Under the pieces are notes generated by a model, which saw only the letters and a list, made by a program, of their open reading frames with translations, had not been told where the DNA came from and did no database searches. Below, piece by piece: positions 1-64,000 of a DNA stretch of 64,000 nt. The DNA is from Tetradesmus obliquus. Its lineage: Eukaryota > Chlorophyta > Chlorophyceae > Sphaeropleales > Scenedesmaceae. Every line of letters starts with the position of its first letter. Positions within the stretch are counted from its first letter, which is position 1. The stretch is taken from assembly GCA_030272155.1 (NCBI GenBank), contig CP126196.1, positions 5,146,501 through 5,210,500 of the forward strand. Reading direction: 5' to 3'. Both the position numbers and the translations under genes were made by a program.

Positions 1-315
1 TGACACCATTTATGTCCCTGCAAGATTGACAGGTGGCAATGTCAGGGTTGAGCGCTTTGCATGCGTTGGTCCGCCAGCACAGCAACCACCTATGGAGGCA
101 AAAAGGAACCTCCATAAGCTTAAAGACTATTCTACTGCTGTGCACAGATGTGAAGTGGACCAGCGTACTGCAAACACCATATGTGGGCGCGGCTGAGCAT
201 GGCTGTTTAGCTGTACTCAAGGCAAGCAACAATCGTTGCACAGCTGCCTTGTCCTGTAAAGGGACCCAAGCAGATGATAGTTGACAGCCACTCCTGCTGG
301 ATGCTCTCTGCTCAC

Positions 316-836
316 CAGAAGGGTGGTGTGTTTTGTAGTGACTTGGACACATAATCGTTGTCGGCGTACACATGCACTGAGAGGTTGCCAGCTGTGATTA
401 CTTTGGTGTCTGGCCACACTTCCAGGTGCTTCCCTGCAGCACAGTACATGCTCTGCTGCAGCTGCATGAGCTGCTGCATCTGTTGGTGGCTTTGGCCATC
501 TGCTGCTGCTGCATCCAGCACCACAGCACTCGCCAGCGTAGAGAGGTTGGAGACGAGCGCCTTAATATGCCTGAGTTGCGGCCCAGTTGGCGGTGTAACC
601 GGTGTTATGGTGAGCTGGGCATTGCTGTAGGTGCTGCTGCTGCAGTCGTTGCTTCCCAGCATGGACTGACAAACGAGCACGGTGACAAGCAGAAGGACAA
701 GCCATGACAACATCGGCACAGTAACAACCGGAGATCGAGCGTGCCGCTGCACCATTCTTGCGATCGTACTGTCTCTGAACGGGTTGTTGCTTGCGAGGCT
801 TGTCGTCACAGCAATAGTATCATTATCAAAACGCAA
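316..836 (-). CDS. 5' exon of an unidentified signal-anchored membrane protein (partial, runs off left edge)
   Basis: An open frame of about 174 codons begins with ATG at 834-836 and reads leftward. A hydrophobic stretch near residues 37-60 (WLVLLLVTVLVC core) follows a basic N-terminus, so a type II signal-anchor topology is likely. The remainder is soluble-looking, with a Gln/Met-rich helix and then a mixed alpha/beta-like end (DNDYVSKSLQNTPPFW). A clean donor (gtgagc, 311-315 in complement) immediately follows the TTC TG at 316, and the frame stops just inside that putative intron, so this is best read as exon 1 of a gene continuing beyond base 1. The end is faintly reminiscent of the start of FkbM-type methyltransferase domains, but too little is present to assign it. 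No family is claimed. Confidence 0.4.
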
Positions 837-2551
837 AATAAACGCGGCGGTTGCTGGTCACCCGTATGCCGGTAGATGTGAATGCCTGTTCACTGTAGGG
901 TTTGTTCCAGGACCTGGGATCCCGGTGCTGCTTCAAATCAGACTCTCAACTGCAAGAAAACCGAATGCATTGAGTACTGTCATGGCTTAAGGATGGTTTA
1001 TCTGCCCCTCTGCACGCTTGCAAAACAAGCTGGCCTTGCATGTCGGGGATGTGTACAGATGTCCTGCTGGGGATGCAGCCTGGTCAGGGAGGTGAATAGA
1101 CATGATGCTGAAACACAGTTACAACCACACATGCCCAAGCAATCCTTGACTCTACACACTGCTTAAACACACACACATTGCAAACGCTTCACAATGTCCC
1201 CGCCAGGCTGCGCCTCCACAACGCTGTGCTCACACTGATATGACTCACTGATGACATATCATCGCAATGCAGCACGCCATCGTATCAAGAAACAATCCAA
1301 GGTCAACCACACCCACATTACGGATCTCAGCGACAGCAGGGTTGGCCTTTCTGGGTGGCATACCCGCACAAGCGTCAACCTTCAGCAACCACCATGCTGC
1401 ACCTATGTGCCTCTGCAGCATGCATGCTTCTACATAAACACTGGGCAACCCAGGCAGCAAGACATGCTGCACGGCCCTAGCGAGAATGAGCACGGCCCTA
1501 GCGACAGATCAAAGGGCTGCTGTGGTCAGCCAGTTAACTTATGGCCCACTGGTAACAAAACAGGCAGCTCAAGGGACTGCTGCTGGCTGTCACAACCTGT
1601 GGCTGTGTACTTGCACAGCACTGGCCCGACCGCAATTCAAACTTGCCCAGCTATGACGCAGCATAGCAATAAACAAGCAATGATGTACCACAACAAATTG
1701 ATGGTACCATGGATGTTAGTGCAGCACGCTGTTTAATCCTCCGCGGGTATGCTGAGCAACAGACGGTGCCACACATGGTGATGAACGAGAGCTTGCTTTG
1801 ATGTACACATGCATAGCCATCCCTGCTGCTAAGTGCTGACATCAGCTACGCTGCGCTGCAGATGACACTGGCCCGGCCGCAGCTGCAAACAAGCCAGCAT
1901 CAGCAACAGCCGCCGCAAGTGCAGCTACTTGCAGCAACATGTGCTCAATACTGCCGCCGATTCCCTTCACGCGGGTGCAGCAGATGCTGCTGCTGCAGCT
2001 ATCGCTCCATGCTGCCGCTGCCCACGCCGCTGGCACTGAGGCCGCTGGTGTCCAGCAGGCTGCAGACGTTGCACACGCTCAGGCTTGCCACAGTCGGATG
2101 CTGCAGAAGCTGCAGCAGGCGGCCTGCTCGTGCAGCCATCCCTGCTGCCTTCTGCTGAACCCAAAAGGCACACTCGCTAAAATGCGCTGCATACGACGCT
2201 GGCACTGCCGCAGCTGCAGGCACGTCAGCACACAGCAGCAGCCGCAGCTACAGCAGCTGGTGCGTGGCCCTGCTGCTGGCCTTGTGCCACCTGCTAGGAT
2301 GCTGCTGTTGCGGCCACAGTACTACCGCTCTATATGCTGCCGCTGCCCGTGCCCGTGGAGCTGAGGCCGCTGCCGCTGGTGTCCAGCAGGCTGCCCCTGC
2401 CCTGCTGCTGCACTCGTGCCACCTGCTAGGGCGCAGCTGCTGCTGTCAGATGGCTACCGCTCAATGCTGCCGCTGCTGGTGAGGCCGCTGCTGCTGATCC
2501 ATCAAGCTGCCCCTGCCCTGCTGCTCGACCGCAGCTGCCACCGCCCCCGTG
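837..2551. other. Intergenic, CTG-rich, with copies of the neighbouring exon end
   Basis: No supported gene lies here. Bases 837-1850 are ordinary mixed sequence. From about 1860 to 2551 the plus strand is dominated by CTG/GCTGCC repeats and carries at least two extra copies (near 2034 and 2364) of the segment at about 2580-2615, which is the 3' end of the mTERF-like gene on the minus strand. The repeats therefore look like tandem duplications of that gene's terminal exon spread into its 3' flank. Short open frames through the stretch are repeat translations. Confidence 0.5.
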
Positions 2552-3617
2552 CTACCGCTCTATGCTGCCGCTGCTGGTGAGGCCGCTGCCGCTGGTGTCC
2601 AGCAGGCTGCAGAAGTTGCAGAAAGCGTTGGTTCCCTCGTGCAGCTTCTTCACCACTGGGATGCCTGGCATGATGGCTGCCAGCTTGGCCAGGGCAGGGC
2701 GGATGGTGCCTGCCATGTCTGGCAGCAGCAGCAGGCTGGGCTTCTGGTACAGCAGCTCAGGGATGTTTGCCTCTGGCATGAGCAGCTTGAGCTGCAGCAC
2801 ACGGCAGGCTACCTGCAGGGGTGCAGGTGTTGGCAGAGAAATAACAGTCAGTTGCAAGCAAGCAGGCTAATGATACAGTGGTGCGATGAAGGCAGCATTA
2901 GGGCAGGGGCAGCAGCAGCAGCAGTCTTGGGTTTCATGGTAGGGAGCGGGATGTGTTGCTGTGTAAATGGTAGCGCCTTGGGAGTCTCTGCTGGAAGCGG
3001 CATATGCATGCTTCTAACATGTGTGCAGAAGCTGCAGGTCACCTGTGCAATCTCTGATATTGGCAACAGCAAGCCCAACTGTATAACACATTATCAACTG
3101 CGTTAATCTCCCTCCCAGTGGCCTGTGTGCCAGCTGCACCTGCCATACTGACACCAAGCTGTCCATGCCCTGCTGCCCTGCTGCTGCAGCAGCCCACCTC
3201 TTCTGGTGACAAGCTTAACAAGCCAGGGTGCCTTTTCAGCATCTGCAGCGTCCGGAAAGTCGAGCCAGTTGCCAGCAAGTCTGAGAGCTCCAGCGCATGC
3301 AGCATGAGGTCTCCTACGCCACTGCAGCTGCTGGGCAGGCTGCCAGCTGCTGCTAAATAAGTGTATGCTAGCCGGGCCTCTTGAGCTACGAGCGCTGCAT
3401 CTTTGTCTAGCCCGTGCTGCTGCACTAGTAACGAGATGGCTGCATCTGCTACATGTGTGCTATGGCTGCTTGAGGCTTGCTCCTGCTGGGAATGAGGGGC
3501 AGTGGCAGCCGCTGCACGGACACAGATAGCAGGCCTAGGTCTCTGGGTGTGCGCTGGGCTGCAGCAGGGCTGGGTGCGGTGGAGGAATGATGGTTGCTGC
3601 AGATAGAGCAGCTTCAT
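2552..3617 (-). CDS. mTERF-like helical-repeat organelle protein, two exons
   Basis: Exon 1 (3198-3617) ends in a donor after LSPEE, and exon 2 (2552-2812) resumes in the same phase with VACRVLQLKLLMPEAN and runs to TAG. The start chosen (ATG 3615-3617) gives about 38 residues rich in Ser, Arg, Pro and Gln ending VRAAAA, like an algal chloroplast or mitochondrial transit peptide; a longer in-frame start exists at 3806. Protein about 225 aa. The body contains the mTERF-style pattern of a helix followed by HPGLLSLSPEE, then a second helix and KPSLLLLPD, the recurring Pro-Leu-Leu signature of mTERF helical repeats. In that family the proteins bind organellar nucleic acid, but only one to two repeats are visible here, so the assignment is tentative. 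It lies head-to-head with the sulfurtransferase gene. Confidence 0.45.
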
Positions 3618-4209
3618 GAAAGGGAGCTGTGCCAGAGGAGAGGTTGCAGTGTGCAGTGAGTGCTGCAGGAGCAGTAGGGTTTCAGCAAAAGGGCAAGCTG
3701 AGCGGATATAGCTCTGAGGGTTGTGATTATGGTATGGACTATTATGCGAGGTGTGGGAGAGGAACGCACCACACCCGGAACTGTCACGAGACCGAGCTTT
3801 TGTCACCAGCTCAAACTACAGCGCCCTTGTAGCTGCAGACCCACGATCTCAGCTAAGTACAATCGTTCTTATTGCATATAAAGCAGTGAATACATCAGGC
3901 CGTTCGAATGCAGAGGGTAGCAGTCCAGGCACAGTTCCGAGCACGCAAGGTGCTGTTGCAACCGGCAGCAAGGGTCATTGGTACTTGGAAACATTGACAA
4001 TAACGTATATGAACTGCTTGTAATCGTGCAGGCTGTCTGGCACGGCACTAGAATAGCTCTGCTCAGCAGGTACTGCCCCTGCAGCATGCCACACACCCGG
4101 CTTGTGTCTGGTCGTAGTACACACTAATAGCACAGCTCTCCTGCTGCTGGATCTGATTAAACACAATGTTTGGGTAACGTGCAGGAGGAGGGCAGTCAGC
4201 TGTGCAGCC
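3618..4209. promoter_or_regulatory. Divergent intergenic region between the mTERF-like and sulfurtransferase genes
   Basis: About 590 bases separate the two chosen start codons, which point away from each other, so both promoters are expected here. The mTERF-like leader may occupy up to 3806. I see no clear TATA box or conserved motif, and an upstream transit-peptide exon of the sulfurtransferase cannot be excluded in the right half. Confidence 0.35.
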
Positions 4210-7200
4210 ATGATCACACACGAGGCGCTCCCGGCAGTTGTGACAGTTGACTGGCTGAAGGACAGGTGGGCCTGCTGCTTGTAGTGCAGTGAGCTAGGCA
4301 GCACACCCGCAGTCTGCAAATGGTCTCGCAGTGTATTTATCTTTTGCGTCTTGAGCTCAGTATGACCAACGCTCAGTATGATTTGGTGCTGATCTTGAGC
4401 TCGATTTGAGCGGTGCTTGATACTTATCTGGCAGCAGCGCACACAGCATCCTGCTCATTGCTTGAGGCAGTTGTGGCAGCACAGGTGCAGCAAGGTCAGC
4501 CTACCTGCACTGCAGCACATCCCTGCACGCAATGCCTGCAAGCCTTTCTCCTGCAAGAGGAGCAAAGGTGTGCGCTGTGGAAGCTGCTGCACTGTGTGTC
4601 CTGCTGTGATGTGTGCTGCTGTGCTGTGTGTGATGTGCTGCGAAATGTGTCTGCTGCTGTGCGACTTGTGCTGCTGTGCGCTGTGTTCCTGCTGCAGGCT
4701 GGGTCAGGTGAAGCTGCTGGACACCAGCTGGTACCTGCCTCCAATGGGTGCGTCACCAGCACGTGAACTCATGAGACAGACTATCAGAGACAATTGTCAC
4801 AACCTTTCAGCCAGAATGATGGTGGTGTGTCGTCAGCATGTGATGGTTTGAAAGATGGTTATGCAGACAGCACAATGGTGGTGTGGCGTCACCCGCTCTC
4901 CTAGGTGTTGTGCAGGGCACATGCCTCTGCAGCCTGTTTGGAGACGCACACCACGCACACCATCACAGGACCATGCACTGCCTGCTAACAGCGCTGCCGC
5001 CGCCGCTGCTGCTGCTGCTGCTGCTGCACTGCAGGCAGGGACGCAAAGAATGAGTTTGCAGCTGCCCGCATCCCCGGGGCGCAGTTCTGGGACATCGACG
5101 GTGTCGCTGATCCTGCAACAGACCTGCCCCACATGCTGCCGAGCGAAGCTGCTTTTGCGGCAGCAGCAGATGCTTTAGGCATTGGCAATGAAGATGCTGT
5201 GGTGGTGTATGACGGCATGGGCATGTTTGCTGCGCCGCGCGCGTGGTGGACATGGCGCGTGTTTGGGCACAGCAGGTGGGTGCCGGTGAGCAACGGGGGC
5301 TGAAGGGTTGAGGCGTTACATGGTATGAGCACAGCATATGCTGCAGGAGAATAGGTGTGCAATGCTGTGCGTGGTCCGGCAGAGCAGGTGGATCAGGGTG
5401 GCGCAGGTGCCCTGACGCCTCTGGCTGCCCTTGGTCCAGGAATGATTATGGCTAGGTGGAGAGATGCTGCGCAATGGACTGAGGTTCTGCTTGGTGATCG
5501 TCCGTTTCAAAACAGTTTCACCGCAGTTTGCAACGTGGCTTCAGCAAGGCTGCTAGCTTGCACAGCTGTGGATGACTGCGCAGATGCCTGGCTTACATGC
5601 TGCGCTGGCAGTTTCAGCAGCAACCTCAGTGTGCCGCGCATGCAAACCATACGACCATGCGGCTGCTATGCTGCTGCGTGTGCTGCAGGGTGGCGGTGCT
5701 GGAGGGGGGCCTGCCTGCATGGAAGGCAGCAGGGCTAGAGCTGCTGTTTTGACCTGCTGTTGATGACCAGCTGGCTGCTGTGCTGCTGCTATAGACCATC
5801 TGTGTGTGCTGCTGTGCCTGCTGCAGGGTGGCTGTGCTGCTGTCAACCAGCTGGCTGCGCTGCTGTTGTTAACCATCTGTGCATTGTGCTGTGTGTGCTG
5901 CAGGGTAGCGAGGCTAGAGGGTGACCTGCCTGCCTGAATGGCAGCAGGCCCGGCACTGCTGTTCGACCTGCTGCTGTTGACCAGCTGGCTGCTGTGCTGC
6001 TGTTGTTGACCATCTGCGCATGCTGCAGGGTGGCTGTGTTGGAGGGGGGCCTGCCTGCATGGAAGGCAGCAGGCCTGGAGCTAGATGAGTCAGCGGCAGG
6101 CAGCGAGGCGCTCACTGCAGCGACAGCAGCGGCATGCGCAGCCAGCAGCAGCGGCAGCAGCAAGTACAAGGCCAAGTTGATGAGGGACAAGGTGCGCTGC
6201 ATGTGCTGCGCTGGTGTGAGGTTGCACATGTTATGATGTCGCATGCCCCTGAGGTTGCACTCTTGTGTCTACGTGAGAGGCCGGAAAGGGCAAGAGGCAG
6301 GACTGTGCAGCACCACAGCCGTAGTCAACAATGCAACGGCCTGAGTAGCCGGGAATTGACGCCGTCTCTAAACCATGTTATGTTTGTCACAGCCAAGCCA
6401 CCTTCCTGCTTGTTTGTCGTCTGACCACTATCCACAGCATAATGTGTGGCATGTCAATAAGCCGTCCATGTTGCCGCTGCTGCTGTGCAGGTGCTTTCGC
6501 TGCATGACATGCAGCAGCTGGTGCAGCCAGCAGCGGCAGCAGTGGCAGCAGGGCAGGCGCCACCCGCCCTGCAGCGGCAGGTGATGCGGTTGCAGCAATG
6601 CAAATGGAATGTGCAGCTGTATCAGCTGCGTCCTAATGCCATTTTTTGGCATTTGTGCTGCTCTGTTGTGTGATGACGAATGGATTGCAGCGCCATGTGC
6701 ATGCCTTTTGCGCAAAGCCCTTGCGCTGCGTATAGATACCCCTCATTTGTAACACACAGCATATGCCTGTTCATGCTGCCCCTGTATTCTTTCATGCTGT
6801 CTTTGCAGGCGGTGGATTCGCGCTTCATCTAGACGTCGTTTTCAGCACAACGCATATGCCCACAATGCACCTGTTCATGCTGCCCCTGTGTGTTATGCAG
6901 GTGGTGGATGCGCGCTCTGCAGGCAGGTTGCACGGGATTGAGCCGGAGCTCTTGCACAACTGCTGCTCTTGCACTGCTCCCAAGCGTCCTTTTCCAGCAG
7001 GGGCCATCCGTCATGCTGCCGCTGTGTGTTATGCAGGTGGTGGATGCGCGCTGCGTCTAGACGTCGTTTCCAACACACGGCATCTGCCCACAATGCACCC
7101 TGTTCATGCTGCCCCTGTGTGATATGCAGGTGGTGGATGCGCGCTCTGCAGGCAGGTTTGCTGGCCTTGAGCCGGAGCGCTTTCACAACTGCTGCTCTTG

Positions 7201-8813
7201 CACTGCTCGCAAGCGTCCTTTTCGAGCAGGGGCCGTGCGTCATGCTGCCGCTGTGTGCTTGCAGGTGGTGGATGCGCGCTCTGCAGGCAGGTTTGCGGGG
7301 CTTGAGCCGGAGCCCCGCCCCGGGCTGCCATCAGGCCACATGCCAGGCTCCAAGAACCTGCCCTTCACTCAGGTGGGACGCTGCCCTTCACTCAGGTGGG
7401 ACGCTGCCCTTCACTCAGGTGGGACGCTGCCCTTCACTCAGGTGGGACGCTGCCCTTCACTCAGGTGGGACGCTGCCCTTCACTCAGGTGGGACGCTGCC
7501 CTTCACTCAGGTGGGACGCTGCCCTTCACTCAGGTGGGACGCTGCACCAGAATGAGAAGACCAGAATGAGTTAGGCAGTCCCCCTGCAAAGCAGCGAGCT
7601 GCTGTTGATCTGCTGCTGCTGTTGCTGCTGCTGCCAGCAAAAGTGTGGTGTGTGACATGCTGTGGTGTGCGGCCACATGCCCGGCTCCAAGAACCTGCCT
7701 TTCACTCAGGTGGGCTGTTCAAGGCTGCAGCCGTGAACCCGCAGGCCCCAAGCACCGCGAAAGACTCTGCTGATGCTGCTGCCATCGTTGCTGTGCTATG
7801 CACGCCTTGTCACAAGCATCTGCATGCATTGCTACTACACGGCTCGCCCGCTTTCTCACAACCCTGCAAACCCCACAATCTGGGTGCACTTTTCCTGCAG
7901 GTGTACGAGGGTGGTGTGATGCAGGGCGGCCGCCTGCAGCCGGTTGACCAACTGGAGGCGCTGTTCCAGACTGCAGGCGTGGACCCGCAGGCCCCTCTGG
8001 TGGCCAGCTGCGGCAGCGGGCTCACCGCATGCGTGCTGGCACTGGCACTGCACCAGGTGCGTTGAGAGTTGAAGAAGTGATAAAGTTTGATGCGCGCAGG
8101 CTAGCAGCATATCTTACTGTAGGCGGCAGCGGGTCACTGCATGCGTGCTGGCGCTGGCGCTGCACCAGGTGAGTTGAGAGTTTGAGAAGTGATGAAGTTT
8201 GTCGTGCGCAGGCTAGCAGCAAATCTTACTGTAGGCGGCAGCGGGCTCACTGCGTGCGTGCTGGCGTTGGCACTGCACCAGGTGCGTTGAAAATTTGATA
8301 ATATGATAGACTTGAATGTGCGCAGACTAGCAGCATCCTTCTGTTGGTGGCAGCGGCCTCACCGCCTGCGTGCTGGCGCTGGCGCTGCACCAGGTGCGCT
8401 GAAATTTTGATAATATGATAGACTTGAATGTGCGCAGACTAGCAGCATCCTTCTGTTGGTGGCAGCGGCCTCACCGCCTGCGTGCTGGCGCTGGCGCTGC
8501 ACCAGGTGCGCTGAAAGTTTAAGACGTGATAAAGTTACATGCGCGCAGGCTAGCAGCATATCTTACTGTAGGCGGCAGCGGGCTCACCGCATGCGTGCTG
8601 GCGCTGGCGCTGCACCTGGTGCGCTTACAGCGTGGCTACCCGGATGCAGGCATTCGGGCTAGCAACGGCTCCTACTCACGGCATGCAGGCAGGACAGCAA
8701 CACGTTCTTTGTGCGTGCGTGATGGTGCCTTTCATGACGGCATCTCTCCAAGGCTGTGACCAACAGGCCTGTTCAGCCTTCACAACATAGCGGCAGCTGC
8801 ATTGCGGCAAGTT

Positions 8814-8862
<49 letters not shown>

Positions 8863-9158
8863 TGGCAGCGCTTCCCCCTGCACGCTGACTTGCTGGAAGC
8901 ATGCAGCGATGTGTCAGACAGCGCCACGCTCAGCAGGCTGCTGTGTGCTGCTTGTGCTACCGTACATGGTTTCATTTGCCTGGCTGCACCAGTACAAGGA
9001 GAAGTTGTTGACAATGAGCCAGCGCCACGGTGCTGCGTGTTGCTGTGCTGCTGCTGCAGGTCACCGGCCAGCTTGTGCCTGTGTATGACGGCAGCTGGAG
9101 CGAGTGGGCAGCAACGCCTGGCGCAGCCATACAGAAGGAGGAGCCGGCAGCGCAGTAG
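4210..9158 (+). CDS. STR1: Mercaptopyruvate/thiosulfate sulfurtransferase (tandem rhodanese), 8 exons
   Basis: Exons: 4210-4265, 4698-4747, 5035-5275, 6029-6191, 6491-6580, 7265-7372, 7901-8056, 9060-9158. They sum to 963 nt, giving 320 aa with every phase conserved. The N-terminal rhodanese domain shows VTVDWLKDR, VKLLDTSWYLP, ARIPGAQFWDIDGVADP, LPHMLPSE, VVVYDGMGMFAAPR and VAVLEGGLPAWKAAG. The C-terminal domain shows VVDARSAGRF, SGHMPGSKNLPFTQ, the catalytic loop SCGSGLTAC (Cys about residue 273) and VPVYDGSWSEWA. The CGSGLT loop is the type associated with 3-mercaptopyruvate sulfurtransferases, which move sulfane sulfur to cyanide or thiols in cysteine catabolism. The ATG at 4210 gives no transit peptide, so an upstream exon may exist. 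Exons 4, 6, 7 and 8 are each surrounded by degenerate edge copies; the chosen copies alone keep phase and full homology. Confidence 0.92.
5689..6028 (+). repeat. Degenerate copies of the acceptor side of sulfurtransferase exon 4
   Basis: Starts resembling exon 4 (GGTGGC..GTGCTGGAGGG) follow a CAG acceptor at 5689, 5827 and 5904 before the true exon at 6029. The first copy keeps GGLPAWKAAG and then breaks; the others decay sooner. Spacing is roughly 80-140 bp, and intervening sequence is CTG-rich. Confidence 0.75.
6809..7264 (+). repeat. Four upstream copies of the start of sulfurtransferase exon 6
   Basis: Acceptor-like TGCAG followed by the first codons of exon 6 (GTGGTGGATGCGCGC) occurs at 6809, 6901, 7037 and 7130, before the functional copy at 7265. 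Copies at 6901 and 7130 keep VVDARSAGRF plus a few codons; those at 6809 and 7037 break at an in-frame TAG. All lie between exon 5 (ends 6580) and exon 6. Confidence 0.8.
7358..7541 (+). repeat. 23-bp minisatellite spanning the exon 6 splice donor, 8 copies
   Basis: Eight perfect head-to-tail copies of a 23-bp unit (ctgcccttcactcag plus gtgggacg) run from 7358 to 7541. The first copy is the real end of exon 6 (LPFTQ) with its GT donor at 7373-7374, so each repeat contains a candidate donor. A further degenerate copy of the exon end lies near 7676-7710. Confidence 0.95.
8057..8625 (+). repeat. Five degenerate copies of the end of sulfurtransferase exon 7
   Basis: The last 40-45 bases of exon 7 (encoding GSGLTACVLALALHQ) plus its donor gtgcg recur about every 110 bp after the true end at 8056. 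Copies end near 8168, 8280, 8394, 8505 and 8620. The last copy has lost the donor (CACCTG instead of CACCAG). No copy keeps the upstream part of the exon. Confidence 0.85.
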
Positions 9159-9299
9159 CAACTGGCAGGAAGTTGAGGCATCATGCATGTGATCTAAACT
9201 GCAAAGACAATGTTGGAAGGATGCGCATGATGCGTTGCAGCTGCAGGTGCTGCCCTGGGCAACGTGTTGTGTCGTCGAATTGCGGCCGTGTTGTGGTGT

Positions 9300-9719
9300 G
9301 TGCATGGCATTCTTGTGGATGCCCTGGCCAGCTTGTGCCTGTGTATGACGGCAGCTGGAGCGAGTGGGCAGCCACGCCTTGCGCGGCCATACTGAAGGAG
9401 GAGCCGGCAGCGGAGTAGCAACTGGCAGGAAGTTGAGGCATCACGCATGTGATCTGAACTGCATAAACACTGCTGGAAGAATTCGCATGATGCGTTGCAG
9501 CTGCAGGTGCTGCCCTGGGCAACGTGTTGCATCGTCTAATGTGGCCGCGCTGTGGTGTAAAAAGACGAATTCTAGACAAAGGTGTGTGCATGGCATTCTT
9601 GCGGATGCCCTGGCCAGCTTGTGCCTGTGTATGACGGCAGCTAGAGCGAGTGGGCGGCAACACCTGGCGCAGCCATACTGACTCAGTGTCCTTCGGAAGG
9701 ATCAGCCGGCAGGGCGGTA
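9300..9719 (+). repeat. Two downstream copies of the sulfurtransferase terminal exon
   Basis: After the true last exon (9060-9158) a near-complete copy lies at about 9325-9418, including LVPVYDGSWSEWA and a TAG. A third, more decayed copy lies from about 9614 and carries TAG in place of the Trp codon. Spacing is about 265-290 bp. The copies lack the CTG-CAG acceptor of the real exon, so they probably sit in 3' UTR. Confidence 0.8.
9556..9560 (+). terminator. Candidate polyadenylation signal TGTAA for the sulfurtransferase gene
   Basis: TGTAA is the established green-algal polyadenylation signal. This is a plausible match about 400 bases after the stop codon. The motif is short, so the call is weak without transcript data. 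Confidence 0.3.
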
Positions 9720-10600
9720 GCAGCAGCAGCGCAGCCGGTAGCAGGAGATTCAGGCATCTACGCGGTGTGGCAGGGATGCAGGCATGTACAGCCAGCACAC
9801 ACACAGCGCTGAGAATAAAGCGCGCATGTTGAGTTGCAGCTGCAGGAGCTTGCTTGTCAATGTGCTGCACCTGCTTTGGTAACATGATGGTGGAGGTGAC
9901 ATTGCACTGCGTGCGAAGTGCAGGCGGAACAACGCCAGCTGCTGCCGTCGAGTGCAGTGCAGACTGAGTTGAGCTGTGGCAGGCTGCCGGCCGGCGGTGA
10001 GGCCGCTAGAACTGGGATTCAGGATTCAAGTGCTGGACTAAACCAGGAGTGAAGATGCGAGCCTTATCAGTGTCGGTTCCCTCCAAAATTCCGACCTTCT
10101 TGTTTGAACTCCCTGCTAGGGCTTGCCATGACGTCAGGCAGGTGACTCGTCTGGTGACCCTGATGGCTGTTGTGCGGGCTAGCGGTCGCTTTATCACTTC
10201 TTACAGTTGGCCGTGGGAGTCAAACAAACTTGCCTTGTAGAACAGCTATTTGCTTGTGTCCAGTTGCTGGCCTTGGCTCCCCACAGTCGCTGCACAGGCT
10301 AGTTGAGAGGGCGGTCGTCCACTTGGTTGTTTTTGCATCAAAACTTACATAATCGGAAAGCAGTTGTAGTGATCTAGGGCGCCTACTCGTGCGTGGTGAG
10401 CATGTTGACGTTGGTGAAATTCAAAAGCAACGTGTGGCTAGCAAGCAATTGTTGTTCGCAAGCACGCATGGGCAGCTTAGTTCAACTTCAAACCAACATG
10501 CAGAAGTATGTTTCGTGCGCTATACCATCGCGGGGCGACACGCGCATCGTGCTGCTGCTAGGTCTGGTGCTGCTGCTGTGTTCACAAGGAACTCAATGAC
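9720..10600. other. Intergenic region upstream of the WDR76-like gene
   Basis: No supported coding sequence. The stretch at 10000-10400 has little trinucleotide repetition, unlike its surroundings, and is the likely promoter and leader region of the downstream gene. Confidence 0.4.
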
Positions 10601-12892
10601 ATGCATCCATCCGGGCCAGCCTCTAACAGCTACCCTTTTAAATATAACTTCCACTGGATGCGCATGGTTGGCTCCTCAGTGGTTGCACAGTTGGCTGGCA
10701 TCTCCAGCCGGCCCCAGGCGACACTGCGTGCACCGCACGACTCACGCGCAACCTCCCACTCACTGATGCTGTTGCACGCCTGCTGCAGGTCAGCAGCAGC
10801 CATGTACAACAGCACGTTGCTTGAAGCAGCAGGTCAGCAGGGCCAGGCACAGCAGAAGCGCCAGCTGCGGGCACGCAGAGGGCGCAGTGCTGCTGCTGCT
10901 GCTGCTGGCAGCCCACCTGACGCGCCAGCAGCAGTAGAGCTGGATGCACCAGGGCCACTTGCCACCAGCAGCATTCCAGAACCTATAAGCAAGCATGTGA
11001 CAGGTCAACAGCAGCAGCAGCAGCAGCAGGCCCAGGAGCTTGACGATATTACCAACCAGTTGGATGTCGAGCCAGCTGCAGCACCCCAACATAAGGATGC
11101 CAAGCCGCAGCGCAAGAAGCAGCGCGGGCAGGCTGACACCAAACCTGCAGCCCAGCCTCAGCAGCAGCACATGTCGGCCTTTGAAGCCGAGCGCGCAGCG
11201 CGCATCGCAGCTAACATGGCTCGCCTGGCAGCATTAGAACTCCCGCAGCTAGCAGCAGGCCTCGCAGCAATGCAGCCAGCCGGCAGGGCCAAGGCAGCCG
11301 GCTCTGCTGCAGGGCCTAGTCAGCGCGGCGTGGGCAGCAGCAAGCGCAAGCGCAGCGAGGAGCAGCAGCAGCAGCCGCCGCGGCGCTCCGCACGGAACAA
11401 AGGAGAGGCCCCAGACCCCGCCACTGCAGGAGGCATTGATTATGAGGCAAGGGATGGCAGCGTGGTGCTGCTGCATGGTGCTTGGCACAGTGCAGTAGGC
11501 CACTTGAGCGGTGTGGCAGCAGCAGCAGCAGCGGCGCCGGAGCCGCCTGGGCCGCTGCCATTCCGCAGCAGCAATGGGGATGATGCGAGTGACGCCGCCT
11601 TCTTGGCATTGCTGGCAGCGCAGGCTGCAGCTGTGAGCGAGCAGCAGCAGCGCAGCAGCAGCAGCACTGATGCTGCTGGCAAGGCAAGCAGCAGCGGCAG
11701 CAGCAGCAGCAGTGGTGCTACTGGGCAGGAGCTGTCTGCTCTGAGCCTTGCTGCTGCTGACGTGGCGAAGATGACACGAGATGGCATCAGCTGCCTGGCC
11801 TTCCACCCCAGCAGCAGCAGGCTGCTCATCGCTGCAGCAGACAAGCAGGGCAAGGTGCGGCTGCGGCTGATAGGTGCTAGTGGTTGCTGTTGCCAGATGC
11901 GTTGTGCTGTGCTGTGGTGTGCTGTGCTGTGCTGTGCCGCAAAGCGAGCGCTGTGCACTGGTGTTTTCTGTGCTGTCATGTGCGGTGGTTGTTGAGCTGC
12001 ATTGCCACGTGTCGTTGCTGCGACTCTGCCCAATGCTTGTGAGCGCGCTTATGTTTGGCAGTGCAGGCTGTGTTGCAGAATGCGGCGCTTTGTCGGCACG
12101 AGTGATGCGCATGTCTGCTGCGCAGCATGCTGTCAGTATCATAACATCTCGACTTATCAACCGCTGATAGTCCTTGGATCCCCTGCTACAACTCTGCGCT
12201 GCTTGCAACTGTGTGTGCAGGTGGGCCTCTGGGACATCGACCATCCGGTGGACAGCAGCAGCAGTGACAGCAGCAGCAGCAGCAGCAGCAGCAGCTATGA
12301 CGGCATCCTCATGTTTGAGCCGCACAGGGACTACGTGAGCAGCCTGCGCTGGACCAACCCACACACGCTGATTAGCGGCAGTTATGATGGCACTGTGCGC
12401 ACGCTGGACGTCAACACTGGTGCGTTGGATGAGATGGGATGATGCTGTGGCTGCTGCATGGCTGACAAGCTAGTTTGGGGTGCAGCACATGGGCGGAGGC
12501 GGCGTGCTTGCGCTTCCTTTTATATGTTTGTAGCTGCAGTCCTGCTCATGTGGCCATGTGATGGTTTCAATGCAATGTGCAGGGCATGTTCCTCACTGGG
12601 TTAATAGTGAAAACAGCTCAGGACAACACCGCTTGCTGCTGCTGCTGCTGCTGCGTGCTGTGCTGCAGGCGTATGCGGCCTGCTGCCAGGTAGCTGGATG
12701 GGTGACTGGTTGGCTAGCTGACACTGCTCACTGCTGCTACTGCTGCTGCTGCTGCTGCTTCTGCAGGCGTGTGAGGCCTGCTGCCAGGTAGCTGGATGGG
12801 TGACTGGTTGGCTAGCTGACTCTGCTCACTGCTGGTGCTGCTGCTGGTGCTGGTGGTGCTGCTGCTGCTGCTGGTGCTGGTGGTGGTGGTGG

Positions 12893-12923
<31 letters not shown>

Positions 12924-14690
12924 ACAGGCGTGTGGGGATTGGTGCCAGGTGTGCCTGAGGAGGACAACAACTGGTCGGCTGGTGACGTCAGCGCTGATGG
13001 GTCGGTGCTGTACCTGGCTACGTCTGATGGCGGGCTCAGCGTGGTGGACGCCCGCAGCAGCAGCAGCAGCAGCGGCAGCGGCAGCGGCGGCAGCGTGGTT
13101 ATCGCCAACCGTAAGGTGAGGCAGTGTGCTGAGGCAGCAAGGTGCAGACAAGCGTGTGAACATCAGCAGGCACACGGTAGCTCTAAGGCTGGCTGCACAG
13201 TAATGCATGTGAGTGTGTTATGTGCCGATTCTGCACTGCTGCATTGCTGACTGTGGTGTGCTCGTGTTTTTCGCTGTGCCCCCACCTCGCTCCCATTATG
13301 AAACACTTTTCTGCTCCTGCCGCCAGGTCAACACGCTGCACCTGCACGCCAACCAGCGCCACCTGGCCAGCTCAGCCAGTGACGGCAGCGTGGCAGTGTG
13401 GGACGTGCGCAACCTGGCAGCAGCAGCAGGCGGCGGCGGCGGCAAAAGCAGAAGCAGCAGCAAGGCAGCAAAGCCGCTGTGCAGTGTGGGCCATGCCAAG
13501 AGCAGCCAGGGCGCGTATTGGTGCCCTGATGGGAGGTGGGGTGCTGGCTTGGCTTGGCAGCACGTGTGTGCATGTTGGCTTTGCCTGTACTCTTTTGTTA
13601 CAGGGGCAGGGTGCTATCGTATGTGCGCAGCTTGGCAGCACATATGCATGGTCGCTTTGCCGTGTTGTGTTCTCTTACAACGGCAGGGTGCCACATGTAT
13701 ATGTGCAGCTTGTCAGCGCTTTGTTGGCTAGCAGCGCTGTGCCTGGTGTGTTGCACTGTCCCAGATGTGCCTGTCTCGTATCCTTCGCTCAAAGCGCCGC
13801 ACAATCGAGCAGCACCTGACTTGAGATGTGACCGTTGCTGTGCCGTTGCTGCTGCTGCTGCAGTGGCCGGCTGCTGAGCATCAGCTTTGACGACACGCTG
13901 CGTGTGTGGCAAGACCCCGCAGGACCTGACAGCAGCTGCAAGCTGCAGCAGGCGGTGAGTGACGCCGCCAGCAGCAACGGCGGTTGCTCAATGCTCAGCC
14001 AGCAGTTCTGGCCACAGCCTGGATGTGCTGTGTCACTGCCAGCTCTAGTGCCTGGAGAGTGGATAGCAAGTTGGCCTCTGCAGCAATCTGCTGCACTCAC
14101 TGTCCTTGCGCTGCAGCCAGCATGCCACTCGTCTGCCGCATGCATGCTTCCGTCACGGTTCTTCTGCAGCCCCTCACGCAGCGCTCATGTAACGTGACGG
14201 GGTCTATAGGCCGGAATCGAGGCTCAGAGGCATCGCCTTTTGGGGTATCGTTACATTGGTAGCTGAGCGGGTTGAAAGGATTTCGTAGCCGAGTCGGTAG
14301 AGTGCCGCTCGAACCCCACTGAGCTACAGATCGACTATGAGGCGATGCCTCTGAGCCTCGATTCCGGCCTATAGACCCCGTCACGTTACAGCTCACATCA
14401 CACTGCTTGCTTCTTTTGTTTCCTTGCCGCAGCGTGTCATCAAGCACAACAACAACACGGGCCGCTGGGTGGTGCCCTTCCGCCCAGCCTGGAGCCCCGC
14501 AGGCGATGCAGTGCTCACAGGGGACATGAAGCGTGGCGTGGCGCTGTTTGACGCTGCCAGCGGTGCGCAAAAGTGTCTGCTGGCTTCTGAATATTTGACT
14601 GCCATTCCCAGCAGGCTGGCGCTGCATCCTGCGGGGCTGCCGGTGATGGCGGCTGCCACATCCAGCGGGCGCGTGCACATCTGGCGGTGA
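10601..14690 (+). CDS. WDR76: WDR76/CMR1-type WD40-repeat DNA-damage-binding protein, 6 exons
   Basis: Exons: 10601-11854, 12221-12419, 12928-13115, 13327-13535, 13864-13954, 14433-14690 (2199 nt, 732 aa, all phases conserved). The N-terminal third is basic and low-complexity (polyQ, polyA, SSKRKRSEEQ) and includes the family helix SAFEAERAARIAANMARL. WD40 blades follow: ISCLAFHPSSSRLLIAAADKQG, VGLWDID, VSSLRWTNPHTLISGSYDGT, VWGLVPGVPEEDNNWSAGD, LASSASDGSVAVWDVRN, RLLSISFDDTLRVW, and the diagnostic HNNNTGRWVVPFRPAW before GRVHIWR at the stop. WDR76/CMR1 proteins are nuclear chromatin- and UV-damaged-DNA-associated beta-propellers. The first 67 codons before MYNSTLLEAA (ATG 10802) are doubtful, and the later Met may be the true start. 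Confidence 0.87.
12660..12927 (+). repeat. Duplicated acceptor region before WDR76 exon 3
   Basis: A unit of CTG repeats, CAG acceptor, gcgt(a/g)tg..gcctgctgccag and a block ending ggttggctagctgac occurs twice (near 12640-12721 and 12740-12822) before the true acceptor at 12927. The CTG tract immediately before the real exon is over 40 bp. Confidence 0.7.
14188..14390. mobile_element. MITE with perfect 50-bp terminal inverted repeats, inside the last WDR76 intron
   Basis: Bases 14188-14237 are the exact reverse complement of 14341-14390 (50 of 50), starting TGTAAC and ending GTTACA. The element is flanked on both sides by GCTCA (14183-14187 and 14391-14395), a 5-bp target-site duplication. 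The 103-base centre encodes no protein; it holds TAGCCGAGTCGG, which fits the tRNA A-box consensus, and a second A-box-like copy in reverse orientation next to a reversed GGTTCGA. The perfect arms indicate a young or recently mobilised copy. It lies within intron 5 (13955-14432), leaving the splice sites intact. The superfamily is not assigned. Confidence 0.9.
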
Positions 14691-14930
14691 CACTGTGATA
14701 TTATGCACATCTGGCGCTGAGGTTGTGATAGTGTGGCCACAGCTACCGGCGGGCTGGGGGCTTCATTTTGAAAATGTATGTTGTTGACAGAGATATTTTG
14801 GCTGCCGGTGATGGCGGCTGCCACATCCAGCGGGCGCACATCTGGCGGTGATGCTGCCATATGACCACAGCTAGTGGGGGTTGCTGCATCCAGCGGGCGC
14901 GTGCACATCTGGCGCTGATGCTGTAGATGA
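14691..14930 (+). repeat. Downstream copies of the WDR76 terminal codons and stop
   Basis: The end of the gene (coding ATSSGRVHIWR and stop) is followed by a fragment at about 14704-14719, a longer copy at about 14802-14850 and another at about 14880-14921. All contain the HIW(R) block and a TGA. They lie in the 3' UTR or flank. Confidence 0.75.
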
Positions 14931-16745
14931 TTGTGTGGCCAGGGCTAGTAGCCTGGGGCCTTCAGAGTGTATGGTGCGTGCTTTGTGGTGCTTGTGGTGC
15001 GGATGAGTGAGAGTGAATGGCAGGTGTAGGTGCAATGCAGGGTGCAGAAATATGTGTGGGGTGGGGTTGCAGGGAGAGAGCGGCAGGCTGTTTGTGCAGG
15101 ACAAGCAGCTGGATGATGCTGCAATATGAGGCAGGGCAGCTGCCGCTTGAGATGGCAGGCAGCGCAGACTCTGCTACCAGCGCAGAGTCTGAGAGAGGGT
15201 TGATGCGATATCATGTTGAGTTTTTATTGTAGCTGTTTGTGTGGTGTGCTTCGCCGTGCAGTGCTGTGCTTCCATGGCGCAGTCAGGCCTGGTGCTGTGG
15301 GTGCTCATTTCTGCTGTGCAGTGACGAAGCCAGTGTGACATGACATCGTGTGAGACATAAAGCAACTGTGGGTTATCTATGGTGTGGCTGGACAATCAAG
15401 TTTTGAGCGGCGCTCAAGTCTGCTACTTTGGCTTGGAAGTCTGACGCATTTATGATGTTCAGGCAAAATGTATGTGCTTGTCTTGCAGATCAGCTCCATT
15501 TCTGTTGTTGATTTGGATCATTACATCATCGTGAAATGGAGGAGGTGTGCAAAGGTGGTGTGTTGCCTGCAATTCTTTATGCTGCTCTGCTGTGCTGCTG
15601 GCATGGTCCATGGGCTGTGTACAGCCAGAACTTCTCAAGCAGTGCTGCATGAGCAGGGGCCTGCTAGATATCAAAGCTCGTCATTTTTTGACTCAATGTT
15701 AAGCTTTTGCGCTTTGGACTTGTGACGCGGTGCATCTGCTGAACAGTGTGTGCTGCACCTTGACACCTTCAGCCAACAGTTGGCTTGACGTTGGTGAATC
15801 GTTGATGGTTGAAACTGCTGGCACAACACAGCGATCACTCGTTGTACGGGACTTGCTGTTTAGTATTCTGCTTTCGAATGTGTTGTCGTAGCGCGACGTA
15901 AACGCCACCCGGAGTGCTGAGCTAGTGAGGCGCGTAGAAGGGCGCGCAGCATCTTACTACATGCACATGCACTCCCTGCCATGCTGCAAAAATACTTTAT
16001 ACGTATTATGAGTTTATAGAAGTCACTCAACGCACATAAGTTGGTTCATCGTGCAATACAACATTAGTCACTCCAGGGTCCAGGCGATGTCCACACAACT
16101 GTGCATCACGCTCGGCGAGAAGACTTGGTGCTGCTGGGCTTTCTCCCCTTTCAATAGCGCTGTTTTGCTGCCCGTGACTGTCGCGTCGCCAACGGCTGCG
16201 CTGTAGCAACCCGAAGTGATAGTCGCGGGCGTTCCGTTTGAACTCAGGGGTGCTGTGTTCGTTCACACTTGAAGTACTAAAGTGCAGTACTCCTGCACAC
16301 CTCGCTGCAGTTCCCTCTGGCCGTTGATCGGGGACTCTGGCCTTCACCGTCACGCACACCTGTGGCCGAGGGACGCCGAAAAACTTTGAATAAGCCGGTG
16401 AGTGCTTTGCTGGAACCGTATATGGAAGCTGTGCAGATCGCTGTTCCGGCCCGAGGTGACTGGACTTGCTGCTACACCCGGTGCTGCTGCTGGGACCTTG
16501 TTCCTCAACTTTGAATTTCTCCTGCCACACCGCCCGCCTTGTTGCTTCGGGTGGCAGTGCAGACGTACCTGTGCGTGACGCAAGGAGTGCTGGCTGTGCA
16601 CTGCTGTGTGTGCTGCTGCTGACATGTCACTGCAGGCAGGGACACTACTGTAGGCACCAAGCAGTGGGGCACGCAGGACCATCGCTCCAGTGCGTGCTCC
16701 AAGCAGCAAGCTGGAGCCCTTTTTTGAACTCCCCTGCATCACTTC
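14931..16745. other. Intergenic region upstream of the bZIP gene
   Basis: No confidently supported gene. Bases 15900-16500 have more even composition than the surroundings and hold a 167-codon minus-strand frame (16027-16530) that is not repeat-derived but matches nothing I recognise; it may be leader or promoter sequence of the bZIP gene. Confidence 0.35.
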
Positions 16746-19050
16746 ATGGATGCAGCTGTGAGGGATCAGCTACAGGTGCGCTGCTGTTGACAGGTTCACA
16801 CCATGTCTGTTGTGCTTGGCAGTTGCTGAGCAGCATTCGCACAGCAGCGCCAGGACTGCCAGCAATGCAGCTGTGTAGTCGGCCATCTGCTGCTGCAGCA
16901 GCAGAAGCAGCAGTAGATTTGCGGTGTCAAAGAAGCAAGACAGCCAGCGTGCGCTGAGCGCAGCACGCAGCATATACGCAGCAGTTACTTCAGGGCGCCA
17001 CCGCCGGAAGCACTGGACATGCGCTGCTGTGTCTGTTGTGCTCGCATCCTTGTATCTGTCCATCTGCCTTCGCATCAGCAACCATCGTGCTGCTGCTGCT
17101 GCTGCTGCTGTTGTGCAGGGTGACGCACAGTTCTCCGGCAACGGCTCAGCAGAAGTAAAGCGGCAGCGCATGTCAGATGACGCAGACTACCAACCGGCCG
17201 CACAGCGCAGCGCTGCAGCAGCGGCAGCAGCAGCAGCAGCAGCGGCGGCGGGCGGCATCGTAGGCGATAGCGACAGCGCAGGCTCGTACCGTGCAGCGCA
17301 GCCGCACATCGCTTCTGCAGCTGGCGTGGAGCAGCAGCTGCTGCGGCTGCAGAGTCAGCAGGGCGCTGCAGCACGTGCAGCAGAGCAGCAGTATGGAGGG
17401 GACCTCAGCAGACTGCTAGAGCTGCAGCATGCCTCATCATATGCCACAAGCCTTGCTGCCGGTGCTGGCAATGCGAATCTGGCTGCAGTCATGGCGGCCG
17501 CAAACGCTGCTGCTGCTGCCGCCGCCGCTGCTGCTGCCACGGAGACCACGGGTACGAGTAAGGACGATGGCTCTGAGGACGAGCGGGTGCGGCGGCGGCG
17601 CGAGATCAACCGCAACAGCCAGAAACGCATCAGGGAGCGGCGCAACAAGGAGATGGAGTCAGTGCGGCACGAGGTGGGCCAAGATTGCCACCTGCTGCAT
17701 TTCCTTATTGTTGCCTGTTGAATTTTGAGGTTGTATCTGTTTTCTAGTGGTTGTGAGTCTGTGCAGCAAGAGCTGGGGCAAACCTCCCAGTCTTATCGAG
17801 TATTTGAAGATTGTTTGTTACAATCCGTGCGGCATGATGTGGGCCAGGATTGCAACCTGCTGAAGTTCCAGTTCGTTTCTGTATGAACAGCTCTTGTAAA
17901 AGGGTGTGCTGCACAAAGTGGGCCAAGATTGCAACCTGCTGCAATCCCAGTTGGTTGCTGTTTTGACAGTTGTTGTGGGTTCCGTGCAGCATGAGGCTGG
18001 TGGTGATGGCCGTGATGTGACAATGCATATTGACATAGAGTTTATGCTCGCTGACGCTGCTGTCATGTGTTTGTTGTCACTTGCCTGCTGCTGCTGCTGC
18101 TGCAGTCCATCAAGCTGCAGCAGGACAACGACCTGCTGGTGAAGCAGGTGGAGGGGCTCACACTGGAGAAGGCCGACATGCTGCGCCAGATACAGGTGCG
18201 GCCCAGCATGATGAACTTCGATGAGTGAAGTTTAAATCAAACTAGAGTTGCACTGCTTCCACTTTTGCATTGGCTGCGTTTAGTTCATGGCAGCGGCCAC
18301 ACTGAGCTGTGCATCATGCATGATAGATTCCTGCAGCCATGTTTGTGGTTCCGACCAGTCAAGGTGTGTCAGGGTAGGTGCTGCGGTTGGTGTTGCGCTG
18401 GCAAGGGGCTCACGCTGGAGAAGGCCGACATGCTGCGCCAGATACAGGTGCGGCCCAGCATGGTGATATTCAAAGAGTAACAAGCTCATAAACCAAGTTG
18501 TGTTGCCACCACTTTTGCTTTGGCTGTGTTGCCACCACCTTTGCATTGGCTGCGTTTGGTTTGTGACAGCGGCCACATAGAGCTGTGCGTCATTTTTGTG
18601 TAGCTACCTGCAGCCATGTCTGTGGCCCTGACCAGTCAGGGTGTGGCAGGGTAGGTGCTGCTTGGCGCTCACGCTGGAGAGGGCTGACATGCTGTGGCAG
18701 ATACAGGTGGGGGCAGCGCAGCGGCATCGGCAGCTGTGCATGCACTGGACACCTGCTGTGCCCGCCTCAACACATACATGCCTGCCTGCAGCTACGTCTG
18801 CTGTTCTGGTCGATTGAACTGTGTCAGGGCACGCATGCATGGCCTGCTGCTGTGCCTGCAGGACCTCGTGACATAACACTGCTGGCACATCGACATGCCT
18901 GGGCAAAGTGTCCACCGGTGACTGATGTTGCTGCAGGCTGCGCTTTGTATGCCTGGCGGACTGCTGCTGCCTGTAGCACTCGTGACAAAGGATAGATAAA
19001 GAGAAACATGAATAGGTAGAGGTGTTGCATGGTGTATCAGAGTGACACAA

Positions 19051-19086
<36 letters not shown>

Positions 19087-19386
19087 CTGCAGGACCTCAC
19101 CGAGAAGTGGCAGCAGTCCATCGCGGAGAACGCATGGCTCAACCGCGAAAACATCCAGCTGCGCAACAGCCTGCAGCAGCTGAACAGCCTTGTGGCGGGC
19201 TCTGCTGCAGCAGCAGGGGGGCCCACAGGGCCCAGCGCGGGAGGAGGCATGGCAGCAGCAGGGGGTGGCAGCGGCGGCGGCGGCTCTGCTGCTGCTGCTG
19301 CAGCAGCGGAGGGTATGGGGGTGCTTGGCAGTCTGGCGCTGGGGCTCAACCTGCCGCTGCATGGCATGAGCAGCACGCAGCGCTGA
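16746..19386 (+). CDS. bZIP transcription factor, 4 exons
   Basis: Exons: 16746-16775 (MDAAVRDQLQ), 17119-17673, 18106-18195, 19093-19386 (969 nt, 322 aa). Residues about 165-190 form the basic region RRRREINRNSQKRIRERRNK, with the invariant N-x7-R (NRNSQKRIR). A leucine zipper follows across the exon 2/3/4 junctions with heptad positions V, L, L, L, M, L (IKLQQDNDLLVKQVEGL, TLEKADMLRQIQDL). N-terminal residues are Ala/Gln-rich, typical of an activation or linker region; the C-terminus is Gly/Ala-rich and ends LHGMSSTQR. bZIP proteins bind DNA as dimers in the nucleus. The 30-nt first exon was chosen because its phase fits and MDAAVRDQLQ reads plausibly. An alternative start is ATG 17170 (MSDDADYQ), and further upstream exons are possible. 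Confidence 0.8.
17821..18015 (+). repeat. Copies of the bZIP exon 2 donor side
   Basis: The boundary of exon 2 (GTGCGGCACGAG followed by gtgggccaagattgc) at 17661-17690 recurs in degenerate form at about 17826, 17905 and 17982 within intron 2, with the following CACCTGCTGCA block also copied. Confidence 0.75.
18400..18720 (+). repeat. Copies of the bZIP exon 3 end
   Basis: The end of exon 3 (GGGCTCAC.CTGGAGAAGGCCGACATGCTGCGCCAGATACAG) is repeated nearly intact at about 18407-18448 with its donor, and in degenerate form at about 18664-18706. Both lie in intron 3, about 250 bp apart. Confidence 0.8.
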
Positions 19387-19410
19387 AGGCAGCACGCGCC
19401 TGAAAGGCGG

Positions 19411-19442
<32 letters not shown>

Positions 19443-19459
19443 AGGACTGAGGCGTCGGC

Positions 19460-20095
19460 AGGGTGTCCTGCAGAATGTGCCTTGTGGGTCACACAGTGCG
19501 GCAGGCTGCTGCGGTGCGCTTGTACTTCTCTTTGGTTGCCGCCCTGGTGGAGCGCTCGGAGCCAATGTGTGCAGCAGCAGCAGCAGCAGCAGCAGAGGGT
19601 ATGGGTGGGTTGGGGAGCCTTGCACTAGGCCTCAACCTGCCGCTGCATGGCATGAGCAGCACGCAGCGCTGAAGGCAGCACACGCGTGGCACGGGAGTTG
19701 AACGGCTGCCGCTGCGGAACTCAAAGCGGAGTGTGCCTTGTTGGACACGCGGCGCGCGGCAGAAGCTTCTGAAGTGCCCTGGTGCTTGTCCGCTGCTGTT
19801 GCCGCCCTGGTGGAGTGCATGAGCAGCACGCAGGGCTGAAAGCAGCAAGTGCGCCTGTGTGAGCCTGGCACGGAAGTGGCTGCTGTTGCTGCAGAGCTGC
19901 GGTGGGATGTGCCTTGTTGGACACCCGGCACGCGGCAGGCTTCTGCGCTGGCCTTGTACTTGTCTGCTGCTGTTGCCGCCCTGGCATGGGAGCTGCTGCT
20001 GCCGCTGCAGAATTGAGGCTCTGCATGTGCCTTGTTGGTCACCCAGCGCGGCAGGCTTTGCCCTTGTGCTTGGCGGCCTGGTAGAGTGCAGCGAG
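19460..20095 (+). repeat. Downstream copies of the bZIP terminal exon and a 180-bp class flank repeat
   Basis: A second copy of the last coding block (Ala run, EGMGGLGSLALGLNLPLHG MSSTQR, stop) lies at about 19570-19672. The adjacent motif gtgccttgttgg(a/t)cac..gcggcaggc recurs near 19480, 19730, 19910 and 20028, so the 3' flank is a degenerate tandem array. Confidence 0.75.
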
Positions 20096-21948
20096 TGATG
20101 CAGCGCAGATGTGTGTGCTCGGGCCTCTGGATGTGCCACAATGCGCAGCTGGGGGGTTGGTGTGTGCGCCGCTGCAGCGCTTGTCGGCATACGCATATGC
20201 AGTGTGTGGCATCACACCGAGCTGCAGGAGCAGGGGTGGAGTTTGAGTGCATAAACACAGGCTGCAGCGCAGTACGCTGCTTGTGTGGAGGCCGCTGTGT
20301 GCGGTGCGCTGCATGAACCGTGCCTGCAGCACAGTGCGCTGCTTGGCTTGGAGGCTGCTAGCATTGCCCTGCCGGTGCAGATGTGTCCATGGGCTTGCTT
20401 ACCCAGATCGTGATCGGATTCTTTTTGACCAGATGACACTTGTCGTGTAGGTAGTGACCATTGCTACGGTTGTGCTACATCAGCTGCAGTTGCTTTTGGG
20501 TGGCTTGTGGGACGTGGCAGCATTGATAGGGCTGTGGGGAGGCTGCTGTGTCTGGCACTGCTTCAGCTGCCAAGGAGCACCTGAGCGCCTAGAACAGCCT
20601 GTGCAGACACGTTATAACGTCGAGAAATGTTGTCTCCCAGTATGCTCGTGTGGTGGGGTTTGCTGGCCAGCAGTACATCTGGCCTTGATTAGCAAGCGTG
20701 CATTGCATGCATGAGAGCTCCCATCGTTACTTGGTAGCTTTGAACACATTACAGCCCCTTGATGACTGCTCGAGGTGTTGAAGGCCCCTTTTGTTGCCAC
20801 AAATGCAGAGCCTCATGCACAGAGTCTGTGCTGCCACATTTGCAGTTGTGACATAGTTGTCACATGCTCACCAGTACCAGCACTGTGTTCACTTCTGTGG
20901 TTAAGGTGGAAGGAGCTGTTACCTTCCCACCAACTAAGCCGGTCAGTGTGCACAAACGTTGCCGTCCTCAGGATGCTTGTGCTGTGCTGCTGGGTCGTGT
21001 CAGCAGCAGCTTGACTTGAATAGAAGTGATCACGCACTGCCATTGCCACAAGCAGCATTTGTCTGCCAGGCTTGCAGAGCATCCCCGCGCATGTGCCATA
21101 CTTTGCTGGCTGGTTGTGCGATCTTGCGTGTGTTGGCCGTGAACGAGCCCTCAACGTGCTACTATACCACTAACAAACCACACACTGTTCGTTTCAGCCT
21201 CGGCTGGAACGAACAATGTGTTGTTTGTCAAGAGTATAGTGTTGTTTGTCAAGAGCACTTTGAGGGCTCGTTCATGGTGGTTTCTTAACAGCAACAAGCA
21301 CATGTGCGTGAAGCAGCCTGCTTCTGAGAAGACCTTGAGGCCACGCTGGCACGGGCATGTGCTGCACCCCAAGACCACTCAATGCTTGGGCCAGGACTGG
21401 TTGCTTGGGTTTTGCTGGGTCCCTGAAGAATGTGAACCCAGTGTGCTCTCTGTTTGAAGAGGCATGTCTGGCGTCACTCGCCAGCAGTTGCGGCAGCGCC
21501 TGCGCTGGAACTCCGGTTGAATTCAGATATCAGGGGTTCAACAAGCTAGTGTAGTGCTGCAATGCATGCTCTCAGCATACTGTGTCTGCTGTTGATGGAG
21601 TGATCATGGTCGTGTAACGCAAGCTACGTGCTCTGATACCCTGTAGAGCAGCAGCAACCTTGGATGCAGGTGCATGGGCCATGCGTGTATCACCCCCTGC
21701 CACTGCTGCAGCAGGGCAGTCACCAACGCGCGCTCGCCATATGCGCCCTATGAGCATACGGTGCATGTTTGCCGACATGTTTGGCTCTTTCTCAAGGCGC
21801 CTGCTGCTCTGCTGTTACTTCAAACCAAACCATGCACCCTGCCAGGTGTGCAGTGCGAGGTTCTCCTGCCCACTTATGTCACCAGCCCTGCATGCAGCCA
21901 TTAGCTTAGATCTGCTTGTTGGTACCTTTCCACTGACACAGCTGAAAC
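20096..21948. other. Intergenic region between bZIP and MIX17 genes
   Basis: No supported gene. A foldback element is annotated separately at 21137-21281. The stretch before 21949 is the presumed MIX17 promoter; no motif was recognised. Confidence 0.4.
21137..21281. mobile_element. Foldback (MITE-like) element, about 145 bp
   Basis: The left end (ccgtgaacgagccctcaacg, from about 21137) is mirrored by the right end (tttgagggctcgttcatgg, to about 21281) with about two mismatches in 24. Inside, actatacc..aacaaaccacacactgttcg pairs imperfectly with cgaacaatgtgttgtttg..gtatagt, so nearly the whole element can fold into one hairpin. A 20-base block is tandemly doubled in the right arm. No clear target-site duplication was found. 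Confidence 0.6.
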
Positions 21949-23117
21949 ATGCCTCGCCAGAGGAGTGCCGCAGGTGAGCATCTTCGTTCGTTGCTGCTTT
22001 GCTTGCAATCTTGTACACAGTATAAGCTATTTGATTGTGCATCTTGCGAGTCATTAACATATTAACCCTGCCCGCTCGCTCCCTCGCCCCTATTCGCAGC
22101 CCCAAGGCCCAAGCCTGCTCCTGCTGCCAGGCCTGCGCCAGCGCGCCAGGCACCTCCCCAGCAGCAGCAGCACCATGCTGCCCCTCCACCGGCTCCCGCA
22201 GGTGCGTCAGCAGCCTAGGGGCAGCCTGCGCAGGGATTATGCAAACGTCGAGAAGCTTTCGCAGCATATCGGGACTGTGATGCGTGAAAGCCATGATCAA
22301 CCCCATCCACTGTTACCCTCAAACTTATTCGTTCTTTTTGCTTGTTCTGCAGCCCATGCACCTCCTCCGGCAATGCCCCAGCAGGCCAGCGGTGGTGGTG
22401 GTTTCCTGTCTGGCTTGATGGGAAGCGTGGCACAGGGTAAGCAGGCACATGCGTGGACTAAACAACGCTTTTGGGTTGCTTCAATGCCTCCATGCAGCAG
22501 CAGCACAACTGTACACCTGTAGTAGGAGTAGAGTAGCATTTGCAGCTGCTGCAGACTCAGCAGTAGCAGCGTTTGTGCTCCGCATGGTGTCACAGTGCCG
22601 CACTAGCCCAGCCTGCGCCAATCAACCAACAACAGCAGAGCAGAAGCCGCATGCGGCTCCTCTGTCACGCTGTTCTAGTAACACCGCTTGACAGTCCAAC
22701 AGCACGCTTGTCCATGCGCTGCTGTGCTGCACTTGTGCCTGTTGCCAATACCTTACCACGCACTCCCCACCCTATTCCCACATGTCACTCATATCTCTCA
22801 CAGGCTATGCCTACTTGTCTATCTATCCATAATCTTTCTTTCCTGCAGGCGCTGCCCTGGGCACCGGCAGCGCACTCGCGCACCGCGCAGTGGACTCTAT
22901 GATGGGTCCAAGGGGCGGCAGCGAGCCAGTAGCAGCACCAGCAGCAGCACCAGAGCCCGTTGCATACGCAGCAGCGCCTCCTTCTGCCGAGGGCCCCTGC
23001 AGCCAGCAGGCCAAGGCCTTTGCTGAGTGCATGAGCCGCGCCAGTGGTGACATGGCTGCGTGCCAGTTCTACTTCGAGGCCATGCAGCAGTGCAAGGTGG
23101 GACAGCCCTTCGCATGA
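21949..23117 (+). CDS. MIX17: MIX17/CHCHD2-family twin-CX9C mitochondrial protein, 4 exons
   Basis: Exons: 21949-21973, 22100-22201, 22353-22436, 22849-23117 (480 nt, 159 aa, all phase 1 joins). The protein opens MPRQRSAA followed by a Pro/Ala/Arg-rich stretch as in yeast Mix17 and human CHCHD2/10. It continues with the glycine-rich GGGFLSGLMGSVAQG and an amphipathic AALGTGSALAHRAVDSMMG segment. The C-terminal CHCH domain has two CX9C motifs, C121-x9-C131 and C142-x9-C152, which form the helical hairpin oxidised by the MIA import pathway in the intermembrane space. Family members act in mitochondrial respiration and cristae maintenance. Length and order match the family. The last codons are echoed downstream by degenerate copies, and the 3' flank has CAG repeats on the sense strand. 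Confidence 0.94.
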
Positions 23118-23141
23118 GCAGTGGGCGCAGCAGCAGTGGGC

Positions 23142-23185
<44 letters not shown>

Positions 23186-23420
23186 GTGAGGTGGGTGGAC
23201 GTTTGCGTTGAGCAGGCACAGCAGCAGCAGCAGCAGTGCGAGGAGGGCCAGCCCTTTGTGTCAGCAGGCGCAGCAGCAGCAGCGGCAGCGGCTGCAGTGC
23301 AAGGTGGGACTGCCCTTTGCACGAGCAGGCGCAGCACCAGCAGCGGCAGCAGCGTAATGATCAGCCAGGCCTGCTGCTCACGCAACAGCAGCAGTGCAAG
23401 TTGGGCTAGATTTTCGGGAG
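23118..23420 (+). repeat. CAG-rich 3' flank with copies of the MIX17 last codons
   Basis: A (CAG)n tract spans about 23128-23184. The terminal coding block (CAGTGCAAGGTGGGACAGCCC) at 23090-23110 is echoed at about 23236, 23297 and 23393, each next to more CAG repeats. Confidence 0.7.
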
Positions 23421-23876
23421 AGCAGCAGGCAGTGCAGCTGCAGTGCGCGCGTGTGCAGCCAGCAGTGGAGTGCTTGGCAGCGCTGGACTTGCAGCACAGC
23501 TGGTGACCAAGCATTGGTGCGCGGCTGTAGTGCTGTGGGCTGCTTGTGGCTGGTGGTGCGTTTGAGGGCAGAGCAGCACAATCTGTGTCTGCTCTGCTGG
23601 AGTGTGGTTGGCAAGGAGTATGCTTGCTTTTCTGTATGGGTTTCAACGCCTGTGTCCGACAGCAGTGGCGATCTGGCGCAGTTGTTGCAGCTGTGGCATG
23701 TGTGGTGGAGGAGTTTTGTATGTGGTGGGCTGCTTGTGCATCCTGCTGCAACAGAAGCTGCGTGCGTTTTGTGGCATGAACTGTGTGTACCTTGTTACGT
23801 GTGCCTTGCTGCAGCTTGCAGCAGCCTCTTGCCGCGTCAAGGCCTGTGTGTTACAGCAACAGATGGTGTAAAGCTC

Positions 23877-23881
23877 TTGTT
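23877..23881 (+). terminator. Candidate polyadenylation signal TGTAA for MIX17
   Basis: First good TGTAA after the MIX17 stop, about 760 bases downstream and just before the transposon candidate. The distance is long, so the call is weak. Confidence 0.25.
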
Positions 23882-23934
23882 GGACTTGCGCTGGCACTGA
23901 AATGTGCCTGGCGTGCTGTTCTGCTGCGCATATC

Positions 23935-26794
23935 CCCTACCGACGCCAGGCTGTGTTTATCCCACAGGATACTTGATTATCTGGTGAATATCTCAAGGAT
24001 AAACTGATTATCCCTCATGTCACGGCGGATATCCGGCATTATGTGTTTATCATGTAATTGCACTGGATAATCATCTGGATATCTTGACAGCATAGAGATT
24101 ATCCACAGCGTAGTACAGGATCTCATACAGGGCATTGTGCAACGCTCTGTTGGAGTTGGGTTGGCAGGAACCTCTGAGCATGGTCCCTGGCAGTCATTGC
24201 TGCCATGCCAAGGCTGGCAGCAGGCCTGCAGCACCCTGCAGCACAGGTTCTGACCGGGTAGTACGTACAAACATTTCCAGGACTCTTGTAATTGCGTTGG
24301 AAACATCTTCACATGCTAATCTGAGCTTCAGCAGCCATGGTGGCCTTTCGGGGGACCACTTCTTGCCATGTAATACTAGACGACATAGGAGCAGAAGCAG
24401 GAGCTGCACATGCTAATCTGAGCTTCAGCAGCCATGGTGGCCTTTCGGGGGACCACTTCTTGCCATGTGAGTGCGCATTGTGTTGCATGATGCTTATGCT
24501 TGTAATGAATGCAATTCGGCAACTTTCTTTATATCTTATTGCCCAGATTCTGCAACAGCTATGAGCAATTGCCTTTCCCACTTATCATTGGCAAGCATTG
24601 CGGAGCTTCTAAGTGCAGCAGTGGTGTGTGAGTGGTGCCTGCATCATTCCTTTTCCAAGCAGAGCACAAAAGACGCCATGTCTCATATACTCGCAGTAGG
24701 CGAGCAGTGCACATAGGATCGCGGGAATAAGCTTGGCGGGCACTTGCTTGTCACTGTGTTACAGCACAAACTGCCACCGACAGCTATTCGCAGCTTCATC
24801 TCACAGCATGCTCTGAAGCCGAAGATAGTACATACAATGTTGAATACGTTCAGCTTACCGATATCATAGCCTGGCTAGATGCGTGCAATATGGACACGCG
24901 AGCGCAGCAGCTGTTCGGCCGTTACCCTGCTTGATCCTGACCGTGCGCTGCCGGCCATAGTGCGTGCTGATGACGCTTTCCTTGTATAAGCGAAGCATCG
25001 GTCTCGATCACGGCTAGCCATGCAGTGTGGGGGTTGCAGGAGCTGCCAACAGTTGAGGTCGCTGGCAGCGACTTGCTGCTGCTCGGCACAAGAGCCGATG
25101 CACTGAACTGGACGGTGGATAACGTATGAAGCAATACTGATGGCATATGAGCAGGTGCGTCCGTGATCTGGGGCTCTGCCCTACGTCAGAAAGCAAGTAG
25201 GTAAAGTGCAGCAGCGCCACTGGAACATACAGCAGCAGGTGACTCCATCTAGGCCATAACAGGTGTATATACTCACCAGATCTGGCAGCTGATCTGCTGG
25301 AAATCTGTTCATCAGCTCGACATATTGCTCAGCGTCCTGATCCACAGCACTCCTGCCCTGCTGTGTGCTGCTGCTGCTGGTGTGCTGCGCCTTACCCCAT
25401 ACCAGGTGGGCCGCAACAACGGTGTTACCGGATGGGGTTGTCTTGTGACCTTCAAGCCAACTGGATTGATGTCGCTGCTGCCATTGGGTCTGGTCAACAC
25501 GGCTGAGCGCACGAAGCAGCGACGCAGCTGGTGGTTTGGGCTGATGTTGTGCAGGGTTGGTCAGATCTGCTGCAGCACCAGTGGATGTTGCGGGATGCAG
25601 TGATGATGTTTGTGTTGCCAGAAAGCAGGTAAACAGCAGCACGCATGCTGTCTACAGCTGCATAGTCAGCTGGATGACGCTCTTGTTTGCGGTGGGTGGC
25701 TTCCATCAGCATCACGCATCACGGCGTGCGGCACATAGCTGACATTGTTTGGTTAGCTAGGCAGGTGATCAGGTGCTGGCCTAGCCAAGTGCCCTTGCAA
25801 AGTCGTCAGTTTGTATAGCAGGACATGTTCTGCCAACAGCAGCTGCTAGTAGCGCTGATAAGAAGTCATCAGTGAGAGTTAAGCCAGATATATTTTGCTA
25901 TGGTGACTGCCTTGTGCGCCATGCACAGCAGCACGGGCTGCGCGCACAGCGCACTGAGCATGTGCAGCAGCTAGTGTATGCTCACATGCAGTATGATATC
26001 ATGTGCTGTTGCCAAATGAATACAGCAGTATTGGAGTGGCTTTCATGTTTGTTGCTGCATCAGCTGCAGGTGAAGCTTGGATCCTGCAGCAATCAATTGA
26101 TGTTTTCTGGCTGACCGTAGCAGACAGACAGCAAAAGATCCACGCCATGCAGGCAGACTCGGAGCTTTGAGCTAGAGCAGGAACATTTATGTGTGCTTTT
26201 ACATTTGTGTTGGGTTGTGTGGCAGACCAGCTGGCCTGCAGGCGACTGCTTGGGTGCTGGTTCAGTTGCCTTCTTGCAATCTGTCTTGATGGTGTTGCTG
26301 CAGGACAGCAACTGCTTTGTTGTAGATGGTGGTACATTGTCATTGCTCTGAGTCACGCATACGGTGTGCTGTTTAGCCGCTGTTGTGGGCATATGAGTGA
26401 CCATAGCACGGTCATGACGTCAGCATCTTGCTGCATCTCAGCTGACTGACTGCTACAACAGCCAGCTGCGGTGCACGTGGCGCCAGTTACTGGAGCACAG
26501 CTGCATCTGTGAGGCTGACCAGCTTATTGCAGAAATCATGAATGGTGTAACAAAGCATGTGGCGTACTGCTGGCTGTGCCCAGAGAGTGCTGGGGTAATC
26601 TGGTACGAAGTGATAATCCGATGGATTATCCACGGCGATTATCCATTGATTATCCTGGCGATTATCCTGAGGCGAACTGAATATCCGGCAGATAATCGAT
26701 TATCCGTCAGTGCAGCCTGGGATAATCACTGGGGCGATTATCCCACCGTCCCACTGACTTTTCACTGGATAATCACAGCCTGGCGTCTGTAGGG
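23935..26794. mobile_element. DNA transposon candidate, 2.86 kb, with TIRs and subterminal repeats
   Basis: The left end (CCCTACCGACGCCAGGCTGT, from 23935) and the reverse complement of the right end (CCCTACAGACGCCAGGCTGT, to 26794) match at 26 of 28 bases. ATC flanks both sides (23932-23934, 26795-26797), suggesting a 3-bp target-site duplication. The first and last roughly 200 bases are packed with GATTATCC/GGATAATC motifs in both orientations, the pattern of subterminal transposase-binding sites. A 3-bp duplication with subterminal repeats fits EnSpm/CACTA-like or PIF/Harbinger elements, but the ends are neither CACTA nor a TWA target. No transposase was recognised. A few short exon-like frames occur inside (plus about 25010-25128; minus, ending at a donor near 25282). 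It is probably non-autonomous or decayed. Confidence 0.75.
24311..24468 (+). repeat. Perfect 61-bp direct repeat inside the transposon candidate
   Basis: Bases 24311-24371 and 24408-24468 are identical over 61 bases (acatgctaatctgagcttca to cttgccatgt), 97 bp apart. No coding meaning is seen. Confidence 0.9.
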
Positions 26795-26797
26795 ATC

Positions 26798-27769
26798 GGA
26801 GCAGCAGGGGTCCATCATTCCTGTGGGTTGGCTGCAGCTGGCTGCTGCTGGCATCGCCGCCCCAGGCTTGGTTGCGCTGCTATGGCCAGAGTTGTTCACA
26901 ATCACTTTCTCTCTATCATGTCGGCCATGCGTGCTTCAGCGGTTGATGTACCCTTTCTTTCAAGAAGTGGGGGCTGTGCCTTTGTGCACGCTCACATCGC
27001 ACGAGACGAGGACTCCTGCGCAGAGAGTGTAACCTGAGCAGCTGTCGTGACCAAACCCCTCTGAGTGACGCAAGAGCGGTGGCGGCAACAGCAGCGGCAG
27101 TGAATGGAGATTGGGATGGCCTTTTCAAACGCTGTACCGTGCCTTCTTTATACCGTGCTGTGGCATCCCCTTTCATTCACTGGCGTGCAGCGCCCCGCTA
27201 GCTCAGGTGCGTCTGTCAGCACCAGGCTTTCAGAGATTGCATGTTGCAAAACAAGATCCCGTTTCTCGAGCCAATGACAGCTCATTGCCAACCACTGGAT
27301 CCATCAATAACACCAGCATGTTTCAGTCCAAGGCTAGCAGCTTGGCCCTAGTTGCAGTGCAAGTTGTCAGGCTGAGGCCGTGCTCCCTCAGGCCTCAGAG
27401 TGGGCGTCGTTTCTTGCAGCAATGGGCGAGATGGCACAGCCAACGAGTTTTCGACGCCGTCCCTGCTCAAGCACGACCCTTGCACTCGCCTGGACTTGCA
27501 GGATTACAGCAAGGGTGACAAATGTTACCTGGTTCCCGATATGCAGTGTCTGCGTGTGTGTTTGCATCAGAAGTTTGTTTTTATCTACATTTCTTTATCA
27601 GACGAGTCCGACAGGCTACCTGTGCTATTCGACTGCGGGTGTGCGCACAGGCTGCGCCTTCTGCGCTTACTGAGCTGTGTTTGAGGCGATCAACGTGTGT
27701 TTTGGTTGCATGTATAGCTTATCAAGACGCCTAGGGCGCTGAAGCAGTTGGCGTGCGGGCCCACCGCAA
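26798..27769. other. Intergenic region upstream of the organellar RNA polymerase gene
   Basis: Low in trinucleotide repeats compared with flanks. Several overlapping short frames occur, none recognisable. It likely contains the promoter and 5' leader of the polymerase gene. Confidence 0.4.
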
Positions 27770-28210
27770 ATGTCGCTGTCGCAGTGCCTGGCGCAGCTTT
27801 GCAGCAGCAGCTTGCCAGTGCTGAATCAGCTGGTACCGGCAGCTGCAACTGCAGGACTTTATCAGCTTCGAAGCCTGCATGGCTCGCGCTTCTGGTGCCG
27901 CAGCAGCGAGCTGCTGCTGCTGCAGCAGCAGCAACAGCAGTCCGTAGCTGCACTGTCAACTGCTCGCTTCATAGCAGCGCAGGCGCAGCATGTACACTCG
28001 GACGACGATGCAGCAGCATCAGGCAGTGCTCTGCAGGCTCCATGGTATGATACACCCCGTGGCTCGGCAGCAACCAGCTCACAGCAGGCTGGCCCTCATG
28101 CAGCAGACCACTGGAGTGCAGGCGCTGCGCTCAGCAACACAGCAGGCAGTATATCATCCCAGTTAGCTTTAGACCCTGCTGCTGCAGAAGCAGCAGGGGC
28201 GGCAGCAGCA

Positions 28211-28244
<34 letters not shown>

Positions 28245-28766
28245 CAGACCACCACATCTCTGCGGAGGGGGATGTGGTGTATCCCGAGGGCGCGCTGCTG
28301 CGGCATATTCATGACCACTGGCGGCAGCTTCAGTCCTGCCCTAGTGCAGCAGCATACACGCAGCGCATCAGCTTCGACGAGTTTGGGCACAGGTGAGCTG
28401 CTCTTGTGGCATGGCAAAGGGGTTGGATATTTGGTTCTGCAAGGCTGCTCAGGCTGCTCAGGCATGTGCATGCTGCAGCATTGCACACGCAGCGCATCAG
28501 CTTCGATGAGTTTGGGCATAGGTTGGCTGCTGCGCGGCACGCAATGCAGCAATAGATTGAAGAGTGCTGGCGCTCATCAGGCAGCGGCTACATCAACAGG
28601 GGTGAAGGCGGCAGCTGGGGATGCCTACCTAGGCTGCTTCTGGTGTTGGAGTCAAAAATAGTTTATTTTCATGAGCAGGTGCCAGGTAGCGCAGGGCACA
28701 CATGGCAGATGCACATGTACTGTAGGTTCATGTGGTGCAAGGCCGCTCAGCCTGCTCAGGCTGCTC

Positions 28767-28807
<41 letters not shown>

Positions 28808-28886
28808 GCTGCTGCTGCCAGGTACATTGCGCAGCTGGAGCGTGAGGAGCTGTCCCGCAGCCGCTGCCTGACTCTCACCTCACTCT

Positions 28887-28918
<32 letters not shown>

Positions 28919-28996
28919 GCTGCTGCTGCCAGGTACATTGCGCAGCTGGAGCGTGAGGAGCTGTCCCGCAGCCGCTTCCTGACTCTCACCTCACTC

Positions 28997-29029
<33 letters not shown>

Positions 29030-29992
29030 GCTGCTGCTGCCAGGTACATTGCGCAGCTAGAGCGTGAGGAGCTGTCCCGCAGCCGGGCGCTGGCCCAGCT
29101 GCGCAAGGAGCTTGCTGCTGACGCGAAGCATGGGCGCAGCTTCACACAGGGTGGGGGCGTGGCCAACCGGCTTGTTGGGGCATGGCTGCCGCTGCTGGCG
29201 CAGGCCATTGAGGAGGAGCAGGTGCAGGTGAGCAGGGGTGGCAGCAGCAGGGGTGGCCGCGGTTAATTGTTAGTAGCCGGGGGTTGAGCTGGCAGGTGAG
29301 GTTTGGCAGCGCAGCTGGCGCAGGCGGTTGGAGGAGGTGCAGGTGCGGCACAGTTGGGGCACGCCAGCTGGGGGCCCTGCAGCTCAGCTCTTGAGCGGAG
29401 AGCATGTGTGCTTGGTTGAGGGCGTGGCAGCAGGTGGTGGCAGGGGTGTGTGCAGCTGCTATGGGGTCTATAGCGCATCACGCATGGTTGCTGCTGGGGG
29501 CCTGCATGAGGGTGCCTGTAGTAGCTGCTGTAACAGCCTCGCTCACAGCCCTACTAGCTACCAAAGGATGAGCAGGCGGGCGTGAGGGTGCAGCAGCAGG
29601 GCGGGACGGCAAGAAAGGAGGCGGCTAGTGGCAGCTGCTGTAGCAGCTGCTGTAACAGCCTCGCTCACAGCCCTAATAGCTACTAGCTACCAAAGGACAA
29701 CACTGAGGCTGCCTATGTGTATGCGTGCCTGTGGTGCCGCAGGTGCTGCAGTGTGGCAGCTGCATTTAAAGGCTTACTCATTACTGTACCAGCTATGCGC
29801 TAGCCCCCCCAACAGCCATCAACGCATTACAGTGTCGCATCAACATGTGTGTTTGCGTGCCTGTGGTGCCGCAGGTGCTGCAGTGTGGCGGCGACCGCGC
29901 AGTGCAGCAGCGGCGCGACAGGCCCAACTATGGCCCCTACCTGCTGCTGCTGTCACCGGAGGACATGGCACACATCACGCTGCAGAGTGAGT

Positions 29993-30024
<32 letters not shown>

Positions 30025-30721
30025 TGTACGGGTGCTGCATGTTGGCGCTGTTGTGCCACAGCAGCTTCCTGTCTATGGTGTGTGCAGGAGTGTGCCGCAT
30101 GCTTGCTCATGCAGGAAGAGGGGCAGGCAGCCAGCAGCTGCATGTGCCTGCACTGCAGCCGTGCGCTCTCTCGGCCACTCCTGACTGCTTTTGGAGGTCG
30201 AAAATGCTGCTTCTTTTTCTCTCTGCCACATCCTGCTGCTATATAACACTTGCCTGGATCGTGCTGTGTGCGCCTGCTTATATCCGTATGCTGTTCCCCG
30301 CTGCAGCGGTGCTGTCGCGCATTGCCGGTGGCTGCGAGTGCTGCTGCCCATGTTCTGCCGCACCTTGGTCTCCGTCAAATACCTGCATAAGCCTTGGTGT
30401 GTGTGTGCCTGCTGCTTTGTTCCTGTTGCAGCGGTGCTGTCGCGCATTGCCACCACGCTGCCAGACAGTGACGAGGCAGATGCCACCCTCAGCACAACAG
30501 CAGCAGGCGCCAGCAGCAGCAGCAGCAGCTTCGGCGCCGGCAGCAGCAGCAGCAGCAGCAGCGACGCGCTGGGCGGCAGCAGCAGCGGCGCTGTTATGTC
30601 TCCGGCGGTGCTGCTGGCGGATGGAATCGGCCGTGCGGTGAATTCGCGCGTGAAGTATCTGCGGTTTAAGCACCACCAGCGGGAGTGGGATGCGAAAGAG
30701 GCAGCTGCGAAGAAGCAATTC

Positions 30722-30770
<49 letters not shown>

Positions 30771-33700
30771 TGCCGGGTGAGAAGCTGAGCAGCAGCCTGC
30801 AACGCTACAGCAAGGCCAGCAGCAAAGAGGCAGCGGAGTATGCGCAGGGGCAGGCGCGGCTGCAGGGCTATGCTGCTGTGAAGAGCTTGCGGGCGGCCTC
30901 ACGCAAGGCGGCCAAGGCGGCTCTGGTGAGGGGGCTGTGCGGGGGGCTGCTGTGCTGCTGTGCTGACTAGGCTTGCGTGCACTTGGTGGCAGCACCTCTC
31001 AACAGAATGATGGCTGAAGCGAGTTATAGTTCATTTCCTATGCTTGTCTATGGTAGATTCGGGGGCGTAGCGGGGCCACCGTTGGGCTGGATGTTGTGCT
31101 GGATGGGCAGGGCTATGCTGCTGTGAAGAGCTTGCGGGCAGCCTTGCGCAAAGCGGCCAAGGCGGCTCTGGTGAGGGAGGCTGCGCTGGCAGCTGTGCTG
31201 CTGTAACACGATGAACTTATACGCAGTGAATGCTGGCTGCTGTATTGCTGAAGGGGCGCTTATGTTGCTGCTGTCAGCACCAGCTGATCTCTATGCAACA
31301 TGTGTCCCTGCAGGCCGATGTGTATCATGACCAAGATGCGCGCACCAAGGACTTGCTGCTGTGCTTACTGCGCTTACTGCGCTTGCTGCTGCTGCTGCAT
31401 CCAGGCCGATGTGCATTGGGACCAGGAGGCGCGCATCAAGGTCTTGCTGCTGTGCTTACTGGCCTTGCTGCTGCTGCTGCTGCTGCTGCTGCATGCAGGC
31501 CGATGTGCATTGGGACCAGGAAGCACGCATCAAGGTTGGTGCAGCGCTGCTGGCACTGCTGGTAGAGAATAGCTCCCTACCCTCAGGCCTACCTGGCACC
31601 AAAGCCAAACCTTGGACAGGCAGCAAGCCCACCAAACTATCAGCAGCAGGAAGCAGCAGCAGCAGCAGCGCCGGCGCCGGCGATGTGGCTGCATTCGAGT
31701 ACGTGTATGTGAAGAGCGGCCTGAAGCAGCAGTCGTTTGTGAGGGCGAGCCAGGCGCTGGTGGCGGTGCTGCTGGCTGATCGGGGGCTGGCAGCACACCT
31801 GCTTACTAAGGTGCCGCCTATGCTGGTGCCGCCGCTGCCCTGGACGGGGTACAACAGCGGGGGCTACCTCACCAGCAGGTGCGGTGTGATTGCACACTTT
31901 GTATTAGCGGCTAGGGGGCTGGGTGTGTTTGCCTGAAGAGCAGCATGTGGCACCCGTACTTCTGCGCCCGTGCTTATGCTTGTTGAGTGTCAACGCACGA
32001 TGTGTTGTGGCAAGCTCTTTTCTGCACGTGCATGCCGCCGCCTGCTGCTGCAGGCACTGGAGTTTGCGCACGCGGTTCAGCCCGGCGCTGCTTGTCTACT
32101 TTGATGTTGTGCTACCCGCGCGTTGATGCTGACCTGTTTCTTTGTGTGCGCTGCTGCGTTGCAGGCACTGGATCATGCGCACGCGCTTCAGCCCTGCGCT
32201 GCAGCGGGAGCTGCGGGACGGCATGAAGGATGGCCGCTACAGCCAGGTGCGCAGCAGCAGCAGCAGCAGCCAGTACATTCTTCTGGTGAACATGTGTGAT
32301 CACCGCCGGTGTTGCATGCACACACGCAGATTGCTGGCCAGGCTGCAGAGTAGCAGCGCCTAATCCCCTCAAGGGTTCTGTCAAAACTCTCGTGTTTGTG
32401 CGAGAGAGGTCAGTTACAGGGGTGGGCAAGCTATCACCCTAGAGTGAGTCACTTTTCCCTCTTTCAATTCACATATCGTGAGAACCCGATAGCAAGCCAC
32501 AAGATGCAACCAAAGTAAAACTCCAGAGGTTGGTGCGAGAGAGGTCTGTTACAGGGGTGGGCAAGCTATCACCCTAGAGTGAGTCACTGAATTGCAAAGG
32601 CAGAGTGTTCTGCGACTGGCTAAAGCTGCAGACGTACAGTTCAAATAGCTCTCTTGTTGGTGCGCAGAAGAGGGGTTACGCGGTGTGCACAGGCAACTAC
32701 GTTGCAACGAACACCCGAAAACACAGGAAAACTGCAGGAAGCTCAGCACAGACCGTCACTCATGTGAGGCCCAACCCCAGAGAAATGGCCCCCGTGTGTA
32801 AGTTTCGGCATATGGCCATGCTAGCACAGCCGCCTTCCTTACTCCGTTGTTGGTGCGCACTGCATACTCCTGCAGGTGCTGGACGCGCTCAACGTGCTGG
32901 GCAACACCTCTTGGCGCATCAATCGCCGCGTGTACGAGACCATGGCCGCGCACTGGGCCGCGCGCAGCACCGCGGGCGGCCTGCCGCAGCAGACGCCGGT
33001 TCGAACCCCGCCGCCGCCGCCCACCGCGTACCGGCTGGTTTTTGAGGGCGGCGGGCTGGCGGCGCGCAGCGGCGGCTGGAGCCGGCTGGAGCGGCGCGGG
33101 CACGTGCTGGCCTGTGATGATGTGCGGCGGCTCAACCGCAACATGGCTAGCCTCAAGGCAGACTTTCTGCTGAAGCTGCGGGTGAGGATTCTAGGTGCAT
33201 GTTTCGTTGTCATGTTCTGTATGATACCCAGCCAGTGTGGCCTGCGCTGATGTGCGGCGACTGAACCGCAACATGGCCACCCTTAAGGCCGACTTTCTGC
33301 TGAAGCTGCGGGTGAGGGTTTTATGTTCATGGTTTAGGTGCATGTTACAATGGTAACAAGCCGATGTGGCCTGCGCTGATGTGCGGCGGCTGAACCGCAA
33401 CATGGCCACCCTCAAGGCCGACGTTCTGCTGAAGCTGCGGGTGAGGGTTTTATGTTCATGGTTTAGGTGCATGTTACAATGGTAACAAGCCGATGTGGCC
33501 TGCGATGACGTGCGGCGGCTGAACCGCAACATGGCCACCCTCAAGGCCGACTTTCTGCTGAAGCTGCGGGTGAGGGTTTTATGTTCATGGTTTAGGTGCA
33601 TGTTACAATGGTAACAAGCCGATGTGGCCTGCGATGACGTGCGGCGGCTGAACCGCAACATGGCCAGCCTCAAGGCCGACTTCCTGCTGAAGCTGCGGGA

Positions 33701-35289
33701 AGGATTCATTTTGCACATGCATCCTGTGGTGAAGGAGGAGAGGATGAAGCTCATGTTTCCTGCACAGGCAGGAGTCGTGGCCTCAGGTTGCTGCGCAGGG
33801 CAGCTGCAAGTTTGCTGGTGATGTACCCGTTGCTGGCGTCTTTGTGTTCGTCGCGCAGGTGCCGGAGGAGTTGTTGACGCGCCCGAGTCCTTTCAACCTA
33901 CACACCGCCGCACCTGTTGGCCTTCTGCTTATTTGGATAAATTAGTAGTAGTTATGTGTCTCTGTGTAAGTGCTGCGTGCAGGTGGCTGAGGAGTATGTG
34001 GACGCCCCTGAGTTCTACTACCCCCACACAACGCCGCTCCTTCTCAGCCTGTTGCTCATCAAATCATCACGTGCTTGTTTTGTGCAGGTGGCTGAGGAGT
34101 ATGTTGACGCGCCTGAGTTCTACTACCCCCACACGCTGGACTTCCGCGGGCGCGCCTACCCACTGCACCCCAGCCTGCACCACCTGGGGGACGACAGCTG
34201 CAGAGGGCTGCTGCTCTTCGCGCAGGGAGTGCCCCTGGGCGCTGAGGTGAGGCTGGCTGGTTGCTGGCTGTTGACTTGAAATTGCCTGAGTTGCGACAGC
34301 TGCAGGGGGCTGCTGCTGTTTGCGCAGGGCGTGCCGCTAGGGCCCGAGGTGAGCGCAAAGCGTTGGCAATTTATGTGTGTGCTTCCTTGTCCGTAGCATA
34401 CATTCTGCCCTGCGTGCTCAACAGCAGATTGCACCCATTGTGGCGCTGGGGCCCGAGGTGAGCCCAATGCGAGTTGTCTGAGCAGGCAAGAGCTGGCTTC
34501 GGCAGTTGCTGATTGTGATAGCTTTGTGTGAGCAATGGCTGGAGGGGCAGGGGGCGGCTTGTGCAACTGGCGTGCTGCTGCGTGAGGACACATTCTCCTG
34601 TGTGTGCATCATCATCAGTAGCGTGTGTGCTGCCCTGCCTTCTCAACAGCAGCCTGTGCCTGTTGTGCTGACGTTGCTCCTGCTGCTGCTGCTGCTGCTG
34701 CGTGCAGGGCCTGGACTGGTTGTACGTGCACCTGGCCAACGTGTGGGGGCAGGGCCAGGACAAGCTGCACTACGACGGCCGCAAGTGAGGCCCGGCTGTA
34801 TTTAAGGACAAAACTATTGATTATATTTTCATGGCTACTGCACCACGCACTGAAGACTTTGATGTGTTTGCTGGGCCCAGCTGCCACATGTATTGGCAGC
34901 AGCCGTGTCGGAGCATGCATTGCCTGCTGCTGTGCTGTGGCCGGAAGCAGTGTCAGATCGTACGTGCGTGCCTGCTGCTGTGCTGTGGCCTTAAGCAGCG
35001 TCAGATCGTGCGTGCGTTCCTGCTGCTGTGCTGTGCTGTGGCCAAGAGCAGTGTCAGATCGTGCGTGCATTCCTGCTGCTGTGCTGTGGCCATCATCACT
35101 GGGGCATTGGCTGCTGCCCCGCCAACAGCAGGAACTGCCCGCATTCACCTACACCAGCAGCTGTATCTGCCATGTGCCACTGCAGCTCCGCTGACAAACG
35201 CATCAATTGATTGGCTCGCAAACGCATGCATTTGTCGGCTCGCCTATGCATCCAATCCTTGGTCAGCACCTGTTCATGCCAGTTGGACT

Positions 35290-35358
<69 letters not shown>

Positions 35359-37771
35359 TGCAGGGCGTTTGTGCGCGCCAACCTGCCCAACGTGCTGTCA
35401 GCAGCAGCGGACCCCATGCGCTGCACCTGGTGGCAGCAGGCGGAGAAGCCGTGGCAGGCGCTGGCTGCATGCTGCGAGATTGCGGGAGCACTCACGGTAA
35501 GGGGCTTGGCGGCGGGGCGGGGCCAGCAATGGCAGCTGGCAGATTTGCTACCTGGCTGTCGCACTGACGCCCAGTTTAGGCTGCCACTCAGCAACCTTAT
35601 GGCGGGGCTGAGGCGGGGCAGGGCGGCCTCTGTCAAGCACCAGCACTGGCACTGCCTCTCCACAACATGTCAAGCTTGTCACCCAATGCGCTGCTGCACA
35701 ATATTCCTGCCCCCACCCTGCAACCCTGCGCAGAGCATCGACCCTGCCTGCTCAGCTGTGAGCTGCCTGCCGGTGCACACCTTCCGCTTGCTGAGTGTCT
35801 CCTGTTGTGAAAGCTGAACATGCGCCTTACAAAAATGCCCCCCCCCCCCCCCGGCGCAGAGCATGGACCCGGTTAGCTACGTGAGCTGCCTGCCGGTGCA
35901 CTCTTCACATGCTCTTGTGATCCTGCTGTGAATGACACAACGGACACATAGCATCCCGCCCACTTTGCTGATGCCCATTCATCCTGCACTGCTCCCACAT
36001 GCGCAGAGCATGGACCCTGCCAGCTACGTGAGCTGCCTGCCGGTGCACATGGACGGCAGCTGCAACGGCCTGCAGCACTACGCGGCGCTGGGGCGGGACG
36101 AGGCAGGCGGCCGCGCCGTCAACCTGCTGCCAAGCAACAGCCCGCAGGACGTGTACAAGGTGGGCGCGTAACACCTGTGTTTGTTTGCTGGGTATCTTAC
36201 TTGCGAATGTTTTGGCGAAGGCTCTGCTGCTGCTGCTGTGTGTGTGTGTATGCTGCCAGGCAAACACGCACGGCTCCCTGCTTTGGCGCTTGTGCCTGCA
36301 GCCCTGACCGTGCCGCTACGCTGCTCCTGCCGTGCCTGTGCAGGGCGTAGCAGCCATCGTATCGCGCCGCGTGGCAGCAGACGCAGCAGCAGGCGTGATC
36401 GAGGCGCAGCGCAGCGCTGCACTCATAGACCGCAAGCTCGTCAAGCAGACTGTTATGACGAGTGTATATGGCGTCACACGCGTCGGTGCGCGTGCTCAGA
36501 TCGAGAACCGGCTCAAAGAGCGCCGCACAGACATGAAGCAGAAAGCAGCGCTGCTTGCGCAGCACGGCAGCAACAGCAGCAGCGGCAGCAGCAGCGATGC
36601 AGGCTTGCTGATTGCTGCTGGCGGCGCGGCAGCTGCTGCAGCTGCTGCTGCTGGCGGTGGCGGTGGCGGTGGCGCTGCGGCTGGCGGTGTGGGTGTGGTA
36701 GCTCCCGGCATGCGTGATGAGTACAGCTGGATGGACGACAAGGATGTGGTGTGGCAGGTGGGTGGTGTTGATGTTATTGATGATGAAAAGATGATGATGT
36801 TCGAATAACACAGGGATGACAACAGTGATGACGCGTACAGCTGGAAAACAAGGATGTGGTGTGGCAGGTGGGTGGTGAGGATGAAAAGGAACATACAATT
36901 TGCGCTGTTATAGGATGATGCCAAGTATGATGACGAGGACCATGATGAGTACAGCTGGATGGATGACAAGGACGTAGTGTGGCAGGTGGGTGGTGAGGAT
37001 GTTTTATTGATGATGAAAGCACCTTGATAAGGATGGTGACAAGGGTTCTGACAAGGATCTTGACGGGCGCAGCTGCATGGACAACAAAGATGTGGTGTGG
37101 CAGGTGGCTGGTGAGGGTACCAAGGACGATGATGAAAATGATGAACAGGATGATGATGTTGTGGTGTGGCAGAAGCTCATCTATCTGCTGAGCTGTCATT
37201 GCCCTCCTGCAGGTGTCCATGCACCTGGCAGATCCTACAGAGGACGGCATCAGCATTGCTCTTGAAGATGTTTGGCAGTACTCACTACCTCTCGTTGTCC
37301 TGGTTGTGTGGCAGCACTCACTACCTCTCGTTGTCCTGGTTGTCGCTGCGCCCGTAGCCCTGCAAGGATAAGCTTTGTATGTTTTCATGGCTGCTCGCCC
37401 CGCAGGTGTCCAAGTACCTGGCAGACTTGACGCGGGACGCCATCCGGGAGATGCTTGGCAGCGCGCGAGCCATCGTGGCCTGGCTGGCCGACAGCGCCTG
37501 CAACCCTGCAGTAACTCAATCATATTTGTTTGCTGTTATGCAACTCACAGGTGTCCAAATACCTGGCAGACCTAACCCTAGACGCCATCGGCGAGATGTT
37601 TGGCAGCGCGCGCGCCATCATGGCCTGGCTGGCAGACTGTGCGCGCGTGGTGGCATCCGCCAATGCGCCTGTGGCGTGGAGCAGCCCGCTGGGCCTGCCT
37701 ATCCTGCAGCCCTACCACAAGCTCAGCCTGACAAGCATACAGACGGCCACGCAGTCTTTTGCCGTGAGTGC

Positions 37772-37826
<55 letters not shown>

Positions 37827-39706
37827 CAGCAGCAGCGGTCGTTGGAGGGAGGTAGTGGGCTGAGTGTGCTGCTGCGCAGCTGGTGTGCAGCCACGCAGTG
37901 TTTTGCAGTGAGTGCGCAGCGGCAGCAGCAGCAGCAGCACAGGGGCCAGGTGAGCTGGGGGTCAGGAGTGTGTGTACGCTGGCTGGGCCAGCTAGGCGTT
38001 GCTGCAGCCTGTTTTGTATTAATTGTAACACTTGGTTTTGAAAAATACCGAGAAATAAAGTAGAAAGCGGTGTTCAATGCCCAGTGGCGTGGAGCAGCCC
38101 GCTGGGCCTGCCTATTCTGCAGCCCTACCACAAGCTCAGCCTGACAAGCATCCAGACGGCCACGCAGTCCTTTGCGGTGAGTGCGCAGGACAGCAGCAGC
38201 AGCGGCAGCAGCGGCAGCAGCAGCAGCGGCAGCAGCGGCAGCAGCAGCAGCAGCAGGGGCGCGGGAAGTGGAGGGGGGTTGTGGGCTGAGTGTGCTGCTG
38301 CTCAGCTGGTGTGCAGCCACGGAGTCCTTCGCGGTGAGTGCGCAGCAGCAGCAGCAGCAGCAGCAGGGGCAGCGGGAAGTGGAGGGGGATAGTGGGCTGA
38401 GTGTGCTGCTGCTCAGCTGGTGTGCAGCCACGGAGTGTTGGGGGGGGGGGGGCTGCCAGTCTCACCCAGCAGCTGCGCCTCCACACACTGCTTGCATGCC
38501 CCTGAGCTGCAGCCAGCTGCTGCTGCTGCTGCTGCTGCTACTGCTGCCGCAGGTGGTGTCTCCCGACTCGCCTGACAGCTGCCAGTGGCTCAAGTCGCGG
38601 CAGCGCAGCGCCTTCCCGCCCAACTTCATCCACAGCATAGACAGCACACACATGATGATGACCGCGCTGGCCTGCAGGTGCGTGTGGTTCATGTCATGTC
38701 TCTGGCCAGCAGCAGGTGTGCCTTGGGTGCATCAAGCCTTGCAATGTGTGGCCTTCATCCACAGCATCGACAGCACGCACATGATGGTGACCGCGCTGGC
38801 CTGCAGGTGCGGCGCAGTCAGCTGCGACGTGAGAACAGCTGTCGCAGCCGTAACAACAGCCGTCACAGCGGTGACAACATGCGGCTGGCGTGCTGTGACT
38901 CGGCCTGCATGTGCATGCTACAAAGTGCGGCTGTGTTCTGCGCATGCTGTGCACCAGGTGCAGGTGGCATCTCTTTTCCTGGCGTGCTCACAGGCGCCCG
39001 TGCTGTCTGTTGTCGCTTGTTCACTGGCATTACTTTTGCCTTGTTGTGCTGTGCAGTGAGGCCGGCATCTCCTTTGCCGCGGCCACCAGCTTGCTCACCT
39101 TGCCATTTGCTTTATTTAATAACATCATTTGCTGCTTGTTGTGCCCTGCAGTGAGGCCGGCATCTCCTTTGCTGGCGTGCATGACAGCTTCTGGACGCAC
39201 GCCGGCCACGTGCCAGCTATGAACAGGCTGCTGAGAGCCAAGTTTGTGGAGCTACATGCGCGGGAGGTGAGGCTGCTGTGTGTGAGGTCTTTAGAAACGT
39301 TGTTACTGGTGCTATTGCTTGCCTTGCTCTGCTGGTAATCATTGTATCGCCTGTCTCCTGCTTCTTTGCCTGCCTGTGGCTTCTTTGCCTGCCTGTGGCT
39401 TCTTTGCCTGCCTGTGGCCTCGTCTGGCTGCAGCAGCTGCTGTGCTGTGTGGGTGGCACCGTCATCACCTTGGCCTGCTTGCCCCGCTGTGTTCACGGCT
39501 GCTACACGCAACACCCCTGCCTGCCCGCCTGCCTGCCTGCCTACTGTTCTATTTGTGGTTGTGGCCTGCTGCCGCAGCCCGACCTGCTGCAGGACCTGCT
39601 GCGGCAGCTGCAGCAGCAGCACCCGGGGCTGCAGTTCCCGCCCATCCCTGAGCGGGGCAGCCTGGCGGTGGCAAAGGTTAAGCAGAGCAGGTACTTCTTC
39701 AGCTGA
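27770..39706 (+). CDS. RPOT: Phage-type (single-subunit) organellar DNA-directed RNA polymerase, 16 exons
   Basis: Exons: 27770-28392, 29044-29227, 29875-29986, 30432-30925, 31499-31878, 32165-32246, 32876-33181, 34088-34246, 34708-34784, 35364-35496, 36007-36159, 36344-36757, 37551-37763, 38553-38677, 39152-39266, 39578-39706. They total 3699 nt, 1232 aa, with phase kept throughout. The N-terminus ([20 protein letters not shown]) looks like a mitochondrial or dual targeting peptide. T7/Rpo41 motifs are present: [11 protein letters not shown]; motif A with catalytic Asp in [20 protein letters not shown] (about D866); motif B K-x7-YG in [17 protein letters not shown] (about K935-G944); [29 protein letters not shown]; motif [12 protein letters not shown] (about D1163); and a family-typical C-terminal aromatic end RYFFS. 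It transcribes mitochondrial and/or plastid DNA. Oddities: a CAG-encoded polyQ near residue 410 and an 80-residue low-complexity insert after motif B. Many introns carry exon-edge copies. Confidence 0.95.
28765..29043 (+). repeat. Two upstream copies of the polymerase exon 2 acceptor and start
   Basis: A unit of about 111 bp, (CTG)n CCGCTGCTGCCAG followed by GTACATTGCGCAGCTGGAGC and the block ending SRSR, occurs at 28820 and 28932 and again at the chosen exon (29044). After SRSR the first two copies run into intron-like ctgactctcacctcactc. The whole triplet remains open in one frame. Confidence 0.9.
30296..30340 (+). repeat. Upstream copy of polymerase exon 4 start
   Basis: gctgcagcggtgctgtcgcg and the following CATTGCC at 30299-30328 duplicates the acceptor and first codons of exon 4 (30432), then diverges. 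The tgtgtgtgcctgctt block before each acceptor is also shared. Confidence 0.75.
31300..31498 (+). repeat. Two upstream copies of polymerase exon 5 start
   Basis: CTGCAG followed by GCCGATGTG and codons for (W/H)DQ(E/D)ARIK occurs at about 31313 and 31403 before the real exon at 31499, with CTG-rich spacers. The second copy is nearly identical to the real one ([12 protein letters not shown]). Confidence 0.85.
32398..32587 (+). repeat. 55-bp direct repeat within polymerase intron 6
   Basis: Bases 32398-32452 and 32533-32587 match at 54 of 55 positions (gtgcgagagaggtc..ttacaggggtgggcaag to agagtgagtcac), 135 bp apart. The surrounding 500 bases lack CTG repeats, so this may be a separate insertion into the intron. 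Confidence 0.85.
33182..33710 (+). repeat. 129-bp tandem array copying the end of polymerase exon 7
   Basis: After the true donor at 33182, four further copies of the exon end ([11 protein letters not shown](T/S)[10 protein letters not shown]) with gtgagg donors follow. The last three repeat with an exact 129-bp period (gatgtggcctgcg at 33363, 33492, 33621). The final copy lacks the donor. The unit also includes gtttaggtgcatgttacaat intron sequence, and none has a clear acceptor. Confidence 0.92.
33960..34087 (+). repeat. Upstream copy of polymerase exon 8 start
   Basis: gtgcag followed by codons [16 protein letters not shown] occurs at about 33984-34031 and then again at the true exon (34088), about 105 bp apart. 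A more degenerate copy (gcaggtgccggaggag) starts at 33858. Confidence 0.8.
35838..35925 (+). repeat. Upstream copies of polymerase exon 11 start and a 15-C run
   Basis: A homopolymer of 15 C spans 35838-35852. It is followed by a copy of the exon 11 start (gcgcagAGCATGGACCC, YVSCLPVH) at about 35854-35905; another copy lies at about 35729-35782. The functional exon is at 36007. Confidence 0.75.
36758..37115 (+). repeat. Copies of the polymerase exon 12 end
   Basis: The last codons of exon 12 ([12 protein letters not shown]) with donor gtgggtggtg recur at about 36834, 36949 and 37068, roughly 115 bp apart, with gatgatgaaaa-type spacers. Confidence 0.85.
37404..37512 (+). repeat. Second, probably unused copy of polymerase exon 13 start
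   Basis: ccgcag followed by codons [20 protein letters not shown] and [11 protein letters not shown] runs from about 37406 to 37500 and then diverges. The downstream copy at 37551 continues into the conserved region, so the upstream copy may be a mutually exclusive alternative exon only if spliced out of frame; it looks like a relic. Confidence 0.7.
38083..38420 (+). repeat. Copies of the polymerase exon 13 end in intron 13
   Basis: A near-identical copy of the last 95 bases of exon 13 ([20 protein letters not shown] to QSFA) with its gtgagtgcgcag donor lies at 38083-38187. Shorter CAG-rich fragments follow at about 38330-38360 and 38400-38435. Confidence 0.85.
38740..39160 (+). repeat. Copies of exon 14 end and exon 15 start in polymerase intron 14
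   Basis: [18 protein letters not shown] with donor is repeated at 38752-38806. The exon 15 start (tgcagTGAGGCCGGCATCTCC) occurs at about 39053-39077 before the real one at 39147. Both edges of one intron are thus duplicated. Confidence 0.85.
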
Positions 39707-39830
39707 GGCGCTGCAACACAGCAAGTGCATGCTTGGTGGAGGTGCTGCAGCGCAGCAGGTGCCCCTTCAGCTGAGCAACAGGCAAACTGCAGTGCAGCAG
39801 CTGCCTCTTCAGCTGAGCAAGCAGATGCCA

Positions 39831-40500
39831 AGGTGAAGCAGAGCAGGTACTTCTTCAGCTGAGGCAGCAGCACAGCAAGTGCCTGTTTGGCTGAGGCGCT
39901 GCAGTGCAGCCAGTACTTGTTCAGCTGAGCAAGCAGTCGCCAAGGTGAAGCAGAGCAGGTTCTTCTTCAGCTGAGCAAGCAGCGCAGCAAGTGCCTGTTT
40001 GGCTGAGGCGCTGCAGTGCAGCCAGCACTTGTTCAGCTGAGCAAGCAGATGCCAAGGTGAAGCAGAGCAGGTACTTCTTCAGCTGAGGCAGCAGCACAGC
40101 AAGTGCCTGTTTGGCTGAGGCGCTGCAGTGCAGCCAGTACTTGTTCAGCTGAGCAAGCAGTCGCCAAGGTGAAGCAGAGCAGGTTCTTCTTCAGCTGAGC
40201 AAGCAGCGCAGCAAGTGCCTGTTTGGCTGAGGCGCTGCAGTGCAGCCAGCACTTGTTCAGCTGAGCAAGCAGATGCCAAGGTGAAGCAGAGCAGGTACTT
40301 CTTCAGCTGAGGCAGCAGCACAGCAAGTGCCTGTTTGGCTGAGGCGCTGCAGTGCAGCCAGTACTTGTTCAGCTGAGCAAGCAGTCGCCAAGGTGAAGCA
40401 GAGCAGGTTCTTCTTCAGCTGAGGCAGCAGCACAGCAAGTGCCTGTTTGGCTGAGGCGCTGCAGTGGGCTGCCTGCTGTGCTGCTTGCAACAGCAGCAGG
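39831..40500 (+). repeat. 112-bp tandem array (224-bp higher-order unit) repeating the polymerase C-terminal codons and stop
   Basis: The block AAGGTGAAGCAGAGCAGGT.CTTCTTCAGCTGA, which encodes the last residues and stop of the polymerase, starts at 39831, 39943, 40055, 40167, 40279 and 40391, an exact 112-bp period. Odd and even copies alternate (tacttc with cagtcgcc, ttcttc with cagatgcc), giving a 224-bp higher-order unit. A first, diverged unit lies at 39676-39830. The array is downstream of the stop at 39704-39706, so it is presumably 3' UTR or flank. Confidence 0.95.
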
Positions 40501-40683
40501 TTCTTCTTCAGCTGAGCAAGCAGCAGCCAAGGTGCAGTGCAGCAGGCACATTGTCATCTGGCGCTGGGGATGAGCTGCAGCAGTGTCGATGATGAGCTGC
40601 AGCAGTGTTGGTGACGAGCCCACCAGCAGCACAGCAGCTGTTGCGGCGGCGGGCCGATTGCTGGTGCCGCTCCAGGGCGATGT

Positions 40684-40722
<39 letters not shown>

Positions 40723-43700
40723 GCAGCTGGTGTGAGCTGCGCGGGCCCCTGTGCAGCTGAGACAGCCGCCATCTGCTGCAGCCCTGCATGCAGCAGTGTG
40801 GCAGTTTGTGTGGCAGCAAGGCGATGGGAGTGGGGCAGGGCCTTGCAGGGTACAGGCACACTGTGCCAGTGGCACTTGCAGGCGGTGCCGTGACAGCAGC
40901 AACAGCTGGTGTGCGCTGCGCAGGCTGCTCTGCAGCTGACGTGCATGCAGCAGCGTAGCACTTTGTGTGGCAGCAAGGTTCATGCGAGTGTGACGAGGCC
41001 TTGCTGGGTGCAGGCACACTGTTTCACAGACTGTCGCATAGTGTGGACCACCCCTACATCAACGCATTGACCAGTTGACCAGTTGACCCTGTGCCAGTGG
41101 CACTGGCAGGACGTGCCTGTCAGCATAGAGCAGTACTGTCTGAATTCTAGTGTTCACACAAGCAGGTGTGGAGCTGCAGTACAGCAGCACTGTGCAGTAG
41201 AGTAGAGGCAGCAGGCGCCTGCAGCAGCAGGGAGTGTGAGAGGACTCGGACCTTGAATGTGCATGTTATGTATATGTTACATGTGTTAATGCACGTGACG
41301 CGCTGCTGGTCATCAGGCTGATGCTGAGCATGCAAGGGGTGGTGCATTTTGTGCCAGCTGGGCACACAGCCCCTGTCATGGCACCAGCATCAGCAGGGAC
41401 AGCAGCAGGGTAGCAGCAGGGGCAGCAGCAGCAGCAGCGGCAGGGGCAGCGGCAGGGGCGGCGGCAGGGGCAGCAGGTGTTACTTTGCTTGGTGTATTGA
41501 GTGCCAGGTAGGCAACGATAAGCAGCTGCTTATCCTGAGGCTTCTGGGAGGGATGTGCGGCAGTTGCGCTGTGCTTGTGTTGTCAGGGTCTGGTTTACGT
41601 AGCCTGGGTGCATATCAGGTTGCTGCCCGCTTTTTGCTATTACTGCACAAGAACGAGCATCTGCAGCTACTGATGACGGTCATCATGTCTTTATTCAAGA
41701 TGTTGCAATGTCGCCTGCGGCAGCTGCGTTGGTCGCATGCAGCTGCGTGTTGTGGTCTACTGTTGTGGCAACATGCTAGCAGGCTGCTGCAGTAATCACC
41801 TCTGTTGGCTGTGCAAGGCCAGCTGAGCCGCTCTGTGACTGTCAGTGACAGAAGGTGTAATCAGGATGGTTGATGCTTACATGCCTATGCAAACTCTCTG
41901 TCAACAGCGCAGCGCCACAGCACCTGGCCAGGATTTGTTACAACAGCGTCATGTAACGCAGGTGTTACAATCAGCCACCACGCACGTGATCCATCCACAG
42001 CATGCAACAATTATAGTTAGTGTTAGTGTATGTTACACATGGGGGCCAGGCAATTCCAGCCTCTTGAACTGGCGTATCATACCAGCCAGGTAGGGTTTCA
42101 AGTCCAACTCCGTCCCCCCCCACCATTTCGACGGAACAGCAAGTCTGCAGCCTCACTGCCCGCCTAGCAAAATGACCACAATGCTGCAGCAAAACCGAGT
42201 GGTCGCCTCCAAGGGACAGCATGGCATGGCAAGCAAGCATGCAAGCGCATAGCATGATAGAGCATGCAAGCAACGCTGACAGAGACCTGGCTGCAACACC
42301 ACACTGCTGTTGCTGCATGACAAGCACTAGGCTGCACTACATCCAAGCAAAAAGAAAACCACTCCTACCGCTGCAACTAGCTAAGCTGACCTACAAAAAA
42401 CAAAATTATATGATTGCAATAATTATTGGGAGGCAGACATCACATATACTAGCTAGTGCACCACGGTGGGCATTGGGCAACCACCAGATTCGCACACTCC
42501 TGCAGCTGCAGCTGACTACACAGAAACAAATACTGCCGCTGCGGCACTGTTTGCCGACTCCTGCAGACAGCATAGCAACTGGGTGGATTTGCACCATATA
42601 TAAAACCCAAGAGGACAACTGTCTCAGGCCACAGCCTTGCAAGCTGTCTGAAGTGCTGCGTGATATGCATGCGGGGACTTTGACAGCAGTGCATCACCAG
42701 CTGGATAGCACAGCAAACACCATACACTGCATACGCAGTGCGTGGGCACGGTACAACATGCTGCAGAAGCGCAGGCGTACCCCATACAGAGTGGAGTGCC
42801 ACCTGGGGGGTCCCCCTCCTGCCAACCCACAGGTAACCGCTGCGTGTGCTCGAGCACCCTGTTCAAACAATATGCAACAGCCTGGTGAAACCGCCTGTCC
42901 CAAAACACTCTTCAACAGCCTGTGTTATCAGCGTGCTCAAATGCCTTTCTTTTCATGCACTGCATGCACTGGCAGCTGCTTCGCAGCTGTGGGCCTGCAG
43001 GCTAATGTATGTATCCAAATGACAACTGCTGAATGGCCTTTCTTGAAAATGCAAAGTCGAAGCAGCCTATTCAACAGCCTGTGGGAGCAATGTTGCTGTG
43101 ATCATATGGCAAGTAAAAGGCTGCATCTATACGGCAAGTATAAATGACGACCTGTTGATGATCAGCCATGCTTCAGCAGCCCGTAGTATATGGCTGCCAA
43201 AACAACATACATATGACAAGCTCCCACAGTGTAGCAGTCCTGCTGCAGCCACAGCAGGTGCGCGTGTGGGCAGTATGTTACGTGAGGCACAGTAATGCTA
43301 GGCGTACCAAGTAATAAGCGATGCAAGTACAGCACCAGCACTGCAGGCGACTGTGCGATGACGCTGCACGGTGTGGTAGTTGATATCTGCAAGACTCAGA
43401 ACTGCCTGCAACACTCAGCGCTGAGCTGCTGCAATCCTACTGCAACCATGGCAACGGCACAAACAACAATCCAGGTACAAATTAGATCACACCATTGCAG
43501 CAGCGTGCCAGACGACAATGATGTTCAGCATGCGGCCGCAGGCAGTCTTCTGCCATTGACCCTGCTGCCTGAAACATCACTTGAGCGGCACAACTGTGCG
43601 TGTTGAGGTTCAAGTCCACAGCAGATGATGCACAGGTACTACACACCCATAAATGTAGGTGCAGCAAACCAATCCAAGCTGTAACCTGGAAGGTTCACAC

Positions 43701-44909
43701 CTCTGGGCAGAAAGTATGTGCTTCCCGCCATTGTCTCAACATGCAAGCCAAGAAGCCCAGACACCTGCCCTTGGTGCTGCAATTGATTTAGCAGGATGCA
43801 CATGCAGGCAATTCTGCAGGCATCAAGCGCAGTTGGACCAGTGATCTCTGCTGGACTGTGGCAGCATGTTTGATTGATGGCTGTCAGTAGCGCAGCAACC
43901 GCCGCCATTCAAGGGTTGCGCACATGTGCATGTACTGCCGGCGCAAAACACCACACCCTGATCTAAACATCAAGTGTTTTATGCCACGCAGTGGCATAAC
44001 ACCCAATGATCAAGGTCGCAATCAATACAAACCGGACACCTTCAGATGTGGTTCAAATGATTGCCTCCCATGCGGCACTGGCACTTCTCTGCAGCAGCAA
44101 GAAACTCGATGAGCATGTGCATAGTTCCTGGCAGCATAGCAACAGATGGTGCCGCATACACACATCACACTCACAAAGCAGGGTTCTTGAAAACTACATG
44201 CACCATATCACACAAGCACATGCACCCTGAAGATGCACATGGCCTCAGCACGCCGGCGTTCAAAGCCCAACAATAAGATGTTGTGTTCTCAGCTTCCTTG
44301 CAGCTGCCGCATCCAACACTCAACGCCTTCGTTAATGTGAAATTGATACAGCTCGCTCCCAGCAGTGCAGCAGCCATATGCATGGCCCATGCCATGCAAC
44401 ACCATGCCACCAATGCCAGCTGCTGTCAAGCAACTCATCTTGACGCAGGCAATCCTGCGCAGCTATATTACTGGCGTGTTTTGTGAGCAATGCAAGAAAC
44501 GGCGCGGTACCATGGAGACAACCATATCCATTGCCCTGATGTGCACGCGTCACCATCGCATCAATCGCGCCAATCCAAATCTTCACCATCAAAGGCTCAC
44601 CACAAGCATGCCAGTGGCAATCGGCTCGCCGCACTGCCAGCAATACCACCTAAGATGGTGCCGCGACCCACGTTTAACTATCCTCTTTCAATGCCACCAA
44701 AGGCTCGCCGCCACCAACGAATCAATCCAAGGTACACCTGTTCAGTGAGACACGACCAACCATCACAATGCAAATCAACTAATACCAGTACCAAGATGCG
44801 GAGACAAAGGGCCCTACCCCAACCTAATGAATGCCATTCAAATGAGCTAGCAGCCTCAGCCTCAGCTCTACCGCCGGGCCCCTCCAACCATTCTCTCCCC
44901 GCGCTGCTG
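40501..44909. other. Gene-poor region
   Basis: No gene is supported. 40660-41025 holds two degenerate copies of a 190-bp segment with CAG runs; 41066-41092 repeats gaccagtt. From about 41.9 to 44.9 kb the plus strand becomes C/A-rich, with fewer CAG repeats, consistent with long untranslated sequence of the minus-strand gene that ends at 44910. Scattered open frames, the longest 308 codons at 42221-43147, show no domain or codon pattern. Confidence 0.45.
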
Positions 44910-46233
44910 CTACTGCTGCAGCTGAAGCAGCCGCTGCAGGGCGCGGTTGCCTCCCAGCGCCTGAGAGCACTGCCCCACCTCCAGCCACCATCGCTGCTGC
45001 TGATTGGACAGCAGCGATGCACGCGCTGCCTCATGCTGCTGCTGATACAGCTCCCAGGGGTCGGCTGAGGCAGCAGCAGAACCAGCTGCGTGTGCATCGG
45101 CAGCCGGGGCGGGCGCTGCTGCCATCGCCACGGCCTCTGATATGGCTGTAGCTATGGGGCCCCAAGGGTAGGACCCGACCTGCAGAAATTTGAATAAGAC
45201 AGGTGGGACTCTTCAGTAAAGAGTGATTCAAACCCAGGGCAGCTGGTGTGAAGTGCCCTTTGCAGCAGGCAGCAGGCGTGTGGTGGTGAGTAAAGCGCCG
45301 CAGCATGGGCTGCGACAGCTGGCGGGTGCTGCCTCATGCATGCGTGCGTCACAGAGCTCGCAGCGGCATGGCAGCAATGCTGCGGGTGATAGCGGCAACC
45401 CAAACACAAGGCTGCGGCTCAACGGACGAGACTGCTTTGACCAGGTTTGACCAGGTTTGACCAGTCAATGCAGCACCTGTCTCAGTCAATGAGGTCAAAC
45501 TTTGACCAGTCAAACTCACCAGCATGCGGGCCAGCTGCACGCGAGTCAGCGTGTTGGCCATGAACATGTGCAGTGAGACCATGTGCAGCAGCCGAGAGTT
45601 GACATGCCTCCCCAGCTGCCTGTCCAAGCCAGCCCGGCTATCAACTGCACTACTGCTGCCGGCAGCTTTCGCTTCTTCTTCTTCTTCTTCTTCTTCTTCT
45701 TCTTCTGCTGCTGCTGCTGCTGCTGCTGCGTCTTCTTGCGCTTCAGCCTCGTCTGCTGCTTCCGCTGCTGCTGCTGCTGCTGCTGCTGAGCTTGCCGTGC
45801 TGCCGTCAGCCGTGCTCCTGCCTGCCTGCTGCGGAGCCTCTGCAAAGAGCCAGCCTGGCTTGTTGGCGCTGCTCAGCAGGGCGCTGCCTTCCTTTTTGTG
45901 GTCCTGCGAGAGCCGCTCAAACTCAGCCAAAGCAGCACCCAGCACATGCACCTGCAGAACAACCAATGAGCAATGTGAAATATTGCTCGTGTTCAAAATG
46001 ACACAGTCAGCCTGCAAAGATGCATGGTGATAACAAAGGATTGCTCCACATGCTGAGTTGCGCTCACAGATGGCTCGATCAACCATAGACAGCCCTCAAC
46101 TCGCCATTGATTCTACCTATCTGCAGCTGGTGTGCAAACCCGCCACGTAACTACACACGCAAGGCGAGCCTCAGGGCTTGTGACAGCGCCGCAAGCAGGC
46201 CCGCAGTCTGTCTGTCTGTCTGTCTGTATGTCC

Positions 46234-46301
<68 letters not shown>

Positions 46302-48401
46302 GCCAGCTGGCACACTGCTAGCAAGCAGTGGTAGCGAAGCAAGCAGGCACACTGCAGTGTGCATGTTCCATCATCAACTGCGCGCCGGTTGATAACCTTG
46401 CAGGTGTGCTGCTGTGTATAGAATGCAATGTGCGCAAGCTGATCCCTGCTGCAACTGGGTTCTTTGTCAGCCGCCGTGCATCGTCCATCAACCGACTACG
46501 CACCGGTATTGCATGACCTTCATCATGATCAGCAGCCCTAGCTGTTGTGCTGCTGTATGTCAAATGCAGTAAAGCGCATGTCGATCCCTGCTCCAACCCT
46601 CAAGCCTGACTCAGGCCTCAAGCCTGCAACCTTCAAGGCTGCTCAAGCCTGCACGCCTCCTCATGTGTTCAATCCTCAAGCCCGCAATCCTCAAGCGTCA
46701 AGCCTCACCTGCCATGGGGTGAGCGCAAGCCGCTGTGCCACATCCACTCGCTGCTGCGGTGCCGGCGAGCCCTGCTCGCCTGTGTCCATGTTGATCACAG
46801 CCGACTCAAACATCGGAAGGTGGTTGTGGATCTCAGCCAAGAAGGTCAAGGTTTCCACCTCATCCACAAGATCTGCCAGCTGCAGCATGCAGGGGCCCAG
46901 TCCTGCTGCTGCTGCTGTCACTGCTGCTGCTGCCGGCGTCATGCCGTTTATGACATGGATGCAGCTGCTGACGCCGCAGGCGCAGCCGTCGCTGCTTGGC
47001 AGGGCCTGCTGGGCAGCCGCAGCGTCTGCTACCTCCTGTGTTGCTGCCTCCAGCAGCAGCTCTAGCTGGGCGTATGATGACTGCAGCGGCAGGCGGCAGC
47101 AGCAGCAGCAGCAGCAGCAGCAAGCTGGTGGTTCAGAAGCCGGCCTGCAGACACGACTGACTGCTGCTGCTGCTGCCGACGGACAGTCGCTCACAAAAGC
47201 AGCATTCATCTGCTGCTATCACAGCTGCAGTATGGCTTTGTACTACATGGCTGTGCTCTGCGGTGTGCTTTATGTTGCGTCGCCTTGGCATCAGAAACTG
47301 AAACATTACACAGCTGGAAACCCACAAACGACAGCAGAGCCACACGACGAACCACAACCCCAACAACCTCATGTGTGGTGTGCTTAATGTCATCATCCCT
47401 CACCCGCCAGTACTGCATCCAGTCGTCCGCATTCCAGGTGAGCACCTGGTGCAGCTGCTCTGCTGTTGCATGGCGCAGCAAGCTTGCTACGTTGCATTCG
47501 CTCGTGCCGTCTGCATCAAGGCTTGCATGATGCAGCGCTGCTGCTGCTGCCGCTGCTGCAACTGGCACATCCTGTGGTGAGCTGCTGCTGGCACTGCTGC
47601 TGATGCTGTCACCAGCACCACCAGCTGAGCTGCTACCGGCCTCGGAAGCACCAAGGTCTGGTTGCTCCTGCTGCACGAGTGTGACTGCTTGCTGCTGCTG
47701 CTGCTGCTGTTGCTGGATGTGACTGATCACCAGGTCTTGATGCAGCACCATGTCAATGAGCACCTGTACACAGCATCAGACCAGGCAGCAGCCTTTGGAT
47801 ACTGCAGGGGCTGCTGGGAGCTTCTTGCTGTTGCTGCTGCTGCTGCCGCCACAAGTATGCTGGTCAGCTCAAGCTGCAGTATTAGTGCTCAGGGACACCG
47901 CAGCTGTTGCAGGCGACACATCAGCTCGCTGACATCACTTTACCCACAGCTTTACCCAGTGCACACAGTACTAATGCTGCTGCTGAAAGCAAGCCTGGCT
48001 GCCCATACAGGCTTGGACGTTGGCATGTGCATACTACTTGTTGTAAGCAAAAGACAGCACCAGCAGCCACAGTGATTGCAGTGTCATCAGCAGCAATCCA
48101 CACCTGTTCCCTGTTGCGGGCAGCAACCGCCTGCTGCTCTTCTTCCTGCAGCTGCTGCTGGTAAGAGCCTGCCTGCAGCTCCAGCGTATAGCACTTGTTC
48201 ACGTATTGGTTGCCTTCATACTTCAGCTGTTGCTTGGTGGTACCAAACTTCTTGGCTGCGCCATGCCGGCGCCGGTTTGTGCCTGGCATTGCTGCAGGTG
48301 CAGGGACATGCAGCACAACTAAGCCCACAGGCATGGCTGAAACGCCCATACCTTGTCCTTTGACAGATAGACTGTATACAATTCTGTGATGCGTGCCAGA
48401 G
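44910..48401 (-). CDS. Unidentified multi-exon protein (5' end unresolved)
   Basis: The last five exons, in gene order, are 48104-48291 (start uncertain), 47404-47763, 46709-47080, 45520-45951 and 44910-45179. The last four are each a whole number of codons (120, 124, 144, 90) with clean GT-AG edges. An earlier 50-nt exon at 48352-48401 (ARITELYTVYLSKDK) has good splice sites, but its phase does not join cleanly. The protein is helical with Q/E-rich heptads (KKFGTTKQQLKYEGN, YQQQLQEEEQQAV), WNADDWMQYWR, YAQLELLLEAATQEV, LADLVDEVETLTFLAEIHNH, an (E)n run encoded by repeated TTC on the plus strand, HVNSRLLHMVSLHMFMANTL, and ends WWLEVGQCSQALGG..LLQLQQ. I do not recognise the family. A coiled-coil scaffold or cytoskeletal complex subunit is only a guess. 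Confidence 0.6.
46206..46302. repeat. (TCTG)n tetranucleotide microsatellite
   Basis: About 24 nearly uninterrupted TCTG units with two variant units near 46225-46235. It lies in the intron between the 45520-45951 and 46709-47080 exons of the minus-strand gene. Confidence 0.95.
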
Positions 48402-49852
48402 CTGCAGCACTAGTACTACAACACACTTGTTGCCTGTACCTGCTTGTTGCACAGCCGGGACTGCTGCACGTTCTGCACCGGCTACAGCCGCGCTCGTAAG
48501 AGCCACGCTGCGTCTTCAAAACGTAAGCTGCTAGCTGGCAGTAGTAATGCTCGGCTCAACGCTTCAGACATCAGGGTGCTGCCTAGAGCTACTCAGGCCC
48601 ATCAGCCTCCACGCCCGTACGCGTTTCGATGGTTGAAAAGTGTCATCGATCTGGAAACCTGTCGGGTTCCTGCAGCACGCGTTGGCACTGGACGTGTCTG
48701 GTGCACCGTGAAATGCTGCTTGATGTGTACCTACTACGCCAGGAGTGCTTACGCACGGCCGAATGCCTCTCAGCAAATATACAGCGGTGATGAAAGCAAC
48801 AACGTTAAACTCTTGACCTCAGATTCGCTATCGTTACACGTCCTGCTTTCTGCTCTTGATCTATTGACAACTTTTGAAGCTTGATGTCAGGTACAGTTAC
48901 CCTGTGTTAATCACACAGCTGCCAAGAAGCACCACGCATTTGCATATTCAAATACCAGCGGTAATAGATCCGAAGCATTTTCGTTTTGGAGGGCACCTCT
49001 CCTGTCACCATTGGGAGATGGCACCATCCAGTCCTCTCAGGGCAGGCCTGCCCTGGCCCTAGGGCCTGCCAGCCTGACAGACACTTCACCGTCACCACAA
49101 CAATGTCAGCATGAGGATGGTTGCGCTATGTATCATGCAACTTTTGTCGAGAAGAACGATTCACCACGTGTAATGCAGCAGCCAGTAGGCCAAACATGCG
49201 CAGTCTGCGCAATAGGGCACAGTGACTGACGGCAAGTCTCGCCAACGACTCTGCGGGGTATAACCGCCTTGGGCAAGGTCAGAGTATCTCTTTGCCAGGA
49301 TTGCACGGTGACAGTGGTACTATCCACATGATGTGACCCAGTGTTGCTGCACACAAGACTTTCGCCAGCCTGGCCACACAGACGCATCCATTTGGGTAAA
49401 TGCTTCTGCATGCACACGCCCCTCAGGGTGCATGGCCTGCAACTGGCGGCTGATGTGTCCTTACAGCGCTGTGTCACTGCCACGCGTGGCTCTTGTGTGT
49501 TTTTGCCGCTGTCAGCGTGTGCTGCGACTGTTGGGTCCAGCCAAGCTGGGCTGAGCAATGCTGTGCTGGCAGTTACGTGGATGTCACGTTGTCCTTGAGT
49601 AAACCTGAATAACGCGACAAACACAAAAGCCATCACAATTTGTTTTCTGTTGATGTCGCAGGATACGTGTGCGTAGATGACCAGAAGCTTGGTGCCTGCA
49701 CTTTCGCGGCAACTTTCATTTCACCACGCTCGTTGTGCCAACAACCGAAACTAGATTTTTAAGCTTGAGTTTAGTGCTTATAGTAACTAAACGTTGATGC
49801 ATTCAGACGTCGATGGGTTGCTGAAGCCCTAGACAAAGGTCACACCAGCAGC
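48402..49852. other. Divergent intergenic region
   Basis: Lies between the minus-strand unidentified gene and the plus-strand armadillo-like gene. It probably holds further 5' exons of the former (an acceptor near 48510 and a coding-like frame ending AVPAVQQA precede the 48352-48401 exon) and the promoter of the latter. 48850-49800 has even composition and no recognisable coding sequence. Confidence 0.4.
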
Positions 49853-52819
49853 ATGCCGGCCAAAGAAAGCAAAAAGAAGGGACCCACGCTGCCACCGAAA
49901 CCCAGCACCGTGTCAGACGACCAATGGGCTCTAGCAAACAGCGCCACCAAGCTGCTGGAGCTCCTGGCAGCGCCAGACAGCAGCAGGGGCAGTTCTGCAG
50001 CCAGCAAAGCAGCTGAGAACAGCAGCAAGCCTTTGGCCAGCAAGCACACAGCAGCGTTGTGGCTGTGGCAGCTGGTATCAGCTTCATCTGATGCGAGAGA
50101 GGAAGCAGTCAAGGCTGGCGCTGTTGAAATATGCGCCAAGATAGCAGGCAGCCATGGCAGCAGCAACAGCAGCAGCTCAGAGGCGCACCAGGTGCTGGTT
50201 GCGTACTGCCTCAACACGCTGGCACAGCTTGCTGCACCGTCAGCTGGCGCGCAGGCCTCTGCAGCCGTGCGGGAGCAGCTGCTGACTGTACGACCACTAG
50301 TACTGCCTGCACTGCTGGGGCACCTGGCTGCAGCAGACAGCACCAGCCTGATAGCAGCTGCAGTGGGCCTGCTGGCAGTGCTAGCATGCTGCCCAGACAC
50401 ACACGGCAGGATCAAGAAGCTGCTTGTAGGATGGGACAAAGCCCCACTCATCGCAGCGCTGGTGATGCAGCACAGCTTGCCGCTGGTGGGTGGCAGGAGC
50501 GCAGCAGCAGATGCGGCAGCTGTCCTGCAAGCACTGTGCAGCCCCAACCCACCGCCGCAGCCAGCAGCAGCAGCTGCAGATGACGACAGCAAGGCAGGCA
50601 AGGAGGGCAAAGGCGGCAAGGAGGGAGCAGGCAGCAGCAAGGAGGGCAGTGGCAGCAAGTCCAGCTCAGCTGCAGCTGCAGGAGGCAGCAGCGCAGACGC
50701 AGCTGCAGACGCATCATTGACAGCAGCGGTGCAGCAGAGCGTACTGGCAGCAGGCGGCCTGGCAGCGCTGCTAGAAGCATGCAGGAAGGTAGGCAGCATG
50801 GCAGCAGCACGAAGTGAGGCAGCTGCGGCAGCCGCACACCTCATGTCAGCACACGGCAGGCAGCAGCAGATCAAGGATGTTTTCAAGCAGCAGCAAGGCC
50901 TCCCAACCATGCTGCAGCTGATGTCAGCGCAGCAGCTGCCAACACCAGCGAAGGCTGCTGCTGCAGCATGCATCTGGCACTACCTGGCACCGCAGCCAGC
51001 TGTTGACTCAGGCAGCAGCAGCGGCGGCAGCAATGGGCCGGGCCAGGCTCCTGGCAGTGCAGCAGCAGCAGCAGGTGCCATGGCTGGCACAGTGGTTCCT
51101 GCAAGTTCAAATGCCGTATTTGGGCTGCCGCCTCCAGCGTCAGCAGGCAATCTGCATTCTGCGGCAGTCAGCAGCTCGCTGACAGCAGCAGCAGTGCGCA
51201 ATAACCTGCTAGCTGCTGCTAAGAGCGCAAGAAAGCAGGCACAGCAACAGAAGGGGGCAGCAGCAGGTGGCGGCACCAGCAGCGGTGCGTTGCACGAGGG
51301 CAGGATGAGTAGTGCAGATAGCGGTTCACGCATCAGTTCATCATCTGGCTCTGCAGCCGCTTCAACAGCAGCAGCCGCTGGCGTAGGCGGTAGCAACAGC
51401 AGCGTGCCAGCTGGGCAGAACGAGGCAGCAGCAGCTGCGGCGGCGTCATACCAGGCTGCAGTGGCAGTTTGGAATGATGCAGTGGAGCAGGGTGACTTGG
51501 CTCTCAGAGCAGAGCACGTGATTGCCTCTGGCTGTGTGCCTGCACTGCTGCTGCTGTGCTGTGGCCCTGACAGCGCACCAGCTAGTCTAGTGGCTGCTGC
51601 AAAAGCAGCAGCGGCAGCAGCAGCAGCAGCAGCAGCAAGCCGCTCAGACAGGCAGCCTGATGGTGGGGACACGAGAGGTGCAGAGGGCCGTGAAGATGCT
51701 GCTGGAGTAGCTGGCGGTGCTGCTGTTGACTCTGCACCAGGCGTGCCCAGCGCAAGGGCTACCTCAGGCAGCAGCAGTGCGCGTGGCGCTGCCAGCTGGA
51801 GCCCGGGCGACTTGGGGGCCATTGCAGAGCCCTCACACGGTGAGCTGGAAGACAGCAGCACAGACGCTGCCACAGCCGCACATGGCGCGATTGATGAGGA
51901 GGGTGCAGCTGGTGCTGAGGAGGAGGGAGGTAGCAGCAGGTCCAGCAGCGGCAGGCAGGGCAGCGGAGAAAAAAAGAAGAAGAAGAAGAAGAAGGGCAGC
52001 AAGAAGAAGGCTGCCAAGCTTGAGCCAGGCATGGCTGAGGCCCAGTGTGCAGCATCTGCTGCTGTGAAGCTGCTGGCCATGTCGGGTGAGGCAGGCAGGG
52101 CAGCGCTGCTGGCTGCAGGGGCCAAGCAGGTGCTGGTGCCGCTGCTGGCGGCGCCCACTGCTGTTGCGCGATGGAATGCCAGGCAGGCGTTGATGCTGCT
52201 GTCGCTGGCAGCCAGTGACAAGCGGAGGGCACCTGACTCGGGTGGCAGCGGCAAGCAAAGCAGCAACAGCAGCAGCAGCATTGCGACAGCAGCAGTGCGA
52301 GATGCTGGCGCTGGCATATCTGGCGTTCCTGCAGGGAGCCAGGGCCAATTGACAGCAGCAGATGAAGCTGCGGCAGGTGTGCCTGACTACCTAGCAATGG
52401 GCAACTTGCCTGCCAGCCACTGGCAGCGCAGCGCACCACTGACGATGCCGCCGCTGCCAGTGCTACCTTACATCCCCGGCAAGCGGTCTGCTGGGGCGGA
52501 GCAGCAGCAGGGCTCAGGGCCAGGTGGTGCAGGGGGTGCTAGTGGAGGCGGGTCAGCAGGTGCACTGGCAGGAGCAGGCAGCAGCGGCTCGGTGAGGCCT
52601 GGCAGCCACCAGCAGCGGCGCATCTCAATGAGCAGCGCAGCCGGGGCAGTCATGATGGCAGCAAGCAGGATGAGCATCAGCAATGTGGCGTCTTCGCCAT
52701 CATCAGCAGAAGGTAGCACGAATGCTTCAGCAGGGGGCGAGGCAGTGGCCGCAGCAAGCAGCAGTTTGAAGGTGGCAAAGCAAGGAGCTCGGGGCTCAAG
52801 CACAATCGCTGTGGCTTAG
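49853..52819 (+). CDS. Intronless armadillo-like repeat protein, 988 aa
   Basis: A single open frame of 989 codons starts with ATG at 49853 (MPAKESKKKGPTLPPKPST) and ends at TAG 52817-52819. Armadillo/HEAT-like helices are visible at residues about 25-210 (ATKLLELLAAPD, VKAGAVEICAKIAG, VLVAYCLNTLAQLA, PALLGHLAAAD, LIAAAVGLLAVLACC), about 295-385, and near 729-795 (AASAAVKLLAMSGEAGRAAL, KQVLVPLLAAPTAVARWNAR). These are separated by long Gly/Ser/Ala/Gln linkers and a polylysine stretch near residue 705. Armadillo proteins act as interaction scaffolds; no partner can be inferred. The lack of introns is unusual here and could reflect retroposition, but no poly(A) tail or flanking repeat was seen. 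A TGTAA at 53356-53360 may be its polyadenylation signal. Confidence 0.72.
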   Translation: MPAKESKKKGPTLPPKPSTVSDDQWALANSATKLLELLAAPDSSRGSSAASKAAENSSKPLASKHTAALWLWQLVSASSDAREEAVKAGAVEICAKIAGSHGSSNSSSSEAHQVLVAYCLNTLAQLAAPSAGAQASAAVREQLLTVRPLVLPALLGHLAAADSTSLIAAAVGLLAVLACCPDTHGRIKKLLVGWDKAPLIAALVMQHSLPLVGGRSAAADAAAVLQALCSPNPPPQPAAAAADDDSKAGKEGKGGKEGAGSSKEGSGSKSSSAAAAGGSSADAAADASLTAAVQQSVLAAGGLAALLEACRKVGSMAAARSEAAAAAAHLMSAHGRQQQIKDVFKQQQGLPTMLQLMSAQQLPTPAKAAAAACIWHYLAPQPAVDSGSSSGGSNGPGQAPGSAAAAAGAMAGTVVPASSNAVFGLPPPASAGNLHSAAVSSSLTAAAVRNNLLAAAKSARKQAQQQKGAAAGGGTSSGALHEGRMSSADSGSRISSSSGSAAASTAAAAGVGGSNSSVPAGQNEAAAAAAASYQAAVAVWNDAVEQGDLALRAEHVIASGCVPALLLLCCGPDSAPASLVAAAKAAAAAAAAAAASRSDRQPDGGDTRGAEGREDAAGVAGGAAVDSAPGVPSARATSGSSSARGAASWSPGDLGAIAEPSHGELEDSSTDAATAAHGAIDEEGAAGAEEEGGSSRSSSGRQGSGEKKKKKKKKGSKKKAAKLEPGMAEAQCAASAAVKLLAMSGEAGRAALLAAGAKQVLVPLLAAPTAVARWNARQALMLLSLAASDKRRAPDSGGSGKQSSNSSSSIATAAVRDAGAGISGVPAGSQGQLTAADEAAAGVPDYLAMGNLPASHWQRSAPLTMPPLPVLPYIPGKRSAGAEQQQGSGPGGAGGASGGGSAGALAGAGSSGSVRPGSHQQRRISMSSAAGAVMMAASRMSISNVASSPSSAEGSTNASAGGEAVAAASSSLKVAKQGARGSSTIAVA

Positions 52820-55115
52820 GCCTAAAACTCTGTTCAGAGCTCAAGCAACTTGCCGCTAGCACTGCTGCCGGCTCAATTTGCAGCTTGAAGTTGTGGGATG
52901 CACCAAAGTAGTGACGCCCATTGGGCCCCAGGCGGCCTGGCGCTCAGCTAGGCTATTGTGGCTGATGAGGAACCACGTCTGTTGTCCCAGTGTGCCATGC
53001 ACGCACCAGACTAAGTTGACAGCTGCACAAACCAGTCTTGATACGTGCCTACTTCAAGTTTATAAAGGTTGTCAATGCCTTTAAATTCAGACTGCCCCAC
53101 CATAAGCTGCACCAGGAAGCTGCCACGGCAGGTTGCTGTACAGCGCAATTCATGTGGATGAGCCTCGCGGATGCACAGGCCAGGCACTGCATTCCACGCA
53201 CATCAAGCCTCCAACATAAGATGGTATTGATACTGCATCAAAGTCAAGGACCACTACGCGAAACAGCCCAGCCAACTACAGAGCAACTCCCGATGACGTC
53301 AGCGCATGCACAGCATAGCACATGCTGCACAGCCCCATGTGCTGACCAGGGATGGTGTAACCCCTCAGCTTGCAAACAATGTTTCCTCATCAAACCTTGG
53401 GGCTGCAGCCTGTGTTCGTGCTCAGATGCATGGCATATGGTCTCATACACCTGGTGCAATGCAGTGCATGGTAGCTACATGGTGACCATGGAGGCCCCCT
53501 GCACCGTATCTTGCTGCCCTCGTGACTGCTGCCAGCTGCATGAACTTCCTAAACTGAAAAGGTTCAAGATGGAAGCAAATGCAATGCGGCAGTTCAGCAA
53601 CAGCTGTACTTGAACAGGAAGCAGCAGGTGCAGAGCCTTCTGTCCTGCCTTGTTCTGCTGTCATCTCATCATCACTTACCCGCATCTAGACAAACGGCTG
53701 ATTAATTGTATATTTGTTGCTGTTGATGCGCGATGCCAGTACTCCGCGCCCCGGCTAGTCAACATCCACAGGTGATTGGAACGCCTGCCGGAGTCAGCAC
53801 CGGCGAGATCGGCGCATTCTTGATGAATCACCAAAGTAAAAGATAAATGAGGGGTAGTGATTGACAGCACCGTGCATGATTGCGAGATACGAGTACAGAC
53901 GAAAGTCAGCTCCACATGTCAACGTGAACAGTGCACAGCAAAGTTGTTTTTGATGCTTGATTCAAATAAACAAACTATTCAAATAGTGTTTCAGGCTTTG
54001 CACGCAGCATCCATGCAATGTAAAGACGCATATAACTCAGAGCTAACTCGCTGGTGTTGTAGACGCACTGCCCCCCAACCTAGTGTACTGATCCCGTCAC
54101 AAGTGTTGACTACAAACTAGCTGTGCCTGCGTTACTTGACTTTGGCTTGGCTCTTACAGCTGGCATCAGTGTTGCGAGGCGCTGTCTGTCTGACATCTCG
54201 CACGCTGTTGATATCAGCAATCGGGTGCAGCAAACTTTTACAGTGATAGCTAGCCCTTGTACACACAAGTTGCACAAGCACGCTATCAGAGCCAGCGCAC
54301 TTCACACACTGCACAGCAGCAGGTGCGCGTGAGCGGGGTTGGCCATGTCCAGATTACATAGCACAGCAGGTGTAAGCCGTATATGGGACTTGAGCTGGGC
54401 GCTGTCACCTCTGGGGCAGACATTCCGCTGCGTTGTGGAGCTTGCTGCAATTGACTGGCTGCCCAGAGGCACCAGATCCCGCCCTAGCTCAATGGGATGA
54501 CTTTAAGACCTTATTGTTGGATGGTTTGAGGGGAAAGCAGCGCCCAACATGTCTTTGACTCACTCTACCTTGTGGCGTCTTTGCAGGAGGGCCGAGTACT
54601 GCGCAGCAACGCTGCTGCAGGCGCGCGCATAGCACATCGGTTTGTTTTGAATCTGAAAAGGTCAGTGGAGCGTGCCGGAATGTCGATACAGGGACTGCAG
54701 TCCTGCTGCTAACAACATACCGGTATTGCTGTTGGCAGCCTGGACAGCGGAGGACAGCGCCAGCAAGCCGTTTCTTGGTGGCATATCATGCAAATAAGTA
54801 GCTGTTGCCTGATACATGTGCTTGCACGCCGTGTTAGGGCTGCTTCACAGCTGTCTGGTGCAGTCAACTGTATGCTTCTGGAGTTGCTGCTGCTGTCTGA
54901 TCACCGTGTTCACTGGTATGGTTTTCACTGCCCTGCATTGTGTGTTCTGGTCAGGTGCTTCACCTTCTGCAGGTGGTGTGCCAGCCCGACAACGTGCAGC
55001 AGCTGAGCAGCAGCTTAGGCACGGGTGGCAGCAGCCCGACCTGGGCTCGGGCCCCCCACAACAACAGCAGGCGCAGCAGTAGCGCCACATAGCATAGCAG
55101 CAGGAAGCAGGCACC
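52820..55115. other. Intergenic region, includes probable 5' UTR of the GT2 gene
   Basis: No supported gene. Near 54971 a CTGCAG acceptor is followed by CAG-rich sequence reaching the GT2 start codon, suggesting a spliced 5' UTR. Frames at 53038-53613 and elsewhere lack any domain or codon pattern. Confidence 0.4.
53356..53360 (+). terminator. Candidate polyadenylation signal TGTAA for the armadillo-like gene
   Basis: First clear TGTAA about 540 bases after the TAG stop. Short motif, so low specificity. Confidence 0.25.
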
Positions 55116-58100
55116 ATGGTTGCCGAATCACCAGCCAAGTTCAAGCCGAAACTGCCGCAGAGCACACCAGGCACAGGTGGTGTGGGCTACTTGCCCATGG
55201 CCATGCCCCGGCAACGCGAGCCTTACCTATACCCTTTCAAGCTGCCGCTGGTGGTGTGCACGCTGGCATCACTGACCACAGTGGTGCTGTCTCCGTGGCC
55301 GCGCTACCACCACCTGCTGTGGTTCCTGGTGGCGGTGTGCGGCTGCAGCTTGTGCAGCGTCATCTGCCAGGCCATCCGCATGGTGTCCTTGGTCAACACA
55401 TACCGCAAGCTGTACTGCTGCAGCAACTCGGGAACTGCTGGTGCAGGCAGCGTGACAGCAGGCAGTAACGGGGTCATGGGCAGTCCAGCCAGCATCACCG
55501 GCCCCACCAAGGACGTGGTTGCTGGCGCCAAGATGCTCCTGGTCGACACGCCCAGCAGACCGGGGCACAAGAAGAGCCTGCGTGCCAAGGGCCACCGCGC
55601 TAATGTGTCCCTTGACGCTGCAGACTGCTGCGACCAGTCTGCTGAGAGCGTAGCACTTGTGATTGACTGCGAAGACTGGAGTGAGTCAACCAGCAGCAGC
55701 GGCACTGACTGGTCAGCAGGGCCACCTCGCTGGAACCATGTGTTCGTCATCCCCAACTACAAAGAGGTGAGGCAAGACGACAGCAAGTGCTGTGTGGCTT
55801 GACGACCGTTCCTGATGTGCTCCCTGTCAGTGCTGGCGACGCACCTACTGTTGCTGTTGTTGCTGCTGCTGTTCAGCTTCACCATGTCCTGCAAGCAGAT
55901 GCGGGCTGCTGAGTCAAAACCATGCAGGAATGGGCTGACAGGCGACTGCGTGTGCGCAGCTGTTACTGTTCACTGCTTCTTTGCTTTTACATTTACGCAT
56001 GACTGCTGCAGCCCCTGGCCCTGGTTCCTGATCTGTATCATATGCTGCTCAGTTGTCGGCGCCTCACCAGTTCCACCAATGCTGCTCTCTTGCAGGACAT
56101 GTCCACTCTGACAGCCACACTGGATGCGCTGGCCAGCCACAGTTGGGCACACACCTACACCATCGTGCTGGCCATGGAGAGCAAGGAGGTCGGTGCAGCA
56201 CACAAGGCGGGCCAGCTGCAGGAGCAGTTTGGCTGCACCTTTGCCAGCGTGGTGTTCACGCTGCACGTGCTGGATGCTGCCGAGATGCCCGGCAAGGCCA
56301 GCAACGTGAACAGCGCGGTGCGCCAGTTCTACCACATGGTCAGCGGCGACCGCAGCAGCTACATGCTGACCATCATTGACGCAGGTGGGTGCAGCAGACG
56401 GTGCTGGGCTGCAGCGGTTGATGTCTTGCTTGCCAGCCAGTGCAGACTGCTGTGTGGACCACTGCAATGTGTCTGGTTGCGTGGGTGCGGGATCTAGGTG
56501 TCTGTTATCTTCCTGGCACAGTCGCGGAAGTACAGCGTGTCCTTTTGCTTGCAGGAATGCTTGTGCGATTGTACAGTTCTGCTTGTTGTGCTGAGCTCTG
56601 CTGCTGCTGCTGCTGCTGCCGGTTTCCACCTGTCAGATGCGCTGGTGCCGTTTGAGTACATCAACCAGCTGGAGAACGTCAGCGCGGCAGCCACCAACCC
56701 GGGCGTGCACATCTACGCAGCGCCTGTGCTGTTTGAGCAGGACAACTCCGGCGTGCCAGGCATCGTGCGCGCGACAGACTACATGTGGAGCGGCCTGGCA
56801 GCGCAGAACCTGAACAGCTGGTTCGGCGTGGGCTTCCCTATCTCCAACTACAGGTGTGTGGGCAGCAAGCTGTCGCTGCAAGTAACTGTGGTGCTGCCAC
56901 TGTTGCAGTGTTTGATTGTCTTTGTGATCGCGACAATGCGGTAGACAGCTGTTCACCTGTGAGGGGAAGGTCAGGCAGCGTAGCAGCTGTTGTCAACTCC
57001 CGCTTTCTGGCAAACGCGCAGCTGGATAGATCAACGTCGCTGATGGTTCTGTTCATGATGCTGTGGCGTGCAAAAAAAATTCACCATGCACCGTAAACAA
57101 GTGACACAGCCACTGACATCACTTGTGTCGAATTCCTGCTGCTGCGCAGCGTGAGCCTGAAGCTGGTGCACGACATCGGCTACTGGGACACCTTCCCCGA
57201 CGCCATCGGCGAGGACATGCACATGTTCATCAAGGCCTTCCTGCGCACCAACGGCGCCACACACCTGTACCCCATCCACGCGCCCATCAACATGCTGCAC
57301 GTGCAGGGGCCCAACTGGGTCATGTCGCTGTGGGCGCGCTTCCTGCAGGTGCGTCCAGTACTCGGTGTTTTCAAATCAAGGGGTTGATACCCGTAGGCTC
57401 ACAGCTGCGCTGGGCTGGGCTGGGCTGGGTGTGCAGAGTGCAGTTTTCAGCAGGATGAAGCCCAGCAGCAGGGGCAGCTGCTGGTGCCGGCATTGTGCAG
57501 TAGCTGCCCGTTCACCGACTGTTCCATGCGCATGATGTAGCTGCAGCTGCTCCGACACAATATGCAACAACAGCAGCTACTGTTGTATGCTGACCGGGTT
57601 TGTATCTTTGGTGTGCTTGTGCTGCAGGCGGAGCGCCACATGCGCGGCATCGCCGACACTGCGTACGTGCTGCACGAGTGGGGCCGCGCGCAGTTCAGCG
57701 TGCGCAAGCTGGTCATGTTTGTGGCGTGCCTGGAGGCGCACCTCATCCCCGTGGTCACGCTCACCAGCCTGGTCATCCTGCCAGTCTACTACAACCTGTT
57801 CATGCTGGCCACCACACACAGCCTGCCCAGCCCGCTCAGCCTGCCGCTGCCGATGCGCGTGCTGGCAATCCTAGGTCAGGCCAACCTGTCCTGCATCGTG
57901 TTTGTGATCATCTGCTACGAGCTGATCCGCAGCATCTGCAGGCGCCACCTGTTCCGCCTCATGGACAACGACAAGCACGAGCGCTGCTGGTGGAACTGCC
58001 CGCGCTACCTGCTGCACTGCCTCAACTACCTCACGCTGTTTGTGAGCGTGTGGTTCTACACCGTCATCCCCGTGGTGCTGGTGGTGGGCAAGCACATGTT

Positions 58101-58158
58101 CAACATGCGCAGCATGAACTACATCGTGGCAGACAAGCGGATAAAAACGCAGCTCTGA
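55116..58158 (+). CDS. Integral membrane family-2 glycosyltransferase, 5 exons
   Basis: Exons: 55116-55766, 56096-56384, 56637-56853, 57150-57348, 57628-58158 (1887 nt, 628 aa, phases conserved). Two N-terminal membrane segments (LPLVVCTLASLTTVVLS and LLWFLVAVCGCSLCSVICQ) precede a cytosolic GT-A domain that opens with HVFVIPNYKED. It continues with IVLAMESKEVGAAHKAGQL, GKASNVNSAVR, the nucleotide-sugar/metal-binding IIDAD (spanning the exon 2/3 junction, about residue 313), the acid ED in GEDMHMFIKAF (about 407-408), and QAERHMRG (about 452), comparable to the QxxRW acceptor motif. At least three to four C-terminal membrane segments follow. The pattern is that of processive or cellulose-synthase-like GT2 enzymes of fungi, oomycetes and algae. 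Substrate and product are unknown. Its introns lack exon-edge copies. Confidence 0.9.
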
Positions 58159-61100
58159 GCAGCGGGCGGCTGCGGCGGCACGGCAGCGCAGCAGCAGCAG
58201 CAGCAGGAGACAGCACGTAGCAGCGGAGGCCAAGGCCAAACATGCAGCAGCCAGCACGCAGCAGTGCACAAACGCGTGCGTGGCGCCGCTGCTGCAGGTG
58301 GTGTGCTGAGCAGCAGCGGCGTGGTTGAACTTGTGGCTGCTGCCTGCCCGCCGGACGGCAGCCAGGCAGGCTTTCAGCAGTAGCGGCAGCAGCAGAGCTG
58401 CGGCAGAGAAGGTAGATTAGGTGTTAGCGGGGTTGGGTGAAGTGCGTGGCGTTGGGCTAGGGAAAGGAACAATCTTTGGCTAGCCAGGGCCGCTGCTGAG
58501 CAGAGTGGAAGCGGTTGGGTGCGGCCAGCACAGTGTGACGGGTTAGGTCAGTCGGGGGGTTTGCGGGCCAGGCCCATTTGTGAGAGAAGAGAGATGTGTG
58601 CATGTTGAGCTGCCTGGTTGTGTGTGCTGCGCTGTTGCTATGCTGGCTGGGTGGAGCCAGCTGGTAGGACACAGTCAGGTTGTGGCCAGGGCAGCACCCC
58701 ATCATTTGCTTGTGCAGCTGTCGTGGCTTGATCAGCCATCGGGGGTGTACTGCAACAGTAATCACAGCTGTGCAGCCTTCCTCTTGCTGTGTGCTGTGCT
58801 GAGCTAGCACAGTGTATCCGTAGTGTTGCGCTCTTGCTAATTGTTTAGCTGCCGCCTGGAACTGCGTGACCACGCAGGGCTCCAGGCAGCGGTGCAGTCT
58901 TAGCTGTTGTGGGGTGACGTTGATAACTTTAGGCAGACACCAATTCCATCCTGCTGTCCTGCTCTTGTTGGACTGGCAGGATGCATGTCCGGGGTGCAGC
59001 GGTGCCAGGCGCACCACGTAATGCTGCCTTCCATTGACCAGCCCTCTGGCCTATGGCCAGGGCTGGCTGTAGGCCAGGGAGTAGCACAGCAGCAGCGTTG
59101 TGCATGCATACATGCTGGCATGCCTTGGGTGCATCTGCTGGCTGGCTGGCTGCAGCACCTTGCAGTGCCGGCTGCTTGCAGTGAGCGCTTCGAACAGTAG
59201 GGCAGCTGTGTGGCTGCAGGGGCAGCACGCCAGGCAGCAACCGCAGCGGCAGTGAAGCATCTGCTGCTGTGCCTGACTGGCGGCACTTTCCCTTTGCACT
59301 GCACACTGCACTCGCCTGCCATAGCTTTAGCGGAGGTCATGTCAAAGTGGTGGGACTGTGTGGGTATGGACCCTGAGTGACCTCATTGCCACCATCGTTG
59401 CTTGGCTGGGGTGTGTGTTCGTTGGTGCAGCAGCCTGCACGCTTGTGCATCACTATGTTCTAGGAAGAGATGACCACAACTGCAGATGTGGCCGTGCGGG
59501 GCATGGCTCGGCTGTGCACTGGCGCAGGTCGTACTGTGCATAACAGGGATGCCTGCACACTGCAGCGCTGTGCTTCGGTGCAGCTGTAATGGGTCTACTG
59601 CAGCATTCTGCCATGCGGGGCAGCACTACAGCACTACAGCTGTGTTGGCAGTATAGGCATTTGGCTGCTGAACAGCGGGCTGCTAGAAGCATACACACAC
59701 GGGGCTCAGCCAACGGCTGTGCCGCTCTGTGTGTTGCAGAGCTGCTGAGTTTAGGGGTGACAAGGTTCAGCAATGTTTAGACTTAGGCAATGCCTGATGG
59801 TGTGTGGTGCGGGGTATGAGGCCGGGCGTGTGGGCGGCAGTGTACAGTGTGTTCCGGCCATTGCGTGGCGTGATCTGCCACGTCAGTGCGTGCCACGTGC
59901 TGCTCGGCACAGCCATTGCTGTGCACAGGCGAGGGCAGCGTGGCAGCACAGCACACGCGCTGCATGCACATCGGCTGTGTGGGGCATGCGCGTTGATAGG
60001 GTCAGGTGGGCAGCCATATCAAGGGCCCTGCAACACCTGGTGCCAGACGCTGACGCATCATGATGCTTCCTCAGGTGACGGCATCAGTCCTTGAGCCGTG
60101 AATGGCAGGCACCATTTGATGATCTGCACTGGAAGAGCTCGCATCGCATCATTTTTGCCTCTTGACGCTACTTGTGCAGCACATGCACCATTGACGAGTG
60201 ACTGTGTGTGTGTGTGTGTGTTGGGACTGGAGGATGCTGGCATGGTGGAGCTTGGCGTGGACGCAGCTGATGACAGTGACACTTCCCTTGCCCTGGCAGA
60301 TCTTTACTTCCATTTCCGTTCTATGACTTGTAATGCTAGCAGCGCCGCTAAGACCTTGGTAATTCCACCGGAGATGCTGCTGCTGACGAGCCCCTGGGAC
60401 GCTGTACCATGAAAGACAGGTGACACAGCTCGCACCGCTGCGTGGCACCACCTCACATCACAGCCAGCAAACCCGCCGGGTATTGTAGGCTACAGTAACT
60501 GAGCAGCAACGTTTGCTGGTGCTCTCACAGCGCTTTCAAAGGGTTGGTAACAGGTCTGTGAGCCTGTCAAGCCTACATGAAATGATTCCAAGGATTACAC
60601 CGAGGCACTTTGATAGTGATGGCTGCTGCATACATCATGCTGCAGGCAGCGTGCACGCTGCCACGTGTCAGGCCAGCAATGGGTACGGTTTCATATGCAG
60701 CTGGTCCTCGTATTGCTGCAGCGCTGCTGGTTTGCTGATGAACAAGCCGTGAGCTACAGCTAGGCTTTGCAGTAGATACATTTCCAGCAATAATTCTAGC
60801 GGCAGCGGCGGCCCAGGTGAGCCAGACACTGCCCTAGTGTGTATGGTGAATTTCCACGTCACTGCATGATGTTTGGCCCCTCAAGCTGAGCCGCTGAACA
60901 CTGGTGACGATCAGCTGCGTAGTTACCCAGACGCAGCCGCCACGGCTGTCGAAAGCGAGGTTGGAACTCAGCCAATCACGCGAGCTTTGCTGTGTTGCTG
61001 TTGCAGCAGTGCACAGCGCGCGGCACCTGCTGTCACATCTGCTGGATCTGGCGGTTTGCAAACGCTGCAGTGGCATGGCTGCTGCACAACTGCTGGTAGT

Positions 61101-61285
61101 ACTACTTCAAAGAGCCAGGTCGCACCCAGACACAAGCCCAAAGTAAGTGGAGCTGTTACATGCACCGAAAAGCCGGCCATACAACAATGCTGCTGCTACT
61201 GCGCCTCAAGAGTGACGTGGCAACGCCGCTGCAAGCCAGCAGCTGCGCTAGTCAGGCTCCTGTGCAGCAGCTGCGCGCTGCCAGC
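58159..61285. other. Intergenic region between convergent GT2 and P2 genes
   Basis: No gene supported over 3.1 kb. It contains a (TG)n tract at about 60202-60221. The GT2 3' UTR and the P2 3' UTR (minus) must lie at the two ends. Short frames here have no recognisable content. Confidence 0.4.
61156..61160 (-). terminator. Candidate polyadenylation signal TGTAA for the P2 gene
   Basis: TTACA on the plus strand gives TGTAA on the minus strand, about 126 bases beyond the P2 stop codon (61286-61288). That is a normal distance for a green-algal 3' UTR. Confidence 0.5.
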
Positions 61286-62516
61286 TTAGTCGAACAGGGA
61301 GAAGCCCATGTCCTGCAGGGTGCAGCAGCAGCAGCAGCAGCAGCGGGGGGGAATGCGTCAGCAGCTTGAGCACTGCAGAAAGTGATGGTGGTGCAGTCCT
61401 GTTATGAGTGCTGTGCCTATGCAACCAAGTGCCTTAGCTATGTAGGCAGGCAAAGGTGTGTGCTGGTGTGCTCATCGAGCACTGCTGCTGCTGCTGCTGG
61501 CTACTTAAAAAGTCGCTTGCCGACCGTTGCAGCCAGCATCAGGCCAAGCTGTGTGACTGCTATGCAGCTGCAATTCATACACTGCGATGACACTCCAAGC
61601 TCAAGGAGGACAGCTGACTAAGCAAGTGCAGCATTTGGTCCAGTCATCCACAAGCACTGTCCTAGCACTGCTGCTCCCTCTGTCTACATTCTAAGCCACC
61701 CCACCCCCCCACCCCGCAAGCACCACCCATGCAATGCCCTGCCGCAAGCATGCACAAGCTACCAGCTGCGGCAGTAACTACATCACAACTGCTGCTGCTA
61801 TCCGCTGTGCATGCTACTATTAACAGAAGTTTGCTGCAGGATGCACATGCAAACTGCTCAACTGCACCTGCCTTGAATATGCACCTGCTGGCCAGACTGT
61901 TGCAGCGACTGATGTTCCAGCAATGGCAGATGGTATCAGCAACAGAGCTGGCTGCAGCACCCTGCTGCTCATGAACAAACTACCTAGCCATAGCCTGCCG
62001 CTGCTGCCCCCGTCCTCGCACCTCATCCTCCTCAGATGGCTCCTCCTTCTTCTCCTCCTTGGCGGCAGCAGCGCCACCAGCAGCACCACCGGCAGCTGGG
62101 GCGGCAGCCACAGCAGCGCCACCGGATGGCACAGACTGCAGCTTCTCCCTGCCAGCAGCAATGAGCTCGCTGATGTCCTTGCCCTCCAGCTCCTTCAGGA
62201 GCCTCTCCACGTCGGCAGCATCAGCCTCCACGCCGACTGCGAGACAAAGGGCATACATGGGTTAGATCAAGCGGGGAGGGAGGCCAGCATGTGCGGGGCA
62301 GGCGACAGACTGCGGCGACTGCTGCTGTTTAAGCCAGACTACTACTGCAGCGCACCTGAGCCCAGGATCGCCTTCACATCATCTGCAGTTGGGTTGGCCT
62401 TGCCACCCAGAACGGCCTGCGAGCAACAATAAGCTTCAGCACGCCATTCGGGTTTGCTGGTGGCCTGCCATGCGTGCTTCAAAGCTCACCAGCAGCACAG
62501 CGGAGACCACACGCAT
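61286..62516 (-). CDS. RPP2: 60S acidic ribosomal protein P2, 4 exons
   Basis: Exons in gene order: 62490-62516, 62356-62416, 62022-62236, 61286-61312 (330 nt, 109 aa). The protein begins [19 protein letters not shown], continues [20 protein letters not shown] and [19 protein letters not shown], then an Ala/Gly hinge and the acidic [12 protein letters not shown]. It ends DMGFSLFD, the universal P-protein C-terminus that contacts elongation factors. Length and layout match eukaryotic P2, which dimerises with P1 on the ribosomal stalk via P0. The first and last coding exons are both only 27 nt, and the last is separated by a 709-base intron that contains (CTG/CAG) repeats. Confidence 0.97.
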
Positions 62517-64000
62517 CTTGCTTGTGTCCGTGAGATTTCTCTCGACTTTAACCGCTTAGCTGAAAGGGGAAGGTCGAGGGTGGCACTAGACGCTTTGTGC
62601 ACTGAGACGGCCGGAAACCTGCGTGGCAAAACCCGCCAGCTCTCAACACCCGCACTGTGCTTAAGCTTGCTAGCAACGATGTGTTGTACCTGATACTGCA
62701 GTGCATAAGCGTGCTCGGGGATGCTTGCGGCAACAGCAGTAACCAAGCTACTTGCTGGGCTGGGCACTGTGCCCCGTTGCTGCTCACGCTGTTGCACCGA
62801 CAGTTTCACAAACGTTTCACCAGGGTGCATGCCCTTGCAATTGAACTCCAGGTCAACCGTGGCTTTGCAGTGCCACAGCACCAACAGGCAGCATGCAGGC
62901 TCACTCCAGACTCGTGCGCTGCGCTGCAGCCAGGTGGAGCTGAAATAGTCAGGTGCTGCTTCTCCACGCGCCAACCTTATGAATGCATTGTGTGTTATGT
63001 TATTTATATGCATCCTGATCAGCAGGTCCCGCCAGCCAGCAGTTTGCAGCCAGCTGTGCTGTCCACAGCTGCAACTGCAAGCAGCTGATGCCACTGACCA
63101 TCGAAGGTGACCACGTACCATGTATGACAGACATCAGATGCCACCTGGTGTGCACACGTGCGTGGTGCCTGCATGTGGGACTGTAAATCTTGCAGCAACA
63201 CAGTTCACGTCCCGATATTATGAATGCTTTCGACGCGCTTCTCGACTGAAACGTGCTGAGGATACTTCCATGCTTTCATGCTATATGCAAACTCTCTGTG
63301 AACAGTGTGCAAACACAGCGCCGCCTGCAGCTGCTTTATGCAGACTTTGAGAGTATGCAAATAGGACGATTCTAAGCATGGTAAAAGCATAACTGCGCAG
63401 CTTCAAGCAATGCTGGTCCAGAAGCCCCCCGCCCTAGGGCTCCTGGCGCTCCAAGTGGGCTGAGCATGCAGGCACAGCAGTCTAGAAGCACAGGATCATG
63501 CATGAAGGCTGCCGCAGACAGTGTTTTGGTGGGTGGCGGGGGCATGGCGCATTTGATTATGTTGTACTGGCTTTTGAATGTGCATACGAGTATGCGTACA
63601 GCTGCACGGTGGCTGTGTCCTGTCATATGCACTGCTCCTGCCCCACCAGGCTGGTGCCACCAGTGGTGGCCCTCAGCTCAATATAGCAGCAATGATAGCA
63701 GTGTGTGTGTGTGCCGTTTGTGGCCAAACCACTCCATGAAGGTACATGCTGATGCTGGCCGCGTTATTGGGCAGCATTACTCTGCTTCAGATGGCCCTGG
63801 GCAAGTACAGTTGTACTGAGTACATGTAGTCAGCAGCAGCAGCTGCAGCAGGCAGTACAGCAGCCTCGTTGCACACACTAGTGTGTTGCAGGTCAAGTGC
63901 ACATGGTCGGTGGGGCTGAAGAATTCATATAGTTGCATGCTTGCTGCTGTTCAATTGGACAAAGTGTATGCTTGCTGTCGATGCATGCCAGTGACCTGCA
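62517..64000. other. Region upstream of P2, to right edge
   Basis: Contains the P2 promoter and leader (minus strand reading from 62517 upward); a pyrimidine-rich run ending ctttcag at about 62560-62575 on the minus strand could be a leader-intron acceptor or a 5' TOP-like tract. No other gene is supported up to 64000. A 211-codon minus frame at 62486-63121 overlaps P2 exon 1 out of frame and is not considered real. Confidence 0.4.

Follow-up and report, generated by a model that had tools for sequence, protein, structure and literature searches.

Direct copies of exon edges beside coding borders suggest an unusual mode of intron growth in Tetradesmus obliquus

Exon borders in the Tetradesmus obliquus genome are accompanied by direct copies of themselves far more often than random duplication would give, which suggests an unusual mode of intron growth. 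The original prediction, that introns and 3' flanks carry copies of the adjoining exon edge together with its splice site or stop, described something real: repeat scans and alignments recovered such copies, and the observation holds outside the window too.

Results

We sampled 329 kb of the 104.7-Mb genome, comprising the window (the whole 64,000-nucleotide stretch presented above) and four further regions. Gene models came from our own ab initio HMM, which mislabels certain junctions (39690 and 51168) and whose noncoding labels are a mixture of introns, UTRs, and intergenic DNA. For each of 447 confident exon borders, a copy was called when a match scoring at least 18 lay on the intron side within 1 kb of its own exon edge, and the chance level was obtained from 2,235 mispairings. 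Own-edge copies were found at 61 of the 447 borders, with 0.4 expected from mispairing. A looser cut-off (score of at least 16) gave 70/447 against 1.4 expected, and a stricter exon set gave copies at 32 of 260. Edge queries found matches in 16 of 184 cases, compared with 3 of 184 for queries from the interior of the same exons. None of the 447 junctions had an inverted edge copy, and none had an edge copy 1.5 to 2.48 kb away. Matches on the other side of the same exon occurred at 15/447 junctions and fell to 3/207 in exons of at least 240 nt, so they mostly reflect queries that hold both edges.

A single copy was present at 37 of the 61 junctions and two to six at the remaining 24, with rates of 19/74 in the window and 15/131, 24/158, 1/29, and 2/55 in the other regions. 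Donor sides (27/197) and acceptor sides (23/193) were about equally affected. Copies also accompanied 1 of 13 confident stop codons, plus the stops of the sulfurtransferase and RNA polymerase (RNAP) genes, and none of 6 start codons. Noncoding-only repeats of 85 to 155 bp formed at most 9 clusters from 3,551 queries, none of them intergenic away from edge copies. Borders held 41 of 50 against an expected share of 12.7%, a figure that uses limits taken from the same data.

Within the window, direct 24-mer repeats no more than 1 kb apart covered 15.1% of bases, compared with 0 in one order-4 Markov simulation. Eighteen of the 19 window junctions with a copy belong to the sulfurtransferase and RNAP genes, which constitute the strong evidence there; at junction 51168, the copy called lies 831 bp off with a score of 18.5 and is probably a false call. 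In the sulfurtransferase gene, on the plus strand throughout, acceptor-side copies lie upstream of exon 6029-6191 (5672..6082, with copies at 5681-5742 and 5917-5953 by alignment), and others with a period of 229 (and 93) were found at 6803..7313 by repeat scan and alignment. One donor-side array consists of 8.2 identical 23-bp units, each 15 nt of exon end plus GTGGGACG (7358..7545), and another repeats a 112-bp unit of 47 nt of exon end and 65 nt of intron (8010..8625). A terminal array repeats the last exon, stop, and 3' flank with a period of 260 (9066..9678); alignment placed a stop-edge copy at 9326-9430, and the repeat scan yielded one more.

Features of the RNAP gene likewise lie on the plus strand. 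Donor copies are found at d=129 (28356..28531), at d=245 from exon end 30925 (30862..31179), at 110, 228, and 346 bp from exon end 36757 (36713..37118), and at d=129 from exon end 38677 (38624..38811), and a donor array with a 129-bp unit runs four copies past exon end 33181 (33108..33707). On the acceptor side, copies precede exons 29875 (d=132; 29716..29892), 30432 (d=125; 30297..30451), and 34088 (d=105 and 229; 33855..34134), and exon 31499 has an array of period 91-94 (31309..31536). Acceptor and donor copies both occur about exon 38123-38308 (d=413 and 111; 37668..38439). Period-111 units in GCT-rich sequence (28776..29085) carry an HMM exon label and were assigned to an acceptor edge by eye. 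The terminal array holds six copies of a 112-bp unit with the last codons (KQSRYFFS) and stop (39671..40534); junction 39690, mislabelled by the HMM, is in fact this stop edge (translation ...KQSRYFFS-stop).

Six affected genes had been predicted, and evidence was weaker for the other four. In the mTERF-like gene (minus strand), repeat clusters copy the coding end and stop downstream (2038..2622), with two copies of "...GSIER-stop" read by eye. The WDR76-like gene (plus strand) has a 98-bp repeat across exon and intron labels, its edge placed by eye (12663..12832). In the bZIP gene (plus strand), a donor-edge copy of exon 18106-18195 lies at d=252 (18152..18709), and the exon of this pair (EGLTLEKADMLRQIQ / GLTLEKADMLRQIQ) is shorter than the length limit. 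Donor-side repeats of the MIX17/CHCH-like gene (plus strand; d=207; 23084..23321) lie in CAG-rich sequence with a weak edge match of 13 exon nt at 23097. Pfam matches to bZIP and CHCH fell below the cut-off, and neither the GT2-like exons nor the minus-strand ORF 3039-3815, the only ORF tested as mTERF, had a Pfam match. The GT2-like, P2, and single-exon-like genes had been described as free of copies, in agreement with a k=16 scan of 42-64 kb whose sole repeat was a 10-bp unit at 45436.

The duplicated unit comprises the last or first few dozen exon nucleotides, the splice site, and some 50 to 110 nt of adjoining intron, and the extra copy lies about 120 bp out in the intron. Spacing was 92 to 142 bp for 41 of 79 mapped copies and 214 to 285 bp for 18, and none of the 79 lay at 20 to 91 bp. 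The exon part measured 10 to 81 nt, and the intron part was at least 46 nt in all 41 units, against 36 to 40% shorter than this in simulation. The description of introns as "filled" was too strong, since the unit itself contains intron and many junctions have one diverged copy. Arrays with periods of 10 to 60 lay at edges in 10 of 143 cases, and those with periods of at least 60 in 13 of 18. Slippage, which had been proposed, does not account for the main 92- to 142-bp class. Two arrays of 21- to 23-bp units stand apart from that class, and both were swallowed by the gene finder; these, the 23-bp array at 7358-7545 and a 21-bp array on C11, could have arisen by donor-seeded slippage or unequal exchange.

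GT was kept in 41 of 43 mapped donor copies and AG in 34 of 36 acceptor copies; seven additional copies end 1 to 5 nt before the junction. Of 26 donor copies, 1 had AG precisely at its far end, 7 had it at offset -5, and 6 at +3, the last equally present in the authentic exon; of 23 acceptor copies, 1 had GT at its far end. As the far ends lack an exact AG or GT peak, we rejected the idea that copies are complete mini-exons. Exon ends frequently read CAG/GT, and AG ended 20 of 31 exons with copies and 122 of 196 without; recursive splicing at AG/GT was rejected on this lack of enrichment.

In 30 of 50 pairs, spacer similarity exceeded the 95% level of the controls, and this homology identifies the copies as tandem duplications of DNA. 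The 27 alignable spacers averaged 21.7% mismatch plus gaps. The other 20 of 50 no longer align above control, yet divergence in their exon parts is just 8.8%; exon-derived parts are better preserved than spacers and so remain recognisable longest. Most pairs are old and few arrays are young. Between each exon and the nearest copy per junction we counted 53, 38, and 141 differences at codon positions 1, 2, and 3 (823, 830, and 818 sites). Changes in the exon lineage numbered 1, 1, and 30 (324, 327, and 323 sites; 24 multi-copy junctions), and those in the copy lineage 36, 43, and 63 (814, 823, and 809 sites). The exon is protein-constrained, and the copies are drifting, with little to indicate coding selection on them and a mild third-position excess. 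Translation of the copies was rejected because in the 24 multi-copy junctions the third-position bias falls mainly on the authentic exon after lineage separation. AsnRS could be aligned to its homologue 6pqh with the two copies of its gene left out, showing that they form no part of that protein. Third-position differences were 0.17, against 0.07 to 0.09 in simulations with similar first- and second-position rates; decay is not fully neutral in the model, and from this and the unalignable spacers beside little-changed exon parts, the copies may be under mild constraint, may be refreshed, or may mutate at different rates. By reasoning, gene conversion from exon to copy would leave the codon-position ratio unaffected.

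Introns with a copy had a median length of 390 nt (n=19) and those without 265.5 nt (n=104; p=6e-4), a difference of about 125 nt. Possible ongoing intron growth had been predicted; growth is supported, and "ongoing" weakly so, given the age of most pairs.

Discussion

We consider it reasonably likely that local direct DNA duplication of splice-edge modules at coding borders lengthens introns, and that formation itself is border-concentrated. Units of 92 to 142 bp straddling a coding border are duplicated in direct orientation, and the intronic copy would be spliced out, leaving the protein unchanged and the intron about 120 nt longer. Formation near coding borders might involve, for example, staggered breaks or fill-in repair, with transcription, splicing, or nucleosomes favouring nicks at exon edges. 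Units leaving the authentic splice site too little of its own intron may be purged, which would give the 46-nt floor. More tentatively, at somewhat below even chances, a transcription- or splicing-coupled process would duplicate these modules in this lineage, and introns would extend from their own borders in steps of about 120 nt; since copies also occur at stop codons, a purely splicing-coupled cause leaves part of the pattern uncovered.

Duplications of 92 to 142 bp might instead fall anywhere, with exonic ones purged, intronic ones decaying, and border ones pinned by selection on the protein. Such survivor bias makes targeting unnecessary and accords with a constrained exon beside changing copies, with the greater decay of spacers, and with the age of most pairs; past about 0.2 substitutions per site, simulated edge units also stay visible longer. 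However, the simulated edge fraction was 0.27 to 0.32 with ungapped detection, whereas edges made up 52 of the 70 families observed at edges, in introns, and in intergenic DNA; a gapped search detects simulated noncoding-only and edge units equally well until divergence exceeds 0.16 substitutions per site, yet only nine noncoding-only clusters were seen; and the intron part never falls below 46 nt. The rarity of equal-sized noncoding-only repeats thus makes survivor bias insufficient alone, random duplications that simply age were insufficient in simulations, and we regard this explanation as unlikely. Less likely again is retention for function, with spare donors or acceptors regulating splicing or buffering it: every unit includes a complete splice-edge module, GT and AG are mostly kept, and exon-derived parts outlast spacers, but with the seven copies ending just short, true GT/AG retention may equal neutral decay, and changes on the copies favour third positions only mildly. 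Tandem duplication of an exonic AGGT proto-splice site, a known route to new introns named in the original prediction, is of the same mutation class and fits the frequent CAG/GT exon ends; it is nevertheless very improbable here, as copies lie within existing introns, AG ends are not enriched, and donors and acceptors are about equally affected. An assembly or haplotype artefact is just as improbable, given that several chromosomes and unrelated genes show the pattern and that the copies have diverged to varying degrees.

None of the titles and abstract openings found describes such border duplication, most subscription papers lying outside the search. For human genes, Zhuo et al. (2007) reportedly described introns that derive from tandem arrays, and a relation between such arrays and alternatively spliced introns. 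Intronic minisatellites are matched here by the 23-bp and 21-bp donor arrays only; unlike these and unlike short-unit (10-60 bp) slippage, the main class has 92- to 142-bp units that include exon. Mutually exclusive or cassette exons would carry an acceptor and a donor per copy and signs of coding selection; the far ends and codon-position counts of the copies show neither. As for introner-type dispersal, one array searched against the whole genome matched itself, a nearby partial copy, and another gene's donor array (70-73%). In the AGGT model (PMC3443670 and PMC2891723), introns are gained via tandem genomic duplication; in both cases a short stretch of genic DNA is duplicated locally in tandem and the added length is removed as intron, whereas the unit here spans an existing intron border, lengthens the intron, has no need of AGGT, and shows ~120-bp spacing. 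Fill-in repair of 3'-overhang breaks produces small tandem duplications at induced breaks in mammalian cells (PMC8355091) and offers a plausible origin for direct tandem duplications without long homology, although the available part of that account makes no connection to exon borders. Direct repeats near splice sites are also described in PMC11782384, but those are 4-30 bp long and match the 5' border of an intron with its 3' border, whereas the present copies place an exon edge in the intron next to it.

In this one genome, duplication is recurrent, size-limited, and concentrated at coding borders, affecting about 1 in 7 sampled junctions. Mobile elements or random insertion are the usual explanation for intron lengthening. 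How long introns arise in a compact algal genome becomes directly testable, and exon-border breakage may be a mutational hotspot. Gene finders may call edge copies as exons, and the duplicated splice sites could be a supply for alternative splicing.

Frequency of exon-edge copies

The 104.66-Mb genome comprises 17 contigs, and the window (G000:C6:5146501-5210500) has a GC content of 52-63% per 2-kb bin. Base composition, genome size, and gene content point to a chlorophycean green alga; published values for T. obliquus (PMC5966456) are 57% GC, 109 Mbp, and a mean intron length of 462 bp. We added 265 kb of sequence from other regions of the same genome, namely, 100 kb of C1, 100 kb of C3, and 50 kb of C9, all picked blind, and 15 kb of C11, picked since it matched a window array. 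The survey thus covered 329 kb, or 0.3% of the genome. A home-made gene finder (HMM), trained on the sequence itself, learned the splice signals CAG/GTGAG (donor) and CTGCAG/G (acceptor) and called 628 exons, of which 265 (at least 100 nt and log-odds >12) were confident and supplied 447 usable junctions. Each query, made of the terminal 120 nt at either exon end plus 12 nt of intron, was then aligned to the intron-side sequence lying 20-1000 nt out.

The original prediction, that introns are rich in copies of the adjoining exon edge, was borne out. At an alignment score of at least 18, copies were found at 61 of the 447 junctions versus 2 of 2,235 mispaired controls (70/447 versus 7/2,235 at a score of at least 16). 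In exons of at least 262 nt, edge queries matched at 16/184 junctions and interior queries at 3/184. Neither inverted copies nor same-side copies at 1.5-2.48 kb were detected at any of the 447 junctions, and a stricter exon set showed copies at 32/260. Per-region rates were 19/74 in the window and 15/131, 24/158, 1/29, and 2/55 elsewhere, so the window exceeds the average and the effect is uneven.

Genes carrying the copies

Tandem Repeats Finder (TRF) and a direct-repeat scan recovered the arrays reported in the window. Eighteen of its 19 copy-bearing junctions (score of at least 18; 74 tested) lie in the sulfurtransferase and RNA polymerase genes, so the strong evidence sits in these two; the remaining one, 51168, is probably false. 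The gene finder mislabelled some junctions, 39690 being in fact a stop edge. In the sulfurtransferase gene, one donor array (7358-7545) contains 8.2 perfect copies of 15 nt of exon end plus GTGGGACG, another (8010-8625) has a 112-bp unit made of 47 nt of exon end and 65 nt of intron, and a terminal array (9066-9678) repeats the last exon and its stop. The RNA polymerase gene, of the phage type (Pfam RNA_pol, E=1.2e-74), carries copies on the donor or acceptor sides of its introns (28-40 kb) and a 112-bp array repeating its C-terminal peptide. The other genes named in the original prediction are less clear: an edge copy was found in bZIP, beside an exon below the length limit of the confident set, and WDR76, MIX17, and the mTERF-like gene contain repeat clusters whose edge assignment was made by eye or from weak matches. 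Pfam also supported Rhodanese, WD40, and Ribosomal_60s among the window genes; the bZIP and CHCH matches were under their cut-offs, and Pfam gave no match for the GT2-like exons or the minus-strand ORF at 3039-3815.

Direct repeats are almost absent from 42001-64000, a third of the window, despite several predicted multi-exon genes there, indicating that susceptibility varies by gene. The window also contains a run of ∼24 GTCT tetranucleotides (46206-46302, 95% matches) and CAG/GCT triplet runs, common in exons and introns, with poly-Q, poly-A, or poly-S in the predicted proteins. A ∼60-bp repeat at 32394-32588 (d=135) is intron internal without an exon edge, one of few such cases.

In the other regions, a long 21-bp donor array (locus L007, C11:5162960-5163660; edge GGCTGCATGCTCAG/GTGGGAC), in what is presumably a DEAH-helicase-like gene, resembles the 23-bp window array, with which it shares the donor CTCAG/GTGGGACG. 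Further host genes include STT3, SNF2, SAD/SRA, and kinase genes. In the asparaginyl-tRNA synthetase gene (C3, reverse complement, 43004-45162), the gene finder called two edge copies as exons; once these are removed, the protein matches 6pqh and shows no insertion at the junction concerned. Edge copies may be miscalled as exons in the automatic annotation of this genome. For PDH E1alpha (C1), the alignment with 1ni4 runs across the copied acceptor edge, weaker support because the preceding exon had its predicted end trimmed beforehand. Introns with a copy had a median of 390 nt (n=19) versus 265.5 nt without (n=104, p=6e-4); three of the 19 were short (40, 93, and 173 nt), probably because the copy was called as exon.

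Anatomy of the duplicated unit

The junction was mapped in 79 of 98 copies, a set without the 23-bp array of the window and the 21-bp array of C11, both of which the gene finder had read through. By distance from the authentic junction, 0 of these copies lay at 20-91 bp, 41 at 92-142, 3 at 143-213, and 18 at 214-285. One copy was present at 37 of the 61 junctions and two to six at the other 24. Where the nearest copy lay within 88-150 bp (n=41; 22 donor side, 19 acceptor side), the exon part spans 10-81 nt and the remainder 46-114 nt. No remainder was below 46 nt on either side, versus 36-40% when units were placed randomly across the same junctions (Kolmogorov-Smirnov p 3e-7 to 4e-6). On reasoning, this floor could reflect the purging of units that part an authentic acceptor from its branch point, an explanation that fits the donor side less well.

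In 30 of 50 pairs, the spacers beside exon and copy aligned better than 95% of unrelated spacers did. Spacer mismatch averaged 21.7%, with 2.7 gaps per 60 nt, in the 27 pairs above the 99% level, versus 8.4% mismatch in the exon-derived part. In 20 pairs, spacer similarity was not above the control, yet the exon parts differed by only 8.8%. Spacer homology implies that, in most pairs, the copied piece is what remains of a tandem unit and not a dispersed insertion.

Divergence of exons and copies

Differences between exon and nearest copy at codon positions 1, 2, and 3 were 53/823, 38/830, and 141/818. At the 24 junctions with at least two copies, exon-only changes numbered 1/324, 1/327, and 30/323, changes on copies 36/814, 43/823, and 63/809, and copy-to-copy differences 59/764, 67/771, and 93/749. 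Protein selection thus acts on the authentic exon, and on the copies the third-position excess is only mild. Two observations speak against pure neutrality of the copies: third-position differences (0.17) are about double those of simulated neutral copies (0.07-0.09 at similar first- and second-position rates), and exon-derived parts outlast spacers. Candidate causes are a higher mutation rate at GC-rich third positions, mild constraint on the copies, and their refreshing. GT was retained in 41/43 and AG in 34/36 mapped copies; this is no proof of function, since seven additional copies end 1-5 nt short of the junction.

Survivor bias versus targeting to borders

Duplications might fall anywhere and stay visible at borders because protein selection pins one copy. 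We simulated 92-142-bp duplications placed at random, keeping the exon under purifying selection and letting all other sequence drift neutrally; ungapped detection gave an edge fraction of 0.27-0.32. Among the real families, 52 were at edges, 18 in introns, and 0 intergenic; several of the intron families pair two copies of an edge array, and 6 exon-exon families were excluded from the ratio. With a gapped search, simulated noncoding-only units were about as detectable as edge units up to 0.16 substitutions/site/copy and fell behind them beyond that (detection of 0.12 versus 0.32 at 0.2). A search with 3,551 noncoding queries gave 27 clusters, of which 18 lay close to edge copies and 9 did not, two of the nine resembling edge arrays by eye. 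As noncoding-only positions are 6.9 times the allowed junction positions, 12.7% of events are expected at junctions; 41/50 were observed (p=1e-28, or 8e-15 if noncoding-only units are just 0.36 as detectable), although the exact p values are unreliable because these very data also served to define which positions were allowed. TRF pointed the same way: among its arrays with a period of at least 60, 13/18 were labelled edge and four more were edge by inspection (39787, 28776, C3 26707, and C1 37162), versus 10/143 at periods of 10-60.

Altogether, splice-edge modules undergo size-limited direct duplication concentrated at coding borders, forming arrays at some junctions, and the duplicates decay while the exon stays constant. 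We infer that borders are either where duplications are directed to form or where selection retains them, and we lean toward targeted formation, as there is little to suggest that the copies are functional. Fill-in repair of staggered breaks, which can yield such duplications (PMC8355091), would be a candidate source. Stop codons were also copied (1/13 of the confident set, plus a further two in the window), which argues that what the copied sites share may be a coding border or some feature of transcription, and not the spliceosome.
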